From Lutibacter oricola (GTDB lineage Bacteria; Bacteroidota; Bacteroidia; Flavobacteriales; Flavobacteriaceae), in the NCBI RefSeq assembly GCF_900106565.1, contig NZ_FNNJ01000005.1:124001-188000 (forward strand): DNA of 64,000 bases, given 5' to 3'. Numbering within the stretch: the stretch's first letter is position 1; each line of letters begins with the position of its first letter. A program made the position numbers and the translations under genes. Positions 1 through 64,000 of the stretch are shown here, piece by piece. A model generated the notes under the pieces. That model was not told the origin of the DNA, did no database searches, and worked only from the letters and a program-made list of their open reading frames with translations.

Positions 1-1216
1 GATTAAATGTACTTAATAAGTTTAAACCTGATTCTTGATAAGAATATTGATATAAAACTCCATCTCCTATCATTAATAAATTTGAAGCTAACGGAATTAC
101 ATCGTACGTATTGATGTTTTCAAAATGATTCAACAGTTTTAAATCTTGAACATTACTCTTATCATATACTTTTAAACCAGAATCACCATCGCAAATAAAA
201 ACTTTTTCATCTTTAACACCTAAACCGTAAGGACTATCCATTAAATAGGATTTTTCTAATACCGGATTTTTTAAATCTTCAATATTTACAATTTGTAAAC
301 TGCTATCAAAAGCACCACATAAATTACCCGCTCTTAAAGTAATATAAGCATATTTATCATCTACCACTACAGGATCGCAGGCAGTACCGTGTTGAAATTC
401 AGAAATAAAAGTTGGTGTACTTGGGTTCGAAATATTGTAGATATACATTCCAGACATGCTACCTATAAATAAATGATCGTCTTTATTAAAAATAGTTTCA
501 ATGTCAAATCCCGCATGAACACTTTCTAACTTTTTAGGTTCATCTAAATTTTGAATACCAAACACATTTATATTGTGACTATCTACAACATATAAATAAT
601 CTTCAACAATTTTAAATCGAGCCAATGACCCACCAGTTCCAACATTAGAAGCTTCTGCTGTTGCAAAAACCATATCATCGATATAATAACTGGTTTCGTT
701 TTTTAACCTTTTCTCTTTTGTAATTACCCAATCTACCGGCAAACTTTCTTGAGTATTAAATGAAGACCAATCTACATCATCTGCTCCTTCAGGAATATTG
801 TAGTAATAATAAAATACATCTTTTAAAATATTTACCTGTTTAATATTGTCAATATTCGAAATATCAAACACAACTAAATCAACCAAACTATTTGCATACA
901 ATTTATTGTCTTTTACAGAAATATCTACATTACCAGGAATATTTAAAAACCCAATCTTTTTAGGATTTTCTGGATTTCTATTATCTATAATATGCACACC
1001 TTTATTTGCATCATTTACAAAAACATAATAATTATAGGTGTAAATTTTACCAGACTCTTCAATTTCTCTTGGAGGTAACAAATTGAATGAAGCTCTAATT
1101 TCACTCAAATCCATTAAAACAGGAGTAGCTAAGTTATAATATTCATATTCTTCATTTTCATCACAAGAAACCAGCACCAAAAAATAGAACACAACTAAAA
1201 AGTAAAGCTTTTTCAT
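1..1216 (-). CDS. LVIVD-repeat surface lipoprotein (3' end outside window)
   Basis: The reading frame is open from an ATG at 1216 on the minus strand to the window edge, giving about 405 residues with no stop. It begins with a lipoprotein signal peptide (MKKLYFLVVF, then LVLVSC with the lipidated Cys18) and an acidic DENEE stretch, typical of exported Bacteroidota lipoproteins. The body has repeated blocks of about 45 residues of the pattern GVHIIDNRNPENPKKIG, LVVFDISN and LQIVNIEDLKNP, the signature of LVIVD repeats, which resemble beta-propeller blades. It probably sits on the outer membrane or cell surface; ligand and role are unknown. It is divergent from miaB. The family call is good; function is not inferable. 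Confidence 0.8.
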   Translation of the reverse strand, partial: MKKLYFLVVFYFLVLVSCDENEEYEYYNLATPVLMDLSEIRASFNLLPPREIEESGKIYTYNYYVFVNDANKGVHIIDNRNPENPKKIGFLNIPGNVDISVKDNKLYANSLVDLVVFDISNIDNIKQVNILKDVFYYYYNIPEGADDVDWSSFNTQESLPVDWVITKEKRLKNETSYYIDDMVFATAEASNVGTGGSLARFKIVEDYLYVVDSHNINVFGIQNLDEPKKLESVHAGFDIETIFNKDDHLFIGSMSGMYIYNISNPSTPTFISEFQHGTACDPVVVDDKYAYITLRAGNLCGAFDSSLQIVNIEDLKNPVLEKSYLMDSPYGLGVKDEKVFICDGDSGLKVYDKSNVQDLKLLNHFENINTYDVIPLASNLLMIGDGVLYQYSYQESGLNLLSTFN

Positions 1217-1338
1217 AATATTATTTTAAATTAAAATACATAAAGGCTTAAAAATACGCATTTTATTTAATCTACTTGCTTTAAATTCTGATCTTGTTAA
1301 AATTCTGCCAATATGTCATATTTATCATTTTTTGGTTA

Positions 1339-1346
1339 TATCTTTG
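1339..1346 (+). promoter_or_regulatory. -7 promoter element of miaB
   Basis: TATCTTTG matches the Bacteroidota -7 consensus TAnnTTTG, 18 bases before the ATG at 1364. It lies inside the longer open frame that begins at 1313, which is why the later ATG is taken as the real start. No good -33 TTG is seen at the usual distance. Confidence 0.55.
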
Positions 1347-1363
1347 CAATCCAACAAAATAAT

Positions 1364-2797
1364 ATGGGTAACGAAAAAGTTATAATAGAAAAAAATCAAG
1401 GTCAAGCATTATTAACCGAGAAAAAAGAAGGCAACGCAAAAAAGGTTTACCTTGAAAGTTATGGTTGCTCAATGAATTTAAATGATAGTGAGATTGTTGC
1501 TTCAATTCTTTCTGAAGAAGGCTACAACACTACACATTTAATGGAGGAAGCTGATTTGGTATTAGTTAATACCTGCTCTATTAGAGAAAAGGCAGAACAA
1601 ACTGTTAGAAAACGTTTAGAAAAATATAACGCTGTAAAAAGAATTAATCCAACTATGAAAGTTGGAGTTTTAGGTTGTATGGCCGAACGTTTAAAAGCTA
1701 AGTTTTTAGAAGAAGAAAAAATTGTTGATTTAGTTGTTGGGCCAGATGCTTATAGAGATTTACCTAACCTTTTAGCAGAAGTTGATTCTGGTAGAGATGC
1801 TGTTAATGTTATTCTTTCCAAAGAAGAAACCTACGGAGATGTATCACCTGTTAGACTTAACAGTAACGGTGTATCTGCTTTTGTATCCATAACTCGTGGT
1901 TGCGATAATATGTGTACATTTTGCGTTGTGCCATTTACAAGAGGACGAGAACGAAGTAGAGATCCAAAGAGCATTATTGAAGAAATTAGAGATTTAGTAA
2001 ATAAAAACTATAAAGAAATTACGCTTTTAGGTCAAAATGTAGATAGTTACCTATGGTATGGTGGTGGATTAAAAAAAGACTTTAAAAATGCTTCTGAAAT
2101 TGCCAAAGCAACCGCTGTTGATTTTGCTCAGCTTTTAGACATGTCTGCAAAGGAATTTCCAAATACTCGTTTCCGTTTTTCTACATCTAACCCTCAAGAT
2201 ATGAGTGTTGATGTTATACATGTAATGGCTAAACACAAAAACATATGTAAATACTTACACTTGCCAGTACAATCTGGTAGCACTAGTGTTTTAAAAAGAA
2301 TGAATAGACAGCACACCAGAGAAGAGTACATTGAATTAATTGATACTGTAAGAGAATTAATTCCTGAATGTTCTATTTCTCAAGATATGATTGCTGGTTT
2401 TTGTGGAGAAACAGAAGAAGAACATCAAGAAACTTTAAGTTTATTAGAATACGTAAAATACGATTTTGGTTTTATGTATGCATATTCTGAAAGACCTGGA
2501 ACACCTGCCGAAAAACGTATGGAAGACGATGTTCCTTTAGCTACTAAAAAAAGAAGATTAGCCGAAATAATTGAATTGCAAAGAAAACACGGCCATTCAA
2601 AAATTAAACAATTTGTTGGTCAAACTGTAGAAGTACTTATTGAAGGATCTTCAAAAAAATCTGATGCACATTGGAAAGGTAGAAATACGCAAAATGCAAC
2701 TGTTATATTTCCAAAAGGAGATGAAAAAGTTGGAGATTTTGTAAATATCTATATTGAAGATTGCACCTCTGCTACACTATTAGGAAAAAGAAAATAA
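1364..2797 (+). CDS. miaB: tRNA-2-methylthio-N6-isopentenyladenosine methylthiotransferase MiaB
   Basis: This radical-SAM enzyme adds a methylthio group to i6A37 of tRNAs. The 477-residue product has the three domains of the family: an N-terminal UPF0004 domain with its three cluster cysteines (in YGCSMN, NTCSIRE and LGCMAER), a radical-SAM core with CxxxCxxC (RGCDNMCTFCVVPF), and a C-terminal TRAM domain (FVGQTVEVLIEG onward). The start is the ATG at 1364: the frame continues upstream to 1313, but that part overlaps a -7 element and lacks family homology. The next gene starts 6 bases after the stop, so miaB probably leads an operon through secG. Confidence 0.95.
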   Translation: MGNEKVIIEKNQGQALLTEKKEGNAKKVYLESYGCSMNLNDSEIVASILSEEGYNTTHLMEEADLVLVNTCSIREKAEQTVRKRLEKYNAVKRINPTMKVGVLGCMAERLKAKFLEEEKIVDLVVGPDAYRDLPNLLAEVDSGRDAVNVILSKEETYGDVSPVRLNSNGVSAFVSITRGCDNMCTFCVVPFTRGRERSRDPKSIIEEIRDLVNKNYKEITLLGQNVDSYLWYGGGLKKDFKNASEIAKATAVDFAQLLDMSAKEFPNTRFRFSTSNPQDMSVDVIHVMAKHKNICKYLHLPVQSGSTSVLKRMNRQHTREEYIELIDTVRELIPECSISQDMIAGFCGETEEEHQETLSLLEYVKYDFGFMYAYSERPGTPAEKRMEDDVPLATKKRRLAEIIELQRKHGHSKIKQFVGQTVEVLIEGSSKKSDAHWKGRNTQNATVIFPKGDEKVGDFVNIYIEDCTSATLLGKRK

Positions 2798-2803
2798 AAT
2801 ACT

Positions 2804-4042
2804 ATGGAATCACTTCAGGTTATAAAACAACGTTTTGGAATTATTGGTAATGATGTACATCTTAATTTAGCGCTTGAAAAAGCAATTAGGGTTGCTCCAA
2901 CTGATATTTCGGTGTTGGTAACTGGAGAAAGTGGAGTTGGAAAAGAAAATATTCCGAAAATAATACACAATTTATCGCACCGTAAACATGCAAAATATAT
3001 TGCTGTAAACTGTGGTGCTATTCCAGAAGGAACTATAGATAGTGAACTTTTTGGGCACGAAAAAGGTGCATTTACAGGAGCAACTTCAACAAGAAAAGGT
3101 TATTTTGAAGTAGCTGATGGAGGAACTATTTTTTTAGATGAAGTTGGAGAATTGCCACTTACAACCCAAGTTCGTTTACTTAGAGTTCTAGAAAATGGTG
3201 AGTTTATTAAAGTTGGATCATCGCAAGTTCAAAAAACAAATGTTAGAATTGTTGCCGCTACCAATTTAAATATGCCACAAGCAATTAGTAAAGGTAAATT
3301 TCGAGAAGATTTATTTTATCGATTAAGCACAATAGATATTCAATTACCTCCTTTAAGAGATAGAGCTGGAGATATTCATTTATTATTTAGAAAATTTGCT
3401 TCAGATTTTGCTCAAAAATACAGCATGCCAACTATTCGATTAACTGAAGAAGCTATTAAAGTTTTAATGAATTACAACTATCCTGGTAATATTAGACAGT
3501 TAAGAAACATTGCTGAACAAATTTCTGTAGTTGAAGAAGAACGCTTAATTACACCACAACGTTTAGTTAATTATTTACCAGGTAAAGGCTCAAACCTACC
3601 TTCGGTAATTGATCAACATAAATCGAATAGCGATTTTGCGAATGAACGAGAAATTATGTACAAAATTTTGTTCGATATGCGAAATGACATTAACGACCTA
3701 AAAAAATTAACGCTAGACTTAATGAAAAGCGAAGATACTGTTAAGGTTAAGGAAGAAAACAAACAATTAATTCAAAAGATATATAGCGAAGAAAAACCAA
3801 TTGAACCTCAATTTAATAATGAAGTTGAAGTAGTTAGGTATGACAACGATTTTAAAGAGCCAACCAATTACGAATACGCCGAAACTATAGATGAAGATGA
3901 AAACCTATCTATTCAAGAAAAAGAAATTGAGTTAATCAAAAAATCTTTAGAACGTAATAACAACAAACGAAAACTTGCAGCAAAAGAGCTTGGAATTTCA
4001 GAAAGAACACTATACCGTAAAATAAAACAGTACGATTTATAG
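2804..4042 (+). CDS. sigma54-interacting AAA+ transcriptional activator, no sensor domain
   Basis: 412 residues. The AAA+ domain starts almost at once: Walker A GESGVGKE at 41-48, the sigma54-contacting loop GAFTGA at 88-93, and Walker B GGTIFLDE at 106-113. A Fis-type helix-turn-helix closes the protein (RKLAAKELGISERTLYRKIK, about 390-409). Between them is an acidic, probably flexible linker of about 120 residues. There is no response-regulator, GAF or PAS domain, so activity must be controlled by level, partner protein or ligand. It lies 6 bases after miaB and about 30 before lptE, suggesting co-transcription with envelope genes. An intact GAFTGA implies the genome has RpoN; the targets are unknown. 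Confidence 0.9.
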   Translation: MESLQVIKQRFGIIGNDVHLNLALEKAIRVAPTDISVLVTGESGVGKENIPKIIHNLSHRKHAKYIAVNCGAIPEGTIDSELFGHEKGAFTGATSTRKGYFEVADGGTIFLDEVGELPLTTQVRLLRVLENGEFIKVGSSQVQKTNVRIVAATNLNMPQAISKGKFREDLFYRLSTIDIQLPPLRDRAGDIHLLFRKFASDFAQKYSMPTIRLTEEAIKVLMNYNYPGNIRQLRNIAEQISVVEEERLITPQRLVNYLPGKGSNLPSVIDQHKSNSDFANEREIMYKILFDMRNDINDLKKLTLDLMKSEDTVKVKEENKQLIQKIYSEEKPIEPQFNNEVEVVRYDNDFKEPTNYEYAETIDEDENLSIQEKEIELIKKSLERNNNKRKLAAKELGISERTLYRKIKQYDL

Positions 4043-4075
4043 TTTAATTACTAAATTTGGCTAATTCAAAAAAAA

Positions 4076-4582
4076 ATGAAAAAATTACACCTTATCATAT
4101 TTGCGGTTTTTATAGTATTTACACAAAGCTGTGGTATTTATTCTTTTACAGGAACAAATATTAGTCCTGATGTAAAAACAGTACAAATAGATTATTTTCC
4201 AAACAACGCTATTTTGGTTGAACCAGGCTTAAGCCAAGCTTTTACAACCGACTTTAGAGATTTATTTGATACACAAACTAATTTAACATCTGTTAGTTCT
4301 GGCGGCGATTTACAGTTTGAAGGGGAAATTACGGGGTATAAAATTAATCCTATGACAGCTACAGCAGATCAAACTGCTGCACAAAATAGGCTAACAATAA
4401 CTGTTAATGTACGTTTTTACAACAATAAAAATGAAGATGATAACTTTGAGAAATCATTTTCTCACTTTGTAGATTATGATGGAGACGTACAATTAGTAGG
4501 TAGTTTGTTAGATGATGCTTTTGAAGAAATTAACGAGCGTATTACACAAGATATTTTTAACGCATCTGTTGCAAAGTGGTAA
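4076..4582 (+). CDS. lptE: LPS-assembly lipoprotein LptE family
   Basis: A 168-residue lipoprotein (signal MKKLHLIIFAVFIVFTQSC, lipidated Cys19) followed by the typical Bacteroidota LptE opening GIYSFTGTNISPDVKTVQI. LptE plugs and assists LptD, which inserts lipopolysaccharide in the outer membrane. The middle region (GDLQFEGEITGYKINPMTATADQTAAQNR, shown in part) matches the family pattern of a beta-sandwich. Position between the activator and secG agrees with an envelope-biogenesis operon. lptD itself is not in the window. Confidence 0.85.
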   Translation: MKKLHLIIFAVFIVFTQSCGIYSFTGTNISPDVKTVQIDYFPNNAILVEPGLSQAFTTDFRDLFDTQTNLTSVSSGGDLQFEGEITGYKINPMTATADQTAAQNRLTITVNVRFYNNKNEDDNFEKSFSHFVDYDGDVQLVGSLLDDAFEEINERITQDIFNASVAKW

Positions 4583-4586
4583 TTAA

Positions 4587-5354
4587 ATGAATAGTACTGA
4601 ATTTACATATTTACTTGAAAATCCAGAAAAAATTGATGGTCTAAACACCTCAAAACTGGATACAGTACTAAATGAATTCCCATACTTTCAAGCTGCAAGA
4701 GCAATTCAATTAAAAGGTTTAAGTAATTCAAATAGCTTTAAATACAATCAATCATTAAAAAAAACAGCTGCTTTTACAATAGATCGTAAGGTTTTGTTTG
4801 AGTATATAACATCTCCAATATTTATTTCTAATTCTAAAAAAGTTGAAGAATTAGAAGATATTACTGTAATTGAACCTGAATTAGTTCAAAACTTTATAGA
4901 AAACAACAATAGTAATACTGAAGAGGAAAAGAACATTACAGCTACAGTTTTAGAAATTGGAAAACCTCTTGAATTTAAAAGTACTGAGCCTCATTCGTTT
5001 AACGAATGGATGCAATTGGCTTCAAAAAAACCAATAAAACGAAAAGAAAACAATAAAATTACTGAGGAGAACGACACAAATTCAACTGATAAATTTAACC
5101 TAATAGAAAAATTTATTGCGTCGAATCCTAAAATTAAACCAGTTGATAAAACCAAGCAAAACATAGACATTTCGCAAGAAAGTTCTAAAGAAAATGATCA
5201 CCTAATGACCGAAACATTAGCTAAAGTTTATTTAGAACAAAAAAAATATGATAGCGCTATAAAAGCTTATCGCATATTAAGTTTGAAATATCCAGAAAAA
5301 AGTGGTTTCTTTGCAGACCGAATTAAGGCAATAAAAAAAATACAAAATAAATAA
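4587..5354 (+). CDS. conserved flavobacterial protein with C-terminal TPR-like segment
   Basis: 255 residues, no signal peptide and no membrane segment. The N-terminus (NSTEFTYLLENPEKIDG, FPYFQAARAIQLKGL) is of a kind I associate with flavobacterial genes between lptE and secG, but no function is known to me. The last 45 residues (ETLAKVYLEQKKYDSAIKAYRILSLKYPEKSGFFADRI) look like a single tetratricopeptide unit, so a protein-protein contact role is possible. The middle is Lys/Glu/Asn-rich and probably disordered. It is 4 bases from both neighbours, so it is certainly co-transcribed with them. Confidence 0.75.
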   Translation: MNSTEFTYLLENPEKIDGLNTSKLDTVLNEFPYFQAARAIQLKGLSNSNSFKYNQSLKKTAAFTIDRKVLFEYITSPIFISNSKKVEELEDITVIEPELVQNFIENNNSNTEEEKNITATVLEIGKPLEFKSTEPHSFNEWMQLASKKPIKRKENNKITEENDTNSTDKFNLIEKFIASNPKIKPVDKTKQNIDISQESSKENDHLMTETLAKVYLEQKKYDSAIKAYRILSLKYPEKSGFFADRIKAIKKIQNK

Positions 5355-5357
5355 GTC

Positions 5358-5690
5358 ATGACATACAATGTTTTTTTAATCATAATTATGATAGTAGCGC
5401 TATTGTTAGTATTAATTATAATGGTTCAAAATCCTAAAGGAGGAGGATTATCTTCTTCATTTGGAGGTGGAGGTACTCAATCTCTTGGAGGTGGAGTTCA
5501 AAACACAACAAACTTTTTAGATAAAAGTACTTGGACATTATCAATTGTTTTATTAGCTCTAATTTTATTATCTAACTTTGCTGCACCAAGAGCAACAGCA
5601 AGCACTAGTTCTGAAGTAGAAAACACAATTGAGAATAGAGAAGTACAAGATGTACCTGCAACTACAACTGTTAAAGATACTGTACAGTAA
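5358..5690 (+). CDS. secG: protein translocase subunit SecG
   Basis: 110 residues with two membrane helices (about 4-22 and 56-75) flanking a glycine-rich cytosolic loop (NPKGGGLSSSFGGGG, TQSLGGG), the hallmark of SecG. It assists SecYEG by inverting or stabilising the channel during export. The acidic/Thr-rich C-terminal tail (SEVENTIENREVQDVPATTT) is usual in this phylum. It is the last gene of the miaB-secG run, followed by a strong terminator. Confidence 0.95.
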   Translation: MTYNVFLIIIMIVALLLVLIIMVQNPKGGGLSSSFGGGGTQSLGGGVQNTTNFLDKSTWTLSIVLLALILLSNFAAPRATASTSSEVENTIENREVQDVPATTTVKDTVQ

Positions 5691-5710
5691 TCTAAATTCA
5701 ACAACATATA

Positions 5711-5747
5711 AAAAATGCCAACGTGTCACACACATTGGCATTTTTTT
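5711..5747 (+). terminator. Rho-independent terminator after secG
   Basis: An 11-bp perfect stem (AAAAATGCCAA at 5711-5721 with TTGGCATTTTT at 5735-5745) closes a 13-base loop and is followed by a T run. Confidence 0.9.
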
Positions 5748-5770
5748 ATGTCTAAAAGTTACCTAAAAAG

Positions 5771-5778
5771 TATATTTG
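5771..5778 (+). promoter_or_regulatory. -7 promoter element of groES-groEL
   Basis: TATATTTG is a perfect TAnnTTTG. It implies a 5' leader of about 65 bases before groES. A short GTGC/GCAC inverted repeat follows at about 5788-5799, but no CIRCE element is present, so the heat-shock control mechanism is not visible. No -33 TTG is seen. Confidence 0.6.
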
Positions 5779-5847
5779 TCATATTTAGTGCATTGGCACA
5801 CTTTTAGTCTATTTAATATTCGAATAAATAATTTTAAAAAACATATA

Positions 5848-6126
5848 ATGAGCAACATAAACATTAAACCATTAGCAGATAGAGTATTAGTTGAACCTGC
5901 TCCTGCTGAAACTACAACAGCTTCAGGGTTAATTTTACCTGATTCAGCTAAAGAAAAACAACACAAAGGAACTGTTATTGCGGTTGGAAACGGAACAAAA
6001 GACGAACCAATGACTGTTAAAGTTGGTGATACTGTTTTATATGGAAAATACGCTGGAACTGAGCTTATTTTAGAAGGAACAGATTATTTAATTATGAGAG
6101 AAGCTGATATAATGGCAATTATTTAA
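5848..6126 (+). CDS. groS: co-chaperonin GroES
   Basis: 92 residues, the standard length. It caps the GroEL folding chamber. The sequence opens [15 protein letters not shown] and has the mobile loop region [20 protein letters not shown] (about 20-39) and the roof/terminal strands of the family. The frame runs open upstream to 5776, but that extension overlaps the promoter; the ATG at 5848 gives the family N-terminus. groEL follows after 102 bases with no terminator between. Confidence 0.96.
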
Positions 6127-6198
6127 TTTACGGTTAACTAGTAAATAAATAAACTCTATAAATAACATAACAATTAACTTATAATAAGCTCTAAGTAA

Positions 6199-7866
<1,668 letters not shown>

Positions 7867-7885
7867 AAGATTTTCTTAAATATTT

Positions 7886-7919
7886 AAAAAAGCCGCTTTA
7901 ATTAAAGCGGCTTTTTTTT
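7886..7919 (+). terminator. Rho-independent terminator after groEL
   Basis: A palindrome AAGCCGCTTTAAT/ATTAAAGCGGCTT (about 7889-7912) flanked by A and T runs, 20 bases after the groEL stop. Confidence 0.93.
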
Positions 7920-8116
7920 GTATAAAATTTTCGATTTAATATTAAAAGACTGAATTTCAATAAGTTTTTATAACCAAACATTAATTTTTATTATTTGATT
8001 AAAAATTTGGCACTATATTTATAACGCTATAAAAAACGTTTTCCCTCTCGTTTAAACAATTTTCCCCTAATAAATTATTGTAACCATAATCGGTCCAACT
8101 AATTAATATGTATTAA

Positions 8117-11100
8117 ATGAAGCTAACCAAACTAATTCTTTTAGTAATATCAATTGCTGTTTTAAACACTGGAACTTCCCTCCTTTATTCAAAAAACAAT
8201 AATGCAATTAATAATATAGAATGCACACAAACAATTACAGGTAAAATTATAGATAAAGAAAATGGAACTCCCGTTTTAGACGCATTTGTATCCGTATTTC
8301 TTAACGAAGTAGAAATTAAAATAGCTAAAGCAAATATTAATGGTGAATATACTTTTGATTTAAAATGTAATGCTAGCTATAAAATAACTGTAAAATCTTC
8401 CAGACATTTTAACAATTCCAAAACTATAAAAACTTCTGGTATTGACAACAATACTTTAAATATAAATTTTGAATTAAACCCAACTTGTTTCCAATCAATT
8501 TCTGGTGTAATTACTAACGAATTGTCGAAAGAAAAAATTGAAGATGCAAACGTTACACTTCAGCTTGATGGAGAAGATATTGAAAGTGTTAAAACTAAGA
8601 GTGATGGAGCCTATTCATTCGCAATAAAATGTAATACCAATTATAATATTATAGTTAGTAAGGATAATTTTATAAAAGATTTTTATGGTTTTACTTCCAC
8701 AAAAAATAATAGCGACAGCAGTTCGCACAACTTTATTTTAGAACCAGAATGTATACAAACAATATCTGGAAACTTACTAAACAAAGTTACTAAAGAGCCA
8801 CTTAGTGGTGAAATTAAATTATACTTAAACAATATTGAAACTGAAACAATAAAAGTAAATAACAATGGTAAATACTCTTTAAAATTTCAATGTACTACCA
8901 ACTATAGAATTGTTGCTACAAAACCTAATTTTAAAGAAGATTCTTATTATTTTTTAACTGATTTTATTGAAAACAAACAACCAGACTATTACAATTTAAA
9001 AAAGGATTTGCTATTAGAACCAAACGAATGCTTTCAAGTGGTTTTTGGTAAAGTATTAAATAAAAACACCGAACAAATTATACCTAATTCAACAGTATCT
9101 TTACTTTATCAAGGACACGAAATAAAAACATTTCAAACAAATAATGACGCCTCATTCTTATTTAATATAAAATGTGGTTTAGCATATGAGTTAACTTCAT
9201 CTAATACTGAAATGAATGCTAGTAGCATTACATTTAAAGCTTCTAACAAAAAAAACGACAAACTTAATAAAGACATCTATTTAGAAGAAAAAGATTGCAA
9301 CCAAACTATTAACGGAATTGTTGTAAACCAAAACAGTAAAGAACCTATTTCTAACGCTACAATTACGTTGTTTGAAGGAACTTCAGAAAAAAATAAAATA
9401 ACTACGGATACTAATGGAACCTATAGTTTTAAAGTAAACTGTGAGACTAGCTATAAAATTACAACTAGTAATGCTGAATTTAACTCGAACGAAATTTCTT
9501 TTACTACCAATAAAAAAAGAGATAATGCTATTTCTAAAAATATTGAGTTAAAACCTCTTGATTGCAACCAAACTATTAGCGGAATTGTTGTAAACCAAAA
9601 CAGTAAAGAACCTATTTCTAATGCTACAATTACGTTGTTTGAAGGAACTTCAGAAAAAAATAAAATAACTACGGATACTAATGGAACCTATAGTTTTAAA
9701 GTAAACTGTGAGACTAGCTATAAAATTACAACTAGTAATGCTGAATTTAACTCGAACGAAATTTCTTTTACTACCAATAAAAAAAGAGATAATGCTATTT
9801 CTAAAAATATTGAGTTAAAACCTCTTGATTGCAACCAAACTATTAGCGGAATTGTTGTAAACCAAAACAGTAAAGAACCTATTTCTAATGCTACAATTAC
9901 GTTGTTTGAAGGAACTTCAGAAAAAAATAAAATAACTACGGATGCTAATGGAACCTATAGTTTTAAAGTAAACTGTGAGACTAGCTATAAAATTACAACT
10001 AGTAATGCTGAATTTAACTCGAACAAAATTTCTTTTACTACCAATAAAAAAAGAGATAATACTGTTTCTAAAAATATTGAGTTAAAACCTCTTGATTGTA
10101 ACCAAACTATTAGCGGAATTGTTGTAAACCAAAACAGTAAAAAACCTATTTCTAATGCTACAATTACATTGTTTGAAGGAATTTCAGAAAAAAATAAAAT
10201 AACTACGGATGCTAATGGAAAATTTAGTTTTACCGCTAGCTGCAACACCAAATATTCTATAAATGCAATTGCAGATAATTATACTCTTAACACGAAAGTT
10301 ATAACTACAAATACAGAAAGAGACCATAACAATTCAGTAAAAATTGAGTTATCTGAAAAAGAATGCAACCAAAAAGTGAGTGGTATTATTAGAGATAAAG
10401 AAAGTAAAAAACCTCTAGCAAACACAACTATTACACTGTATCAAAATAATCAAATAATTGCATCACAAACTGTTGGAAATGATGGTGTTTATCAATTTCC
10501 TTTGGAATGTTCATCTACCTACAAATTATCTGTATTTAAAAACAATAATTTAGAATCGTTTAGGCTTAAAACTGCACAACAACACAACAGAACGCTTACA
10601 CTTCATTTTGATATTGAAGCACCTGCTTGTATGCAATTTATTAATGGTTATGTTCTTGAAAACATTAGTAACAATCCAATTCCAAATGCAAAGGTTAGCT
10701 TATTAAATTATTCTAAGCAGATTAAAAATGTAATAACAGATTCTAACGGTGCATTTTATTTTCAAATTGACTGTAACACAACATACAGCATAATAGCAGA
10801 AAAGTTAAACTATACTAAAGCACAAAAAAACTTGGTTTCTACAAGTACAATATCCCACCCACACAAAATGGATTTAGTTATAGAACCAATTGTTAAAATT
10901 TCAGAAAAAAATGGAATACAATATATTGAAACAAACCCAATACTATTTGAACTAGATGAATATGAAATAACTAACGAAGTTAAAGCTGAATTAAATAAAA
11001 TTATTTTTAATATGAATCAAAACCCTGCTATAAAAATAGAAGTTAATTACCATACAGATAGTAGAGGACCAGATAAATACAATTTAGAATTAACTAAAAA

Positions 11101-11272
11101 TAGAGCAAACGCTACCAAGGATTATTTAATTTCAAAAGGAATTGAATCTAACAGAATAATTTCTAATGGTTTTGGAGAAACCAAACTCTTAAACAATTGC
11201 AGTAACAATGTAAAATGTACAGAATTGCAACACTCTAAAAACCGCAGAACAGAGTTTATTGTTAAAAAATAA
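8117..11272 (+). CDS. OmpA-family protein with ten two-cysteine beta-sandwich repeats
   Basis: 1051 residues with an N-terminal signal segment (LTKLILLVISIAVLNTGTSLL). Ten repeats of about 89 residues follow, each starting C-x-Q-x-(I/V)-x-G and carrying a second cysteine about 50 residues later in a motif like (K/N)CxTxY. Content (turn DxNGxYSF, strands) resembles carboxypeptidase-regulatory-like/CNA-B folds, and the paired cysteines suggest one disulfide per unit in the periplasm or outside. The last 120 residues are an OmpA peptidoglycan-binding domain (HTDSRGPDKYNLELTKNRA; SNGFGETK). Repeats 5-8 are almost identical in DNA. It stands alone between two terminators. A long, stiff peptidoglycan-anchored stalk or adhesin is a reasonable guess; no partner is known. 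Confidence 0.85.
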   Translation: MKLTKLILLVISIAVLNTGTSLLYSKNNNAINNIECTQTITGKIIDKENGTPVLDAFVSVFLNEVEIKIAKANINGEYTFDLKCNASYKITVKSSRHFNNSKTIKTSGIDNNTLNINFELNPTCFQSISGVITNELSKEKIEDANVTLQLDGEDIESVKTKSDGAYSFAIKCNTNYNIIVSKDNFIKDFYGFTSTKNNSDSSSHNFILEPECIQTISGNLLNKVTKEPLSGEIKLYLNNIETETIKVNNNGKYSLKFQCTTNYRIVATKPNFKEDSYYFLTDFIENKQPDYYNLKKDLLLEPNECFQVVFGKVLNKNTEQIIPNSTVSLLYQGHEIKTFQTNNDASFLFNIKCGLAYELTSSNTEMNASSITFKASNKKNDKLNKDIYLEEKDCNQTINGIVVNQNSKEPISNATITLFEGTSEKNKITTDTNGTYSFKVNCETSYKITTSNAEFNSNEISFTTNKKRDNAISKNIELKPLDCNQTISGIVVNQNSKEPISNATITLFEGTSEKNKITTDTNGTYSFKVNCETSYKITTSNAEFNSNEISFTTNKKRDNAISKNIELKPLDCNQTISGIVVNQNSKEPISNATITLFEGTSEKNKITTDANGTYSFKVNCETSYKITTSNAEFNSNKISFTTNKKRDNTVSKNIELKPLDCNQTISGIVVNQNSKKPISNATITLFEGISEKNKITTDANGKFSFTASCNTKYSINAIADNYTLNTKVITTNTERDHNNSVKIELSEKECNQKVSGIIRDKESKKPLANTTITLYQNNQIIASQTVGNDGVYQFPLECSSTYKLSVFKNNNLESFRLKTAQQHNRTLTLHFDIEAPACMQFINGYVLENISNNPIPNAKVSLLNYSKQIKNVITDSNGAFYFQIDCNTTYSIIAEKLNYTKAQKNLVSTSTISHPHKMDLVIEPIVKISEKNGIQYIETNPILFELDEYEITNEVKAELNKIIFNMNQNPAIKIEVNYHTDSRGPDKYNLELTKNRANATKDYLISKGIESNRIISNGFGETKLLNNCSNNVKCTELQHSKNRRTEFIVKK
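9296..10363 (+). repeat. four tandem 267-bp coding repeats
   Basis: Units begin with the Cys codon at 9296, 9563, 9830 and 10097, and the next domain begins at 10364, so the period is exactly 267 bp (89 codons). The first three copies differ at only a few bases; the fourth is near-identical for about 120 bases and then diverges. The frame is kept, so unequal crossing-over would add or remove whole domains. Confidence 0.95.
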
Positions 11273-11276
11273 TCAC

Positions 11277-11312
11277 AAAAAAAGCGCTTAATAAAATTAA
11301 GCGCTTTTTTAT
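11277..11312. terminator. bidirectional terminator between convergent genes
   Basis: A 10-bp stem (AAAGCGCTTA at 11281-11290 with TAAGCGCTTT at 11298-11307), preceded by A's and followed by T's, so it can act on both strands. It serves the OmpA-repeat gene and the minus-strand lipoprotein gene ending at 11325. Confidence 0.88.
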
Positions 11313-11324
11313 AAAATATGTTTC

Positions 11325-11858
11325 TTAAGCTTTACAGTCGCAGCTCCCAGGCTCGCAACCATTACAATCTTGCTTAATTCTAGCTAATTTCTTTTCTTTT
11401 CCATCACAACTACTTGGCTTACATTCTTTTTTGTCTTTACAGCTAGCAGCAGTTTTACTATCTTTCTTGTCTTTGCAATCTGCAGAAGGCTTACAATCTT
11501 TCTTTTCTTTACAATCTGCTGAAGGTTTACACTCTTTTTTATCTGTACAAGATTTTTTACACTCACATTTTCCTGGTTCGCATTTAGTGCATTCCGCTTT
11601 ATTTGCTTTTAAGTTCATTTTACATGTTGGACAAGTTCCAGCTTCTCCATATGTTTTTCCTTTCTCGCAATCCATTGGACATTGATACGCTAGTTTAGTT
11701 TCCGCAACTCTCTCTACAACTTCTTTCACATCGTGATTGTGCCCATCGTGATTGTCATGTTTTTCAGTTTTTACTACTTCTTTTTTAACTTCGTTACAAG
11801 AAGTAAATATAACTGCAAACGAAAACATTGCTGCAATTACCAAAATTGATTTCTTCAT
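11325..11858 (-). CDS. Cys/His-rich heavy-metal-binding lipoprotein
   Basis: 177 residues. A lipoprotein signal ends at about Cys21 (AVIFTSC). Then come a His-rich stretch (HDNHDGHNHD), a heavy-metal-binding domain of the pattern YQCPMDCEKG...GTCPTCKMNL, and a Lys/Cys tail with repeats of the type CKPSADCKEKKD, ending CNGCEPGSCDCKA. The CPM...CPxCxM arrangement is the one found in copper/zinc-handling proteins of Bacteroidota. It probably binds Cu or Zn in the periplasm or at the outer membrane; the metal cannot be told from sequence. Monocistronic, with no metal-transport neighbour. Confidence 0.75.
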   Translation of the reverse strand: MKKSILVIAAMFSFAVIFTSCNEVKKEVVKTEKHDNHDGHNHDVKEVVERVAETKLAYQCPMDCEKGKTYGEAGTCPTCKMNLKANKAECTKCEPGKCECKKSCTDKKECKPSADCKEKKDCKPSADCKDKKDSKTAASCKDKKECKPSSCDGKEKKLARIKQDCNGCEPGSCDCKA

Positions 11859-11931
11859 AATTTATATTGTTTGTTTTAATTTGATATAATTTCGCCTAAA
11901 ATAGTAAAAATAAATTATTATAAGTTTTCTT

Positions 11932-12375
11932 TTATTTTTTTGAAGAAATATTTTGAAGTTTCTGATAATAAAACGCTGGTAACAAAACAATTAAAAAAAC
12001 TGGATGTATTAAAAATCTTCTTGCATAAAAAACAACCATATATGTATTAAAAAAACGGTAGTTTAAATCTAAAATTAAAATAACACTAAGTAAAATAAAC
12101 ATTGCTATATAAAATTTTAAAGCAAACCTTACATAATTACCATTTTTATAAAACAAATAAATTATTATAAGCGAAATAATTGTATTTATAGAAAACCTAA
12201 AAAATAACGAAAACGTATATTTTAAATTATTAATTTCAGGAAACTCAATATATAAATAATCACTTTTAAAATAACTTATCAAAGGATCATACATATAGGT
12301 GTCAAAAAAGCCTCGCAAAAAAATAAGTAATGCAAATAATACAACTATTAATAATATTTGAAGTTTATTACTCAT
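11932..12375 (-). CDS. exosortase F-associated membrane protein
   Basis: 147 residues with four hydrophobic helices and little else (LLIVVLFALLIFLRGFF, FSINTIISLIIIYLFY, FYIAMFILLSVILILDL, PVFLIVLLPAFYY). It overlaps the upstream exosortase gene by 8 bp, the position always taken in flavobacteria by the small exosortase F system-associated protein. It is expected to work with XrtF in the inner membrane. The call rests on context plus topology rather than on a catalytic motif. Confidence 0.75.
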   Translation of the reverse strand: MSNKLQILLIVVLFALLIFLRGFFDTYMYDPLISYFKSDYLYIEFPEINNLKYTFSLFFRFSINTIISLIIIYLFYKNGNYVRFALKFYIAMFILLSVILILDLNYRFFNTYMVVFYARRFLIHPVFLIVLLPAFYYQKLQNISSKK

Positions 12376-12907
12376 TTTTCAATTTCGAAAATTTTCTAAT
12401 CCAAACAAACCAAAGTAAAAAAGTAAGTCCATATATAATTGCAGGAAAAATATAATCGTGCAACCAATGTTCATATTGAGGAAGTTTATATATAGCTACA
12501 GCAATTATTCCAATTCTAGCAACATTAACAACATAAATTAATGCGCTTCCAAATAATACATACAAAAAAGTACTTTTAAAGCCTGCTGAAAAAGCTACAA
12601 CAAAAGAAATAAATAAAATTATAATACTTACTGCATTACAACCTTCAATAACCCTTGCTACAATATTATTATCTATAAATAAATTCATAGAAACTTCATT
12701 TGAATTTTGTTCTATTTTAGAATCAACTCCAAATGCATTTAACAACAAATTGGTTTGATTGGCAACAGCTTTAGTTATAGGTGCACAAGCAAAGTAGCTT
12801 TCTTTTTTTTGCGTACTACTTAAATAAAAAGAATACAACAAAAACAACACTAAATAAGTGCCAAAAAACTTTAACAAAAAAAATAATACTGTTTTATTTC
12901 TTTCCAC
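12368..12907 (-). CDS. xrtF: exosortase family protein XrtF
   Basis: 179 residues, polytopic inner-membrane cysteine transpeptidase. The exosortase/archaeosortase triad is visible: Cys in EGCNAVSI (about residue 88), Arg in VNVARIG (about 127-133) and His in HWLHDY (about 146-150). Exosortases cut and re-anchor proteins with a C-terminal sorting tail. The start codon is GTG at 12907; no ATG fits. The gene overlaps its partner downstream by 8 bp. No protein with a recognisable sorting tail is encoded nearby, so the substrate is elsewhere. Confidence 0.85.
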   Translation of the reverse strand: MERNKTVLFFLLKFFGTYLVLFLLYSFYLSSTQKKESYFACAPITKAVANQTNLLLNAFGVDSKIEQNSNEVSMNLFIDNNIVARVIEGCNAVSIIILFISFVVAFSAGFKSTFLYVLFGSALIYVVNVARIGIIAVAIYKLPQYEHWLHDYIFPAIIYGLTFLLWFVWIRKFSKLKNE

Positions 12908-12919
12908 TAAAAAAGACTT

Positions 12920-12927
12920 TAATTTTG
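12920..12927 (+). promoter_or_regulatory. -7 element of the GAF/fRMsr gene
   Basis: TAATTTTG fits TAnnTTTG, 20 bases before the ATG at 12948, in a 40-bp divergent gap. Confidence 0.5.
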
Positions 12928-12947
12928 CATAAAACTACAAATTAAAA

Positions 12948-13403
12948 ATGAACATTACCGTATATAAAGAAGCAATACAAAGCATCATAAATTCAAACAA
13001 GCCTAATTCTAGTAAACTTCAATCTATTTGTAATTATTTAAAAGAACAAATTGATTATTACGATTGGGTAGGTTTTTATTTTAAAAATGGAGATAAAAAC
13101 GAATTAAAATTGGCAGAATATGCTGGTGAAGAAACTGAACACACAATTATTCCGTTTGGAAAAGGAATTTGTGGTCAAGTTGCAGTAAGTAATAAAAATT
13201 TTGTAGTACCAGATGTTTCTGCCCAAGACAATTATATTTCTTGCGGTTGGAAAGTTAAGAGCGAAATTGTAATTCCTATATTTATAAACAATAAAAATAT
13301 TGGTCAAATAGATATAGATTCTCATACAGTAAATCCATTTACTAAAAAAGATGAAGAATTGTTAGAGTTTGTATGTAAAAATGTTTCAAAAATACTTTCT
13401 TAA
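12948..13403 (+). CDS. GAF-domain free methionine-(R)-sulfoxide reductase
   Basis: A 151-residue single GAF domain. Features of free-Met-R-SO reductase are present: YDWVGFYF, GKGICGQVA (Cys75), VPDVSAQDNYISC (Cys99) and SEIVIPIF...GQIDIDS. The 24-residue spacing of Cys75 and Cys99 equals that of the catalytic pair in the E. coli enzyme as I recall it; the third, dispensable cysteine is absent. The enzyme repairs oxidised free methionine in the cytoplasm. It is divergent from xrtF by 40 bp. Confidence 0.85.
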   Translation: MNITVYKEAIQSIINSNKPNSSKLQSICNYLKEQIDYYDWVGFYFKNGDKNELKLAEYAGEETEHTIIPFGKGICGQVAVSNKNFVVPDVSAQDNYISCGWKVKSEIVIPIFINNKNIGQIDIDSHTVNPFTKKDEELLEFVCKNVSKILS

Positions 13404-13490
13404 AAAAGCATTTGTTCAACAATTCGATTCGTTTATTAAAATAACATTTCCATTTGTTTTAGAACTCGTACAAGTTCAACAATTAAACTA

Positions 13491-13521
13491 TTGTATTTAC
13501 AAAACATAAATATTATATTTG
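13491..13521 (+). promoter_or_regulatory. complete -33/-7 promoter before the 53-codon gene
   Basis: TTG (13491-13493), 20 bases, then TATATTTG (13514-13521): both elements at consensus spacing. The ATG of the small frame is 26 bases downstream. Confidence 0.75.
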
Positions 13522-13546
13522 CAATAACTAACCCTCTATAATTAAT

Positions 13547-13708
13547 ATGTTAAAACGAACCCTAAAACTAGGCGTTTTAAATAAAAACGCATCCAAAAAA
13601 GTATCCCTACTTTATAAACTTTTAGGTAAAAACGAACAAAACTCTTCTAATCAAAACTATAATGATATGGTAAATAACTTTTATTCTAAAGTTAAAAAGA
13701 AACCCTAA
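13547..13708 (+). CDS. small basic protein, 53 residues, unknown
   Basis: The frame starts MLKRTLKLGVLNKNASKKVS and ends FYSKVKKKP, stop at 13706. It is strongly basic (about 13 Lys/Arg), has no membrane segment and no domain I recognise. The reason to call it is a near-perfect promoter (TTG-N20-TATATTTG) ending 25 bases upstream, and the lack of any other gene in this 376-bp gap. purH has its own promoter just after it. It could instead be the leader of an RNA; protein-coding status is moderate. Confidence 0.5.
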   Translation: MLKRTLKLGVLNKNASKKVSLLYKLLGKNEQNSSNQNYNDMVNNFYSKVKKKP

Positions 13709-13727
13709 AATTTACCTTCATTTTGTA

Positions 13728-13758
13728 TTGTTTAAATAGCTGATAATTATTAGCTTTG
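13728..13758 (+). promoter_or_regulatory. purH promoter
   Basis: TTG (13728-13730), 20 bases, TAGCTTTG (13751-13758), 22 bases before the purH ATG. No purine-repressor-like palindrome is obvious. Confidence 0.7.
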
Positions 13759-13780
13759 CGCAAACACAACAATACATTAA

Positions 13781-15307
13781 ATGAGCACTACTAAAAAAGC
13801 AAAATCTGCACTAATTTCAGTCTTTCACAAAGACGGATTAGGTCCTATTGTACAAAAATTAAATGAACTAGGAGTTACTATTTATTCTACTGGTGGAACC
13901 GAAAGTTTTATTAAAGATCAGGGAATAAATGTTGTACCTGTTGAAGAATTAACATCTTACCCTTCTATTTTAGGAGGAAGAGTTAAAACTTTACACCCAA
14001 AAGTTTTTGGAGGAATTTTAGCGAGAAGAGAAAACGAAAATGATTTATCTCAACTTGGAGAATTTGAAATTCCAGAAATTGATATTGTAATTGTAGACCT
14101 TTACCCATTTGAAAAAACTGTAGCAAGTGGAGCTGCAGAACAAGATATTATAGAAAAAATTGATATAGGTGGTATTTCTTTAATTAGAGCTGCTGCAAAA
14201 AACTTTAAAGATGTTATCTGCGTTTCTTCAATGGAACAATATGGCGAGTTTTTAGACATTATGTCTAATGGAAACGGAGAAACTTCTATAGAACAACGTA
14301 AAAGTTTTGCTGCAAAATCATTTGCAGTTTCTAGCCATTACGATACTGCAATTTTTAAGTATTTAAATAAAGAAGAAATTGAATTTAGAGAAAGCTTCAA
14401 TGTTTCTTCACAATTACGTTATGGAGAAAACCCACACCAAAAAGGTTTTTTCTTTGGTAATTTAGATGAATTATTTACAAAACTTCACGGAAAAGAACTT
14501 TCGTACAACAACTTATTAGATGTTGATGCTGCTGTAAATTTAATTGGAGAATTTAAAAATGAAGCGCCAACTTTTGCTATTTTAAAACACAACAATGCTT
14601 GTGGATTTGCACAAAGAGAAACATTAGTTCAGGCATACATAGATGCTTTAGCTGGCGATCCAATATCTGCATTTGGAGGTGTATTAATCGCAAATAAAGA
14701 AATTGATGAAGCAACGGCTTCTGAAATTCACAGTTTATTCTGCGAAGTGGTAATTGCTCCAAGTTATTCTGAAGAAGCTTTAACTATTTTAAAAGGAAAG
14801 AAAAACAGAATTATTTTAATTCAAAAAGATGTAGAATTTCCAAATATTAGTTACAGAACAGCTCTTAATGGAGTTTTAGCTCAAGAACCAAATAATATTA
14901 CAGATACTAAAGAAGGTTTAAAAAACGTTACTAACAGAACAGTGTCTGATAGCGAAATAGAAGATTTACTTTTTGCTTCAAAAATATGTAAGCACACAAA
15001 GTCTAATACTATTATTTTAGTTAAAAACAAACAATTATGTGCTGGTGGAACAGGACAAACAAGTAGAGTTGATGCTTTAGAACAAGCAATTGCAAAAGCA
15101 AATCATTTTAAATTCGATTTAAAAGGAGCTGTTATGGCAAGTGATGCTTTCTTCCCATTTCCAGATTGTGTAGAAATTGCTGGGAACGTTGGAATTGAAG
15201 CTGTAATTCAACCAGGAGGTTCAATAAAAGACCAATTGTCTATAGATTATTGCAACGAGCATAATATTGGGATGGTTTTTACTGGTACTCGTCATTTTAA
15301 ACACTAA
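13781..15307 (+). CDS. purH: bifunctional AICAR transformylase / IMP cyclohydrolase
   Basis: 508 residues, standard length. It catalyses the last two steps of purine synthesis (AICAR to FAICAR to IMP). The N-terminal MGS-like IMP cyclohydrolase domain (STGGTESFIKDQGI, LGGRVKTLHPKVFGGIL) is followed by the transformylase domain with the catalytic LKHNNACGFA (Lys-His) and the final SDAFFPFPD...PGGSIKD. It has its own promoter and is followed 54 bases later by mreB. Confidence 0.97.
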   Translation: MSTTKKAKSALISVFHKDGLGPIVQKLNELGVTIYSTGGTESFIKDQGINVVPVEELTSYPSILGGRVKTLHPKVFGGILARRENENDLSQLGEFEIPEIDIVIVDLYPFEKTVASGAAEQDIIEKIDIGGISLIRAAAKNFKDVICVSSMEQYGEFLDIMSNGNGETSIEQRKSFAAKSFAVSSHYDTAIFKYLNKEEIEFRESFNVSSQLRYGENPHQKGFFFGNLDELFTKLHGKELSYNNLLDVDAAVNLIGEFKNEAPTFAILKHNNACGFAQRETLVQAYIDALAGDPISAFGGVLIANKEIDEATASEIHSLFCEVVIAPSYSEEALTILKGKKNRIILIQKDVEFPNISYRTALNGVLAQEPNNITDTKEGLKNVTNRTVSDSEIEDLLFASKICKHTKSNTIILVKNKQLCAGGTGQTSRVDALEQAIAKANHFKFDLKGAVMASDAFFPFPDCVEIAGNVGIEAVIQPGGSIKDQLSIDYCNEHNIGMVFTGTRHFKH

Positions 15308-15312
15308 TTTTA

Positions 15313-15320
15313 GTAACTTT
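15313..15320 (+). promoter_or_regulatory. -7 element before mreB
   Basis: TAACTTTG fits TAnnTTTG, 41 bases before the mreB ATG and just after the purH stop. No -33 TTG at normal spacing. Confidence 0.5.
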
Positions 15321-15361
15321 GTGAGATTTCAATTTAAAAATTAATAAAACAAAATATATTT

Positions 15362-16390
15362 ATGGGTTTTTTCGATTTTATGACCGAAGACATAGCCATT
15401 GATTTAGGTACTGCAAACACCTTAATTATTCACGATGGTAAAGTTATTGTTGATGCACCGTCAATAGTAGCTAGAGACAGAAATTCGGGCAAGATTATTG
15501 CAACTGGAAAGAAAGCCAGTTTAATGCAAGGAAAAACACATGAAAACATAAAAACTATTAGACCTCTTAAAGATGGTGTAATTGCTGATTTTGAAGCTTC
15601 GGAACAAATGATAAAAGAATTTATCAAAAACATTCCAAGCATTAAAAAGAAATTTTTTACACCATCATTAAGAATGGTAATTTGTATTCCTTCAGGAATT
15701 ACAGAGGTTGAAAAACGTGCTGTAATTGATTCTGCAGAGCATATGAATGCCAAAGAAATATATTTAATTCACGAACCAATGGCTGCAGCAATTGGTATTG
15801 GAATTGATATTATGCAACCTAAAGGTAATATGATTATTGATATAGGTGGTGGTACTACCGAAATTGCTGTAATAGCTTTAGGTGGTATTGTTTGCGATAA
15901 ATCTGTAAAAGTTGCTGGAGATGTATTTACTGGTGATATTGCTTACTATATGAGAACGCAACACAACTTATATGTTGGTGAACGTACTGCTGAAAAAATT
16001 AAAATTCAAATTGGTGCAGCTACAGAAGATTTAGAAACTCCACCAGAAGACATGTTAGTTCAAGGTAGAGATTTATTAAGCGGTAAACCTAAACAAGTTC
16101 AAGTTTCATACAGAGAAATTGCAAAAGCATTAGACAAATCTATTTTAAGAATTGAAGATGCTGTAATGGAAACGTTATCTCAAACACCTCCAGAATTAGC
16201 TGCCGACATTTATAACACTGGTATTTATTTAGCAGGTGGTGGATCTATGCTTAGAGGTTTAGACAAACGTTTATCTAGAAAAACAGATTTACCTGTGTAT
16301 GTTGCTGAAGATCCTTTAAGAGCAGTTGTTAGAGGTACTGGTATTTCACTTAAAGATTTAGAAAAATACAAAAACGTATTAATGAAATAG
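15362..16390 (+). CDS. mreB: rod-shape determining actin homologue MreB
   Basis: 342 residues. The actin-fold phosphate loops are intact: DLGTANTLI (16-24), MIIDIGGGTTEIAV and the adenosine motif YLAGGGSMLRGL. It forms membrane-bound filaments that guide lateral wall synthesis. First gene of mreB-mreC-mreD-mrdA-rodA, all within 19 bases of one another or overlapping. Confidence 0.98.
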   Translation: MGFFDFMTEDIAIDLGTANTLIIHDGKVIVDAPSIVARDRNSGKIIATGKKASLMQGKTHENIKTIRPLKDGVIADFEASEQMIKEFIKNIPSIKKKFFTPSLRMVICIPSGITEVEKRAVIDSAEHMNAKEIYLIHEPMAAAIGIGIDIMQPKGNMIIDIGGGTTEIAVIALGGIVCDKSVKVAGDVFTGDIAYYMRTQHNLYVGERTAEKIKIQIGAATEDLETPPEDMLVQGRDLLSGKPKQVQVSYREIAKALDKSILRIEDAVMETLSQTPPELAADIYNTGIYLAGGGSMLRGLDKRLSRKTDLPVYVAEDPLRAVVRGTGISLKDLEKYKNVLMK

Positions 16391-16408
16391 TAATATTTTC
16401 TACACAGA

Positions 16409-17239
16409 ATGCAGCAAATAATATATTTTATTAGAAAATTTAGATTCTTTCTGCTGTTTATTCTTTTAGAAACAGTAGCATTATTCTTTACTATTCAACA
16501 CCACTCCTACCACAGCAGTAAGTTTGTTAATTCAGCAAATAACTTAACTGGCGGCATCTATAGCCAAGCTATTTCTATTGGTGAATTTTTCAATTTAAAA
16601 TCTGAAAACAAAAGATTAATTGATGAAAACACACATTTAAAAAATATTTTAGAACAGCGAAAACTAGATTCAAGTTCTGAATTTAAAACTCAAATTGACA
16701 CTCTAAATTATTATCAAAAATACAATTACGTTTTTGCGAAAATTATTAATAATAGTTACTCTAAACCAAATAACTACTTAACCATTAATAAAGGCTCGAA
16801 ACAACAAATAAATACAGATTTAGGAGTTATAAATAGTAAAGGGGTTATTGGTGTTGTAAAAAATGTTTCCTCAAATTTTGCTACAGTTTTATCTATATTG
16901 AATAGTAATTCAAAAATTAACGTAAAACTAAAAAACAGCAGTCACTTTGGTACAATGACTTGGAATGGCGAAGAAACAAATGTTATTCAATTAATTGACA
17001 TTCCACGACAAGCTGTTGTAAAAGAAGGAGATACTATAATTACAGGAGGAAAATCAGCAATTTTCCCAGAAGGTATTTTAGTTGGAACCATTAAAAATGT
17101 AAATTTCGAAAACAACCAATACAAGCAAATTGATATTCAGTTATTTAATGATATGACATCAATTGGTTATGTTCAAATTATAAAAAATCTTCAAAGAGAA
17201 GAACAACTTAACCTTGAGAATACTACTGAAAATGAATAA
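16409..17239 (+). CDS. mreC: rod-shape determining protein MreC
   Basis: 276 residues: one N-terminal membrane helix (FFLLFILLETVALFFTI), a coiled coil (about 60-85, SENKRLIDENTHLKNIL) and the periplasmic beta-barrel domain (INKGSKQQINTDLGVI, TIITGGKSAIFPEGI). It links MreB to the PBP2-RodA synthase. It overlaps mreD by 8 bp. Confidence 0.95.
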   Translation: MQQIIYFIRKFRFFLLFILLETVALFFTIQHHSYHSSKFVNSANNLTGGIYSQAISIGEFFNLKSENKRLIDENTHLKNILEQRKLDSSSEFKTQIDTLNYYQKYNYVFAKIINNSYSKPNNYLTINKGSKQQINTDLGVINSKGVIGVVKNVSSNFATVLSILNSNSKINVKLKNSSHFGTMTWNGEETNVIQLIDIPRQAVVKEGDTIITGGKSAIFPEGILVGTIKNVNFENNQYKQIDIQLFNDMTSIGYVQIIKNLQREEQLNLENTTENE

Positions 17240-17738
17240 ACTAATTTTCTCAAATACGGTTCGTTTTATCTTACTAATTCTTATTCAAGTTTTAGTTTTA
17301 AACCACATCAACTTATTTGGTTACTTAAACCCAATGCCATACATAGTTTGGGTACTTTTATTTCCTATTAGAAAAAACAAAACATCATTTTTACTTTTAA
17401 GTTTTTTATTAGGTTTAACATTAGATTTTTTCTCAAATTCTGGAGGTATACACGCTGCCGCAACCTTATTTATTGCATTTATTAGGCTGCCTCTGCTAAC
17501 TATTGTTTTAAGAAAAAATGATTTTGATTATTATCTTTTTAACTTAAGAGGAATTTCATTTAGCAAAGCCATTATTTTTATTTCATTATTAACAATAATT
17601 CACCATTTTATCGTTTTTAGTTTAGTATACTTTAACTTTAGTGAAATAATTACCATTCTAAACAACACTTTATTTACTAGTATTTTTACTATTATTTTAA
17701 GTCTACTGGGAATTACACTATTTACAAATAAAAAATAA
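17232..17738 (+). CDS. mreD: rod-shape determining protein MreD
   Basis: 168 residues, with five or six membrane helices and the family motif FGYLNPMPYIVWVLLFP. The frame is open from 17214, but the ATG at 17232 gives a normal N-terminus (MNKLIFSNTVRFILL) and an 8-bp overlap with the mreC stop, fitting translational coupling. It ends directly before the mrdA start codon. Confidence 0.9.
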   Translation: MNKLIFSNTVRFILLILIQVLVLNHINLFGYLNPMPYIVWVLLFPIRKNKTSFLLLSFLLGLTLDFFSNSGGIHAAATLFIAFIRLPLLTIVLRKNDFDYYLFNLRGISFSKAIIFISLLTIIHHFIVFSLVYFNFSEIITILNNTLFTSIFTIILSLLGITLFTNKK

Positions 17739-19598
17739 ATGAAAAGAACCGGTCTATTAGCTTACTTAATTCTAATTATTGGAGTTATTTACATTGGTAG
17801 ATTATTCTACTTACAAGTTTTAGACAATTCATATAAAATACCAACGCTTAACAACTCTGCAGTAAAATTAAAATATGAATACCCTGAACGAGGCTATGTT
17901 TACGATAGAAATGGAGAACTACTAGTTGCGAATCAATTATCGTATGATATTATGATAATCCCGAGAGAAGTAAAATCAATAGACACTTTAGAACTATGTT
18001 CTTTATTAAAAATATCTAAAGAAGACTATATAAAAAAGTTCAACAGAGCTAAAAGATATTCAACTAGAATTCCTTCAACATTTGTTGCGCAACTAGCTAA
18101 AAACGATTATGCGTATCTACAAGAAAAAATGCATAAATTCAAAGGATTTTACATTCAAAAAAGATCTTTAAGAGAGTATTTGGTAAATTCAGCGCCAAAT
18201 GTACTTGGTTATATAAGTGAAGTTAATGAAGATTTAATTAAGAAAAACCCTTATTATCAATTAGGAGAATTAATTGGTAGATCTGGTGTAGAAAGCACTT
18301 ACGAAGAAACTTTAAGAGGCCAAAAAGGAGTTAAATACATTCAAAGAGATCGATTTAACAAAGAAATTGGTCCGTATAAAAATGGTAAATACGATACCGT
18401 TGCAGTTCCTGGAAACGATATTACACTAACTATAGATTCCAAATTACAGCAATATGGAGAGGCTTTAATAATAAATAAGAGAGGTGGAATTGTAGCTATC
18501 GAACCTTCAACAGGAGAAATATTGGCACTTGTATCGAGTCCAACTTACAACCCTAACTTAATGGTTGGTAGAAATCGTTCTAAAAACTTTACTAAACTAT
18601 ATTTAGACACTATAAACAAACCTCTTATTGATAGAGGCCTGCAAGGTATGTATCCGCCAGGATCACCTTTTAAAATTATTACGGCTCTAACAGCATTGCA
18701 AGAAAACGTAATAAATACCACAACAAGTGTTAAATGTATTAATGGATATCGTTATGGATCTAGAAAAGGTGCTTTTATGAAATGCCACTGTGGTACACAT
18801 GGCAGCCCCGTTTCGCTAAACAAAGCTATATACAGATCTTGCAACAGTTACTTTGCCAATGCATATAGAAAAGTTATTGAAAAATACCCAACTTCAGAAG
18901 AAGGTATGAACACTTGGAATAAACATGTGGAAAGTTTCGGTTTAGGTAATTATTTAAACAACGATTTATCGGTTGGAAGAAAAGGGTTAATACCTGATGG
19001 AGATTTTTATAATAGATATTATCCTAGCGGAAGATGGACAGCTACATATACTATTTCAAATTCAATTGGTCAAGGAGAAATTTTAACTACACCTATTCAA
19101 CTTGCAAATATGACCGCAGCAGTTGCAAACAGAGGTTATTATTTTACGCCACATATTGTAAAAAAAATAAATAACGAGAAAATAAATCAACAATATACAA
19201 CACCAAAGTATACTTCAATAGATAAAAAACATTTCGAACCTGTTATTGAAGGTCTTTTTCAGGTATTAGAAAACCCAAGAGGTACAGCAAGTTGGTCTAG
19301 AGTTAAAGGCATCGAAATTTGCGGAAAAACAGGAACTGCTGAAAATCCTCACGGACAAGATCATTCTATTTTTATTGCTTTTGCACCTAAAGACAATCCA
19401 AAAATAGCCATTGCAGTTTTTGTTGAAAATGGCTATTGGGGATCTCGCTGGGCAGGACCTATTTCTAGTTTAATGATTGAAAAATATTTAACAGGAAAAA
19501 TCACTAAAACTTGGGAAGAGCAGCGAATGTTTAACGGAAGTTTACAAGAAGAATACGAAAAACAATTACAAGAAGAATTAATAGAAGTTGAGAAGTAA
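17739..19598 (+). CDS. mrdA: peptidoglycan transpeptidase PBP2
   Basis: 619 residues: one membrane helix (LAYLILIIGVIYIGRLFYL), a pedestal domain, then the transpeptidase domain. All three penicillin-binding motifs are present: SPFK with Ser309 nucleophile and Lys312, SCN in YRSCNSYFAN, and KTG at 530-532. It cross-links lateral wall peptidoglycan with RodA. The start abuts the mreD stop; rodA begins inside its last codons. Confidence 0.97.
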   Translation: MKRTGLLAYLILIIGVIYIGRLFYLQVLDNSYKIPTLNNSAVKLKYEYPERGYVYDRNGELLVANQLSYDIMIIPREVKSIDTLELCSLLKISKEDYIKKFNRAKRYSTRIPSTFVAQLAKNDYAYLQEKMHKFKGFYIQKRSLREYLVNSAPNVLGYISEVNEDLIKKNPYYQLGELIGRSGVESTYEETLRGQKGVKYIQRDRFNKEIGPYKNGKYDTVAVPGNDITLTIDSKLQQYGEALIINKRGGIVAIEPSTGEILALVSSPTYNPNLMVGRNRSKNFTKLYLDTINKPLIDRGLQGMYPPGSPFKIITALTALQENVINTTTSVKCINGYRYGSRKGAFMKCHCGTHGSPVSLNKAIYRSCNSYFANAYRKVIEKYPTSEEGMNTWNKHVESFGLGNYLNNDLSVGRKGLIPDGDFYNRYYPSGRWTATYTISNSIGQGEILTTPIQLANMTAAVANRGYYFTPHIVKKINNEKINQQYTTPKYTSIDKKHFEPVIEGLFQVLENPRGTASWSRVKGIEICGKTGTAENPHGQDHSIFIAFAPKDNPKIAIAVFVENGYWGSRWAGPISSLMIEKYLTGKITKTWEEQRMFNGSLQEEYEKQLQEELIEVEK

Positions 19599-20865
19599 AA
19601 AAAACAACATATTTTTAGGTATAGATTGGGTCTTGGTAGGTTTTTACTTCGTCCTTATATTTATTGGGTGGCTAAATATTTATGCCGCAACATTAGATGA
19701 AATTGACTACGATTTAATAAATTTCTCTACCGAATACGGAAAACAATTAGTCTGGATTGGGTTAAGCATACCTTTAATCTTGTTAATTTTAATGTTCGAC
19801 TCTAAATTCTACGAAAAATATAGTTCCATTATTTACATAATTTCCGTAGCATCTTTAATTGGATTATTTCTCTTCGGAAAAAACATAAATGGAGCCACCT
19901 CTTGGTATAATTTAGGCATATTTAGCTTACAACCTTCCGAGTTTGCAAAAGCCGCTTGTGCGCTTGCTATGGCAAAATTGGTAAGTGATAAACAATTCAA
20001 CTTAAAAAAAATAAACACACAAGTTCAAGCTTTTAGTATTTTATTAATTCCAGCAATATTTATTACATTACAACCAGATCCAGGTTCAGCTTTAGTTTAT
20101 GGTGCTTTTATTTTTGTATTATATAGAGAAGGTTTACCAACCTATTACATTACCATAGGTTTTGTAGCAATTATATTATTTATTACCACCTTATACTTTG
20201 GGTATTTAAATGTTTTAATAGCAACACTTGCTCTATTTACTTTGTTTATTATCTATTTTTATTTTTTCAGAAAAAAAGTTTTAAAACGTGGTTGGTTAAA
20301 ACTTATAGGTCTATATTTAATTGTAGCACTATCTACTATTAGTATCGATTTTATTTTTAATCACGTATTTCAACAAAGACATAGAGATCGATTTAATATA
20401 CTATTAGGAAAGACTGATGACATAAAGAGTATTGGATACAATACAAACCAATCGGTTACTACAATTGCCTCTGGTGGATTTTCTGGCAAAGGATTTTTAC
20501 AAGGGGAACGAACACAAGGAGATTTTGTACCAGAACAACAAACAGATTATATTTTCTCTACTATTGGAGAACAATGGGGTTTTATCGGAAGCTCGTTAGT
20601 TATTATTTTATTTGTAATGTTTACACTACGTATTATTTATACTGCTGAAAAACAAAAATCTAAATTTAGTAGAGTGTATGGTTATAGCATAGCTGCAATT
20701 TTCTTTTTTCACTTTGCTATTAACATTGGAATGGTTATAGGTATTTTACCTACTATTGGAATTCCACTGCCATTTTTCAGCTACGGAGGTTCCGCACTTT
20801 GGGGCTTTACAGTACTACTTTTTATATTTATTAGACTTAATGCTAACAGAACTTACGAGTGGTAA
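19588..20865 (+). CDS. rodA: SEDS peptidoglycan polymerase RodA
   Basis: 425 residues, ten membrane helices, SEDS family. Typical features: NGATSWYNLGIFSLQPSEFAK, QPDPGSALVY and the C-terminal GIPLPFFSYGGSALW. It polymerises glycan strands and pairs with PBP2. The start codon is TTG at 19588, 11 bp inside mrdA; the first in-frame ATG lies about 70 residues into the protein, past the first two helices, so TTG is required. The overlap suggests coupling to mrdA and fixed stoichiometry. Confidence 0.95.
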   Translation: MRSKKNNIFLGIDWVLVGFYFVLIFIGWLNIYAATLDEIDYDLINFSTEYGKQLVWIGLSIPLILLILMFDSKFYEKYSSIIYIISVASLIGLFLFGKNINGATSWYNLGIFSLQPSEFAKAACALAMAKLVSDKQFNLKKINTQVQAFSILLIPAIFITLQPDPGSALVYGAFIFVLYREGLPTYYITIGFVAIILFITTLYFGYLNVLIATLALFTLFIIYFYFFRKKVLKRGWLKLIGLYLIVALSTISIDFIFNHVFQQRHRDRFNILLGKTDDIKSIGYNTNQSVTTIASGGFSGKGFLQGERTQGDFVPEQQTDYIFSTIGEQWGFIGSSLVIILFVMFTLRIIYTAEKQKSKFSRVYGYSIAAIFFFHFAINIGMVIGILPTIGIPLPFFSYGGSALWGFTVLLFIFIRLNANRTYEW

Positions 20866-20935
20866 GCTAAAACAGTTAACATTACGTTTACACATCATTC
20901 TAAAAATTTCAATCTTTAATAAAACATATAACACA

Positions 20936-20975
20936 AAAAAAGCACCTCTAAATAAATAGAGATGCTTACAAAAAT
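20936..20975 (-). terminator. terminator of rpsT (minus strand)
   Basis: Read on the minus strand, AGCATCTCTA pairs with TAGAGGTGCT (one G-U) and is followed by seven T's. It lies between convergent rodA and rpsT. Confidence 0.75.
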
Positions 20976-20994
20976 TTTTTAATTTTTCTATATG

Positions 20995-21246
20995 TTATAG
21001 AGCAGCTACATGTTTAGCTAATTTAGATTTCATATTTCCAGCTTTATTTTTGTGGATAATATTGTTCTTAGCTAACTTATCTAACATTGCTACTACTTTT
21101 GGAAATAAAACTTCCGCTTCTTTCTTATCTGTTAAGGCACGTAAATCTCTAACAGCATTTCTTGTTGTTTTATGCTGATATTTATTTCTAACTTGCTTAG
21201 CTCTATTGCTTCTTATTCTCTTTAATGCCGACTTATGATTTGCCAT
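20995..21246 (-). CDS. rpsT: 30S ribosomal protein bS20
   Basis: 83 residues, highly basic three-helix protein (MANHKSALKRIRSNRAKQ; LDKLAKNNIIHKNKAGNMKSKLAKH). It binds 16S rRNA early in 30S assembly. It lies downstream of two tRNA-Glu genes on the same strand and may share their transcript. Confidence 0.97.
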   Translation of the reverse strand: MANHKSALKRIRSNRAKQVRNKYQHKTTRNAVRDLRALTDKKEAEVLFPKVVAMLDKLAKNNIIHKNKAGNMKSKLAKHVAAL

Positions 21247-21268
21247 CTTAATTTTTGTTTAAAAATTG

Positions 21269-21340
21269 TAGTCCGTAGGGGAATCGAACCCCTGTTACCA
21301 GGATGAAAACCTGGCGTCCTAACCCCTAGACGAACGGACC
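21269..21340 (-). tRNA. tRNA-Glu (TTC), copy 1
   Basis: Minus-strand cloverleaf: acceptor GGTCCGT/ACGGACT (first pair G-U), anticodon stem CCAGG/CCTGG with loop TTTTCAT (anticodon TTC), T arm GGGGTTCGATTCCCC. CCA is not encoded. Confidence 0.97.
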
Positions 21341-21388
21341 ATTATTTATTGTAAATACTTTGTAACTTTTAACGTTACTTGAACTTTG

Positions 21389-21460
21389 TAGTCCGTAGGG
21401 GAATCGAACCCCTGTTACCAGGATGAAAACCTGGCGTCCTAACCCCTAGACGAACGGACC
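21389..21460 (-). tRNA. tRNA-Glu (TTC), copy 2
   Basis: Identical over its full length to the copy 120 bp away, so the pair is a tandem duplication. The 48-bp spacer contains GTAAC/GTTAC, which could form a small processing hairpin. Confidence 0.97.
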
Positions 21461-21548
21461 ATTAAAATGCAACCCTTGGTTATTCCCTTAAATTGCGGTT
21501 GCAAAAATACACACTTTTTTTAATCAAACAATGTTTTTTTGAAAAAAT

Positions 21549-23027
21549 TTAATATGCTTTTGCAAATAATACTCTTTGAGTCGATTTTTTACCCGTTAAA
21601 ATACACTTTCCTTCTTCTAATTTATTATCTAAAGGAATACATCTAATCGTAGCCTTAGTAAGCTCTTTGATCTTATCTTCGGTCTCAATTGTACCATCCC
21701 AATGTGCAGAAACAAACCCACCAACATTTTTTATAGCTTCTTTGAATTCTTCAAAAGAATTTACCTCTGTTGTATGTTCTTTTCTGTAAGATATAGCTTT
21801 ATTAAATAAATTATCTTGAATTTCTTCTAATAAGTTAGCCACCACATCAACAACATCATCTTGAGAAACAGATTGTTTTTCTAATGTATCTCTTCTCGCT
21901 ACCTCAACTGTATTGTTTTCTAAATCTCTTTTTCCAATTGCAATTCTTACTGGAACACCTTTTAATTCATACTCTGCAAACTTTGCTCCTGGTCTGTAAG
22001 TGTCTCTAGTGTCAAATTTAACCGAAATTCCTTTCTTACGCAATTCCTTCACAAAAACGTTTACCTTGTCAGAAATAGCCTCTAATTGCTCTTCTCCTTT
22101 ATATATTGGAACAATAACAACTTGTATTGGCGCTAATTTTGGAGGTAGTACCAATCCTAAATCATCAGAATGAGTCATAATTAACCCACCTATTAAACGA
22201 GTTGAAACCCCCCAAGACGTTGCCCAAACAAATTCTTGCTTTCCTTCTTTTGAAGTATACTTAACATCAAATGCTTTTGCAAAATTTTGACCTAAAAAGT
22301 GAGATGTACCAGCTTGTAAAGCTTTTCCATCTTGCATTAAAGCTTCGATAGTATAAGTTTCATCTGCACCAGCAAAACGTTCGCTTTCCGATTTTGCACC
22401 TTTAATTACTGGCATTGCCATATAATTTTCAGCAAACTCTGCATAAACATCTTGCATTTGTCTTGCTTCTACTAAAGCTTCTTTTTTTGTTGCATGCGCT
22501 GTATGTCCTTCTTGCCATAAAAACTCTGCCGTTCTTAAAAACAAACGAGTTCTCATTTCCCAACGCATAACATTGGCCCACTGATTAATTAACAATGGTA
22601 AATCTCTATATGATTGAATCCATCCTTTATACGTATTCCAAATAATAGCTTCGGAAGTTGGACGAATTACAAGTTCTTCTTCTAGTTTTGCAGCTGGATC
22701 TACACGTAACTTACCTTCATTATTAGGGTCGTTTTGCAATCTATAGTGCGTTACTACTGCACATTCTTTAGCAAACCCTTCAGCATTTTTTTCTTCAGCC
22801 TCAAACAAACTTTTAGGTACAAGCAGTGGAAAATAGGCATTCTCATGTCCTGTTTCTTTAAACATTCTATCTAGTTCTGCTTGCATTTTTTCCCAAATTG
22901 CAAAACCATAAGGTTTTATAACCATACAGCCTCTAACTGCTGAGTTTTCAGCTAGATCAGCCTTCACTACTAACTCGTTATACCATTTAGAATAATCTAC
23001 TTCTCTCTTTGTTAAATTCTTGCTCAT
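21549..23027 (-). CDS. proS: prolyl-tRNA synthetase (short, archaeal/eukaryotic-type)
   Basis: 492 residues. Class II motifs are visible (motif 2 [24 protein letters not shown], motif 3 [16 protein letters not shown]), followed by an anticodon-binding domain and a C-terminal zinc-type tail ending LFAKAY with a few cysteines. It lacks the editing insertion of the long bacterial type. The frame reaches TTG at 23033, but the ATG at 23027 ([19 protein letters not shown]) is the better start. Confidence 0.95.
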
Positions 23028-23038
23028 AATCAAAAGTT

Positions 23039-23054
23039 TGGCACAAATATTGCT
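23039..23054 (+). promoter_or_regulatory. sigma54-like -24/-12 element
   Basis: TGGCACAAATATTGCT matches TGGCAC-N5-TTGC(A/T) at every conserved base. It reads toward the lipoprotein gene at 23127 (leader of about 60 bases). Caution: on the other strand the same bases include AATATTTG, a plausible -7 element for proS, so the match may be coincidental. Confidence 0.4.
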
Positions 23055-23126
23055 TCTTTTTTAGTAAAATGTACTAATTTCGACAAAACTAGTACTTTTT
23101 GAATTGTTCAACAATAAAAACTACAA

Positions 23127-24245
23127 ATGATTATGGAAGATTCTACTATTTTTAAATCCAAACTTTCACAAGTGAGTGCTCTTTTAGTACTTTTGGTAAG
23201 TTTATATTCTTGCGGTACGTATCAAAGTGTATATAATTCAGACAATGATGGAATTTACACAAACGACACTCATAATAGATATTATAACGATGACGTTGTT
23301 GAAGTAGTAGATCAAAAAACTTTTGATGAAAATTATTTTTCAAAAAAATTAAATGAAATTGATCAAATTAGTGATGATGATATTATTACTGATATTGATG
23401 AGTATTATTATGATGATTCTGAAGAGTTAGATACTAATGATTACGGACCTTGGGAATATACCAATGATGTAACTGTTAATGTTAATTCTGGTTACGGATA
23501 TTATGGTGGTTTTAATAATTTCGGGTTTTATGGAGGTATTAATAATTATGGTTATTACAATCCTTTTTATCATCCATACCACAACTACTTTCCTTATTAC
23601 TCTAGTTATTACTACCCTTGGAGGTATAATTACTACAACGCTTTTGGTAACTTCGACTATGTGTATGGTATTGGGTACAACCCTTATTATTCAATTTACT
23701 ACGGGCCATTTAGTAGCTATGGTAGAAATTACGGGAAAAGAAATTATGGAAAAAGAAATTCCTCGAGTACAAGTTCTCGCAGATATGCTTCTAACACAAA
23801 ATTAAGCAGGAGATCTTCAGTTGGAGCAATAAATAAAAACGGAATATCATCTAGAAGAAGTACTTCAAGTACTGCAAACAGAATAAAAAGAACTGGAACA
23901 TCTATTAGTAGTCCTTCAAAATCTATAAGAAGATATAAAACACCATCTAGCTCTACACGTACTAGAACATACAGTTCTCAAAAACCAAAATCAACTAGCA
24001 GCTCAAGAACAAAAACTTCTACAAGAAGATCAAGTAGTAATTACGGAAGTTCTAACAATAGAAGATCTACAACAAATAAAAGTTACTCTAAGCCTAACAG
24101 AAGTTCAAGCAGCAGTAGTAATTATAGCACAAGTAGAAGAAGCTCTAGCAGTAGCGGATATAGCAGTGGCTCAAGAAGTTCTGGAAGTTATAGTAGCGGT
24201 CGATCTTCATCATCTTCATCTAGAAGTAGCTCAAGAAGATATTAA
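23127..24245 (+). CDS. low-complexity Tyr/Gly then Ser/Arg-rich lipoprotein
   Basis: 372 residues. An N-terminal hydrophobic stretch ends in LYSC, a lipobox (SALLVLLVSLYSC). Then come an acidic region (about 30-115, DDDIITDIDEYYYDD), an aromatic Tyr/Asn/Gly/Pro region (about 118-205, GYGYYGGFNNFGFYGG), and a Ser/Arg/Thr tail of about 165 residues with a strongly positive charge. No catalytic domain. Acid then base ordering suggests self-association or binding to surface polymer. Two ATGs (23127, 23133) are possible. It is followed 24 bases later by an outer-membrane barrel gene, so the two are likely one operon. Function unknown. Confidence 0.8.
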   Translation: MIMEDSTIFKSKLSQVSALLVLLVSLYSCGTYQSVYNSDNDGIYTNDTHNRYYNDDVVEVVDQKTFDENYFSKKLNEIDQISDDDIITDIDEYYYDDSEELDTNDYGPWEYTNDVTVNVNSGYGYYGGFNNFGFYGGINNYGYYNPFYHPYHNYFPYYSSYYYPWRYNYYNAFGNFDYVYGIGYNPYYSIYYGPFSSYGRNYGKRNYGKRNSSSTSSRRYASNTKLSRRSSVGAINKNGISSRRSTSSTANRIKRTGTSISSPSKSIRRYKTPSSSTRTRTYSSQKPKSTSSSRTKTSTRRSSSNYGSSNNRRSTTNKSYSKPNRSSSSSSNYSTSRRSSSSSGYSSGSRSSGSYSSGRSSSSSSRSSSRRY

Positions 24246-24269
24246 TTAAAACATCAAACAGTTAACATT

Positions 24270-25604
24270 ATGAAAAAATTAATTTTAGGTGCAATGCTAT
24301 GCATTGCCTACATATCTAATGCTCAAACTTTAGACTACAACGATATTGGAGTTCTTTTTTCAAACGAAAAAATAAACGGTACAGCTCGTTACAATGCAAT
24401 GAGCGGAGCTTTTGGTGCACTCGGAGGAGATTTATCTTCAATAGACGTAAACCCAGCTGGTGCCGCTGTATTTATTAACAGTGAATTTGCTGCAACATTG
24501 AGCATTAATAATTCTGAAACAACTTCAACTTATTATAATAACAACTCAATATCTGAAAACGATGCAACAAATTTATCTCAAGCAGGTGGAGTGTTTGTTT
24601 TTGGAGGAAACAGAAATTCAGATTGGGGAAAAACCGCAATTGGCTTTAACTACACCATGGCAAATGATTTTGAAGATCTTTGGTTTGCACAAGGAAATAG
24701 TGGATATCCAACTTGGACTCAAGGACCCGATGACACAAACGATGTATACCTAGATTCTGACGGACAATATTTTGAATCTCTAACTAACGGAAAAAACAAC
24801 AAATATTCGTTTACAATTGCAACACAACATAGAGATAATTTATACTTTGGTTTTTCTTTAAACACTTATGATATTGAGCACTATCAAAGAACATTATTAG
24901 AAGAAAACAACCACGATGGTAGTGGCAATTACTTAGACGCTTCCTTACTTCAAGAATTATTAACTTATGGAGATGGTGTTTCTGTTAGCTTTGGTATAAT
25001 TGCTAAACCAAATCAGAACTTAAGATTAGGATTTGCTTACAAATCTCCTGTATGGTACAACCTTTCTGAAGAATATGTAGATTATGATCAAGAATTATAT
25101 ATAAGTAGTACTGATCAATTAATTAAAGATTTTTCTGGAGTAAATGGTTTCGATTACAAATTAAGAACTCCAAGCAAAACTACTTTAAGCGGCGCATATA
25201 TTTTTGACAAACAAGGTTTAATAAGTGTAGATTATACTTATAAAAACTACAGCAATATTTCTTTAAGTGAAGCAAATTTTAACGATCAAAACACTGCGTT
25301 TAAACAAAATTTAGAAAGCACTGGTGAATTAAGAATTGGTACTGAATGGCGTTTTGACAAACTATCTTTAAGAGGCGGTTATCACATAGAACAAAGCCCT
25401 TATAAAAATGCCTTTGATTCTGATAATTTAGAAGGGTTTTCTTTAGGAGCAGGAATTAAGTTTAGAGGAGGTAAAATTGATGTTGCTTATCAAAAAGACA
25501 ATAACACAGCTCCTTATAATTTTTACCCAGATTACAATGTTAATTCTGCAGAATTAGATATTGACAATACAAAAGTTACAGCAACGTTAGTATTAAATCT
25601 TTAA
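24270..25604 (+). CDS. outer-membrane beta-barrel protein, OmpP1/FadL-like
   Basis: 444 residues with a cleavable signal peptide (MKKLILGAMLCIAYISNAQ). The mature N-terminus NGTARYNAMSGAFGALGGDLSSIDVNPAGAAVF is the Bacteroidota version of the FadL-like hatch region, followed by about 14 amphipathic strands and a final TKVTATLVLNL strand. FadL-type proteins pass hydrophobic compounds. Substrate unknown. It ends at a strong terminator. Confidence 0.8.
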   Translation: MKKLILGAMLCIAYISNAQTLDYNDIGVLFSNEKINGTARYNAMSGAFGALGGDLSSIDVNPAGAAVFINSEFAATLSINNSETTSTYYNNNSISENDATNLSQAGGVFVFGGNRNSDWGKTAIGFNYTMANDFEDLWFAQGNSGYPTWTQGPDDTNDVYLDSDGQYFESLTNGKNNKYSFTIATQHRDNLYFGFSLNTYDIEHYQRTLLEENNHDGSGNYLDASLLQELLTYGDGVSVSFGIIAKPNQNLRLGFAYKSPVWYNLSEEYVDYDQELYISSTDQLIKDFSGVNGFDYKLRTPSKTTLSGAYIFDKQGLISVDYTYKNYSNISLSEANFNDQNTAFKQNLESTGELRIGTEWRFDKLSLRGGYHIEQSPYKNAFDSDNLEGFSLGAGIKFRGGKIDVAYQKDNNTAPYNFYPDYNVNSAELDIDNTKVTATLVLNL

Positions 25605-25624
25605 TAACTAATTTAATTATATGC

Positions 25625-25658
25625 AAAACGCCTCAAATTTGAGGCGTTTTTATTTTTT
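25625..25658 (+). terminator. terminator after the OmpP1-like gene
   Basis: Perfect palindrome at 25625-25650 (AAAACGCCTCAAA/TTTGAGGCGTTTT) and a T-rich tail. Confidence 0.92.
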
Positions 25659-25680
25659 AAATAATTACACTTTTGTTTTG

Positions 25681-25688
25681 TACTTTTG
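25681..25688 (+). promoter_or_regulatory. -7 element of the nfu-ubiE-porT run
   Basis: TACTTTTG fits TAnnTTTG, 51 bases before the nfu ATG; no -33 TTG at normal distance. Confidence 0.5.
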
Positions 25689-25738
25689 CACAAATAAAGT
25701 TGTTTATTTTTAACGACTCTAAATAATTCAATATAAAA

Positions 25739-26635
25739 ATGAGTACAATTTCATTTCAAATAGAACCAACAACAAACGAAAGCATAATTAAATTAACTAC
25801 TACAGAAATGCTAGTTAATGGAAGCTATCAGTTTAATAATATAGACGAGGCCCAAAACTCACCTCTAGCTCAACAACTTTTTCATTTACCATTTATAAAA
25901 CGTGTATTTATTTCAGCAAATTTTATTGCTCTAGAACGTTTTACAATTGTTGAGTGGAAGGATGTTCAAAACGAAGTAAAGGAACAAGTTGAAAACTTTT
26001 TAAATGATGGAGGAATACTAGTTACTAATGACGAAAGTGAAAAAAGAATACCTATTGAAGTTTATGCTGAAGTTACACCAAACCCTCATGTATTAAAATT
26101 TGTATCTAACAAAGCACTTTTTAAAACAGATTTTGAGTTTAAAAATATTGAAGAAGCTAAAAACTCACCTTTAGCAAGCAATCTATTTAGTTTTCCGTTT
26201 GTAAAAGAAGTATTCTTATCTGAAAACTACGTATCTATTTCTAAATTTGACATTGTAGAATGGAGCGAAGTTACCAACGAAGTAAGAAGTTTTATAAAAG
26301 AATTTATTGCTGCAGGCAATTTATTGGTTGAAGAAGTTGAAATTTCTGAAACACAAGAACAAAATAATTCTTCTGTAAATATTGAAAATCTTGATGATGT
26401 TTCTAAACAAATTATAGGCATTTTAGACGAATACATTCGTCCGGCAGTTGCAGCGGATGGCGGAAACATTATGTTCGACTCTTACGATGAAAACACACAA
26501 ACTGTAAATGTAATTTTACAAGGTGCGTGTAGCGGATGTCCATCTTCTACAATAACCTTAAAAAATGGAATTGAAACTATGCTAAAACAATTAATTCCTG
26601 GGAAAATAGAACAAGTAGTAGCTTTAAACTACTAA
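25739..26635 (+). CDS. Fe-S carrier, NifU-like with duplicated Nfu N-terminal domain
   Basis: 298 residues. Two Nfu-N domains lie in tandem (about 8-90 and 110-195; both contain NSPLAxxLFxxPFxKxVFxSxN), then a NifU C-terminal domain with the cluster-binding CxxC (Cys264 and Cys267, GACSGCPSSTITLKNGIE). It delivers 4Fe-4S clusters to apo-enzymes. Most Nfu proteins have one N-domain; the doubling is notable. First gene of a run with ubiE and porT. Confidence 0.9.
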   Translation: MSTISFQIEPTTNESIIKLTTTEMLVNGSYQFNNIDEAQNSPLAQQLFHLPFIKRVFISANFIALERFTIVEWKDVQNEVKEQVENFLNDGGILVTNDESEKRIPIEVYAEVTPNPHVLKFVSNKALFKTDFEFKNIEEAKNSPLASNLFSFPFVKEVFLSENYVSISKFDIVEWSEVTNEVRSFIKEFIAAGNLLVEEVEISETQEQNNSSVNIENLDDVSKQIIGILDEYIRPAVAADGGNIMFDSYDENTQTVNVILQGACSGCPSSTITLKNGIETMLKQLIPGKIEQVVALNY

Positions 26636-26640
26636 TTTTT

Positions 26641-27366
26641 ATGGCAGAAAAAGTAAAACCTTACAAAAACTCTAACCTTGGTAAAAAGGAACAGGTTACA
26701 CAAATGTTTGATACTATTTCTAAAGAATACGACGGTTTAAACCGTGTAATTTCTTTTGGAATTGATGTAAAATGGAGAAACAATGTTGTAGATATTATTG
26801 CAAAAACCAAACCTTCAACCGTATTAGATATTGCTACAGGAACTGGAGATTTAGCTATTAATTTGGTAAAAACAAATGCTAAAAAAATTGTTGGTTTAGA
26901 TATTTCTCCTGGAATGCTTGAAGTTGGTAAAGCTAAAGTTGAAAAACTAAAGTTGAACCAAATTGAAATGGTTTTAGCCGATTCAGAAAAAATTCCTTTT
27001 GAAGATAATTCATTTGACGCAATTACGGTAGCATTTGGCGTACGTAATTTTGAAGATTTAGAAAAAGGCTTATCTGAGATTTATAGAGTTTTAAAATCTG
27101 GAGGTACTTTTGTTGTTTTAGAAACTTCTGTACCTACAAAAACACCTTTTAAACAAGGTTATAACATTTATACAAAACACATAATGCCAACAATTGGCAA
27201 AGTGTTTTCTAAAGACAAAGTAGCTTATAAATATTTATCAGACTCTGCAGCTTCATTTCCATACGGAAAAGCCTTCAACAATATTTTAGCAAAAATTGGG
27301 TTTATAGATATTGAAAACAAGCCACAAACATTTGGAGTGGCATCTATATACATTGGAAAAAAGTAA
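26641..27366 (+). CDS. ubiE: demethylmenaquinone methyltransferase
   Basis: 241 residues, class I SAM methyltransferase (VLDIATGTGDLAINL, DISPGMLEVGKAK, ADSEKIPFEDNSFDAITVAFGVRNFED). It makes menaquinone, the quinone of this phylum. It starts 5 bases after the nfu stop and is followed by porT after 3 bases. Confidence 0.95.
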   Translation: MAEKVKPYKNSNLGKKEQVTQMFDTISKEYDGLNRVISFGIDVKWRNNVVDIIAKTKPSTVLDIATGTGDLAINLVKTNAKKIVGLDISPGMLEVGKAKVEKLKLNQIEMVLADSEKIPFEDNSFDAITVAFGVRNFEDLEKGLSEIYRVLKSGGTFVVLETSVPTKTPFKQGYNIYTKHIMPTIGKVFSKDKVAYKYLSDSAASFPYGKAFNNILAKIGFIDIENKPQTFGVASIYIGKK

Positions 27367-27369
27367 TTT

Positions 27370-28065
27370 ATGAAAAAAATTGTTCTTCTACTTGTAGTTA
27401 GTTTATTTTGCGCAAGCACTTTAACTGCTCAAAAAAAAGATAAAGTAATTTACAAACAAAACTGGGATAAACAAAAGTTGTTTTGGGGTTATTACTTAGG
27501 TATAAACAATAAAGATTACAAAATAGATTATACACAAGAAAATGTATTTATTGATGTTACTGCTTCTACAGGTTTTGATGTTGGTTTAATTGGAGATTTA
27601 AAACTTACCAAACACATTAACCTACGATTAGAACCTGGCTTATCTAGCAACACTAAAGAACTTGCTTTTACACATATTCCTGGAGGTAAAAAAGATAGTA
27701 TTAGAGAGGTTAACGCAACTTATTTAAGAGTTCCGTTATTAGTAAAACTAAGCACAGATAGATATTACAATATTAGACCTTATGTAATTGGAGGTGTATC
27801 TTACGATTATAATTTTTCTAGCAATCAAGACAATCCAGATGATAACTCGAACGGTGAGTTTAGAATGAAAAAGAACAATTTCACTTATGAATTAGGTGTT
27901 GGAATAGATATTTATATGCCATATTTCATATTCTCACCATCTATTAGAGGTGTTTTTGCAATTAATAACGAATTAGTAAAAGACAACGACCCCAATAGCC
28001 AATGGACTGGTAATGTAGATAATTTTGGAACTAGAGGAATTTTTCTAAAACTAGCCTTTCATTAA
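27370..28065 (+). CDS. porT: PorT family outer-membrane protein of the type IX secretion/gliding system
   Basis: 231 residues, signal peptide ending at about residue 20 (CASTLTAQ) and an eight-strand barrel pattern (LGINNKDYKIDY, YLRVPLLVKLS, YVIGGVSYDY, FELGVGIDIY-like, IFLKLAFH). The ubiE-porT order is the one known for flavobacterial porT/sprT, needed for T9SS secretion and gliding. Its 3' end overlaps by 4 bp that of the convergent methyltransferase gene. Confidence 0.85.
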   Translation: MKKIVLLLVVSLFCASTLTAQKKDKVIYKQNWDKQKLFWGYYLGINNKDYKIDYTQENVFIDVTASTGFDVGLIGDLKLTKHINLRLEPGLSSNTKELAFTHIPGGKKDSIREVNATYLRVPLLVKLSTDRYYNIRPYVIGGVSYDYNFSSNQDNPDDNSNGEFRMKKNNFTYELGVGIDIYMPYFIFSPSIRGVFAINNELVKDNDPNSQWTGNVDNFGTRGIFLKLAFH

Positions 28066-28790
28066 AGTGAACGTCTAAATTCGCTTAATAAAATAGCAGT
28101 TGCAGTTGCTACATTTAAACTTTCAGTTTGTTGAATAGTTCCAAAACGAGGTATTGATATAGTATTATTAATTAATTCAAAAACTTCTTTTGAAATACCG
28201 TTAGCTTCGTTTCCCATAACTAACACAGCGTTTTTAGGCAATGTAGTTTTATACACATTTTCACCATTCATATCTGCCACAAACTTTGGCAATTTTGTAG
28301 TTTGAAGGTAATTTGTAATTGAAGTGTATTTTATAGAAGTTCTTATAAGCGAACCCATACTTGATTGCACTACTTTATTATTAAAACAATCTACAGTATT
28401 AGTAGAACAAATTAATTGGCTTACACCAAACCAATCGCACAACCTAATAATTGTACCTAAATTTCCCGGATCATTAATTTCATCTAAAACAACTATTAAC
28501 CCTTCTTCTACAAACTGATCTTTAGCAGGCATTTCAAATAATGCTAAAACATTATTTGGATTTTTTAAGTTGCTAATTTTTTTTAAGTCAATCTCAGAAA
28601 TTATTGTTTTACAATTAATGTTTAAATACTCACTATCATTAACACAAAACAAACTATTTAGCTTATAATTCGAATTTAAAAATTCGCCAACAACCTTAGT
28701 TCCTTCAACAATAAATAAATTATGTCTAGTTCGGTACTTTTTTTGCTGTAAACTCGTTATTAATTTTAACTGATTTTTGCTTAAACTCAT
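28062..28790 (-). CDS. SpoU/TrmH-family RNA 2'-O-methyltransferase
   Basis: 242 residues. An N-terminal RNA-binding substrate domain (about 1-75, RHNLFIVEGTKVVGEFL) precedes the SPOUT knot with its three motifs: DEINDPGNLGTIIRLCDWFG, VLVMGNEANGIS and ISIPRFGTIQQTESLNVATATAILL. It methylates rRNA or tRNA ribose; the target cannot be told. Divergent from the TamL-like gene. Confidence 0.9.
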   Translation of the reverse strand: MSLSKNQLKLITSLQQKKYRTRHNLFIVEGTKVVGEFLNSNYKLNSLFCVNDSEYLNINCKTIISEIDLKKISNLKNPNNVLALFEMPAKDQFVEEGLIVVLDEINDPGNLGTIIRLCDWFGVSQLICSTNTVDCFNNKVVQSSMGSLIRTSIKYTSITNYLQTTKLPKFVADMNGENVYKTTLPKNAVLVMGNEANGISKEVFELINNTISIPRFGTIQQTESLNVATATAILLSEFRRSL

Positions 28791-28958
28791 TTATATTTAA
28801 ATAAAAAATGTAATTTGATTATACTTTGAAAAGTTTTACATTTGACCCAAATAATTGTAATTCAATTTTTTGAAAATTAATTTCATAAACTTTGTGTAAA
28901 AATAGTAAAACTAGAGTGTTAATTGCTTTTTTACAAAATTAAATTTAACGGTACCTAT

Positions 28959-31439
28959 TTGAAAAACAATTTTATAATATTACTAATTGCTATTGGGGTT
29001 ACTTGTTGTTTTTCATCATGTAACGCAATAAAATATGTACCCGACAATGAACTATTATTAGCCGAAAATGTAGTTTATGTTAACAATAAAAAAAATATTG
29101 AAGACGAAATTAATGATTACATAGTTCAACGCCCAAATCAATTAGTATTAGGGTTTGCTCCTATTCCACTTCACTTTTACAATATTGGTAACAAACAATT
29201 TGTATCTGACTTTGAACTTTGGAAAATAGAAAACCCAAAATGGAATAAATTTACTACTAGTGTTTTTTCTGAAAAACAAACTCGCGGTATGCGTAATTTT
29301 AAATCGAATGTACATAAATGGTGGCTAAACAATGGAGAAGCACCTGTTATATTAGATTCAAAAAAAACCAAACAAACGGTAAACAACTTAAAGCTTCATT
29401 ATTACAACGAAGGTTTTTTTAAAGTTAATGTCACTTCAAAAGTAGATACTGTTTCAAGCAAAAAAGGACACGTAAGCTATTTTGTAGATACCGACAAGCC
29501 TTTTAAAATAGATAGTATTGAAACAAAAATAGATTCTAAAGTTTTAGATTCTATTTATACTATTCATAAAAACAAATCGCATATAACTAAAGGTAGTCAA
29601 TTTAGGTATTCATCATTTATTAATGAACAAAACAGAATTACTAAATTATTTAGAAATAATGGAATTTATAGGTTTAACAAAAATGCTATTGGTGTTGAAG
29701 TAGATACTATTCATAAAACATATAAATCGAACGCCGTTTTATTAATTAACGATAGTATTGCAAATGTTCCATATAAAATTCAGAAAATAAAAAACATTAA
29801 AATCTATACAGATTTTACCTACAACACTAAAAATGCTCCAATAAAAGATAGTTTAAATTACAATGGTTATTTGTTTTTAGGTAGAGATAAACTCAAATAC
29901 AATCCTAAATTATTATTAAATTCTATTTTTATTGAACCTAATGATATTTACAAAGATGAAAATAGAGAATTAACAAGAAAACATTTACGTGGATTACAAA
30001 ATTTTAGATCTGTAGAAATAAAATACAAAGAGCTAACTGATGACATGCTTGAAGCTGAAATTTTTCTTTCACCATTAAAAAAATATTCTGTTGGGATAAG
30101 TTCAGAGTTAACACATTCTAATATTAGACAATTAGGTATTTCTGGTAAATTGTCTTTTTCTAATCGAAATATATTTAAAGGTTCAGAAATTTTACAGTTT
30201 TCAGTACAAGGTTCTTTTTTAGATTCGCAAGATGCTGCAGATAACAATAGCTTATTAAATGCTTGGGAAGTTGGTGCAGATGTTTCTTTAGCAATTCCAC
30301 GTTTTTTATTACCATTTAACTCGTATAAAATAGTTCCTAAAACAATGGCACCTAACACAACTTTTACACTAGGTACAAGTTTACAAAAAAATATAGGTTT
30401 AGATAAACAGCGTTTTACAGGTATTATAGATTACACTTGGGAATCTTCAAAAACAAAATCGCACAGTTTACAACTTCTAAACGCTCAATACATTAAAAAC
30501 CTTAATACAGATTCTTACTTTTCTATTTACGAATCTGAATTTGACGACATTAATAAAATTGCTTCTAATAATTTTGGGATAGAAAACCTAGAAGCTACAG
30601 AGGTAATTGATTTTATAAACAACAATATAAATAGCAATTTTGAAGCAACCAACCCTACAGAATTTAAAGTAGCACAAAACATAAAAAACAGGTATAATAT
30701 TATTACCGAAGATGCTCTAATACCTTCTATTGCATATACTTTTACTCTAAACAAAAGTGAAAGTTATAAAGACAAAGATTTTTCTTTTTTTAGAGGTAGA
30801 ATAGCAACTTCAGGAAATTTAACATCATTACTTTCTAACGAAGTTAATGACAATAATGTTAAAACACTCTTTAACACGCAAATTGCACAATATGCAAGAG
30901 TTGATTTAGAGTACAAACGTTTTTGGAATATTTCAAGAGAAAATGTTGTTGCCTTTAAAAGCTTTTTAGGGTTAGCATACCCTTACAACAACTCTAACTC
31001 TATACCTTTTAGTAAAAGTTATTTTATTGGTGGACCTAATGATTTAAGAGCATGGAAAATTTATGATTTAGGACCAGGATCTACCAATACTGGTTTAGAA
31101 TACAATATCGGAAACTTAAAATTCTTAACTAGTTTAGAATACCGTTTTAAAATACTAAACAGTATTAAAGGAGCCTTTTTTGTTGATGCTGGAAATATTT
31201 GGGATGTAACAAATTCTGAATTAACTAGTGACGACGCTAAATTTAACGGAATTAAATCTTTAGAGGATATTGCAATAGGTTCTGGCCTAGGTTTGCGTTA
31301 TGATTTAAGTTTTATTTTATTGCGTTTAGATTTAGGTTTTAAAACCTACGAACCCTATTTAGAAGACGGAAATAAATGGTTTAGTAATTACAATTTTGGA
31401 AGCACCGTTTATAATTTTGGTATTAGTTACCCATTCTAA
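28959..31439 (+). CDS. BamA/TamA-family outer-membrane lipoprotein (TamL-like)
   Basis: About 826 residues. A lipoprotein signal (KNNFIILLIAIGVTCCFSSC) is followed by NAIKYVPDNELLL, the usual opening of Bacteroidota TamL. Then come POTRA-like segments (about 30-370) and a 16-strand Omp85 barrel with FFVDAGNIWD and the closing LGLRYDLSFILLRLDLGFK...GISYPF. It is thought to help insert outer-membrane proteins. No ATG is available: TTG at 28959 gives a textbook lipoprotein signal; TTG at 28923 would add 12 residues. Confidence 0.85.
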   Translation: MKNNFIILLIAIGVTCCFSSCNAIKYVPDNELLLAENVVYVNNKKNIEDEINDYIVQRPNQLVLGFAPIPLHFYNIGNKQFVSDFELWKIENPKWNKFTTSVFSEKQTRGMRNFKSNVHKWWLNNGEAPVILDSKKTKQTVNNLKLHYYNEGFFKVNVTSKVDTVSSKKGHVSYFVDTDKPFKIDSIETKIDSKVLDSIYTIHKNKSHITKGSQFRYSSFINEQNRITKLFRNNGIYRFNKNAIGVEVDTIHKTYKSNAVLLINDSIANVPYKIQKIKNIKIYTDFTYNTKNAPIKDSLNYNGYLFLGRDKLKYNPKLLLNSIFIEPNDIYKDENRELTRKHLRGLQNFRSVEIKYKELTDDMLEAEIFLSPLKKYSVGISSELTHSNIRQLGISGKLSFSNRNIFKGSEILQFSVQGSFLDSQDAADNNSLLNAWEVGADVSLAIPRFLLPFNSYKIVPKTMAPNTTFTLGTSLQKNIGLDKQRFTGIIDYTWESSKTKSHSLQLLNAQYIKNLNTDSYFSIYESEFDDINKIASNNFGIENLEATEVIDFINNNINSNFEATNPTEFKVAQNIKNRYNIITEDALIPSIAYTFTLNKSESYKDKDFSFFRGRIATSGNLTSLLSNEVNDNNVKTLFNTQIAQYARVDLEYKRFWNISRENVVAFKSFLGLAYPYNNSNSIPFSKSYFIGGPNDLRAWKIYDLGPGSTNTGLEYNIGNLKFLTSLEYRFKILNSIKGAFFVDAGNIWDVTNSELTSDDAKFNGIKSLEDIAIGSGLGLRYDLSFILLRLDLGFKTYEPYLEDGNKWFSNYNFGSTVYNFGISYPF

Positions 31440-31512
31440 TTGGTTCACCAATTAAACTATTACGATTTCGTTTTTTTTCTGATTGATAATTCGTATAAAA
31501 GTATTATTTACT

Positions 31513-31520
31513 TAATTTTG
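31513..31520 (+). promoter_or_regulatory. -7 element of fbaA
   Basis: TAATTTTG fits TAnnTTTG, 40 bases before the fbaA ATG; -33 not evident. Confidence 0.45.
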
Positions 31521-31559
31521 TATCAACATATTAACATAAATTATTACACTTAAAATATT

Positions 31560-32627
31560 ATGAGTCACAATATTAAACCAGGAGTTGCTACAGGTAGTGC
31601 AGTTCAAGAGATATTTAAATTAGCAAAAAGCAAAAACTTTGCTTTACCAGCTGTTAACGTTATAGGTTCTAACTCAATTAACACTGTTTTAGAAACAGCA
31701 AAAGAATTAAACTCACCAGTAATTATTCAATTTTCAAATGGTGGAGCGCAATTTAACGCAGGTAAAGGTTTGCCTAATGAAGATCAAAAAGCTGCTATTG
31801 CTGGTGGTGTTGCAGGAGCTAAACATGTACACACATTAGCAGAAGCTTACGGTGTACCAGTAATTTTACATACAGATCACGCTGCAAAAAAATTATTACC
31901 TTGGATTGATGGATTATTAGAAGCTAGTGAAAAGCATTTTGCTGAAACAGGTTATCCTTTATATAGTTCTCACATGATTGACTTATCTGAAGAGCCATTA
32001 GAAGAAAACATTGAAATTTGTAAGACTTATTTAGCTCGTATGGCTAAAATGGGAATGACATTAGAAATTGAATTAGGTATTACAGGTGGTGAAGAAGATG
32101 GTGTTGACAACTCTGATGTTGATGTTTCTAAATTATACACGCAACCAGAAGAAGTAGCATATTCATACAACGAATTGAAAAAAGTAAGTGATAACTTTAC
32201 AATTGCAGCTTCATTTGGTAACGTACACGGTGTTTACAAGCCAGGAAATGTAAAATTAACTCCGAAAATTTTAGATAACTCTCAAAAATTTATTGAAAAA
32301 GAAAACGGAACTGAAGCAAACCCAGTTGATTTTGTATTCCACGGTGGATCAGGTTCTACTTTAGAAGAAATTAGAGAAGCTATTGGTTACGGTGTTGTTA
32401 AAATGAACATTGATACAGATTTACAATTTGCTTTTACAGAAGGAATTAGAGATTACATGAACGAAAAAGTTGAGTATTTAACAACTCAAATTGGTAATCC
32501 AGATGGAGCAGATATTCCTAACAAAAAATACTACGATCCAAGAGGGTGGTTACGTAAAGGTGAAGCTACTTTAAAAACTCGTTTAATTGAGGCTTTTAAA
32601 GATCTTAACTGTGTAGACGTACTATAA
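31560..32627 (+). CDS. fbaA: class II fructose-bisphosphate aldolase
   Basis: 355 residues. Zinc ligands and catalytic motifs are present: HTDHAAKK (His/Asp), LEIELGITGGEEDGVDN, NVHGVYKPG and FVFHGGSGST. It splits fructose-1,6-bisphosphate in glycolysis or joins trioses in gluconeogenesis. Single gene between its promoter and a strong terminator. Confidence 0.97.
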   Translation: MSHNIKPGVATGSAVQEIFKLAKSKNFALPAVNVIGSNSINTVLETAKELNSPVIIQFSNGGAQFNAGKGLPNEDQKAAIAGGVAGAKHVHTLAEAYGVPVILHTDHAAKKLLPWIDGLLEASEKHFAETGYPLYSSHMIDLSEEPLEENIEICKTYLARMAKMGMTLEIELGITGGEEDGVDNSDVDVSKLYTQPEEVAYSYNELKKVSDNFTIAASFGNVHGVYKPGNVKLTPKILDNSQKFIEKENGTEANPVDFVFHGGSGSTLEEIREAIGYGVVKMNIDTDLQFAFTEGIRDYMNEKVEYLTTQIGNPDGADIPNKKYYDPRGWLRKGEATLKTRLIEAFKDLNCVDVL

Positions 32628-32653
32628 ATTTGTACATCTAAAAACTTAAAAAT

Positions 32654-32694
32654 AAAGAGAACGTATTTTCACATACGTTCTCTTTGTTTTTTTT
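32654..32694 (+). terminator. terminator after fbaA
   Basis: 12-bp stem AAAGAGAACGTA (32654-32665)/TACGTTCTCTTT (32674-32685) and an eight-T run. Confidence 0.93.
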
Positions 32695-32733
32695 AGTAAC
32701 TTGCGAATCGATTTTCAACTAAAACAAAACAGT

Positions 32734-33594
32734 ATGTCATCTTGGTTTCAAAGAAAAGATAAGGGAATCCAAACCCCTACCGAAGAAAAAAAAGACGTTC
32801 CAAAAGGATTGTGGTATAAAACTCCAAGCGGAAAAATAGTAGATACTGAAGAATTAAAAGATAACTACTATGTTAGCCCAGAGGATGGCTACCATGTAAG
32901 AATTGGTAGTGCCGAATATTTTGAAATTCTTTTTGACGATAATAAGTTCAAAGAGCTTGATAAAAATGTGGTATCTAAAGATCCTTTAAAATTTAAGGAT
33001 AGTAAAAAATATACCGAAAGATTAAAAGACGCAACAGAAAAAACTAAACTTAAAGATGCAGTTAGAACGGCTGTTGGAAAATCTTTAGGTAAAGATATTG
33101 TAATTGCAGCAATGGATTTCGCCTTTATTGGTGGGTCTATGGGTAGTGTTGTTGGTGAAAAAATTGCAAGAGCAATTGATTACGCTATTAAACATAAAGT
33201 TCCATTTTTAATGATTTCAAAATCTGGTGGAGCAAGAATGATGGAAGCATCATACTCTTTAATGCAAATGGTTAAAACTTCAGTTAAATTAGCACAACTT
33301 GCAGAAGTAAACGTTCCGTATATATCGTTATGTACAGATCCAACAACAGGAGGAACAACGGCTTCTTATGCTATGTTAGGCGATATTAATATTGCAGAAC
33401 CAAACGCTTTGGTTGCTTTTGCAGGTCCAAGAGTTGTAAAAGATACTACGGGTAAAGATTTACCTGAAGGTTTTCAACGTTCTGAATTTGTTTTAGAACA
33501 CGGATTTCTAGACAAAATTGTTGAGCGAAAAAACTTAAAGAAACAAGTTAATTTATATATTGATTTGATTCAAAACCTTCCAGTAAGAAAATAA
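32734..33594 (+). CDS. accD: acetyl-CoA carboxylase carboxyltransferase beta subunit, zinc ribbon lost
   Basis: 286 residues. The crotonase-like core is intact ([52 protein letters not shown]). It transfers carboxyl from biotin to acetyl-CoA, first step of fatty-acid synthesis. The N-terminal zinc ribbon is degenerate: aligning WYKTPSGK and YVSPEDGYH with the E. coli four-cysteine region puts Thr30, Gly33, Ser48 and Asp51 at the four Cys positions. The start is the ATG at 32734 ([11 protein letters not shown]), not the TTG at 32701. accA is not in the window. Confidence 0.92.
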
Positions 33595-33624
33595 AAAAAG
33601 CGAGCTAAATGCTCGCTTTTTTTT
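33593..33624. terminator. terminator between accD and a convergent lipoprotein gene
   Basis: AGCGAGC/GCTCGCT stem with 5-base loop, A run before and T run after; could act on both strands. Confidence 0.88.
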
Positions 33625-33648
33625 ATACATAAACTAAAGCTATAAACT

Positions 33649-34548
33649 TTAATCTTTTTTGTTCTGGAAACGTTTTTTTAATGCAATTTCTGTTTCAACA
33701 CCATCAACATCAGTAAATATTGCAACATTATCACAAGTACCATCACCAAAATCTAAAGTACCAACTCTGTCACCTTTTTCAATTTCCATTACACCACTTA
33801 CAATAAATCTACAAGCCATTTTTCGCATAAGTTCAGTTGTAATAGTAACAGAACGTACAGTACCATCTTTAAAAGTAGATTTCCAATTACCTGTAATTAG
33901 GTAAACATTATCACCCCAAGTTTTGGTTTCAGAACCTTCAATCCATTCTCTAGTTTTTGTTCCTACTCTTGAAATAAATTCTCCATCAGGCCAAGTATAA
34001 GTAACATCCATTATTTTAGTAGATTCTGGAACTCCATTCGCATTTGCTTTAGTTCTTACAAATGTATTCTCCCCTTCAACAGCAACATCATTAAACGTAA
34101 AACCATCAAATGTTTTAGTAACATTTACTGTTTGGGTATCTTCATCTTTAATATAAACTAAAATAATTTTCCCAGTTAAAATATGTTCATTTGGAAGCTC
34201 ACAACCATCTCCAAAGTCTAATGTTACTGTTTTTGTATCTCCTTCTTCTTCAACAGTTCTAGTAACACAATCAGGTAATCCTCCAAAACCATTACCATTT
34301 CCTCCTCCAAATGTTTTAGATGAAACATCCGTTCTACTACTAGCATTGTAGTCTTCGAATATATAATCATCTACCATATTATCAACTTCATCTGAAATAT
34401 CATCTGCTTCAACCAAAGCAATTGCATCATCTTCTGTAATTTTTTCTACAACAGCTGCTACGTCTGCTTCATTACTATCGTCACAACTAGTAAATGTTAT
34501 ACCAAATACCATAAAAGCAAAAACTAGTTTTAAATTTAAATTATTCAT
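33649..34548 (-). CDS. lipoprotein of unknown function
   Basis: 299 residues. Lipoprotein signal MNNLNLKLVFAFMVFGITFTSC with lipidated Cys22, then an acidic helical part (about 25-70, DDSNEADVAAVVEKITEDDAI). The remainder is beta-rich, with two similar halves each containing a TLDFGDG(C/T)C-like motif and a matching VTKTFDGF or VTITTELMRK strand, suggesting an internal duplication. No enzyme motif. The longer frame starts two codons earlier (34554); the ATG at 34548 fits the signal better. Monocistronic. Confidence 0.75.
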   Translation of the reverse strand: MNNLNLKLVFAFMVFGITFTSCDDSNEADVAAVVEKITEDDAIALVEADDISDEVDNMVDDYIFEDYNASSRTDVSSKTFGGGNGNGFGGLPDCVTRTVEEEGDTKTVTLDFGDGCELPNEHILTGKIILVYIKDEDTQTVNVTKTFDGFTFNDVAVEGENTFVRTKANANGVPESTKIMDVTYTWPDGEFISRVGTKTREWIEGSETKTWGDNVYLITGNWKSTFKDGTVRSVTITTELMRKMACRFIVSGVMEIEKGDRVGTLDFGDGTCDNVAIFTDVDGVETEIALKKRFQNKKD

Positions 34549-34668
34549 TCTCATAAGATTAGTGTTTTAATTATTTATTTAATATTATATTGATTCATAA
34601 TTCTAAGACCCTTGAAAATTTAAAAAGTTTAATTGCAGGTTAAATAAAATTACTTTAGCATCAATTAA

Positions 34669-34698
34669 TTGTTAATCAAAATAATAGTGGTATATTTG
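34669..34698 (+). promoter_or_regulatory. rpsO promoter
   Basis: TTG (34669-34671), 19 bases, TATATTTG (34691-34698). The leader is about 58 bases, long enough for S15 autoregulation, but no specific structure was identified. Confidence 0.7.
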
Positions 34699-34760
34699 CC
34701 GCTTATTCGCCACATAATGTAGCGATATACATAAAAATTATTAATAAAATTAATGTTAGC

Positions 34761-35030
34761 ATGTACTTAACAAAAGAAAAAAAAGAAGAAATTTTTGCTA
34801 AACATGGAGAAACAGCTAAAAACACTGGTTCTGCTGAGGGGCAAATTGCATTATTTACTTACCGTATTAATCACTTAACTGAACACTTAAAAAACAATCG
34901 TAAAGATTATAACACTGAGCGTTCTTTAGTAAAATTAGTAGGTAAAAGAAGAAATTTACTTGATTACTTGATTAAAAATGATATCGTTAGATATCGTGCT
35001 ATTATCAAGGAATTAGGTTTAAGAAAATAA
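34761..35030 (+). CDS. rpsO: 30S ribosomal protein uS15
   Basis: 89 residues with the family core (GSAEGQIALFTYRINHLTEHLKN, DYNTERSLVKLVGKRRNLLDYL). Early 16S rRNA binder. The rpsO-pnp order is conserved across bacteria; here a terminator separates them. Confidence 0.97.
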   Translation: MYLTKEKKEEIFAKHGETAKNTGSAEGQIALFTYRINHLTEHLKNNRKDYNTERSLVKLVGKRRNLLDYLIKNDIVRYRAIIKELGLRK

Positions 35031-35043
35031 TTTCAAAAAAATT

Positions 35044-35072
35044 AAAGAGGCATATTTTGCCTCTTTTTTTTT
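35044..35072 (+). terminator. terminator or attenuator between rpsO and pnp
   Basis: AAAGAGGCA/TGCCTCTTT stem and nine T's. Confidence 0.88.
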
Positions 35073-35173
35073 GATTTTTTTCTAAAAAGAAAGCATAAAT
35101 TAAACTTTTCATTGGTAAACACACAACAACACAACACAAACGAAATTGTTTAATTAACATTAAAAAATTATTT

Positions 35174-37393
35174 ATGATACCTAAGGTACATACACAAATT
35201 ATTGAATTAGGAGATGGAAGAACCATTTCTTTAGAAACAGGAAAATTAGCTAAACAAGCGCACGGATCGGTTGTTGTTCAAATGGGAAAAGCTATGTTAC
35301 TTTGTACAGTAGTTTCTAACTACAAACAAAGCGACGTTGACTTTTTACCTTTAACAGTAGATTATAGAGAAAAATTTGCTGCTGCAGGTCGTTACCCAGG
35401 TGGTTTCTTCAAAAGAGAAGCTAGACCAACTGATGCTGAAGTTTTAACTATGCGTTTAGTTGATAGAGTATTACGCCCTTTATTTCCAAAAGACTACCAC
35501 GCTGAAACACAAGTAATGATTCAGTTAATGTCTGCAGATGAAGATGTAATGCCAGATGCTTTAGCTGGTATAGCTGCTTCTGCCGCTATTCAGTTAAGTG
35601 ACATTCCTTTTGAAACTCCAATTTCAGAAGTACGTGTTGCAAGAGTTAACGGAGAATTTGTAATCAACCCAAGTAGAGCAATATTAGAACAAGCTGATAT
35701 TGATATGATGGTCGGTGCATCTGCTGATTCTGTTATGATGGTTGAAGGGGAAATGGAAGAAATTAGTGAGGAAGAAATGGCTGACGCTATTAAATTTGCT
35801 CATGAAGCTATTAAAGTACAGTGTGCTGCTCAAGTTGCTTTAGCTGAATCTTTCGGTAAAAAAGAAACTCGCGAATACGAACCAGAAGAAGAAAACGAAG
35901 AATTAGCTGCTAAAATACATGAATTAGCATATCAAAAATGTTACGACATTGCTAAAAAAGGTACTTCTAAACACGAAAGAAGTGATGCTTTTGCTGCTGT
36001 AAAAGAAGAAGTTATTGCTTCATTTACTGAAGAAGAAGTAGAAGAATATGGTGCTTTAATTGGAAAATACTTTGGTAAAGCTAATAAAACTGCTGTTCGT
36101 GAATTAACACTAGCTGAAGGTTTACGTTTAGATGGAAGAAAAACTACTGAAATTAGACCAATATGGTGTGAGGTAGATTATTTACCTTCAACACACGGTT
36201 CTTCAATATTTACTCGTGGAGAAACTCAAGCATTAGCAACAGTTACTTTAGGAACTTCTAGAGAAGCAAATCAAATAGACATGCCTACTTACCAAGGTGA
36301 GGAAACATTCTATTTACATTATAACTTCCCTCCTTTCTGTACAGGTGAAGCAAGACCTTTAAGAGGTACTTCACGTAGAGAAGTTGGACACGGAAACTTA
36401 GCACAACGTGCACTTAAAAAAGTAATTCCTGCAGATTGTCCTTATACTGTAAGAGTTGTATCTGAAGTATTAGAATCTAACGGTTCTTCTTCAATGGCAA
36501 CTGTTTGTGCTGGTACAATGGCGTTAATGGATGCTGGGGTTAAAATTACAAAACCAGTTTCTGGTATTGCAATGGGATTAATTTCTGATGGTGATCGTTA
36601 CGCTGTATTAAGTGATATTTTAGGTGATGAAGATCATTTAGGTGATATGGACTTTAAAGTTACTGGTACTGAAGACGGTATTACTGCTTGTCAAATGGAC
36701 ATTAAAGTTAAAGGTTTGTCATACGAAATTTTAGTTAACGCATTACAACAAGCTCGTGCTGGTCGTTTACACATTTTAAGTAAATTAACAGACACTATTG
36801 AGCAACCTGCTGCAGATGTTAAAGCTCACGCACCTAAAATGGTTACAAGAACTATTCCTGGTGACTTTATTGGTGCATTAATTGGACCTGGAGGAAAAGT
36901 AATTCAAGAATTACAAAAAGAATCTGGTTGTACAATTGTAATTAACGAAAATGAAGCAACTGAAGAAGGTGATGTTGAAATTTTAGGAACTAATCAAGAT
37001 GGTATTGATATGGTTTTAGCTAAAATTGATTCATTATTATTTAAGCCTCAAGTTGGTAGCGTTTACGAAGTTAAAGTTATTAAAATGCTTGATTTTGGTG
37101 CTGTTGTAGAATATATGGAAGCTCCTGGTAATGAAGTATTATTACATATTTCTGAATTAGCTTGGGAACGCACAAACAATGTTACTGACGTTGTTAATAT
37201 GGGTGATGTTTTTGATGTGAAATATTTTGGTAAAGATCCTAAAACTCGTAAAGAGAAAGTATCTAGAAAAGCTATTTTACCAAAGCCAGAAGGTTTTGTA
37301 GAAAGACCTCCAAGAGATAACAACAGAGGAAGAGACAACCGTTCTAGAGATAATAGAGATAGAAAACCTAGACAACCTAGAAACGATAAATAG
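35174..37393 (+). CDS. pnp: polynucleotide phosphorylase
   Basis: 739 residues. Two RNase PH domains ([51 protein letters not shown]), then KH ([15 protein letters not shown]) and S1 ([20 protein letters not shown]) RNA-binding domains. It degrades RNA 3'-5' by phosphorolysis. The tail is Arg/Asp/Asn-rich ([20 protein letters not shown]), an RNA-binding extension common in this phylum. Confidence 0.97.
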
Positions 37394-37416
37394 TATTCAC
37401 TATTTTATATATTATT

Positions 37417-37449
37417 AAAAAGCATCTCAATAATTCGAGATGCTTTTTT
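37417..37449 (+). terminator. terminator after pnp
   Basis: AAAAAGCATCTC (37417-37428) pairs with GAGATGCTTTTT (37437-37448). Confidence 0.9.
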
Positions 37450-37775
37450 ATTTTCTTTTATAAAAAAATAAGAAGCCAACTACAAATAAAAAAATATTTG
37501 TAAATTGACTCCTCTATTTTCAATAGAATTACTAATTCTATCACTTTAATTATTAGAGAACTAACCCATAACTCCTAATAATTATCTTAAATTAGTTTTA
37601 GAGAGACCCAATCATTAGCTTTTTGCTAATGATTGGTTTCCACTCTCATTAATAATAGAAATGACTAACCCCCTACATTCCCATTATGTTTTGGTAAAAT
37701 AAACCTGTAACTTTTATAATTATTTTTTCTTTTTCTAAATATGTTACAACTTTCCCCGTACAAGAATATTTCACC
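37450..37775. other. gene-free gap with three successive hairpins
   Basis: No coding frame. It holds three inverted repeats in a row: TAGAATT/AATTCTA (37524-37540, loop 3); TAATTATTAG/CTAATAATTA (37547-37584, loop 18); and CCAATCATTAGC/GCTAATGATTGG (37608-37636, loop TTTTT), the last extended by GAGAG at 37601 and CTCTC at 37643-37647 across a bulge. None has a terminator T run, and pnp already has a terminator. A weak -7-like AATATTTG lies at 37493-37500. A structured RNA or a decayed repeat element are both possible. Confidence 0.6.
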
Positions 37776-38603
37776 TTATTTTATAATTTCAACTTTTTGA
37801 TCAACAAATTTCTTTATCGGTAACACTACAATTCCATCGCTAGTTTTTATAGTAATACATATGTTATCTATTTCTTGAATAACACCTTCTAAACTTTTAG
37901 TTTTAATATGCTGACCTATTTGAAAATTTCTTCTTGAATAAAATCCAAACAACAATCTTGTTACAACATCTCTAGCTCCTAAACCAAATGCTATTGTAAA
38001 TGATATTAGTACTGAACCTAATATTAACGTTAAGTTATCAGTAATCATTTTTGTTTCTATACCTGCCTGATCTAGAGCCGTAATAGTTACAACTACAACT
38101 ATTGCATAAAAAACTATATTACTTACTAAATTAGCTCCAGATAACTCTAAAGATTTAAAGGTATCTACTATCGCTTTTTTTACTAATGATGCCAAATAAA
38201 CACCACAAACAAATATTAATAAAGCACTAATTAAAACTGGTAAGTATGCTATAAAACTACTTATTCCTTCAGAAACCATAGTTAACCCTAACATTTCCGA
38301 AGCTATTACTGTAAATATTAGAATTAATAAATACTTAATAAATTTTAAAATTATTTTTGAAGGAACTACAGTAAAATCTGATTTACCAAATAATTCAGCT
38401 TCATTCAATTTTGTAGTTAACGTATCAATTTTACTAAATTTTAAAAGTTTAGCTAAAACATAAGTTACAATTTTAATAACTAGCCAAGCTAAAATTATAA
38501 AACCAATACCTTTTAATAATACAGGTACAAAATCTACTATTTTGGACCACAACTCTTGTGTAAATGTCAAATCTAATTGATCTAATTGAATAATTGTTTT
38601 CAT
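37776..38603 (-). CDS. MscS-family mechanosensitive channel
   Basis: 275 residues, small-conductance type. Membrane helices at about 25-45, 70-90, 105-130 and 160-200, with the pore helix GLGARDVVTRLLFGFYSRRNFQIGQ and the beta domain GVIQEIDNICITIKTSDGIVVLPIKKF. It releases solutes on hypo-osmotic shock. It follows the ECF sigma pair on the same strand by 18 bases, so the three may be co-transcribed. Confidence 0.88.
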   Translation of the reverse strand: MKTIIQLDQLDLTFTQELWSKIVDFVPVLLKGIGFIILAWLVIKIVTYVLAKLLKFSKIDTLTTKLNEAELFGKSDFTVVPSKIILKFIKYLLILIFTVIASEMLGLTMVSEGISSFIAYLPVLISALLIFVCGVYLASLVKKAIVDTFKSLELSGANLVSNIVFYAIVVVVTITALDQAGIETKMITDNLTLILGSVLISFTIAFGLGARDVVTRLLFGFYSRRNFQIGQHIKTKSLEGVIQEIDNICITIKTSDGIVVLPIKKFVDQKVEIIK

Positions 38604-38621
38604 TTTTTGGGTTAATTTATA

Positions 38622-38822
38622 TTATTCTTCTTTATTTTCATCTTCTAAATCCTCTTCGTTTTCGGTAGTTAAAAACTCACCAATTGTATTAGGGTATTTT
38701 ACTACAAAAAGATCTGCAAGGTCAATAGAAAGCTTAATCAATGAAATATCATTAATCACCTTTTCCCTAAGCACCTTTGGCACCTCCTCGTTATGTAGCA
38801 ATTTCTTAAACGGATTTTCCAT
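38622..38822 (-). CDS. 66-residue acidic protein coupled to the ECF sigma factor
   Basis: MENPFKKLLHNEEVPKVLRE, then an amphipathic stretch (KVINDISLIKLSIDLADLFVV) and an acidic tail (ENEEDLEDENKEE). No membrane segment. Its ATG overlaps the sigma stop by one base (TAATG), so the two are translationally coupled. That position is often taken by an anti-sigma factor; this protein is too short for a classical one, but could be a small soluble regulator. Function unproven. Confidence 0.7.
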   Translation of the reverse strand: MENPFKKLLHNEEVPKVLREKVINDISLIKLSIDLADLFVVKYPNTIGEFLTTENEEDLEDENKEE

Positions 38823-39394
38823 TATTTAAGATTTTTATATACACTAATTACTTTTTCCCTTGCTCTCTTCAATCGCATTTTAACAGCACTCTCACCAATT
38901 TCTAACGCAGTTGATAATTCTTTTACTGAAAAGTCGTCTTGATATTTCATTAAAAGAATCATTTTATCGCTAGGATCAATAAGCTCCATTGCTTTTGATA
39001 GCTTTTCTGTTTTCAATCCAAACAGAGCAGATTCACTAGAATCAAGCTCTTCAGTTTCATCATCTGGAATTTCACCTTCAAAATTCTTTTCATTTTTTTT
39101 ATAATTATTTCGCGTTACATAATTAACACAAAAATTATAGGTAAATGAATACAACCAAGTTGAAAACTTAGATGTTCCTTTAAACGTTCGCAGCTTTACA
39201 AACAATTTAATAAAAACATCGTGTGTCAAATCCTGTGCCTCTTCTTTAGAAGAAGCAAACCCATAACATTTATTATAAACACTATTCACATGCCTATCGT
39301 AAAGTACAGAAAACAAATTAGTATTATTTGTTTTTACTATCCTTTCAACAAGTTCGTTATCGCTTAATAACGCTATGTCTTTTTTAGAGTTCAA
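38822..39394 (-). CDS. ECF-type RNA polymerase sigma factor
   Basis: 190 residues. Region 2 (ELVERIVKTNNTNLFSVLYDRH; EEAQDLTHDVFIKLFVKLRTFKGTSKFSTWLYSF) and region 4 (MILLMKYQDDFSVKELSTALEIGESAVKMRLKRAREKV) are joined by an acidic linker (EGEIPDDETEELDSSE). The start codon is TTG at 39394; a stop lies directly upstream and no ATG fits. It directs a stress or envelope regulon. Divergent from rpoD. Confidence 0.92.
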   Translation of the reverse strand: MNSKKDIALLSDNELVERIVKTNNTNLFSVLYDRHVNSVYNKCYGFASSKEEAQDLTHDVFIKLFVKLRTFKGTSKFSTWLYSFTYNFCVNYVTRNNYKKNEKNFEGEIPDDETEELDSSESALFGLKTEKLSKAMELIDPSDKMILLMKYQDDFSVKELSTALEIGESAVKMRLKRAREKVISVYKNLK

Positions 39395-39546
39395 TTATTT
39401 ATTATAATGGGTTATAGTTCTAAGACACCTATTAATATTAAAAGTCACAAAATTATATTTTTTTGCAATTTTTTGTAACATTATCAAAAATACAACGTAT
39501 ATATTGTATAGCACTTATTAAAACTAAAAAATATTTTAACTTATAA

Positions 39547-40410
39547 ATGAGACAACTTAAAATTACCAAGCAGGTTACTAACAGAGAAACTGCATCATTA
39601 GACAAGTACTTACAAGAGATTGGAAAAGTTGATTTAATTACAGCCGAAATGGAGGTTGAATTAGCTCAACGAATAAAAGCGGGAGATCAAGTTGCTTTAG
39701 AAAGGTTAACAAAGGCTAATTTACGTTTCGTTGTATCGGTTGCAAAACAATATCAAAATCAAGGTTTAACATTACCAGATTTAATTAACGAAGGAAACTT
39801 AGGTTTAATTAAAGCTGCAAAACGTTTTGATGAAACTCGTGGTTTTAAATTTATATCATATGCTGTTTGGTGGATTCGCCAATCTATTTTACAAGCATTA
39901 GCAGAGCAATCTCGTATTGTACGTTTACCTTTAAATAAAATTGGTTCTATTAATAAAATCAATAAAATGTATGCGTTTTTAGAGCAAGAGAATGAGAGAC
40001 CTCCTTCTGCTGAAGAAATTGCAAAAAAGTTAGATATGACTGTAAACGATGTAAAAGAGTCTATGAAAAACTCTGGTCGTCACGTATCTATGGATGCTCC
40101 TTTAATTGAAGGTGAAGATTCTAACTTATATGACGTATTAAACACTGGTGAATCTCCAAATCCAGATAGAACTTTATTACACGAATCTTTAAAAGTTGAA
40201 ATTGAAAGAGCTTTAGAAACATTAACTCCAAGAGAGGCTGATGTTGTTCAATTATACTTTGGTTTAGGTGATGCACACCCAATGACTTTAGAAGAAATTG
40301 GTGAAACTTTCGATTTAACTCGTGAGCGTGTTCGTCAAATTAAAGAAAAAGCAATTCGTAGATTAAAACATACTTCAAGAAGTAAAATATTAAAAACTTA
40401 TTTAGGTTAA
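39547..40410 (+). CDS. rpoD: primary RNA polymerase sigma factor RpoD (short Bacteroidota form)
   Basis: 287 residues. Regions 1.2, 2 ([48 protein letters not shown]), 3 and 4 ([41 protein letters not shown]) are complete; the long acidic N-terminus of proteobacterial RpoD is missing, as normal here. It recognises the TTG/TAnnTTTG promoters seen throughout the window. A TATATTG at 39500-39506 may be its own -7. Confidence 0.95.
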
Positions 40411-40438
40411 TAATTTACCTACTTTTTTGAAAATGAAT

Positions 40439-40470
40439 AAAAAACGCTCGAATTATCGAGCGTTTTTCTT
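40439..40470 (+). terminator. terminator after rpoD
   Basis: AAAAACGCTCGA/TCGAGCGTTTTT stem with T tail. Confidence 0.88.
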
Positions 40471-40480
40471 TTTTAAATTC

Positions 40481-40488
40481 TATTTTTG
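40481..40488 (+). promoter_or_regulatory. -7 element of rpe
   Basis: TATTTTTG, 22 bases before the ATG at 40510; it overlaps the upstream extension of the frame, supporting the later start. Confidence 0.5.
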
Positions 40489-40509
40489 CACAACTTTAAA
40501 AAATTAAAA

Positions 40510-41169
40510 ATGAGTAAATATATAGCTCCTTCGATTTTAGCAGCAGATTTTGCAAATTTACAACGCGATGTTGAAATGATTAACAACAGTGAAGCTGATT
40601 GGTTTCATATTGATGTTATGGACGGTGTATTTGTACCAAACATATCTTTTGGAATGCCAGTTATAAGTGCTATAAAAAAACATGCAACTAAAACAATGGA
40701 TGTACACTTAATGATTGTAAATCCTGATCGTTATATCGAAGACTTTAAAAATGTTGGTGCAGATATTTTAACGGTACATTATGAAGCTTGTACTCATTTA
40801 CACAGAACTGTTCAGGCAATTAAAGCTGCGGGTATGAAAGCTGGTGTTTCTTTAAATCCACACACTCCTATTGCTGTTTTAGAAGATATTATTAAAGACC
40901 TCGATGTTGTATTAATAATGAGCGTTAACCCAGGTTTTGGTGGTCAAAGTTTTATTGAAAACACGTACAAAAAAGTACAACAACTAAAAGCTCTAATTGA
41001 ATATAGCGAAGCTGATACTTTAATTGAAGTTGATGGAGGTGTTACCGACCAAAATATTGAAAAATTATTAGAAGCTGGAGTAGATGCTTTTGTGGCTGGA
41101 AGTTTTGTATTTAAAAGTGAAAATCCAACCGAAACTATTAGCAACTTAAAAAACTTAGTTTCTATTTAA
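40510..41169 (+). CDS. rpe: ribulose-phosphate 3-epimerase
   Basis: 219 residues, TIM barrel. Motifs APSILAADFANL, DWFHIDVMDGVFVPNISFG (His/Asp metal and catalysis), DVHLMI, MSVNPGFGGQSFI and VDGGVT. It interconverts ribulose-5-P and xylulose-5-P. Start is the ATG at 40510. Its 3' end overlaps by 4 bp the convergent CBS gene. Confidence 0.96.
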   Translation: MSKYIAPSILAADFANLQRDVEMINNSEADWFHIDVMDGVFVPNISFGMPVISAIKKHATKTMDVHLMIVNPDRYIEDFKNVGADILTVHYEACTHLHRTVQAIKAAGMKAGVSLNPHTPIAVLEDIIKDLDVVLIMSVNPGFGGQSFIENTYKKVQQLKALIEYSEADTLIEVDGGVTDQNIEKLLEAGVDAFVAGSFVFKSENPTETISNLKNLVSI

Positions 41170-41606
41170 ACTTCTGCTGCTTCTAACTCGTATTGATCTA
41201 ACAAATACTTTAACAAATCCGTTGTTGTAACTATACCTACTAGTATATCGTTTTCAACAACAGGCAATGCGTGAAACTCATTTTGAGATAAAATTTCCGC
41301 AACAGACTTTACAGTTATAGATGAGTTTACTTTTACTAAATTCTTTACCATAAGTTGTCTAATGCTAAGCATTTTATAAACTGCATTATCTATTTCTATT
41401 TCGTGAGAATCATAAGAATCTAAAAAGCTAATACGCTTTAAATCCGAATAACTAAGCATACCAATTATATGCTCATCTTCCACAACAGGAATATGCCTAA
41501 TATGGTTTTCTTTAAATAGCTTTTCAGCTTTATATAAATCATCATTTAAGCTTAACGTAATAAGCTCTTTTGTCATTATTTTAGATACTGGCTCAAGACG
41601 TTTCAT
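41166..41606 (-). CDS. CBS-domain pair protein
   Basis: 146 residues consisting only of two CBS motifs (about 8-65, VSKIMTKELITLSLNDDLYKAEKLF, HIRHIPVVEDEHIIGMLSY; and about 80-140, QLMVKNLVKVNSSITVKSVAEIL, FHALPVVENDILVGIVTTTDLLKYLL). Such pairs bind adenine nucleotides and regulate partners. The partner is not known. Divergent from the molybdate operon. Confidence 0.9.
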   Translation of the reverse strand: MKRLEPVSKIMTKELITLSLNDDLYKAEKLFKENHIRHIPVVEDEHIIGMLSYSDLKRISFLDSYDSHEIEIDNAVYKMLSIRQLMVKNLVKVNSSITVKSVAEILSQNEFHALPVVENDILVGIVTTTDLLKYLLDQYELEAAEV

Positions 41607-41661
41607 AAGTATATTTTTTAGTATTATTTATAAAGTTCTAAAAATATTGACACACTTTTTA

Positions 41662-41702
41662 TGATTAAAATCATTTATTCTAAAAATAGAGGTCTTATAT
41701 TG
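41662..41702 (+). promoter_or_regulatory. FNR/CRP-type box and -7 element before modA
   Basis: TGATTAAAATCA (41662-41673), flanked by A and T, matches the core TGAT-N4-ATCA of FNR/CRP-family sites. TATATTG at 41696-41702 can serve as a -7 element, putting the box centre about 40 bases before the start of transcription, the class II activator position. The box is also 56 bases upstream of the divergent CBS gene. Confidence 0.45.
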
Positions 41703-41730
41703 CAATTAATTTCAACATAAATACACTAAA

Positions 41731-42504
41731 ATGCTTTTCAAAAAAACAGCTGCTTTTTACGTTTTTATACTCTTAGCATTTTCTTCACTTTTTTTTTCTT
41801 GTACCAAAAAAAAAACCAATACTATAACTGTTGCAACAGCTGCCAATATGCAATATGCTATGAAAGAGTTAACCAATACTTTCACTCAGTTAACATCTAT
41901 TAAATGCAACATTATAATAAGTTCTTCAGGAAAATTAACAGCACAAATAAAAGAAGGTGCACCTTATGATATTTTTGTTTCTGCAGACATGAAATTTCCA
42001 AACGAATTAAACAAACATGGCTTTTCTGCTACCACTCCAAAAATTTACGCTTACGGAAAATTAATACTATGGTCTACAAAAAACAACATTCAACCTTCTT
42101 TTGATTTATTAACTTCAGAAAAAATAAAGCATATAGCTATTGCAAACCCTAAAACGGCACCTTATGGAATTGCTGCAGAAGAAATTTTAAAAAAGGAACA
42201 ATTATTCGAACACGTAAAACACAAGTTTGTGTATGGAGAAAGTGTTGCGCAAACCAATCAATTTATTACAACCAACGCTGCGGAAATTGGTTTTACGGCA
42301 AAATCGGTTATTTATTCCTCTAACATAAAAAATAAAGGTAATTGGATAGATATTAATCAAGATAACTATACATCAATTTCGCAAGGAGTTGTAATTTTAA
42401 AAAACAGTCCTTCAAACCAAAACCAAGTAAAACAATTTTACAATTTCTTGTTTTCTAAAAAAGGCATTGAAATTTTAAATAAATTTGGGTACTCAACAAA
42501 ATAG
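41731..42504 (+). CDS. modA: molybdate-binding lipoprotein ModA
   Basis: 257 residues, lipoprotein signal (FSSLFFSC). Family features TVATAANMQYAMKELTNTF, IISSSGKLTAQIKEGAPYDIFVSAD and NPKTAPYGIAAEEIL. It captures molybdate in the periplasm for ModBC. First gene of modA-mop-modB-modC, gaps 3 bases or overlapping. Confidence 0.93.
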   Translation: MLFKKTAAFYVFILLAFSSLFFSCTKKKTNTITVATAANMQYAMKELTNTFTQLTSIKCNIIISSSGKLTAQIKEGAPYDIFVSADMKFPNELNKHGFSATTPKIYAYGKLILWSTKNNIQPSFDLLTSEKIKHIAIANPKTAPYGIAAEEILKKEQLFEHVKHKFVYGESVAQTNQFITTNAAEIGFTAKSVIYSSNIKNKGNWIDINQDNYTSISQGVVILKNSPSNQNQVKQFYNFLFSKKGIEILNKFGYSTK

Positions 42505-42507
42505 TTA

Positions 42508-42906
42508 ATGAACACATTAAAAGGAACAATAAATAGCTTAACAATAAGTGGCAATTTAACCTTAATTGGTATTAAAGTTGGGCATATTAATATGTCTGCA
42601 ATTGTTATAGACACACCCAAGACGGCTCCTTATTTAACTGTTGAAAATTCAATTTCTGTAATTTTTAAAGAAACCGAAGTAATACTTGCCAAAGGAAATA
42701 CTGATTTAATTAGTATGCGAAACAAAATTAAAGGTGTTATAGAAAAAATTATTTCAGAAGAATTATTGAGTAAAATTATTATAAAATCATCCGTAGGTAA
42801 CATTACATCAATTATTACTACAAATGCCGTAAAGCAACTTGAACTAAAAATTGGAGATGAAGTTACAGCAATGATAAAAACAAATGAAATAATGCTCTCC
42901 GAATGA
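42508..42906 (+). CDS. Mop/TOBE-domain molybdate-binding protein
   Basis: 132 residues: two TOBE-type segments (about 1-65, LKGTINSLTISGNLTLIGIKVG; about 70-130, IIIKSSVGNITSIITTNAVKQLELKIGDEVTAMIKTNEIML). Molbindin-like proteins store or buffer molybdate in the cytoplasm. It sits between modA and modB and overlaps modB by 4 bp. Confidence 0.85.
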   Translation: MNTLKGTINSLTISGNLTLIGIKVGHINMSAIVIDTPKTAPYLTVENSISVIFKETEVILAKGNTDLISMRNKIKGVIEKIISEELLSKIIIKSSVGNITSIITTNAVKQLELKIGDEVTAMIKTNEIMLSE

Positions 42907-43577
42907 TAGATTGGGAACCACTTATATTAACCTTTAAATTGGCTTTTATTACCACCATTCTTTTGTTGGTAATTGCAATTCCGCTTGCCTATTGGTTAGC
43001 ATACACAAAATCAAAATTTAAAGCTATAATTGAAACTTTGGTAAGTATGCCTTTGGTTTTACCACCAACAGTAATAGGTTTTTATTTATTGGTGGCCTTT
43101 AGCCCATCAAATGCTTTTGGAAACTGGTTAGACGAACTTTTTGGATTAAGACTGGTTTTTTCTTTTGAAGGTTTAATTATTGGGTCAATAATTTATAGTT
43201 TACCTTTTATGGTACACCCAATACAATCGGGTTTTTCTAATTTGCCAAAATCTTTAGTTGAAATGAGTGCTATTTTAGGAAAATCTACAAGCACTACATT
43301 ATTTAAGGTTTTATTACCAAACATTCGCCCATCACTGTTAACTGGTATTGTTTTGGCTTTCGCACATACAATTGGCGAATTTGGAGTTGTTTTAATGATT
43401 GGCGGAAACATACCCGGAAAAACTAAAGTGGCTTCAATTGCCATTTATGATGAAGTTGAGGCGCTCAATTATAGCTTAGCAAATAGCTATTCTTTAATTT
43501 TATTTGGATTAACTTTTTGTATTTTATTAATTGTTTACCTAATTAATGGTGGCTATTTTAAACAGTTCTATAAATGA
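42903..43577 (+). CDS. modB: molybdate ABC transporter permease ModB
   Basis: 224 residues, five to six membrane helices; permease signature IEMSAILGKSTSTTLFKVLLPNIRPSLLTGIVLAFAHTIGEFGVVLMIGGN (shown as EMSAILGKS and HTIGEFGVV). Overlaps both neighbours by 4 bp. Confidence 0.95.
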   Translation: MIDWEPLILTFKLAFITTILLLVIAIPLAYWLAYTKSKFKAIIETLVSMPLVLPPTVIGFYLLVAFSPSNAFGNWLDELFGLRLVFSFEGLIIGSIIYSLPFMVHPIQSGFSNLPKSLVEMSAILGKSTSTTLFKVLLPNIRPSLLTGIVLAFAHTIGEFGVVLMIGGNIPGKTKVASIAIYDEVEALNYSLANSYSLILFGLTFCILLIVYLINGGYFKQFYK

Positions 43578-44449
43578 TTAAAATAAACATTCAAAAAAAG
43601 TTAACTTCAGCAAAAGGAGAAATGTTATTGAATATTGATACTTCAATAGAAAAAGGAAGTTTAGTAACATTATACGGAAAATCTGGAGCCGGAAAAACTA
43701 CAATTCTTAGAACTCTTGGAGGTTTATTAAAACCCGACAATGGCAAAATTATTGTAGACAATACAACTTGGTATAATAGTGAACAAAGCATAAATCTAAA
43801 ACCACAAAAAAGAAATGTTGGCTTTGTTTTTCAAGATTATGCGTTGTTTCCAAATATGACGGTTAAAGAAAATTTGGAGTTTGCTTTGGAGAAAAAACAA
43901 TCACCTAAAATTATTACTGAACTTATTGAACTTATTGAATTAGGTGAACTTCAAAATAGAAAACCAGAAACCCTTTCTGGAGGTCAAAAACAACGTGTGG
44001 CTTTGGCTAGAGCTCTGGTTAAAAAACCAACTATTTTAATGCTAGACGAACCACTTTCGGCATTAGATTACGAAATTAGATTTAAACTCCAACAACATAT
44101 TCTACAAGTGCATAACGAGTATAATTTAACCACCATTTTAATAAGTCATGATATTTCTGAAATATTAAGAATGTCTAATCAGCTTATTGAATTAGATGAA
44201 GGAAAAATTATACGAGAAGGTAAACCAAGTGAGGTTTTTAATATAAAAGAATACAATGCTAAATTTCAATTTACAGGCACTATTATAAATATAGAAAAAC
44301 AAGGTTTTATTTATATTTTAATGGTAAGAATTGGGAAAGATATAGTTAAAATAGTTGCAGATGAAACAGAAGGAAAACAACTTTTAATTGGAGATAATAT
44401 TTTAATTTCTGCAAAAGCTTTTAATCCAATTATTAATAAAATTAATTAA
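43574..44449 (+). CDS. modC: molybdate ABC transporter ATPase ModC
   Basis: 291 residues. Walker A GKSGAGKTT, Q-loop FQDYALFPNMTV, signature LSGGQKQRVALARAL, Walker B TILMLDEPLSALD, H-loop ISHD, and a C-terminal TOBE segment (FTGTIINIEKQGFIYILMVRIG). Its end overlaps the convergent peptidase gene by 8 bp. Confidence 0.95.
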   Translation: MIKINIQKKLTSAKGEMLLNIDTSIEKGSLVTLYGKSGAGKTTILRTLGGLLKPDNGKIIVDNTTWYNSEQSINLKPQKRNVGFVFQDYALFPNMTVKENLEFALEKKQSPKIITELIELIELGELQNRKPETLSGGQKQRVALARALVKKPTILMLDEPLSALDYEIRFKLQQHILQVHNEYNLTTILISHDISEILRMSNQLIELDEGKIIREGKPSEVFNIKEYNAKFQFTGTIINIEKQGFIYILMVRIGKDIVKIVADETEGKQLLIGDNILISAKAFNPIINKIN

Positions 44450-45227
44450 TAACAGGCTTATTTTTATAAATTTTAAGAATATCTATGTTCAACATTTTTT
44501 GAACTAGTAAAAATACTTCAGGTAATTTTTGTTTAAACTCAGTAGGTGTTTCAAAAAAGTGTTCAATTAAAACAGCCAAAAACTCAAACTTATTTTCAAA
44601 AGCATAAGAACGCAAATAATTTGTATTAAGTAATTGTTTCTGGTTTTCTGGATTAATTAAAAACAATAAAATTTGATCGAAATACTTTTTAAAGTTATAA
44701 GCTGAATAACTTTGCTCGTTTAAAAACCCAAAATGCAATGCATGTGAAAACTCGTGCAAGGCTAAATTTAAATTATCTTGCTTATCGTTAATTCCTTCTA
44801 AAAAATCTAACCAAGAAAACACAACTAAATGTAACTTTGGGTTTGTTTCTCCTTTATGATATTGGTCTAATATTGTTGAATAATAACTTTTAGGGTAAAT
44901 TATAATAGTATTAACTCTAGAAAACAAGTACCTACGCATACCAAATGTTAAAGTTATAGCCATTGTAGCAACCAACGTTTTAATTTCTTCAGTTATCTTA
45001 ATTCCGTTACCAATAAATTTATGCTCATCAATAAACCTAAAAACACGATGTTCAAAAACACGCTTTTCGTTTTTATTTAAACAATTGTAAAAATTAGAAT
45101 ACTTAGTAATTATAGTAGTTTGAAGAATATTTAACTCTTTTGGAAACACAACCAATTGCGGCAAATTAGTATTTTCAAAAAAAATACCTTTTACAGCATT
45201 TACTAGCACAAAAAATAATTTTATCAA
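44442..45227 (-). CDS. M90 (MtfA-like) zinc peptidase
   Basis: 261 residues. An HExxH zinc motif is present (ALHEFSHALHFG, about 151-162), with an upstream FxxxDEHKFIGNGIKITEEIKTLVA segment characteristic of MtfA. MtfA of E. coli modulates the glucose repressor Mlc; here only zinc-peptidase function is supported. The start is uncertain: TTG at 45227 is the first usable codon and no ATG is available before a stop. Confidence 0.8.
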   Translation of the reverse strand: MIKLFFVLVNAVKGIFFENTNLPQLVVFPKELNILQTTIITKYSNFYNCLNKNEKRVFEHRVFRFIDEHKFIGNGIKITEEIKTLVATMAITLTFGMRRYLFSRVNTIIIYPKSYYSTILDQYHKGETNPKLHLVVFSWLDFLEGINDKQDNLNLALHEFSHALHFGFLNEQSYSAYNFKKYFDQILLFLINPENQKQLLNTNYLRSYAFENKFEFLAVLIEHFFETPTEFKQKLPEVFLLVQKMLNIDILKIYKNKPVIN

Positions 45228-45264
45228 GTTAAAATATTTAGCAATTATTAAAATTTAAAAGTAA

Positions 45265-45329
45265 GATAAAATAAAGTTATTACAAGGTAAATTTCACCAA
45301 TTTAAAGATTCTAATTTATACTTTTTTTG
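45265..45329 (+). promoter_or_regulatory. polysaccharide-regulon promoter 1 (two 21-bp-spaced boxes)
   Basis: Box A GATAAAATAAAG (45265), box B GGTAAATTTCACC (45286), 21 bp apart; TTTG of the -7 element (TTTGTATAAG) at 45326, exactly 40 after box B. ATG of the VOC gene is at 45380. No -33 TTG, as expected for an activator-dependent promoter. Confidence 0.75.
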
Positions 45330-45379
45330 TATAAGAGATTTTCTCAAATTTAATTATTAACCTTTTATAACAATAAAAC

Positions 45380-45700
45380 ATGGATTATAAATTTAGTCAT
45401 ATAGGAATACCAACAACCGAAGATAAAAATTGGGACGGTTATTGTGAACCAGGAAAATTTAAATATACAGATTTTGCTAAAGATGAATACAATGTTGAAT
45501 ATGTAAAGTTTGATAAGGATAGTGAAGCACATGAAATGGTTAAAACAATGCCACATGTTTCTTATTTTGTAGATAGCATTGAAGAAGCCATTGAAGGTAA
45601 AGAGCTTTTAGGAGCTATTTTTTCACCAGCAGAAGGTGTACGTGTTGCATATGTAGAACATAAAGGATCGCCTGTTGAGTTTTTAGAAATTAAAAGTTAA
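45380..45700 (+). CDS. VOC-superfamily (glyoxalase-fold) small protein
   Basis: 106 residues, cytoplasmic. FSHIGIPTTEDKNW at the start and VRVAYVEHKGSPVEFLEIKS at the end are the paired strands and metal-ligand positions of a VOC half (His, Glu). It leads the polysaccharide block and is 3 bases from the GH16 gene, so it probably acts on a sugar intermediate, for example as isomerase or lactonase; that is inference. Reaction unknown. Confidence 0.7.
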   Translation: MDYKFSHIGIPTTEDKNWDGYCEPGKFKYTDFAKDEYNVEYVKFDKDSEAHEMVKTMPHVSYFVDSIEEAIEGKELLGAIFSPAEGVRVAYVEHKGSPVEFLEIKS

Positions 45701-45703
45701 AAA

Positions 45704-46729
45704 ATGAAACATTTAAAATCTTATAGTTTTTTAACAGCACTAACAGCTGTTGGAACGCTTTTCTTTTTTAGCTGTGGATCTCAAACCAAATCAGCTTCAA
45801 AAATTAAAACAACTACAGCAATTTTACCTTTCTCAGACCAAGAAAACAACGGAAACTGGGTGCTAAATACTGATGTTAGTGATGAATTTAACACTAAAAC
45901 AATAGATGAAGACAAATGGTATATTGTTGGAAAGTTCGAAAACGGAAAACCAGTTTACAAACATCCTGATAAACCAAATAAAAAAGTTTGGATTGGTAGA
46001 GCTCCATCACAATTTTCAGGAAGAAACTATAGATTAGAAGATGGTAAATTAATGTTAGAAACTCGTTGGGAACCAAATTTTCCGTTTAGCGAAACACCAG
46101 ACAAACCTGTTGGTGAAAAACGTTATGAATATAAAAACATAACCACAGCCTGTTTTATAGGTAGAAAAGAATTTAAATATGGTTATATGGAAATAAAATC
46201 TAAAGCTGCCGATGCTGAAATAACTAGCTCTTTTTGGGCAACAGGAAATGGTACTGAGTTTGATATGTTTGAAATGTTTGGAGATCATAGACAATCTACA
46301 AAACTAGATAAAGATAGAGAGTTATGGTGGTCTATTCACGATTGGACAAAGGACGGAAAAGGAAAATCAGTATATACAGAGCATAGAGATTTAGGTTTTA
46401 GAGTAGCAGATGATTTTCATGTATATGGAATAGATTGGAGTGAAACAGGAATTAAATATTATATAGACGGTAAGTTATTTTTTGAAACTACCAGAGATCA
46501 AATTAATGCCTGGGATGACATAGCTAAAAAGAAAGGCGGAAATGGAACCAAAGATAATTATGTAATTACAAGCCCAATTCATATCTGGTTAGATCAAGAA
46601 ACTTTTCCTTGGCACGGCGTACCTGATAGCTTAGAAGATTTAGAAATTAATAGTCCTGAAGGAAAAAAGAAAGATGGAATTGTTGATTTCGAAATTGAAT
46701 ATGTACGAGTTTGGCAAAAAAATAAGTAA
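45704..46729 (+). CDS. GH16 endo-galactanase-type lipoprotein
   Basis: 341 residues. Lipidated Cys24 (GTLFFFSC). The GH16 catalytic motif E-x-D-x-x-E is TEFDMFEMFG, with Glu185 nucleophile, Asp187 and Glu190 acid/base; the extra-residue (beta-bulge) form is typical of the agarase/carrageenase/porphyranase branch. The WWSIHDW, DFHVYGIDWSETGIKYYIDG and IWLDQETFPWHG strands complete the jelly roll. Probably surface-located and cuts the polymer first. Substrate among red-algal galactans cannot be fixed from sequence; context favours carrageenan or furcellaran. Confidence 0.88.
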   Translation: MKHLKSYSFLTALTAVGTLFFFSCGSQTKSASKIKTTTAILPFSDQENNGNWVLNTDVSDEFNTKTIDEDKWYIVGKFENGKPVYKHPDKPNKKVWIGRAPSQFSGRNYRLEDGKLMLETRWEPNFPFSETPDKPVGEKRYEYKNITTACFIGRKEFKYGYMEIKSKAADAEITSSFWATGNGTEFDMFEMFGDHRQSTKLDKDRELWWSIHDWTKDGKGKSVYTEHRDLGFRVADDFHVYGIDWSETGIKYYIDGKLFFETTRDQINAWDDIAKKKGGNGTKDNYVITSPIHIWLDQETFPWHGVPDSLEDLEINSPEGKKKDGIVDFEIEYVRVWQKNK

Positions 46730-46756
46730 ATAATAATAACACTTAATATATAAATC

Positions 46757-47113
46757 ATGAAAAAAATATTAGTAACATTAGTATTAGTACTAACAGTAAC
46801 AGTAACTTTTGGACAAAACAAATGGCAACAAAAACAAATCAAATATTTTGTAGATGCAGCTCAAACTGAATTTAAATTAGATGATGCTAAAACAAAAGAA
46901 TTAACAAGTTTTAGAACAGATATGGTTTTAGAATACCATGCGTTACAAAAAAAAGCTAAGGCTAATGAAATTACAAAAGAAGAGCGAAAAGAAAAAGGAA
47001 AAGAAATAAGTAAAAAATTCAATAAAAAGTTAATTAAGTTAACTGGAAAATCTTACAAAGATCTAGCTCCATTTATGGACAGATTACGTAAAGAATTAAA
47101 AAATTTAAAATAA
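46757..47113 (+). CDS. small secreted helical protein, paralogue 1
   Basis: 118 residues, signal peptide ending TVTFGQ; mature part starts NKWQQKQIKYFVDAAQ and is all-helical and basic (KKAKANEITKEERKEKGKEISKKFNKK). It shares layout and motifs with the next gene 6 bases away, so the pair is a tandem duplication. No known domain; it sits inside the polysaccharide block. Confidence 0.75.
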   Translation: MKKILVTLVLVLTVTVTFGQNKWQQKQIKYFVDAAQTEFKLDDAKTKELTSFRTDMVLEYHALQKKAKANEITKEERKEKGKEISKKFNKKLIKLTGKSYKDLAPFMDRLRKELKNLK

Positions 47114-47119
47114 TTTAAC

Positions 47120-47473
47120 ATGAAAAAAATTCTATTAACATTAGTAGTTTTATTTACTATTACCGCATCATTTGGACAAAACAAATGGCAACAAAAACAA
47201 ATTAGCTACTTTGTAGATGCTGCCGTAAAAGAATATAGCCTAAACGAAGATCAAAAAACAGAACTTAATGAAATTCGTACAACAGTTATTATGGCCTATA
47301 TAAATGGAGCTAAAAAAGTTAAAAGTGGAGAATTAACTAAAAATGAAAATAAGGAAATCACTAAAAAAGCATCTAATGTTTTTAATAAAAAATTTGGAAA
47401 AATGATTGGAAAAAATTACAAAGAATTTTCTCCTTTCCTTCAAAAAATAGCCAAAGAAATTAAGGATTTATAA
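47120..47473 (+). CDS. small secreted helical protein, paralogue 2
   Basis: 117 residues, signal peptide ending TASFGQ; NKWQQKQISYFVDAAVKEYSL mirrors paralogue 1 (NKWQQKQIKYFVDAA), as do FNKKFGKMIGKNYKE and FNKKLIKLTGKSYKD. Helical, basic, periplasmic or extracellular. Followed by a strong hairpin. Confidence 0.75.
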   Translation: MKKILLTLVVLFTITASFGQNKWQQKQISYFVDAAVKEYSLNEDQKTELNEIRTTVIMAYINGAKKVKSGELTKNENKEITKKASNVFNKKFGKMIGKNYKEFSPFLQKIAKEIKDL

Positions 47474-47496
47474 TTTTCATTTATAAAATAAATAAC

Positions 47497-47538
47497 CAAG
47501 ATAATACTCCCAACATAGAGTATTATCTTGATTTTTTA
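47497..47538 (+). terminator. hairpin between the small secreted pair and the sulfatase
   Basis: 13-bp stem CAAGATAATACTC (47497-47509)/GAGTATTATCTTG (47518-47530), then T's. No promoter was found before the sulfatase, so read-through probably supplies it. Confidence 0.85.
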
Positions 47539-47589
47539 TTAAAAAATTTCAAAACAATTTATTAAAATAACACAAATATTTTAAAAATA

Positions 47590-49050
47590 ATGAAACTACT
47601 AAGGTTAATCTTTTGCACATTTTATTTAACTGTATTTAGCTGTAGCGCAAATACTTCTACTAATAAAAAAACTCCACCTCCTACAAAACCTAATATACTG
47701 GTTATTCTTTGTGACGATCTAGGTTATTCTGATGTTGGTTTTAATGGCTCAAAAGATATTCCAACACCTAACTTAGACAAGCTCGCCAAAAACGGAACTA
47801 TTTTTTCTTCAGCATATGTTACACACCCATTTTGTGGCCCTAGCAGAACTAGTTTAATGACTGGTGTTTACGCTCATAAAATTGGTGCACAATTTAACCT
47901 ACCTCCAAACAGTGGAGAAACCATAAAAAAAGGTATTTCAACAAAAGAAACATTTATTAGTAAAGTATTAAATGATGCTGGTTATTATACTGGAATAATG
48001 GGTAAATGGCATTTAGGTTCAAACGAAGGTTACAGACCTAATGAAAGAGGTTTTGATGAGTTTTATGGATTTTTAGGTGGCGGACACAACTATTTTCCTG
48101 AACAATACAGAGCAGCTTATGCTAGGCAGAAAAAAAATGGAAATAAAATAATTTGGGACTATTTACATCCATTAGAATATAACGGAAAACCTGTAAAAGA
48201 AACTGAGTATGTTACTGACGCCCTTTCTAGAGAAGCGGTAACTTTTATAGATAAAGCATCTAAAAAAGAAGATCCTTTCTTTTTATACTTATCATACAAC
48301 GCTCCACATACTCCGCTTGAAGCCAAAGAAGAAGATTTAAAATTATTTCAACATATTAAAGATAAAAAAAGAAGAACTTATGCAGCAATGGTTTATGCTG
48401 TAGATAGAGGTGTAAAAAAAGTAGTTGAAAGTTTAAAGGCTACAAATCAATTTGATAACACACTTATTGTTTTCTTTAGTGATAATGGAGGAAAAACAAA
48501 AGCAGGAGCTACCAATTTTCCGCTACGAGAAGGAAAAGGAAGTACTTGCGAAGGTGGTTTTAGAGTTCCTATGTTTTTCCATTGGCCAAATGTTGTACCT
48601 GCAGGTGCAATTAACAACAACCCAATTTCTGCTTTAGATTTTTATCCAACTTTTGCACATTTAGCAGGTGCCAAAATTCCTGAAGGAAAAAAATTAGATG
48701 GAAAAAATATTTGGAAAAATTTTATTGAAGGAAAAAATTCTTACACAAACGAACCTATTTTTGTTCTTCGACATAGATTAAAATTTAGCGATGTTGGTGT
48801 AAGAAAAAATGAGTTTAAAGCTTTAAAAATATACAACCAAACTTGGAAATTGTATGATGTTACCAAAGACAAAGGTGAAAAAATAGATTTAAGTAAAAAA
48901 TATCCTAACATTTTAAAAGACCTTGTACAAGAGGCTGAAAAATGGAGTAAAACGCACCAAGAACCAAAATGGTGGCATGATAAAAAAACAGGTATTCAAT
49001 GGAAAGAAGAAAAAATGCCTCATTTTAATGAAACTTTCAAAATAAAATAA
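47590..49050 (+). CDS. S1-family sulfatase lipoprotein
   Basis: 486 residues. Lipidated Cys18 (TVFSC). Metal aspartates in ILCDDLGYSD (42-43), formylglycine motif FCGPSR with Cys82, GKWHLGSNEG, and FFSDNGGKTK. It removes sulfate esters from oligosaccharides in the periplasm or at the surface; Cys82 must be matured by a formylglycine-generating enzyme, not encoded here. Several S1 subfamilies act on carrageenan (S1_7, S1_17, S1_19); the GGGHNYFPEQYR region makes me lean to S1_19-like, without proof. Confidence 0.9.
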   Translation: MKLLRLIFCTFYLTVFSCSANTSTNKKTPPPTKPNILVILCDDLGYSDVGFNGSKDIPTPNLDKLAKNGTIFSSAYVTHPFCGPSRTSLMTGVYAHKIGAQFNLPPNSGETIKKGISTKETFISKVLNDAGYYTGIMGKWHLGSNEGYRPNERGFDEFYGFLGGGHNYFPEQYRAAYARQKKNGNKIIWDYLHPLEYNGKPVKETEYVTDALSREAVTFIDKASKKEDPFFLYLSYNAPHTPLEAKEEDLKLFQHIKDKKRRTYAAMVYAVDRGVKKVVESLKATNQFDNTLIVFFSDNGGKTKAGATNFPLREGKGSTCEGGFRVPMFFHWPNVVPAGAINNNPISALDFYPTFAHLAGAKIPEGKKLDGKNIWKNFIEGKNSYTNEPIFVLRHRLKFSDVGVRKNEFKALKIYNQTWKLYDVTKDKGEKIDLSKKYPNILKDLVQEAEKWSKTHQEPKWWHDKKTGIQWKEEKMPHFNETFKIK

Positions 49051-49067
49051 CAAAATTATAGTCTTGT

Positions 49068-49104
49068 AAAAAAGCACTTAAATTATTTTTAAGTGCTTTT
49101 TTAC
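49068..49104 (+). terminator. terminator after the sulfatase
   Basis: AAAAAAGCACTTAAA/TTTAAGTGCTTTTTT stem, 4-base loop. Confidence 0.93.
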
Positions 49105-49112
49105 TTTACAAG

Positions 49113-49177
49113 GGTAAAATTTAGTAACAACTTGGTAAAATTTAGATTAACTTAAAAAAGAAAAAACTAGTACTTTG
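49113..49177 (+). promoter_or_regulatory. polysaccharide-regulon promoter 2
   Basis: Two identical boxes GGTAAAATTTAG at 49113 and 49134 (21 bp apart), then TTTGTATAG with TTTG at 49174-49177, exactly 40 after the second box. The ATG of the aldolase is at 49219. Confidence 0.85.
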
Positions 49178-49218
49178 TATAGTGAAATAAACTAAAATTT
49201 GAAATTAACAACATAATT

Positions 49219-49890
49219 ATGTATCCAATAGAACAACAGGCAATGTCACCTGAAATTATAAGTAAAGTAAATAAAGCTGGCATTATAGGAATGCTTATTA
49301 TTGATGAAGTAAAACACGCGGTTCCTGTAGCCAAAGCACTTTTAAAAGGAGGAATAAACACTATAGAACTTACATTAAGAACTCCAGCTGCCTTAGACGC
49401 TGCAAAAGCAATAAAAAAGGAACTACCAGAAGTATGCCTTGGTTTTGGAACAGTTTTAACAGTTGAGCAAGTAAAAGCTGTTAAAGATGTTGGAGCTGAT
49501 TTTGCAGTTTCTCCAGGTTGTAATCCAAAAATAATTGCTGAAGCTCATAAACTTGGATTATCATTTTCTCCAGGAATTATGACTCCAACCGATATTGAAA
49601 TGGCAGTTGAACAAGGCTGTAGAGTAATAAAATATTTCCCTGCAGAATCTTCAGGTGGAATGAATCATTTAAAAAACATGGGAGCTCCATATCAATACTT
49701 AGGAATTAAATACATTCCTTTAGGAGGTGTAAATATGAGTAACGCAAGAGGTTATTTAGAATCTGATTTAATTTCAGCTATTGGTGGATCTTGGATTGCA
49801 AAGCGTGATTTAATTCTTGCCGAAAACTGGGATCAAATAACTGCAAATGCCAAAGAAATAACAGATTTAGTAAAAGAAATAAGAGGATAA
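49219..49890 (+). CDS. eda: 2-keto-3-deoxy-6-phospho-sugar aldolase (KDPG/KDPGal type)
   Basis: 223 residues. Schiff-base Lys138 in CRVIKYFPAE and the base Glu50 in NTIELTLRT; FGTVLT, SPGCNPK and PLGGVNMSN are the usual phosphate and carboxylate contacts. It cuts the 6-phosphate to pyruvate and glyceraldehyde-3-phosphate. Paired with the kinase 22 bases downstream. In this block the substrate is probably the galacto form from anhydrogalactose, though the sequence does not distinguish gluco from galacto. Confidence 0.92.
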   Translation: MYPIEQQAMSPEIISKVNKAGIIGMLIIDEVKHAVPVAKALLKGGINTIELTLRTPAALDAAKAIKKELPEVCLGFGTVLTVEQVKAVKDVGADFAVSPGCNPKIIAEAHKLGLSFSPGIMTPTDIEMAVEQGCRVIKYFPAESSGGMNHLKNMGAPYQYLGIKYIPLGGVNMSNARGYLESDLISAIGGSWIAKRDLILAENWDQITANAKEITDLVKEIRG

Positions 49891-49912
49891 CTAAGAAATT
49901 AATAACATACAC

Positions 49913-51001
49913 ATGAAAACAATTGTAACTTTTGGAGAAATAATGGGGCGCTTAGCTGCGCCTGGAAATATGCGTTTACGTCAAACTCGTCAGTTAGATG
50001 TAACTTATGCTGGTGCTGAAGCTAGTGTTGCTGCATCTATATGTAATTTTGGAGGAAAAGCACGTTACGTAACGGCATTACCAAAACATTCTTTAGCTGA
50101 AGCAACTATGGACGCTGTTCGTTCTGTTGGAATTGATACGCAATATGTTTTAAGAACTGATAATGGTCGTTTAGGAACTTACTTTTTAGAAACTGGTGCA
50201 AACCAACGTCCAAGTAATGTAATTTATGACAGAGAAGATTCTTCAATTGCAGTTACACCTGCAAGCGAATACAATTGGGCTGAAATTTTTGATGGTGCCG
50301 GTTGGTTACATTTAAGTGGAATTACACCTGCATTATCTAAAAATGCTGCTGAAGCTACTTTAGTTGCTGCTCAAAAAGCTCAAGCTGCTGGGGCAAAAGT
50401 TTCAATAGATTTAAATTTTAGAGGAAAACTTTGGAAATGGGACGCTACAAAATCTGCTCGCGAATTAGCACAAGAAACAATGCGTAAAATTTTACCTTTT
50501 ATTGATGTTGTTATTGGTAACGAAGAAGATTGCCACGATGTTTTAGGAATTAGAGCTGGTGATACGGATGTACATTCAGGAAAGTTAGATACTTCAAGAT
50601 ATCCAGATGTTGCACGCCAAGTTGTAGCACAATTTCCAAATGTGAGCAAAGTAGCAATTACTTTAAGAGAAAGTTTATCTGCTTCGCACAACAACTGGGG
50701 AGCTATGCTTTATGAAGCTGCTACAGATACGCCTTCTTTTGCACCTTTAGATGCTGAAGGAAATTACGAATCGTATAAAATAAAAAACATTGTAGACCGA
50801 GTTGGTGGTGGAGATTCTTTTGCTGGTGGTTTAATTTTTGCTTTAAACACACCAGAATTAAGCGATTCTGCAACTGCTGTAAAATATGGTGTTGCTGCTT
50901 CTTGTTTAAAACATTCAATTAAAGGAGATTTTAATTACTCAACTCGTGCCGAAGTTGAAGCTCTTATGGGAGGTTCTGGTTCTGGTAGAGTTGTTAGGTA
51001 A
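49913..51001 (+). CDS. kdgK: 2-keto-3-deoxy-sugar-acid kinase (PfkB family)
   Basis: 362 residues, PfkB fold: start TFGEIMGRLAAPGNMRLRQ, substrate contacts YAGAEASVAASI, and the closing DRVGGGDSFAGGLIFAL with the catalytic Asp. It phosphorylates KDG or KDGal for the aldolase. Ends GGSGSGRVVR. Second gene of block 2. Confidence 0.92.
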   Translation: MKTIVTFGEIMGRLAAPGNMRLRQTRQLDVTYAGAEASVAASICNFGGKARYVTALPKHSLAEATMDAVRSVGIDTQYVLRTDNGRLGTYFLETGANQRPSNVIYDREDSSIAVTPASEYNWAEIFDGAGWLHLSGITPALSKNAAEATLVAAQKAQAAGAKVSIDLNFRGKLWKWDATKSARELAQETMRKILPFIDVVIGNEEDCHDVLGIRAGDTDVHSGKLDTSRYPDVARQVVAQFPNVSKVAITLRESLSASHNNWGAMLYEAATDTPSFAPLDAEGNYESYKIKNIVDRVGGGDSFAGGLIFALNTPELSDSATAVKYGVAASCLKHSIKGDFNYSTRAEVEALMGGSGSGRVVR

Positions 51002-51056
51002 ATTTATAAAAGAAGTAGTAGTTACTTCCAAGTTAAACACATAATGAAATATTAAA

Positions 51057-53144
51057 ATGATTAATAAAAATAAAATACAAAAAATCACAAGTTTTACACT
51101 TGTGATTTTTTGTTTGATGTTAGTTCAAAGCTGGACAACAATTCAAACAGAAATAAAGCCTAAACAAAACACAAGCTCTGAACCGGTTGTTTTAGAAAAT
51201 AACTCAATCAAAGTAATAGTTGATACAAAAAGTGGAACTTTTCAAGTTACAGAAAAAAAATCTGGACAAATATGGAATCCAGACCCTTGGGAAAATGCCG
51301 CTGGTATTTTAACAATAAAGGATTCAAAAGGAAAATCTCAAGATGTTAACATTTCAAATAGCGAATCTATTGTAGTAAATAAAAAAGATGAAACAACAGT
51401 ATCTATAAGCTTTAACAATCCTAAGCTAAATAATAACACAATTGCTAGTGGAGTATCAATTAAAACTGAGATCCGATTAACGCCTACTAAACTAGATGTT
51501 GAAGTTATTTCATATGAAGCATGTAACAATAAATTGGTTGAACTAAGATACCCTGCAAGGGCTTTTAGTTTAGAAACTGATGTAGATAAAGGAGCTGCTG
51601 TAATTCCTCAAAAGCAAGGTGTTATTTGTCCGTCTTACATTTTTCCAATGAACGGAGGTCGATTCTGTATGTGGGATGATGCTACTTATTATGGCAGATC
51701 AAAAGGTAAATTACCTTTATTCAACAACAACATTGGTTTATCTATGCCTTGGTGGGGAACCTATAATGAAAAATCAGCGGTTATTGGTATTATCGATGAA
51801 TCTGCAAGACCAAGTATGTTTTTTAACATAAACAACAATGGTCAGTATTTATTTACTCCTAAAGGTATTATGTCTCCTAATAAAAGAATAGAATTCTTAG
51901 ATCCTGTTTGGAACTTAAACAGAAAAAATGAGAAAAAAATTATTAGCTATCAATTTATTCCAAATGGAACACACGTTGAAATGGCAAAAGTTTACAGAAA
52001 AGAAGCCATTAAAAGAGGTTATTTTGTTTCTTTAAAAGATAAGGCTAAGAGAGATCCTGATGTAAAAAAATTACAAGGAGCCATTTATATGGGATTGTAT
52101 GGAGGTTATCCTCATTATGTTGAAATGCCAGGAATGGCTTTCAATTTTAAAGATTTAAGCAATATAATTAATACAACACACAATGACTTAGGTGTTGACA
52201 ATGCTTTTTTCCATGCTTGGGGAGTATTTTCTAATTTTGTACCAAATTGCTGGCCTATTAATGAAAACTTAGGAGGTGTAGCTGGTTTAAAAGAAGCAGT
52301 TGACTTAACTAAAAAATATGGATATTTATACTCATCATACCATGCTTATTCTGCCACTTTAGAAAACGACCCTGAATTTAACACAGGTTTATTTGCAAAA
52401 AGAAAAGATGGCAAACTTATAAATACAAATAGCAGATGGGCAAACATAGATCAGAATAAACAATTAGGTTTAGCAAAAAAAAGCTTACATAAGGAAATCG
52501 CGGCATTAGGTTTAGAGGCTGATATTACCGATATTTCTTTTGCAACTTATCCAGATGAAGACAATACTGGCTTATTTAATTTAGCTAAATATATTGATTC
52601 TCTAAATTTAGTTAATGGTACTGAGCACGGTCAACAACAATGGATTCCTTATTTCGATATGTTTGAAGGTATGACATATAAAAATTCTAATCTTTGGGAA
52701 TTTTCTCACCCAGCACCTTTATTCAATTTAGTTTATCATGATGCTATTGCTGTGTTTGGAAAAATTCAAGATCCAGATAACCAAATGTCTAAATATGGAG
52801 ACTTTAAAGTAAAGAGTTTAAGAAACATTTTATATGGAATTGGTACAACAATTTTCTTTTCACCTTACGAGTTTGACGGAATGAAAGATATGATTAAAAT
52901 GGCCAATGAAGTAGTTAGCCCTGTTAATAAAGAAACTTTCTTTGAAGAATTAATTAGTCATGAATATTTAAGTGCTGATTTTAATCTTCAAAAAACAACT
53001 TTTTCTTCAAATACAGAAGTAATGGTTAATATAGGACCTGTTAAACAAACTACACCTAATGGAATAACAATTCCTGCTTTTGGGTACCAAGTAAAATTTA
53101 AAAACGGAAAGATTAAAAAAGGACAGTTTAAAACAAGTATTTAA
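51057..53144 (+). CDS. GH129-like alpha-galactosidase, candidate 3,6-anhydro-D-galactosidase
   Basis: 695 residues with an N-terminal hydrophobic signal segment (ITSFTLVIFCLMLVQSW). A beta-sandwich (about 45-300, SVIGIIDE-type strands) leads into a TIM barrel (about 330-600). Candidate catalytic pair: Asp492 (LEADITD) and Glu523 (VNGTEHGQQ), 31 residues apart, the same distance as the pair I recall for the bifidobacterial GH129 enzyme NagBb. Marine GH129 members release terminal 3,6-anhydro-D-galactose from carrageenan. Family call rests on fold, this spacing and the neighbours GH127, GH2 and KDG genes; not confirmed by search. Confidence 0.68.
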   Translation: MINKNKIQKITSFTLVIFCLMLVQSWTTIQTEIKPKQNTSSEPVVLENNSIKVIVDTKSGTFQVTEKKSGQIWNPDPWENAAGILTIKDSKGKSQDVNISNSESIVVNKKDETTVSISFNNPKLNNNTIASGVSIKTEIRLTPTKLDVEVISYEACNNKLVELRYPARAFSLETDVDKGAAVIPQKQGVICPSYIFPMNGGRFCMWDDATYYGRSKGKLPLFNNNIGLSMPWWGTYNEKSAVIGIIDESARPSMFFNINNNGQYLFTPKGIMSPNKRIEFLDPVWNLNRKNEKKIISYQFIPNGTHVEMAKVYRKEAIKRGYFVSLKDKAKRDPDVKKLQGAIYMGLYGGYPHYVEMPGMAFNFKDLSNIINTTHNDLGVDNAFFHAWGVFSNFVPNCWPINENLGGVAGLKEAVDLTKKYGYLYSSYHAYSATLENDPEFNTGLFAKRKDGKLINTNSRWANIDQNKQLGLAKKSLHKEIAALGLEADITDISFATYPDEDNTGLFNLAKYIDSLNLVNGTEHGQQQWIPYFDMFEGMTYKNSNLWEFSHPAPLFNLVYHDAIAVFGKIQDPDNQMSKYGDFKVKSLRNILYGIGTTIFFSPYEFDGMKDMIKMANEVVSPVNKETFFEELISHEYLSADFNLQKTTFSSNTEVMVNIGPVKQTTPNGITIPAFGYQVKFKNGKIKKGQFKTSI

Positions 53145-53285
53145 ACCAATTAACAAAAACTGTATATATAGTATTTCAACTAGATATAAACTATACATTG
53201 TTGATTTCAACAAAAAAAGACTATAACTTAGCGGAATACAGCTATTAGAATTGTAGCATAACTATAACAAAACATTACAATATAA

Positions 53286-56549
<3,264 letters not shown>

Positions 56550-56573
56550 CTTTCAATAATTACATAAACACAC

Positions 56574-56604
56574 AAAAGCTTGTCTAATTGACAAGCTTTT
56601 TTTG
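56574..56604 (+). terminator. terminator after GH2
   Basis: AAAAGCTTGTC (56574-56584)/GACAAGCTTTT (56590-56600) stem followed by T's. Confidence 0.92.
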
Positions 56605-56802
56605 TATACCTACATATTATTTTGAACAAAAAATCTAATTATTTAGCTCAATTTTACCATAAACAATAATAAAAAATTAAAAAAAACTTAATAAAAACTA
56701 AACATTTACATAAATTAGACTAAAAACAAGTAATTAATAAATATTCTATTATACCTTAGTTTAACCTTAAAAATAAGGTGTTTAGCAAAAGTAATTATTA
56801 AA

Positions 56803-58437
56803 ATGACAAAAAAAATAAACAAACACTGGCACAAAATTACCTTAACACTTCTGTTTGGGCTTGTTTTTGGTTGGTCTACATTTATTTATGCCATTCAATC
56901 AACTTACTTTCAAATTCCACAAAAAAAATATATAAATAAAGAAACAGCAATAGCTGATTCAATAACTTCTTTAGAAATCGCTTACACAAACCTTATTAAA
57001 AAAGGTGATACGCTAAACGCAATTAGAACATTAAATAATTTAGCCAGAGTATATAGTCATCAAGGAAATCATAAAGAATCTTATGACAAATTATGGGCCG
57101 CATTAATTTTAGCTGACACTGCAAACAAAACAGAAACAAAATCATCAATTTATCGTGAAATAGGTAGACATTACAGTTACTATCACAGAAAAGATAAAGC
57201 AATTCATTTTTTAAACCTATCGCTAAATATTAAAAAGGAATTAGTTAAAAAAGGTAAAATTGACAAGCATAGACTTGTAAACAATTATTCTTCTTTTGTT
57301 TCAACTTATAGAGAATTAAATAATTTTGAATTAGGAGAAAAGTACTTAGATAGCTGCTATATATATTTTGACACTTTAAAAAACAAATCAAGAGCAAATT
57401 TTCTAAAATTTGAAGAAGCCGTTATTTTGAGTCACAAAGGAAAAGATGATGATGCAATTGCTATTTTTAACAACTTAATACCAAAGTTTACCAATAACCA
57501 ATACGGATATCTCGTATTAATCTACAAGTATTTAGGTGATAGTTATCAAAACAATGAGAATTTCATTCAAAGTCAATTTTGTTATAAAAAAGCAATTGAG
57601 GTTTCTGAATTAAAAAATGTACATAAAGATTTTATTCCGTTAGTTTATGAAGGTCTTTCTAGTTTATACTTTTCAAAAGGAAAATATTTACAGGCATATA
57701 ATTCATTAAAAAAAGCCAAGGACCTTGACGCTGTTTTTTTTGACAGCAGAAGTCCTAACAACGCCCCTTTATTAGAAATTCAAGATGATTTTAGAAAAGA
57801 TAAAGAACTTCAAATTAAAACACTTCAAGAGCAAAAATTAAAACAATTTGAGCAGGAAGAAAAAGTAGAACTTTTAGAAAAAATATTACTATTAGGCCTA
57901 TTAATGTTCTTATTGTTATTTGGATATAATTCATACCGAGCATTAAGAACAAAACACAAAATAGAGAAAAAACTGTTAAAAAAAGAAAGAGAACTTGAAA
58001 AGCAAAAAGATACGGAACTTATTGAATTAAAAAATAAAGAACTAGCTGCATCGGTATTAAAACTAATTGAAAAAGATGTTTTTCTAGAACAAATTAAAGA
58101 CCGTTTATCTAAAACACCAAGTACAGAACTTAACAAAGACACTAAAAAAATTATTAGCTCAATTTCTAACAAAAAAAATGAAAACTGGAATGAGTTTCAA
58201 GCAAGATTTGTAGCCATTAATAAAAGTTTTTATAAAAAATTAGAAGCCGATTTTCCAAATTTAACAATGAATGATCAAAAACTTTGCGCGCTAATTAAAC
58301 TAAATTTTTCGAGTAAGGATATTGCACAATTATTAAATATGTCTATTGAAAGTGTTCACACCACAAGAAGTAGATTAAGAAAAAAATTAAATATAACACG
58401 AGAGGTAAACTTAAAAAAGTTTATTTCTAACATATAA
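56803..58437 (+). CDS. membrane TPR sensor with LuxR-type helix-turn-helix
   Basis: 544 residues. An N-terminal hydrophobic helix (ITLTLLFGLVFGWSTFIYAI), a TPR domain (about 45-320), a membrane helix (about 357-377, LLLGLLMFLLLFGYNSYRAL), a coiled coil and a C-terminal GerE-like HTH (LIKLNFSSKDIAQLLNMSIESVHTTRSRLRKKLNI). This topology puts the TPR sensor in the periplasm and the DNA-binding part in the cytoplasm. Upstream (56764-56779) is ACCTTA-AAAA-TAAGGT, a possible operator. It probably senses the galactan products; target promoters are not shown. Confidence 0.85.
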   Translation: MTKKINKHWHKITLTLLFGLVFGWSTFIYAIQSTYFQIPQKKYINKETAIADSITSLEIAYTNLIKKGDTLNAIRTLNNLARVYSHQGNHKESYDKLWAALILADTANKTETKSSIYREIGRHYSYYHRKDKAIHFLNLSLNIKKELVKKGKIDKHRLVNNYSSFVSTYRELNNFELGEKYLDSCYIYFDTLKNKSRANFLKFEEAVILSHKGKDDDAIAIFNNLIPKFTNNQYGYLVLIYKYLGDSYQNNENFIQSQFCYKKAIEVSELKNVHKDFIPLVYEGLSSLYFSKGKYLQAYNSLKKAKDLDAVFFDSRSPNNAPLLEIQDDFRKDKELQIKTLQEQKLKQFEQEEKVELLEKILLLGLLMFLLLFGYNSYRALRTKHKIEKKLLKKERELEKQKDTELIELKNKELAASVLKLIEKDVFLEQIKDRLSKTPSTELNKDTKKIISSISNKKNENWNEFQARFVAINKSFYKKLEADFPNLTMNDQKLCALIKLNFSSKDIAQLLNMSIESVHTTRSRLRKKLNITREVNLKKFISNI

Positions 58438-58483
58438 TAAAAAGTTAACCGACTTTAATTATTAACAATTAAAAGTTTGAATT

Positions 58484-59341
58484 ATGAAATTAGTATTAAA
58501 AAATTCAGAAGCTTCAGCTAATACTAGATTAAATATTCTTAAAAAAGAAGTACCTTGTTTAGACGCTGCCTGGCATTACCACTCACAATATGAATTATTG
58601 TACATTTCAAGAAGTACTGGAATTCGATTTGTTGGCGATAGTGTTTCGCAATTTTCACCTGGAGACTTAGTATTAGTAGGGCCATATTTACCACATTTAT
58701 GGAGAAATGATGCAAACTATTATACGGGTGATGACTCAGTAAATGTAAAAACCATTATTACAAAATTTAACAAAAATTTTATTGGCGAAGGAACTTTTGA
58801 CAATACTGAATTTTCTGAAATTAATAAAATGCTAGATGAATCTAAATTTGGTATTTGTTTTGGAAATGATACAAGTAGAAGCCTTCATAATGAAATTATT
58901 GAATTAGCTGATTTAAATCCTGCTTTGCAAAGCATTAAATTATTAGAAATTTTAAATAAATTATCAACTACCAATGATAGAACAATTTTGTCATCTTCAG
59001 ATATGCGACAATATACTTCTGAAAATTCTGACAGAATAGATGTTGTATTGAAATATATATCTGATAATTACGCAAGCTATATTGGTCTTAATGATGTTGC
59101 TGAAATTGCTTGCATGACCACCAATTCTTTTTGCCGATTTTTTAAGAAAATGACCAATAAATCATTTACCCAATTTTTAAATGAAGTTCGAATAAGAAAC
59201 GCTACTAGATTATTAATCCAAGACAATTTACCTATTTCAGAAATATGCTATATTGTTGGTTACAACTCGGTTACAAACTTCAATAAACAATTTAAACAAA
59301 TTATGAGTTGCACACCAAAAGCATATAGAGAAAGCATTTAA
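58484..59341 (+). CDS. AraC-family transcriptional activator with cupin sensor
   Basis: 285 residues. N-terminal cupin (about 20-90, AAWHYHSQYELLYISRS, VSQFSPGDLVLVGPYLPHLW) and two C-terminal HTH units (about 185-285, YIGLNDVAEIACMTTNSFCRFFKKMTNKSFTQFLNEVRI; IQDNLPISEICYIVGYNSVTNFNKQFKQIMSCTPKAY). Such proteins bind a sugar and activate from direct repeats. It lies 46 bases after the TPR regulator and 53 bases before a 21-bp-spaced box pair, and is the best candidate to bind the four matching promoters in the block. Confidence 0.92.
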   Translation: MKLVLKNSEASANTRLNILKKEVPCLDAAWHYHSQYELLYISRSTGIRFVGDSVSQFSPGDLVLVGPYLPHLWRNDANYYTGDDSVNVKTIITKFNKNFIGEGTFDNTEFSEINKMLDESKFGICFGNDTSRSLHNEIIELADLNPALQSIKLLEILNKLSTTNDRTILSSSDMRQYTSENSDRIDVVLKYISDNYASYIGLNDVAEIACMTTNSFCRFFKKMTNKSFTQFLNEVRIRNATRLLIQDNLPISEICYIVGYNSVTNFNKQFKQIMSCTPKAYRESI

Positions 59342-59652
59342 TTGAATAAATTTTCACATTTTTCAAATAGAATTATCTCAATTTATAATACTAAGGTAAA
59401 ATATAGTTAAGGCAGGGTAAATTCTACCAACATTCTAACAAGAAAATCAATTTAATTTGTATAGAATTAAATACAAGAATAGTACACTTTTGTTAACAAC
59501 AACTTATGCTATTATTGCTTATTAAAAACATAGTTAATATACTATTTAAATTGAAATAATAAAAGCTAAACAGAGATGTTGGTTTCGTTCCAATTATATA
59601 GAATTAAATTACTAAGTTTAACAAAAATTAACCTAATTTAAATTACTATTTG
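59342..59652 (+). other. 311-base gap: promoter 3 and a long leader
   Basis: It contains the AraC-type promoter (59395-59459) and then about 190 AT-rich bases before the transporter ATG at 59653. No coding frame and no strong hairpin or recognised riboswitch in the leader. The other three promoters of this design lie only 44-54 bases from their genes. Confidence 0.6.
59395..59459 (+). promoter_or_regulatory. polysaccharide-regulon promoter 3
   Basis: Box A GGTAAAATATAG (59395), box B GGTAAATTCTACC (59416), 21 bp apart; TTTGTATAG with TTTG at 59456-59459, exactly 40 after box B. Confidence 0.8.
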
Positions 59653-61218
59653 ATGAACTCATATAAAAAAAATGCATACTTATTTTCAACAATTGTAGCA
59701 ATGGGCGGTTTCGTCTTTGGTCTTGATGCTGCTTTAATTTCTGGTACAATAAAATATATTTCAGAAGAATTTTTATTAAATGATATTCAATTAGGAATGG
59801 TAGTTGGGGCTCCGGCACTTGGTGTATTATTAGCATTGCTTTTTGCAGGTTATGCTTGTAATAAATATGGTAGGCGAAACACATTAATTATTGTTGCTGC
59901 TTTATATGTTATTTCTGCAGTTGGCTCAACAATTGCACCTAGTTATATGGCTTTATTATCAGCAAGGTTTCTTGGTGGATTAGCATTTACATCTATTTCA
60001 ATTGCATCTATGTATATTGGTGAAATAGCACCTCCAAAATTAAGAGGTAAACTTGTAACTATGATTCAAATAAACATAGTTGTTGGATTATCTGGTGCTT
60101 ACTTTATCAATTATTTAATTCTTCAGTTAGCTTCTTCGGATGCAGCTTGGGCTACTGAATACGGGTTTAATACGCATACGTGGCGTTGGATGTTAGGTTC
60201 TGAAATTATACCTGCTATTATCTGGTTAGGTCTTTTATTTATGGTTCCAAAAAGTCCTTCTTGGTTGTTTATTAAGGGTCGAATAGAAGAAACAAAAAAG
60301 ACTTTATTAAAATTAATGCCTGAAAATAAAATTGAGGCTCATCTTACAGAAATGAAAGAGAGTATGGATGATAGTTCTGATGACAGATCGGTAATGTCTC
60401 AACTTAAAGAAATTTTTAGCAAAAAATTTAGAGTTGTATTTATAATTGCATTAACCTTAGCTATTGCACAACAATCAACTGGTATTAATGCTATTTTATT
60501 CTATGCCCCAACCGTTTTTGAACAAATTGGATTAGGAAAAGACGCTGCATTTATGCAAGCAATTTGGACTGGTTTAACAGGTTTAGTTTTCACAGTCTTC
60601 GGATTATTACTTGTAGACAAATTAGGGCGTAGACCAATGATTTTAGGAGGTATGCTTTGGGTTGTAGTAAGTTTAGGAATTGCGTTTTACGGATTTAAAA
60701 CCGCTACTTACACACTTACTAAAGATGCTGTTGCCGAACTTACAGAAATTGAAAACCCAGAACGGTTAAACAGTATGATTGATGTTGAATATGGTAGTGA
60801 TATTGAATTAAAAAGAGCCTTAATTGATTCTATTGGTGAAGAAGAAGGAAGAAAACACTCAAGTTTATTAATTCAAAAATCGGCAAAGATAAATGCAATA
60901 TTAATTTTAATAGGAATACTTAGTTTTATTGCGGCATTCCATTTTTCTGTTGGACCAGTTATGTGGGTGTTATTTTCTGAAATATTCCCAACCTCAATCC
61001 GAGGAATCGCTATTCCATTTTTCACCTTAATTACAAGTACAACAAGCTGGTTAATTCAGACATTTTTCCCAACTCAATTATCCAGTTTTGGTATTAGTAA
61101 CACCTTACTGTTTTATGCAACAACAGTATTTATCGGTATGATAATACTATCAAAATATTTAGTAGAAACTAAAGGTTTAAGTATTGAAGAAATTCAGCTT
61201 AAACTTCAAAAAAAATAA
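59653..61218 (+). CDS. MFS sugar porter
   Basis: 521 residues, 12 membrane helices. Sugar-porter signatures: KYGRRNTLII, RFLGGLAFTSISIASMYIGEIAPPKLRG, VPKSPSWLF, QQSTGINAILFYAPTVF, DKLGRRPMILGG and VETKG near the end. An insertion of about 55 residues (about 365-415, TKDAVAELTEIENPERL) lies between helices 9 and 10. It should bring galactose, anhydrogalactose or a short oligosaccharide into the cell. The ATG at 59653 is chosen over a TTG one codon earlier. GH127 follows after 24 bases. Confidence 0.9.
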   Translation: MNSYKKNAYLFSTIVAMGGFVFGLDAALISGTIKYISEEFLLNDIQLGMVVGAPALGVLLALLFAGYACNKYGRRNTLIIVAALYVISAVGSTIAPSYMALLSARFLGGLAFTSISIASMYIGEIAPPKLRGKLVTMIQINIVVGLSGAYFINYLILQLASSDAAWATEYGFNTHTWRWMLGSEIIPAIIWLGLLFMVPKSPSWLFIKGRIEETKKTLLKLMPENKIEAHLTEMKESMDDSSDDRSVMSQLKEIFSKKFRVVFIIALTLAIAQQSTGINAILFYAPTVFEQIGLGKDAAFMQAIWTGLTGLVFTVFGLLLVDKLGRRPMILGGMLWVVVSLGIAFYGFKTATYTLTKDAVAELTEIENPERLNSMIDVEYGSDIELKRALIDSIGEEEGRKHSSLLIQKSAKINAILILIGILSFIAAFHFSVGPVMWVLFSEIFPTSIRGIAIPFFTLITSTTSWLIQTFFPTQLSSFGISNTLLFYATTVFIGMIILSKYLVETKGLSIEEIQLKLQKK

Positions 61219-61242
61219 TAAAATAAATAATATTTAGAAATA

Positions 61243-63228
61243 ATGAGCACTATTTCAAACATACATAATAAGGCTATAACAAACACTTCAGAAAGTCCTT
61301 TTGTAAAATTAAAAAGTATCAACTTTGGAGATTGTAAATGGAATTCAGGATTTTGGGCTGATAAAGTAAAAACAGCCGAAGATAAAATGCTTCCGTATAT
61401 GGGAGACTTGTTATGTGGCGACATTGGTCATGGCTTAAACAACTTTAAAATTGCTGCAGGAGAAAAAGAAGGAGAGCACAAAGGTTTTTATTGGCACGAT
61501 GGTGATTTCTTTAAATTTATGGAAGCCAAAACCTACATTTATGGACTTTCAAAAGAAACCTCAATTTTAAATGAATTGGATGAATATATTGCTTTAATTG
61601 GAAGAGCTCAAGAAGAAGATGGATATATTCATACTCACGTTCAAATTACAGAAGGTGTAGACCGATTTTCTAATCGAAAATACCATGAAATGTACAACTT
61701 TGGGCATTTGTTTATTGCCGCATCTGTACATTTTAGAATTACTGGTCAACGTAACTTCTTAGATATTGCTATAAAACAAGCAGATTTATTGTACACCTAC
61801 TTTATGCCTGACACAAAACACTACCAACGTTTTGGTTTTAATCAAACTCAAATTATGGGATTAGTGGAATTGTACAGAACTGTTAAGGATAAAAAATACT
61901 TAAAGCTAGCAGAAAAATTCATTAATAGAAGAGGTACTTTTGAAATCAAACACGACTCTACTACAGAAGGTTACCCTATTGGAGATATGGTACAAGAGCG
62001 TACACCATTAAGAGAATCTAAAGAAGCTGTTGGTCATGCCGTTTTAGCCTTGTATTATTATGCAGGTGCTGCTGATGTTTATGCCGAAACTGGTGAAAAA
62101 GCTTTAATTGAAGCTCTTGATACCCTTTGGGAAAACGTTACAGGTAAAAAAATGTATGTTACAGGAGCTGTTGGACAAGCACACTATGGGGCTTCAACAA
62201 ACTTAGACATGATTGAGGAAGGCTTTATAGACGCCTATATGATGCCAAATATGACTGCTTATAATGAAACTTGCGCAAACCTTTGTAATGCAATGTTTAG
62301 CAGTAGAATGATGGGTATTAAAGAAGAATCTAGATATGCAGATATTATAGAGTTAGTATTATACAACAGTGGTTTATCTGGTATTAGTTTAGAAGGAAAA
62401 GATTATTTCTACTCTAACCCATTAAGAATGGTAAATAACACTAGAGATTATGAAGCTCATGCTGATGTAACTGAAAGCCCAGTTAGACAACCATATTTAG
62501 AGTGTTTTTGCTGTCCACCAAACCTAGTAAGAACAATTTGTAAAACTTCTGGGTGGGCATATAATTTATCTGAAAATGGAGTTGCAGTTGTTTTATTTGG
62601 AGGAAATAATTTAAATACCACTATGTTAGATGGTTCTCCTTTAAAATTAACTCAAGACACAGATTACCCTTGGAAAGGCGTAGTTAAAATTACTGTTGAT
62701 GAATGCAAAACTTCTGCTTTTGACATAAAAGTAAGAATTCCAAAATGGGCTGTAGGAAGTACTATTAAAGTTAATGGAAAAGCAATTAATGTTAAAGTTA
62801 TTCCTGGTACTTTTACTACTATTAACAGAGTTTGGAAAGCCGGCGACACTGTTGTTTTAGATATGCCTATGGAAGTTACTTTAATTGAAGGACATGATAG
62901 AATTGAAGAGGTTAGAAATCAATTAGCAGTAAAAAGAGGCCCAATAGTTTACACTATTGAAACTCCAGATTTACCTAAAGATACTGCAATTTTAGATGTG
63001 TATTTAAAAAGTGACGCTCCTTTAAATGCTGTACATAAACCAGATTTTTTAGGAGGTGTTACAGTAATAGAAACTGAACTTTTATTAAGAAAAGGAAAGA
63101 CTGATGATATGTATCAAACTATTACAAAACCTACATTCACACCTCATAAAACTCAACTAGTTCCGTATTTCGCTTGGAGTAATAGAGGTCAAGCTGAAAT
63201 GACTGTTTTTATGCCTGTTGTTTGGTAG
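61243..63228 (+). CDS. GH127 enzyme, cytoplasmic (candidate 3,6-anhydro-D-galactosidase)
   Basis: 661 residues, no signal peptide, so cytoplasmic. GH127 (alpha/alpha)6 barrel: MIEEGF with the acid/base-type Glu, NETCANLC (Glu-x-Cys zinc ligands), and ECFCCPPNLVRT with the Cys-Cys nucleophile/zinc pair; all four GH127 residues known from bifidobacterial HypBA1 are conserved. A C-terminal beta domain follows. Terrestrial GH127 cut beta-L-arabinofuranosides; marine members in carrageenan loci release 3,6-anhydro-D-galactose. Substrate here is inferred from context. Confidence 0.88.
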   Translation: MSTISNIHNKAITNTSESPFVKLKSINFGDCKWNSGFWADKVKTAEDKMLPYMGDLLCGDIGHGLNNFKIAAGEKEGEHKGFYWHDGDFFKFMEAKTYIYGLSKETSILNELDEYIALIGRAQEEDGYIHTHVQITEGVDRFSNRKYHEMYNFGHLFIAASVHFRITGQRNFLDIAIKQADLLYTYFMPDTKHYQRFGFNQTQIMGLVELYRTVKDKKYLKLAEKFINRRGTFEIKHDSTTEGYPIGDMVQERTPLRESKEAVGHAVLALYYYAGAADVYAETGEKALIEALDTLWENVTGKKMYVTGAVGQAHYGASTNLDMIEEGFIDAYMMPNMTAYNETCANLCNAMFSSRMMGIKEESRYADIIELVLYNSGLSGISLEGKDYFYSNPLRMVNNTRDYEAHADVTESPVRQPYLECFCCPPNLVRTICKTSGWAYNLSENGVAVVLFGGNNLNTTMLDGSPLKLTQDTDYPWKGVVKITVDECKTSAFDIKVRIPKWAVGSTIKVNGKAINVKVIPGTFTTINRVWKAGDTVVLDMPMEVTLIEGHDRIEEVRNQLAVKRGPIVYTIETPDLPKDTAILDVYLKSDAPLNAVHKPDFLGGVTVIETELLLRKGKTDDMYQTITKPTFTPHKTQLVPYFAWSNRGQAEMTVFMPVVW

Positions 63229-63252
63229 TAAAAAAAGAAAATAATTTAATTT

Positions 63253-63282
63253 AAAAGCCAAAGAAAATCTTTGGCTTTTTTT
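63253..63282 (+). terminator. terminator after GH127
   Basis: AAAAGCCAAAG (63253-63263)/CTTTGGCTTTT (63269-63279) with T tail. Confidence 0.92.
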
Positions 63283-63301
63283 ATATGTTACTTTTTTAAA
63301 A

Positions 63302-63366
63302 GATAAAATTAAGTTACCTACAGGTAAAAATAAGCAATCAACTTTCAGGTATAATTTGTTTATTTG
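63302..63366 (+). promoter_or_regulatory. polysaccharide-regulon promoter 4
   Basis: Box A GATAAAATTAAG (63302), box B GGTAAAAATAAG (63323), 21 bp apart; TATTTG with TTTG at 63363-63366, exactly 40 after box B. The lipoprotein GH127 ATG is at 63407. Confidence 0.75.
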
Positions 63367-63406
63367 TTACAATCCTTATTAGTATTAAATTTTAAAATTA
63401 AACCAC

Positions 63407-64000
63407 ATGAAAAAACTTATTTTTTCAATATTAAGTTTATCTATTTTATTTGTTTCTTGTAAACAAACTAAAGAAAAAAATTCAGCAATAAAAATTAAAA
63501 ATAAAGTTGACATTGCTCAAATAACTCAACAGTTAGACAAAAAAACAACTTCAAACCTTGAATCTGGTATTATTGACAACATTAATAGTCCACACGTAAA
63601 ATTCAAAAGTATAAACGTTGGTGATTGCCAATGGACTGATGGTTTTTGGGCAGACAAATTTAAAACAGCTGAAGAAGTAATGGTTCCTTACATGGGAGAA
63701 TTGTTAACTGGAGATGTTGGCCACTCTTTAAACAATTTTAAAATTGCTGCTGGTTTAAAAGAAGGTAAACACAAAGGAATGAAATGGCATGATGGAGATT
63801 TCTACAAATGGATGGAAGCCTCAATGTACATTTACGCACAAAATAAAGATGAAAAAATTCTTAAAGAGTTAGATGAGTATATTAAGATTATTGGAAAAGC
63901 TCAAGCTCCTGATGGTTATATCCATACTAAAGTTCAAACTGAAGATGATATGCACCGTTTTGGAAACAGACAGCACCATGAAATGTATAATTTTGGTCAC
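63407..64000 (+). CDS. GH127-family lipoprotein (3' end outside window)
   Basis: 198 residues visible, open to the edge. A lipoprotein signal (MKKLIFSILSLSILFVSC, Cys18) and a linker of about 45 residues precede the GH127 start (VKFKSINVGDCQWTDGFWAD), clearly paralogous to the cytoplasmic enzyme (VKLKSINFGDCKWNSGFWAD) through HEMYNFGH. The catalytic cysteines lie beyond the window. Export to the periplasm or surface separates its job from that of its cytoplasmic twin. Confidence 0.88.
   Translation, partial: MKKLIFSILSLSILFVSCKQTKEKNSAIKIKNKVDIAQITQQLDKKTTSNLESGIIDNINSPHVKFKSINVGDCQWTDGFWADKFKTAEEVMVPYMGELLTGDVGHSLNNFKIAAGLKEGKHKGMKWHDGDFYKWMEASMYIYAQNKDEKILKELDEYIKIIGKAQAPDGYIHTKVQTEDDMHRFGNRQHHEMYNFGH

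Follow-up and report, generated by a model that had tools for sequence, protein, structure and literature searches.

The paired boxes in front of four gene blocks of a carrageenan locus of Lutibacter oricola are very probably the operator of CgrA, the AraC-type regulator encoded in the same locus, which would bind the boxes and activate transcription. An AraC-activated regulon is supported as the best reading of the boxes, because they recur at CgrA loci, track both the pathway and CgrA, sit between genes and match the published induction in Zobellia galactanivorans. The locus lies in the window, that is, the whole stretch of 64,000 nucleotides that was analysed, and its features are as follows.

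45265..45329, + strand: operator-promoter 1 (boxes at 45265 and 45286, TTTG at 45326; exact match; 53.3 bits)
45380..49050, + strand: block 1, encoding a 106-aa protein, GH16, two paralogs of 117-118 aa and an S1 sulfatase
49113..49177, + strand: operator-promoter 2, ahead of the genes of block 2 and cgrA (boxes at 49113 and 49134, TTTG at 49174; exact match; 29.1 bits)
49219..58437, + strand: block 2, encoding dauD (KDPG/KHG-type aldolase), dauC (pfkB-type sugar kinase), dagB, GH2 and a TPR-LuxR protein
56803-58437: gene of the TPR-LuxR protein, directly before cgrA
58484..59341, + strand: cgrA-type regulator of 285 aa, predicted cupin and two-HTH AraC domain, the proposed ligand of the boxes
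59395..59459, + strand: operator-promoter 3 (boxes at 59395 and 59416, TTTG at 59456; exact match; 49.2 bits)
59650..63228, + strand: block 3, encoding a sugar-porter MFS permease and GH127
63302..63366, + strand: operator-promoter 4 (boxes at 63302 and 63323, TTTG at 63363; exact match; 32.6 bits)
63407..64000, + strand: block 4, the start of a second GH127 gene (GH127b) that runs on to C20:189515, with the rest of the locus past the window

The bit scores of these four sites are a held-out test, since the matrix was trained on other genomes. In all four promoters, the direct boxes were 21 bp apart and the second box started 40 bp before TTTG, and the 12 box and TTTG coordinates given in the preliminary description were all exact. 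When both strands of the window were searched for GRTAAA-N15-GGTAAA-N34-TTTG with at most one mismatch, we found four matches, all perfect. Shuffled windows had a mean of 0.02 matches, and none of 100 shuffles reached four, which bears out the earlier argument that such fixed spacing is very unlikely to occur four times by chance. The geometry indeed precedes all four blocks. However, the locus, at first called a galactan locus, is a carrageenan locus, and the four promoters are not the full set, as a degenerate copy also precedes a susC gene.

The hexamers of the box consensus proposed earlier are present, but conservation extends beyond them, and the two halves of the conserved unit are not identical (GGTAAAATAwkGTAA for box 1 and GGTAAATTnyAynAAT for box 2). 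The TTTG of the Bacteroidota sigma-A promoter TAnnTTTG was present in all four window sites, and the consensus A at its second position in none of them. In relatives, the -7 box was mostly TTnnTTTG (second position T in 68, A in 12 and C in 6 of 86). The layout had been described as that of AraC-type activation, and the tandem half-sites 21 bp apart with the inner one at a fixed offset agree with this. The missing -33 TTG, which had been counted in its favour, is weak evidence, because a -33 motif could not be identified in Flavobacterium johnsoniae either, according to the accessible text of PMC7366714.

The regulator is encoded together with dau, dag and sulfatase genes, and the DagB-type 3,6-anhydro-D-galactosidase of the locus had 5opq as its best PDB match (E = 1.8e-294). 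The regulator matched PF12833 (1.9e-21) and PF00165 (2.6e-16), both above the cut-offs, and the cupin family PF07883 under the cut-off (3.3e-4). Its predicted structure (pLDDT 82.6) has strands at residues 16-95 and helices at 180-284 that would form two HTH units. The best matches among solved structures were the AraC-family proteins ToxT, CsvR and Rns, with whole-chain TM scores of just 0.34-0.39, and isolated AraC-type DNA-binding domains gave TM scores to target of 0.78-0.90. Pfam found no periplasmic sensor, kinase or receiver domain in the 285 aa; the protein is not a hybrid two-component system.

To examine conservation, 58 Bacteroidota loci (1.06 Mb, each piece no longer than 20.9 kb and some truncated by contig ends) were fetched by the AraC protein alone. 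In these loci, pairs of G[GA]TAAA peaked at a spacing of 21 (61 pairs, against a mean of 5.7 over spacings 7-79), and 31 of the 61 pairs had TTTG at offset 61. With a box-only matrix carrying no -7 information, TTTG stood at offset 61 in 85 of 140 matches (median 1 at offsets 40-109). At 18 bits or more, the matrix, which was applied to the fetched stretches only while whole genomes were scanned with the pattern, found 121 sites in 52 of the 58 loci, whereas a single Markov shuffle per locus yielded no site. These 121 include the strict sites behind the matrix (31, or 28 after removal of near-duplicates) and near-duplicates from sister species, such as L045/L046, L063/L068, L064/L078 and L085/L095. 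Only two of the 121 site midpoints fell inside ORFs, which cover 88.6% of the DNA. The first downstream gene resembled a protein of the window locus at 104 of the 121 sites, often at only 28-33% identity, and was SusC at 27. Operator-promoter 3 lies immediately 3' of cgrA and 5' of the MFS permease and GH127 genes, so the remark that the AraC gene at 58484 directly precedes one of the sites was correct; the same order, in which a same-strand site follows cgrA within 300 bp, was seen in 34 of the 58 loci. No 18-bit site was found in six loci: L096 and L097 hold paralogs only 28% identical to CgrA, and L053, L070, L081 and L082 are siteless despite close CgrA relatives.

The matches to the regulator form two groups (371-636 and 206-236 bits). 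CgrA of Zobellia (ZGAL_3159) is 39% identical to the window regulator, which belongs to another group with a different gene order. We rejected the view that the 39% proteins are unrelated paralogs, because the gene order around them is that of the Zobellia-type CgrA. A strict hexamer search in 3.8-kb pieces around these regulators gave no peak at spacing 21, whereas a looser pattern and 20-kb pieces did reveal sites.

In the survey of 397 genomes of the family, at least three sites were found in 25, all of them among the 35 genomes encoding DauB, and the reversed pattern never occurred at more than two places in any genome of the survey table. Furthermore, among the dauB genomes, 24 of the 27 with a CgrA match had at least three sites versus one of the eight without, although five of these eight are less than 90% complete (G067, G149, G238, G332 and G361). 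No good site was found in G050, which has dau genes and a 42% identical AraC neighbour.

The preliminary description also proposed a genome-wide scan and a search for missing regulon members. In the genome of L. oricola (4.12 Mb, 57 contigs), the pattern occurred at 10 places with one mismatch against one place for the reversed pattern, and without mismatch at five, namely the four window sites and C16:289783. A longer box pattern without mismatches hit the four window sites only, and a designed pattern with at most two mismatches hit eight places (the four window sites, C51:476797 and three others). Two candidate members lie outside the window. One is the degenerate susC copy at C20:218551, which lies on the other strand, keeps the spacings of the window sites and scores 17.0 bits, slightly below the 18-bit line used elsewhere. 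The other is the strong site C51:476797 (36.9 bits), flanked by lambda-carrageenase genes (locus L039). A loose box pattern with three mismatches did no better in this genome than its reversed control (125 versus 134 places), which means that loose matches are unreliable unless the -7 part is included. In addition, C16:289783 precedes a protein without a Pfam match, a protein of 1029 aa is encoded 118 bp past C29:84427, and an AraC gene for 247 aa stands 69 bp away from C51:257429. Locus L039 also contains a response-regulator AraC gene, which could be an alternative binder there.

In Z. galactanivorans, which shares the operator geometry of the window, the pattern is found at five gene units that respond to 3,6-anhydro-D-galactose (D-AnG) in published RNA-seq, four with strong and one with weak induction. 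Sites before ZGAL_3157, ZGAL_3150, ZGAL_181 and ZGAL_3581-type genes scored 30-48 bits, and that before the induced ZGAL_3158 only 5.6 bits. In the accessible part of PMC5698469, the D-AnG induction maxima of the carrageenan locus are 7.0 and 7.1 log2, at ZGAL_3157 and ZGAL_3150 (Table 1); ZGAL_3151-3154, downstream of the ZGAL_3157 site, are without D-AnG induction, and deletion of cgrA causes a lag and reduced growth on carrageenan. The best candidate at the strongly carrageenan-induced kappa-carrageenase gene cgkA reached only 8.9 bits; therefore, CgrA alone cannot explain the whole carrageenan response. A kappa-carrageenase match was also noted at 290,821, slightly past the end of L203. 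Moreover, at three of the ten places where Zobellia has the pattern, the gene of another cupin-AraC paralog is only 38-85 bp away. Since such paralogs have the same geometry, a site does not itself name its protein. On the opposite side of the ZGAL_181 site (L197), 138 bp away, a protein of 1304 aa that has an AraC-type domain is encoded, and it could be an alternative binder.

We propose that CgrA binds the two head-to-tail half-sites and brings RNA polymerase to a promoter that is presumably weak. Counting from the first T of TTTG, transcription would start about 8 bp downstream, which would place the half-sites near -69 and -48 on the same helix face; these positions assume a -7 box at -12 to -5, as in the accessible literature. 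The inner half-site would reach about -33, where the -33 contact of the sigma factor would be. Because TTnnTTTG lacks the consensus A of TAnnTTTG, basal transcription may be low and an activator required. Judging from the published Zobellia expression, the inducer may be D-AnG or a derived compound, sensed by the cupin domain.

The boxes might also be real operators of another protein, either the TPR-LuxR protein or a hybrid two-component AraC regulator. The TPR-LuxR gene of the window directly precedes cgrA, 21-bp direct repeats also serve the hybrid two-component regulators of Bacteroides (PMC3878776, accessible part), and AraC-domain genes of other types adjoin two distal copies (L039 in this genome and L197 in Zobellia). 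However, a TPR-LuxR relative was found in only nine of the 58 loci against sites in 52, which disfavours this protein as the binder. The presence of CgrA in all 58 follows from the way in which the loci were found. The site directly after cgrA in 34 loci and the tracking of CgrA within dauB genomes also speak against another binder, which we regard as unlikely. It is still less likely that the boxes are promoter parts read by an alternative sigma factor without a separate activator. The rigid spacing to TTTG and the deviation of the -7 box from the sigma-A consensus would fit such a factor, but sigma contacts are smaller and nearer than a pair of half-sites that each span about 16 bp, are separated by two helical turns and lie 40 bp upstream. 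In addition, one AraC gene accompanies the sites, and those of the second clade adjoin a divergent AraC gene. Chance alignment, to which the 30% G+C of the window and the AT-rich boxes might lend themselves, is excluded for practical purposes by the shuffles (0.02 expected) and by the spacing kept in relatives and held-out genomes.

The CgrA operator resembles several known systems. Escherichia coli AraC at araI1-araI2 binds two direct half-sites with a 21-bp period, of which the inner one adjoins the -35 region of RNA polymerase; the sigma factor, box sequence and organism differ from those of the window. In Bacteroides, direct repeats averaging 21 bp apart were predicted for hybrid two-component regulators (PMC3878776, accessible part), so the AraC-type 21-bp repeat as such is already known. 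These regulators share the AraC-type DNA-binding domain with CgrA, but they sit in the membrane as sensors and carry kinase and receiver domains, whereas CgrA has 285 aa and a predicted cupin domain. XylRA of Vibrio also has an AraC-type domain and AT-rich direct repeats found by cross-genome comparison, but it has a LacI-type sensor domain and belongs to another phylum and pathway (PMC12125979, accessible part). CgrA itself was described in 2017 as a regulator without which growth on carrageenan is impaired; as in the window, its gene stands among the dau, dag and sulfatase genes of a carrageenan locus (PMC5698469). The accessible text of that paper, supplements aside, gives no operator, and we found no DNA target of CgrA in the literature searched, as far as its accessible text goes. 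Against this background, the putative CgrA operator, its fixed 40-bp placement and the -7 box TTnnTTTG are new. The operator allows prediction of the regulon from sequence, for instance susCD, a distal Zobellia sulfatase and the lambda-carrageenase locus of this genome, the last of which would put two carrageenan types under one regulator. Furthermore, the strict -7 distance together with the altered -7 sequence provides a testable model of activators working with the unusual Bacteroidota sigma factor.

The geometry is wider than carrageenan, because a paralogous cupin-AraC clade also has it, with sites beside a divergent AraC gene and a -7 box of TAnnTTTG or TAnnTTTA. Thus, geometry alone cannot single out CgrA: these paralogs share it, and the 21-bp period is also the Bacteroides average. 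We lean slightly towards the view that cupin-AraC activators of Bacteroidota share one rigid code whatever the pathway, with G[GA]TAAWAT boxes 21 bp apart and the inner one 40 bp before TTT[GA]. Its users would be the carrageenan regulators of both groups and the clade divergent from a dihydrodipicolinate-synthase-family gene of the hydroxyproline type. The carrageenan branch would have lost the consensus A of the -7 box, which would leave its promoters silent without activator. If this is true, regulator-target pairs could be read straight from genomes by the code. Two neighbour sets gave 14 of 20 (L211-L230, the 14 excluding L218, an 856-aa protein) versus 2 of 20 (P = 2e-4), a comparison that is biased because the L211-L230 matches were chosen partly by eye for the ATAGTATTA signature. 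The protein-led set (drawn from the 30 best of 80 places, with the already seen L251, L260 and L271 dropped) is free of selection by eye, but its pattern was shaped after earlier results. The spacing controls of the third clade did not discriminate at up to four mismatches; at two mismatches, in the protein-led set, they did.

Four promoters of one fixed geometry had been claimed in the window by the preliminary description, and their coordinates proved exact. In all four, two direct boxes start 21 bp apart, and the second starts 40 bp before the TTTG of the -7 box. The features are as follows:

45265 (+), operator-promoter
49113 (+), operator-promoter
58484..59341 (+), cgrA-type AraC-family gene (CgrA, 285 aa), the proposed ligand of the boxes
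59395 (+), operator-promoter
63302 (+), operator-promoter

With up to one mismatch, the search pattern GRTAAA-N15-GGTAAA-N34-TTTG matched the window four times, all perfectly, and shuffles gave 0.02, in agreement with the view that such spacing is unlikely by chance. In the whole genome, there were five mismatch-free matches including these four, and a longer box pattern matched perfectly at the four window sites only. Furthermore, these sites scored 53, 49, 33, and 29 bits with a matrix built from 28 non-redundant strict sites of relatives; the window and Zobellia were absent from its training, but two of the training loci, both from Lutibacter, are close to the window.

Using the AraC protein alone as query, we retrieved 58 loci, which from the record titles presumably belong to Flavobacteriia, Cytophagia, Bacteroidia, and Saprospiria. 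The motif recurred at these loci, with 61 G[GA]TAAA pairs at spacing 21, where spacings 7 to 79 averaged 5.7 each. The matrix consensus was GGTAAAATAwkGTAA-N6-GGTAAATTnyAynAAT-N20-TTnnTTTG, and matrix positions 6, 7, 11, 12, 14, 28, 31, 36, 57, and 58 were conserved beyond the search pattern. Without its -7 part, the matrix found 140 boxes in 55 loci, 85 of them with TTTG at offset 61 (median 1 at offsets 40-109). With the -7 part, there were 121 sites of at least 18 bits (our working line) in 52 of the 58 loci, and one Markov shuffle per locus gave zero. The six loci without such a site were L053, L070, L081, L082, and L096 and L097, which hold 28% paralogs. The 40-bp distance was exact in 110 of the 121 sites and off by one in 11. 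Site midpoints fell inside ORFs in 2 of 121 cases, whereas ORFs make up 88.6% of the sequence. In addition, the first downstream gene resembled a locus protein at 104 sites (14 others matched nothing, and at 3 the stretch ended first). By similarity, the downstream gene types were SusC (27, frequently with no more than 28-33% identity), sulfatase (20), GH16 (17), GH127 (11), dauB (8), dauD (7), DMT-type permease (5), and others.

Back-to-back divergent operator pairs were seen in three loci (L052 17256/17463, L059 8090/8116, and L042 4626/4646), where a single intergenic region may serve two operons. In Flavobacterium algicola (L094 9992-10852), a cgrA relative is spread over three reading frames, and four operators of at least 18 bits are kept in the locus; either the regulator has decayed or the assembly is at fault.

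AraC-type activators touch sigma from a site that reaches about -33. The reported lack of a -33 TTG held across the relatives, as no TTG clustering was found at the -33 region among 85 hits of at least 20 bits. Of 86 sites, 68 have T at the second -7 position, 12 have A, and 6 have C. Because T mostly replaces the consensus A there, this suggests that the promoter would be kept weak until the activator arrives. According to PMC9723704, the -7 box of Flavobacterium psychrophilum lies at -12 to -5. If the same applies here, the half-sites would start near -69 and -48, with the inner one reaching about -33.

The locus had been called a galactan locus. We specify it as a carrageenan locus because of its gene set, which includes GH16, S1 sulfatase, KDPG/KHG-type aldolase, pfkB-type kinase, GH2, MFS permease, and GH127 enzymes, with one protein matching the 3,6-anhydro-D-galactosidase 5opq (E 1.8e-294). 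Beyond the window, it goes on with further sulfatase, GH16, and GH2 genes (by similarity), and the other strand encodes a TonB-dependent SusC-type receptor, SusD, an MR/MLE enzyme (dauB), an aldehyde dehydrogenase (dauA), and a RhaT-type permease; the dau names were given by resemblance to the gene order in Zobellia. A tandem pair of 117-118-aa paralogs with no Pfam match (window 46757-47473) has relatives in many of the 58 loci. The locus also encodes two proteins of TPR-LuxR type (window 56803-58437 and, in a fetched stretch, L029 10552-12168), of which the first matches Sigma70 region 4 weakly.

Further members of the regulon are predicted. A degenerate operator copy before susC, outside the window, keeps both spacings and scores 17.0 bits, slightly below the 18-bit line. 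A distal copy (C51:476797, on another stretch of the genome) scores 36.9 bits; it is flanked by lambda-carrageenase genes (PF25290, PF25292), with a sulfatase and a GLAA-B-type protein nearby. No galactan link was seen for a perfect copy of the pattern at C16:289783 (L032 9783), upstream of a gene for a 490-aa protein that has no Pfam match. The region around the distal copy (C51:472000-490000, L039), outside the window, is a second carrageenan locus with two CGLA (lambda-carrageenase) domain proteins, the sulfatase, the GLAA-B-type protein, and a response-regulator AraC gene. Two places with two mismatches were also found in this genome: C51:257429 (L290 4930), with an AraC gene (247 aa) 69 bp away, and C29:84427 (L289 4992), 118 bp before a 1029-aa protein.

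Genome G399 was taken as Zobellia galactanivorans; ZGAL_3152 matches it at 100% identity, and ZGAL locus tags were given by gene order and similarity, not taken from the record. There were 10 places with the pattern (up to 3 mismatches) and 3 with the pattern read backwards.

Places of the pattern in Z. galactanivorans
Before the ZGAL_3157-type permease: 47.6 bits
Before the ZGAL_3150-type GH127: 39.1 bits
Before the susCD pair at the position expected for ZGAL_3581/3580: 46.3 bits
Before a sulfatase 65.3% identical to the neighbour taken as ZGAL_3146, the value given for ZGAL_181: 29.7 bits
After cgrA, before the ZGAL_3158-type transporter: 5.6 bits (weak)
Three places: 38, 53, and 85 bp from starts of other cupin-AraC-type genes; the 85-bp and 38-bp places (L209 6753, L210 6364) are weaker, with 3 mismatches
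Two places: one between two genes on the opposite strand, one inside an ORF

Table 1 of PMC5698469 lists selected genes; within the locus, their response to 3,6-anhydro-D-galactose (D-AnG) is highest at ZGAL_3157 (7.0 log2) and ZGAL_3150 (7.1). These are the first genes after the two strong sites, and the response is lower along each run. ZGAL_181, 3158, 3580, and 3581 are likewise induced in that source, and all five D-AnG-induced units of the table, as grouped by us, have a place, that of 3158 being weak. Listed there as not D-AnG-induced are the carrageenases cgkA, cgiA1, and cgiA3, the ZGAL_3629-3638 group, and cgrA itself. The best cgkA candidate site reached only 8.9 bits, and no site of 6 bits was found in the 4.195-4.233 Mb stretches, taken to hold ZGAL_3629-3638. 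However, two observations run counter to this simple reading: in the same source, ZGAL_3151-3154, in the same run after 3157, are not D-AnG-induced, and the ZGAL_181 site has a large AraC-domain protein 138 bp away.

The AraC gene was said to lie directly before one of the sites, and this arrangement is common: a same-strand site follows cgrA within 300 bp in 34 of the 58 loci. TPR-LuxR relatives occur in 9 of the 58. Sites before cgrA are rare (2 of 121), in keeping with its absent D-AnG response in the genes selected by PMC5698469. CgrA has a predicted fold of a cupin and two HTH units, the first HTH being nearly invariant in a 27-sequence alignment that includes one 29% paralog. In a census of 397 family genomes (up to 2 mismatches), 25 had at least three places, and the reversed pattern never exceeded two in any tabulated genome. 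All 25 are among the 35 genomes encoding DauB (Fisher 7e-32). Within these 35, at least three places were found in 24 of the 27 genomes matched by CgrA (E up to 1e-60) and in 1 of the 8 others (Fisher 1e-4), five of these eight being less than 90% complete. Another 14 genomes have a CgrA match at E up to 1e-60, no DauB, and 0-2 places; we read these matches as other paralogs. In one genome (G050, stretch L176), the carrageenan dau genes adjoin a 42% AraC relative, and no good operator copy was found there; the operator of this relative may differ.

In Bacteroides, hybrid two-component regulators of AraC type have predicted direct repeats averaging 21 bp (PMC3878776), thus this kind of operator is already known. 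Our literature search, which covered mainly the main text of open-access papers, found no published binding site of a carrageenan regulator. To that extent, novelty would lie in the predicted operator of CgrA and its constant distance from the promoter, in the changed -7 box, and in the distal members that we predict.

Judged by sequence, the 21 + 40 geometry is not limited to carrageenan, because a third clade, with divergent cupin-AraC genes, has it. Many non-carrageenan hits of the pattern lie 40-94 bp from the start of such a gene (about 280 aa, 25-34% identical to CgrA). This neighbour was present in 14 of 20 hits, a set chosen partly by eye, compared with 2 of 20 in a comparison set (p 2e-4); 3 of the 14 come from genomes that also have a CgrA match. 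On the opposite flank of the site, the first gene is of similar appearance in 15 of these 20 hits, and four such genes run against Pfam, one from Zobellia, matched dihydrodipicolinate synthetase (PF00701). In Zobellia, a proline-racemase-family gene (PF05544) comes after it, and the clade's regulator has a cupin match above cut-off (PF07883). Our reading of the gene names is that this clade would serve hydroxyproline use. Among 27 further loci found by the clade's protein, 19 had the pattern (TTTG or TTTA, up to 2 mismatches) at spacings 21 and 61, and other spacings gave 0-5. The -7 box of this clade is TAnnTTTG or TAnnTTTA, and examples are L201 7174-9127 (Z. galactanivorans) and the stretches L212-L230.
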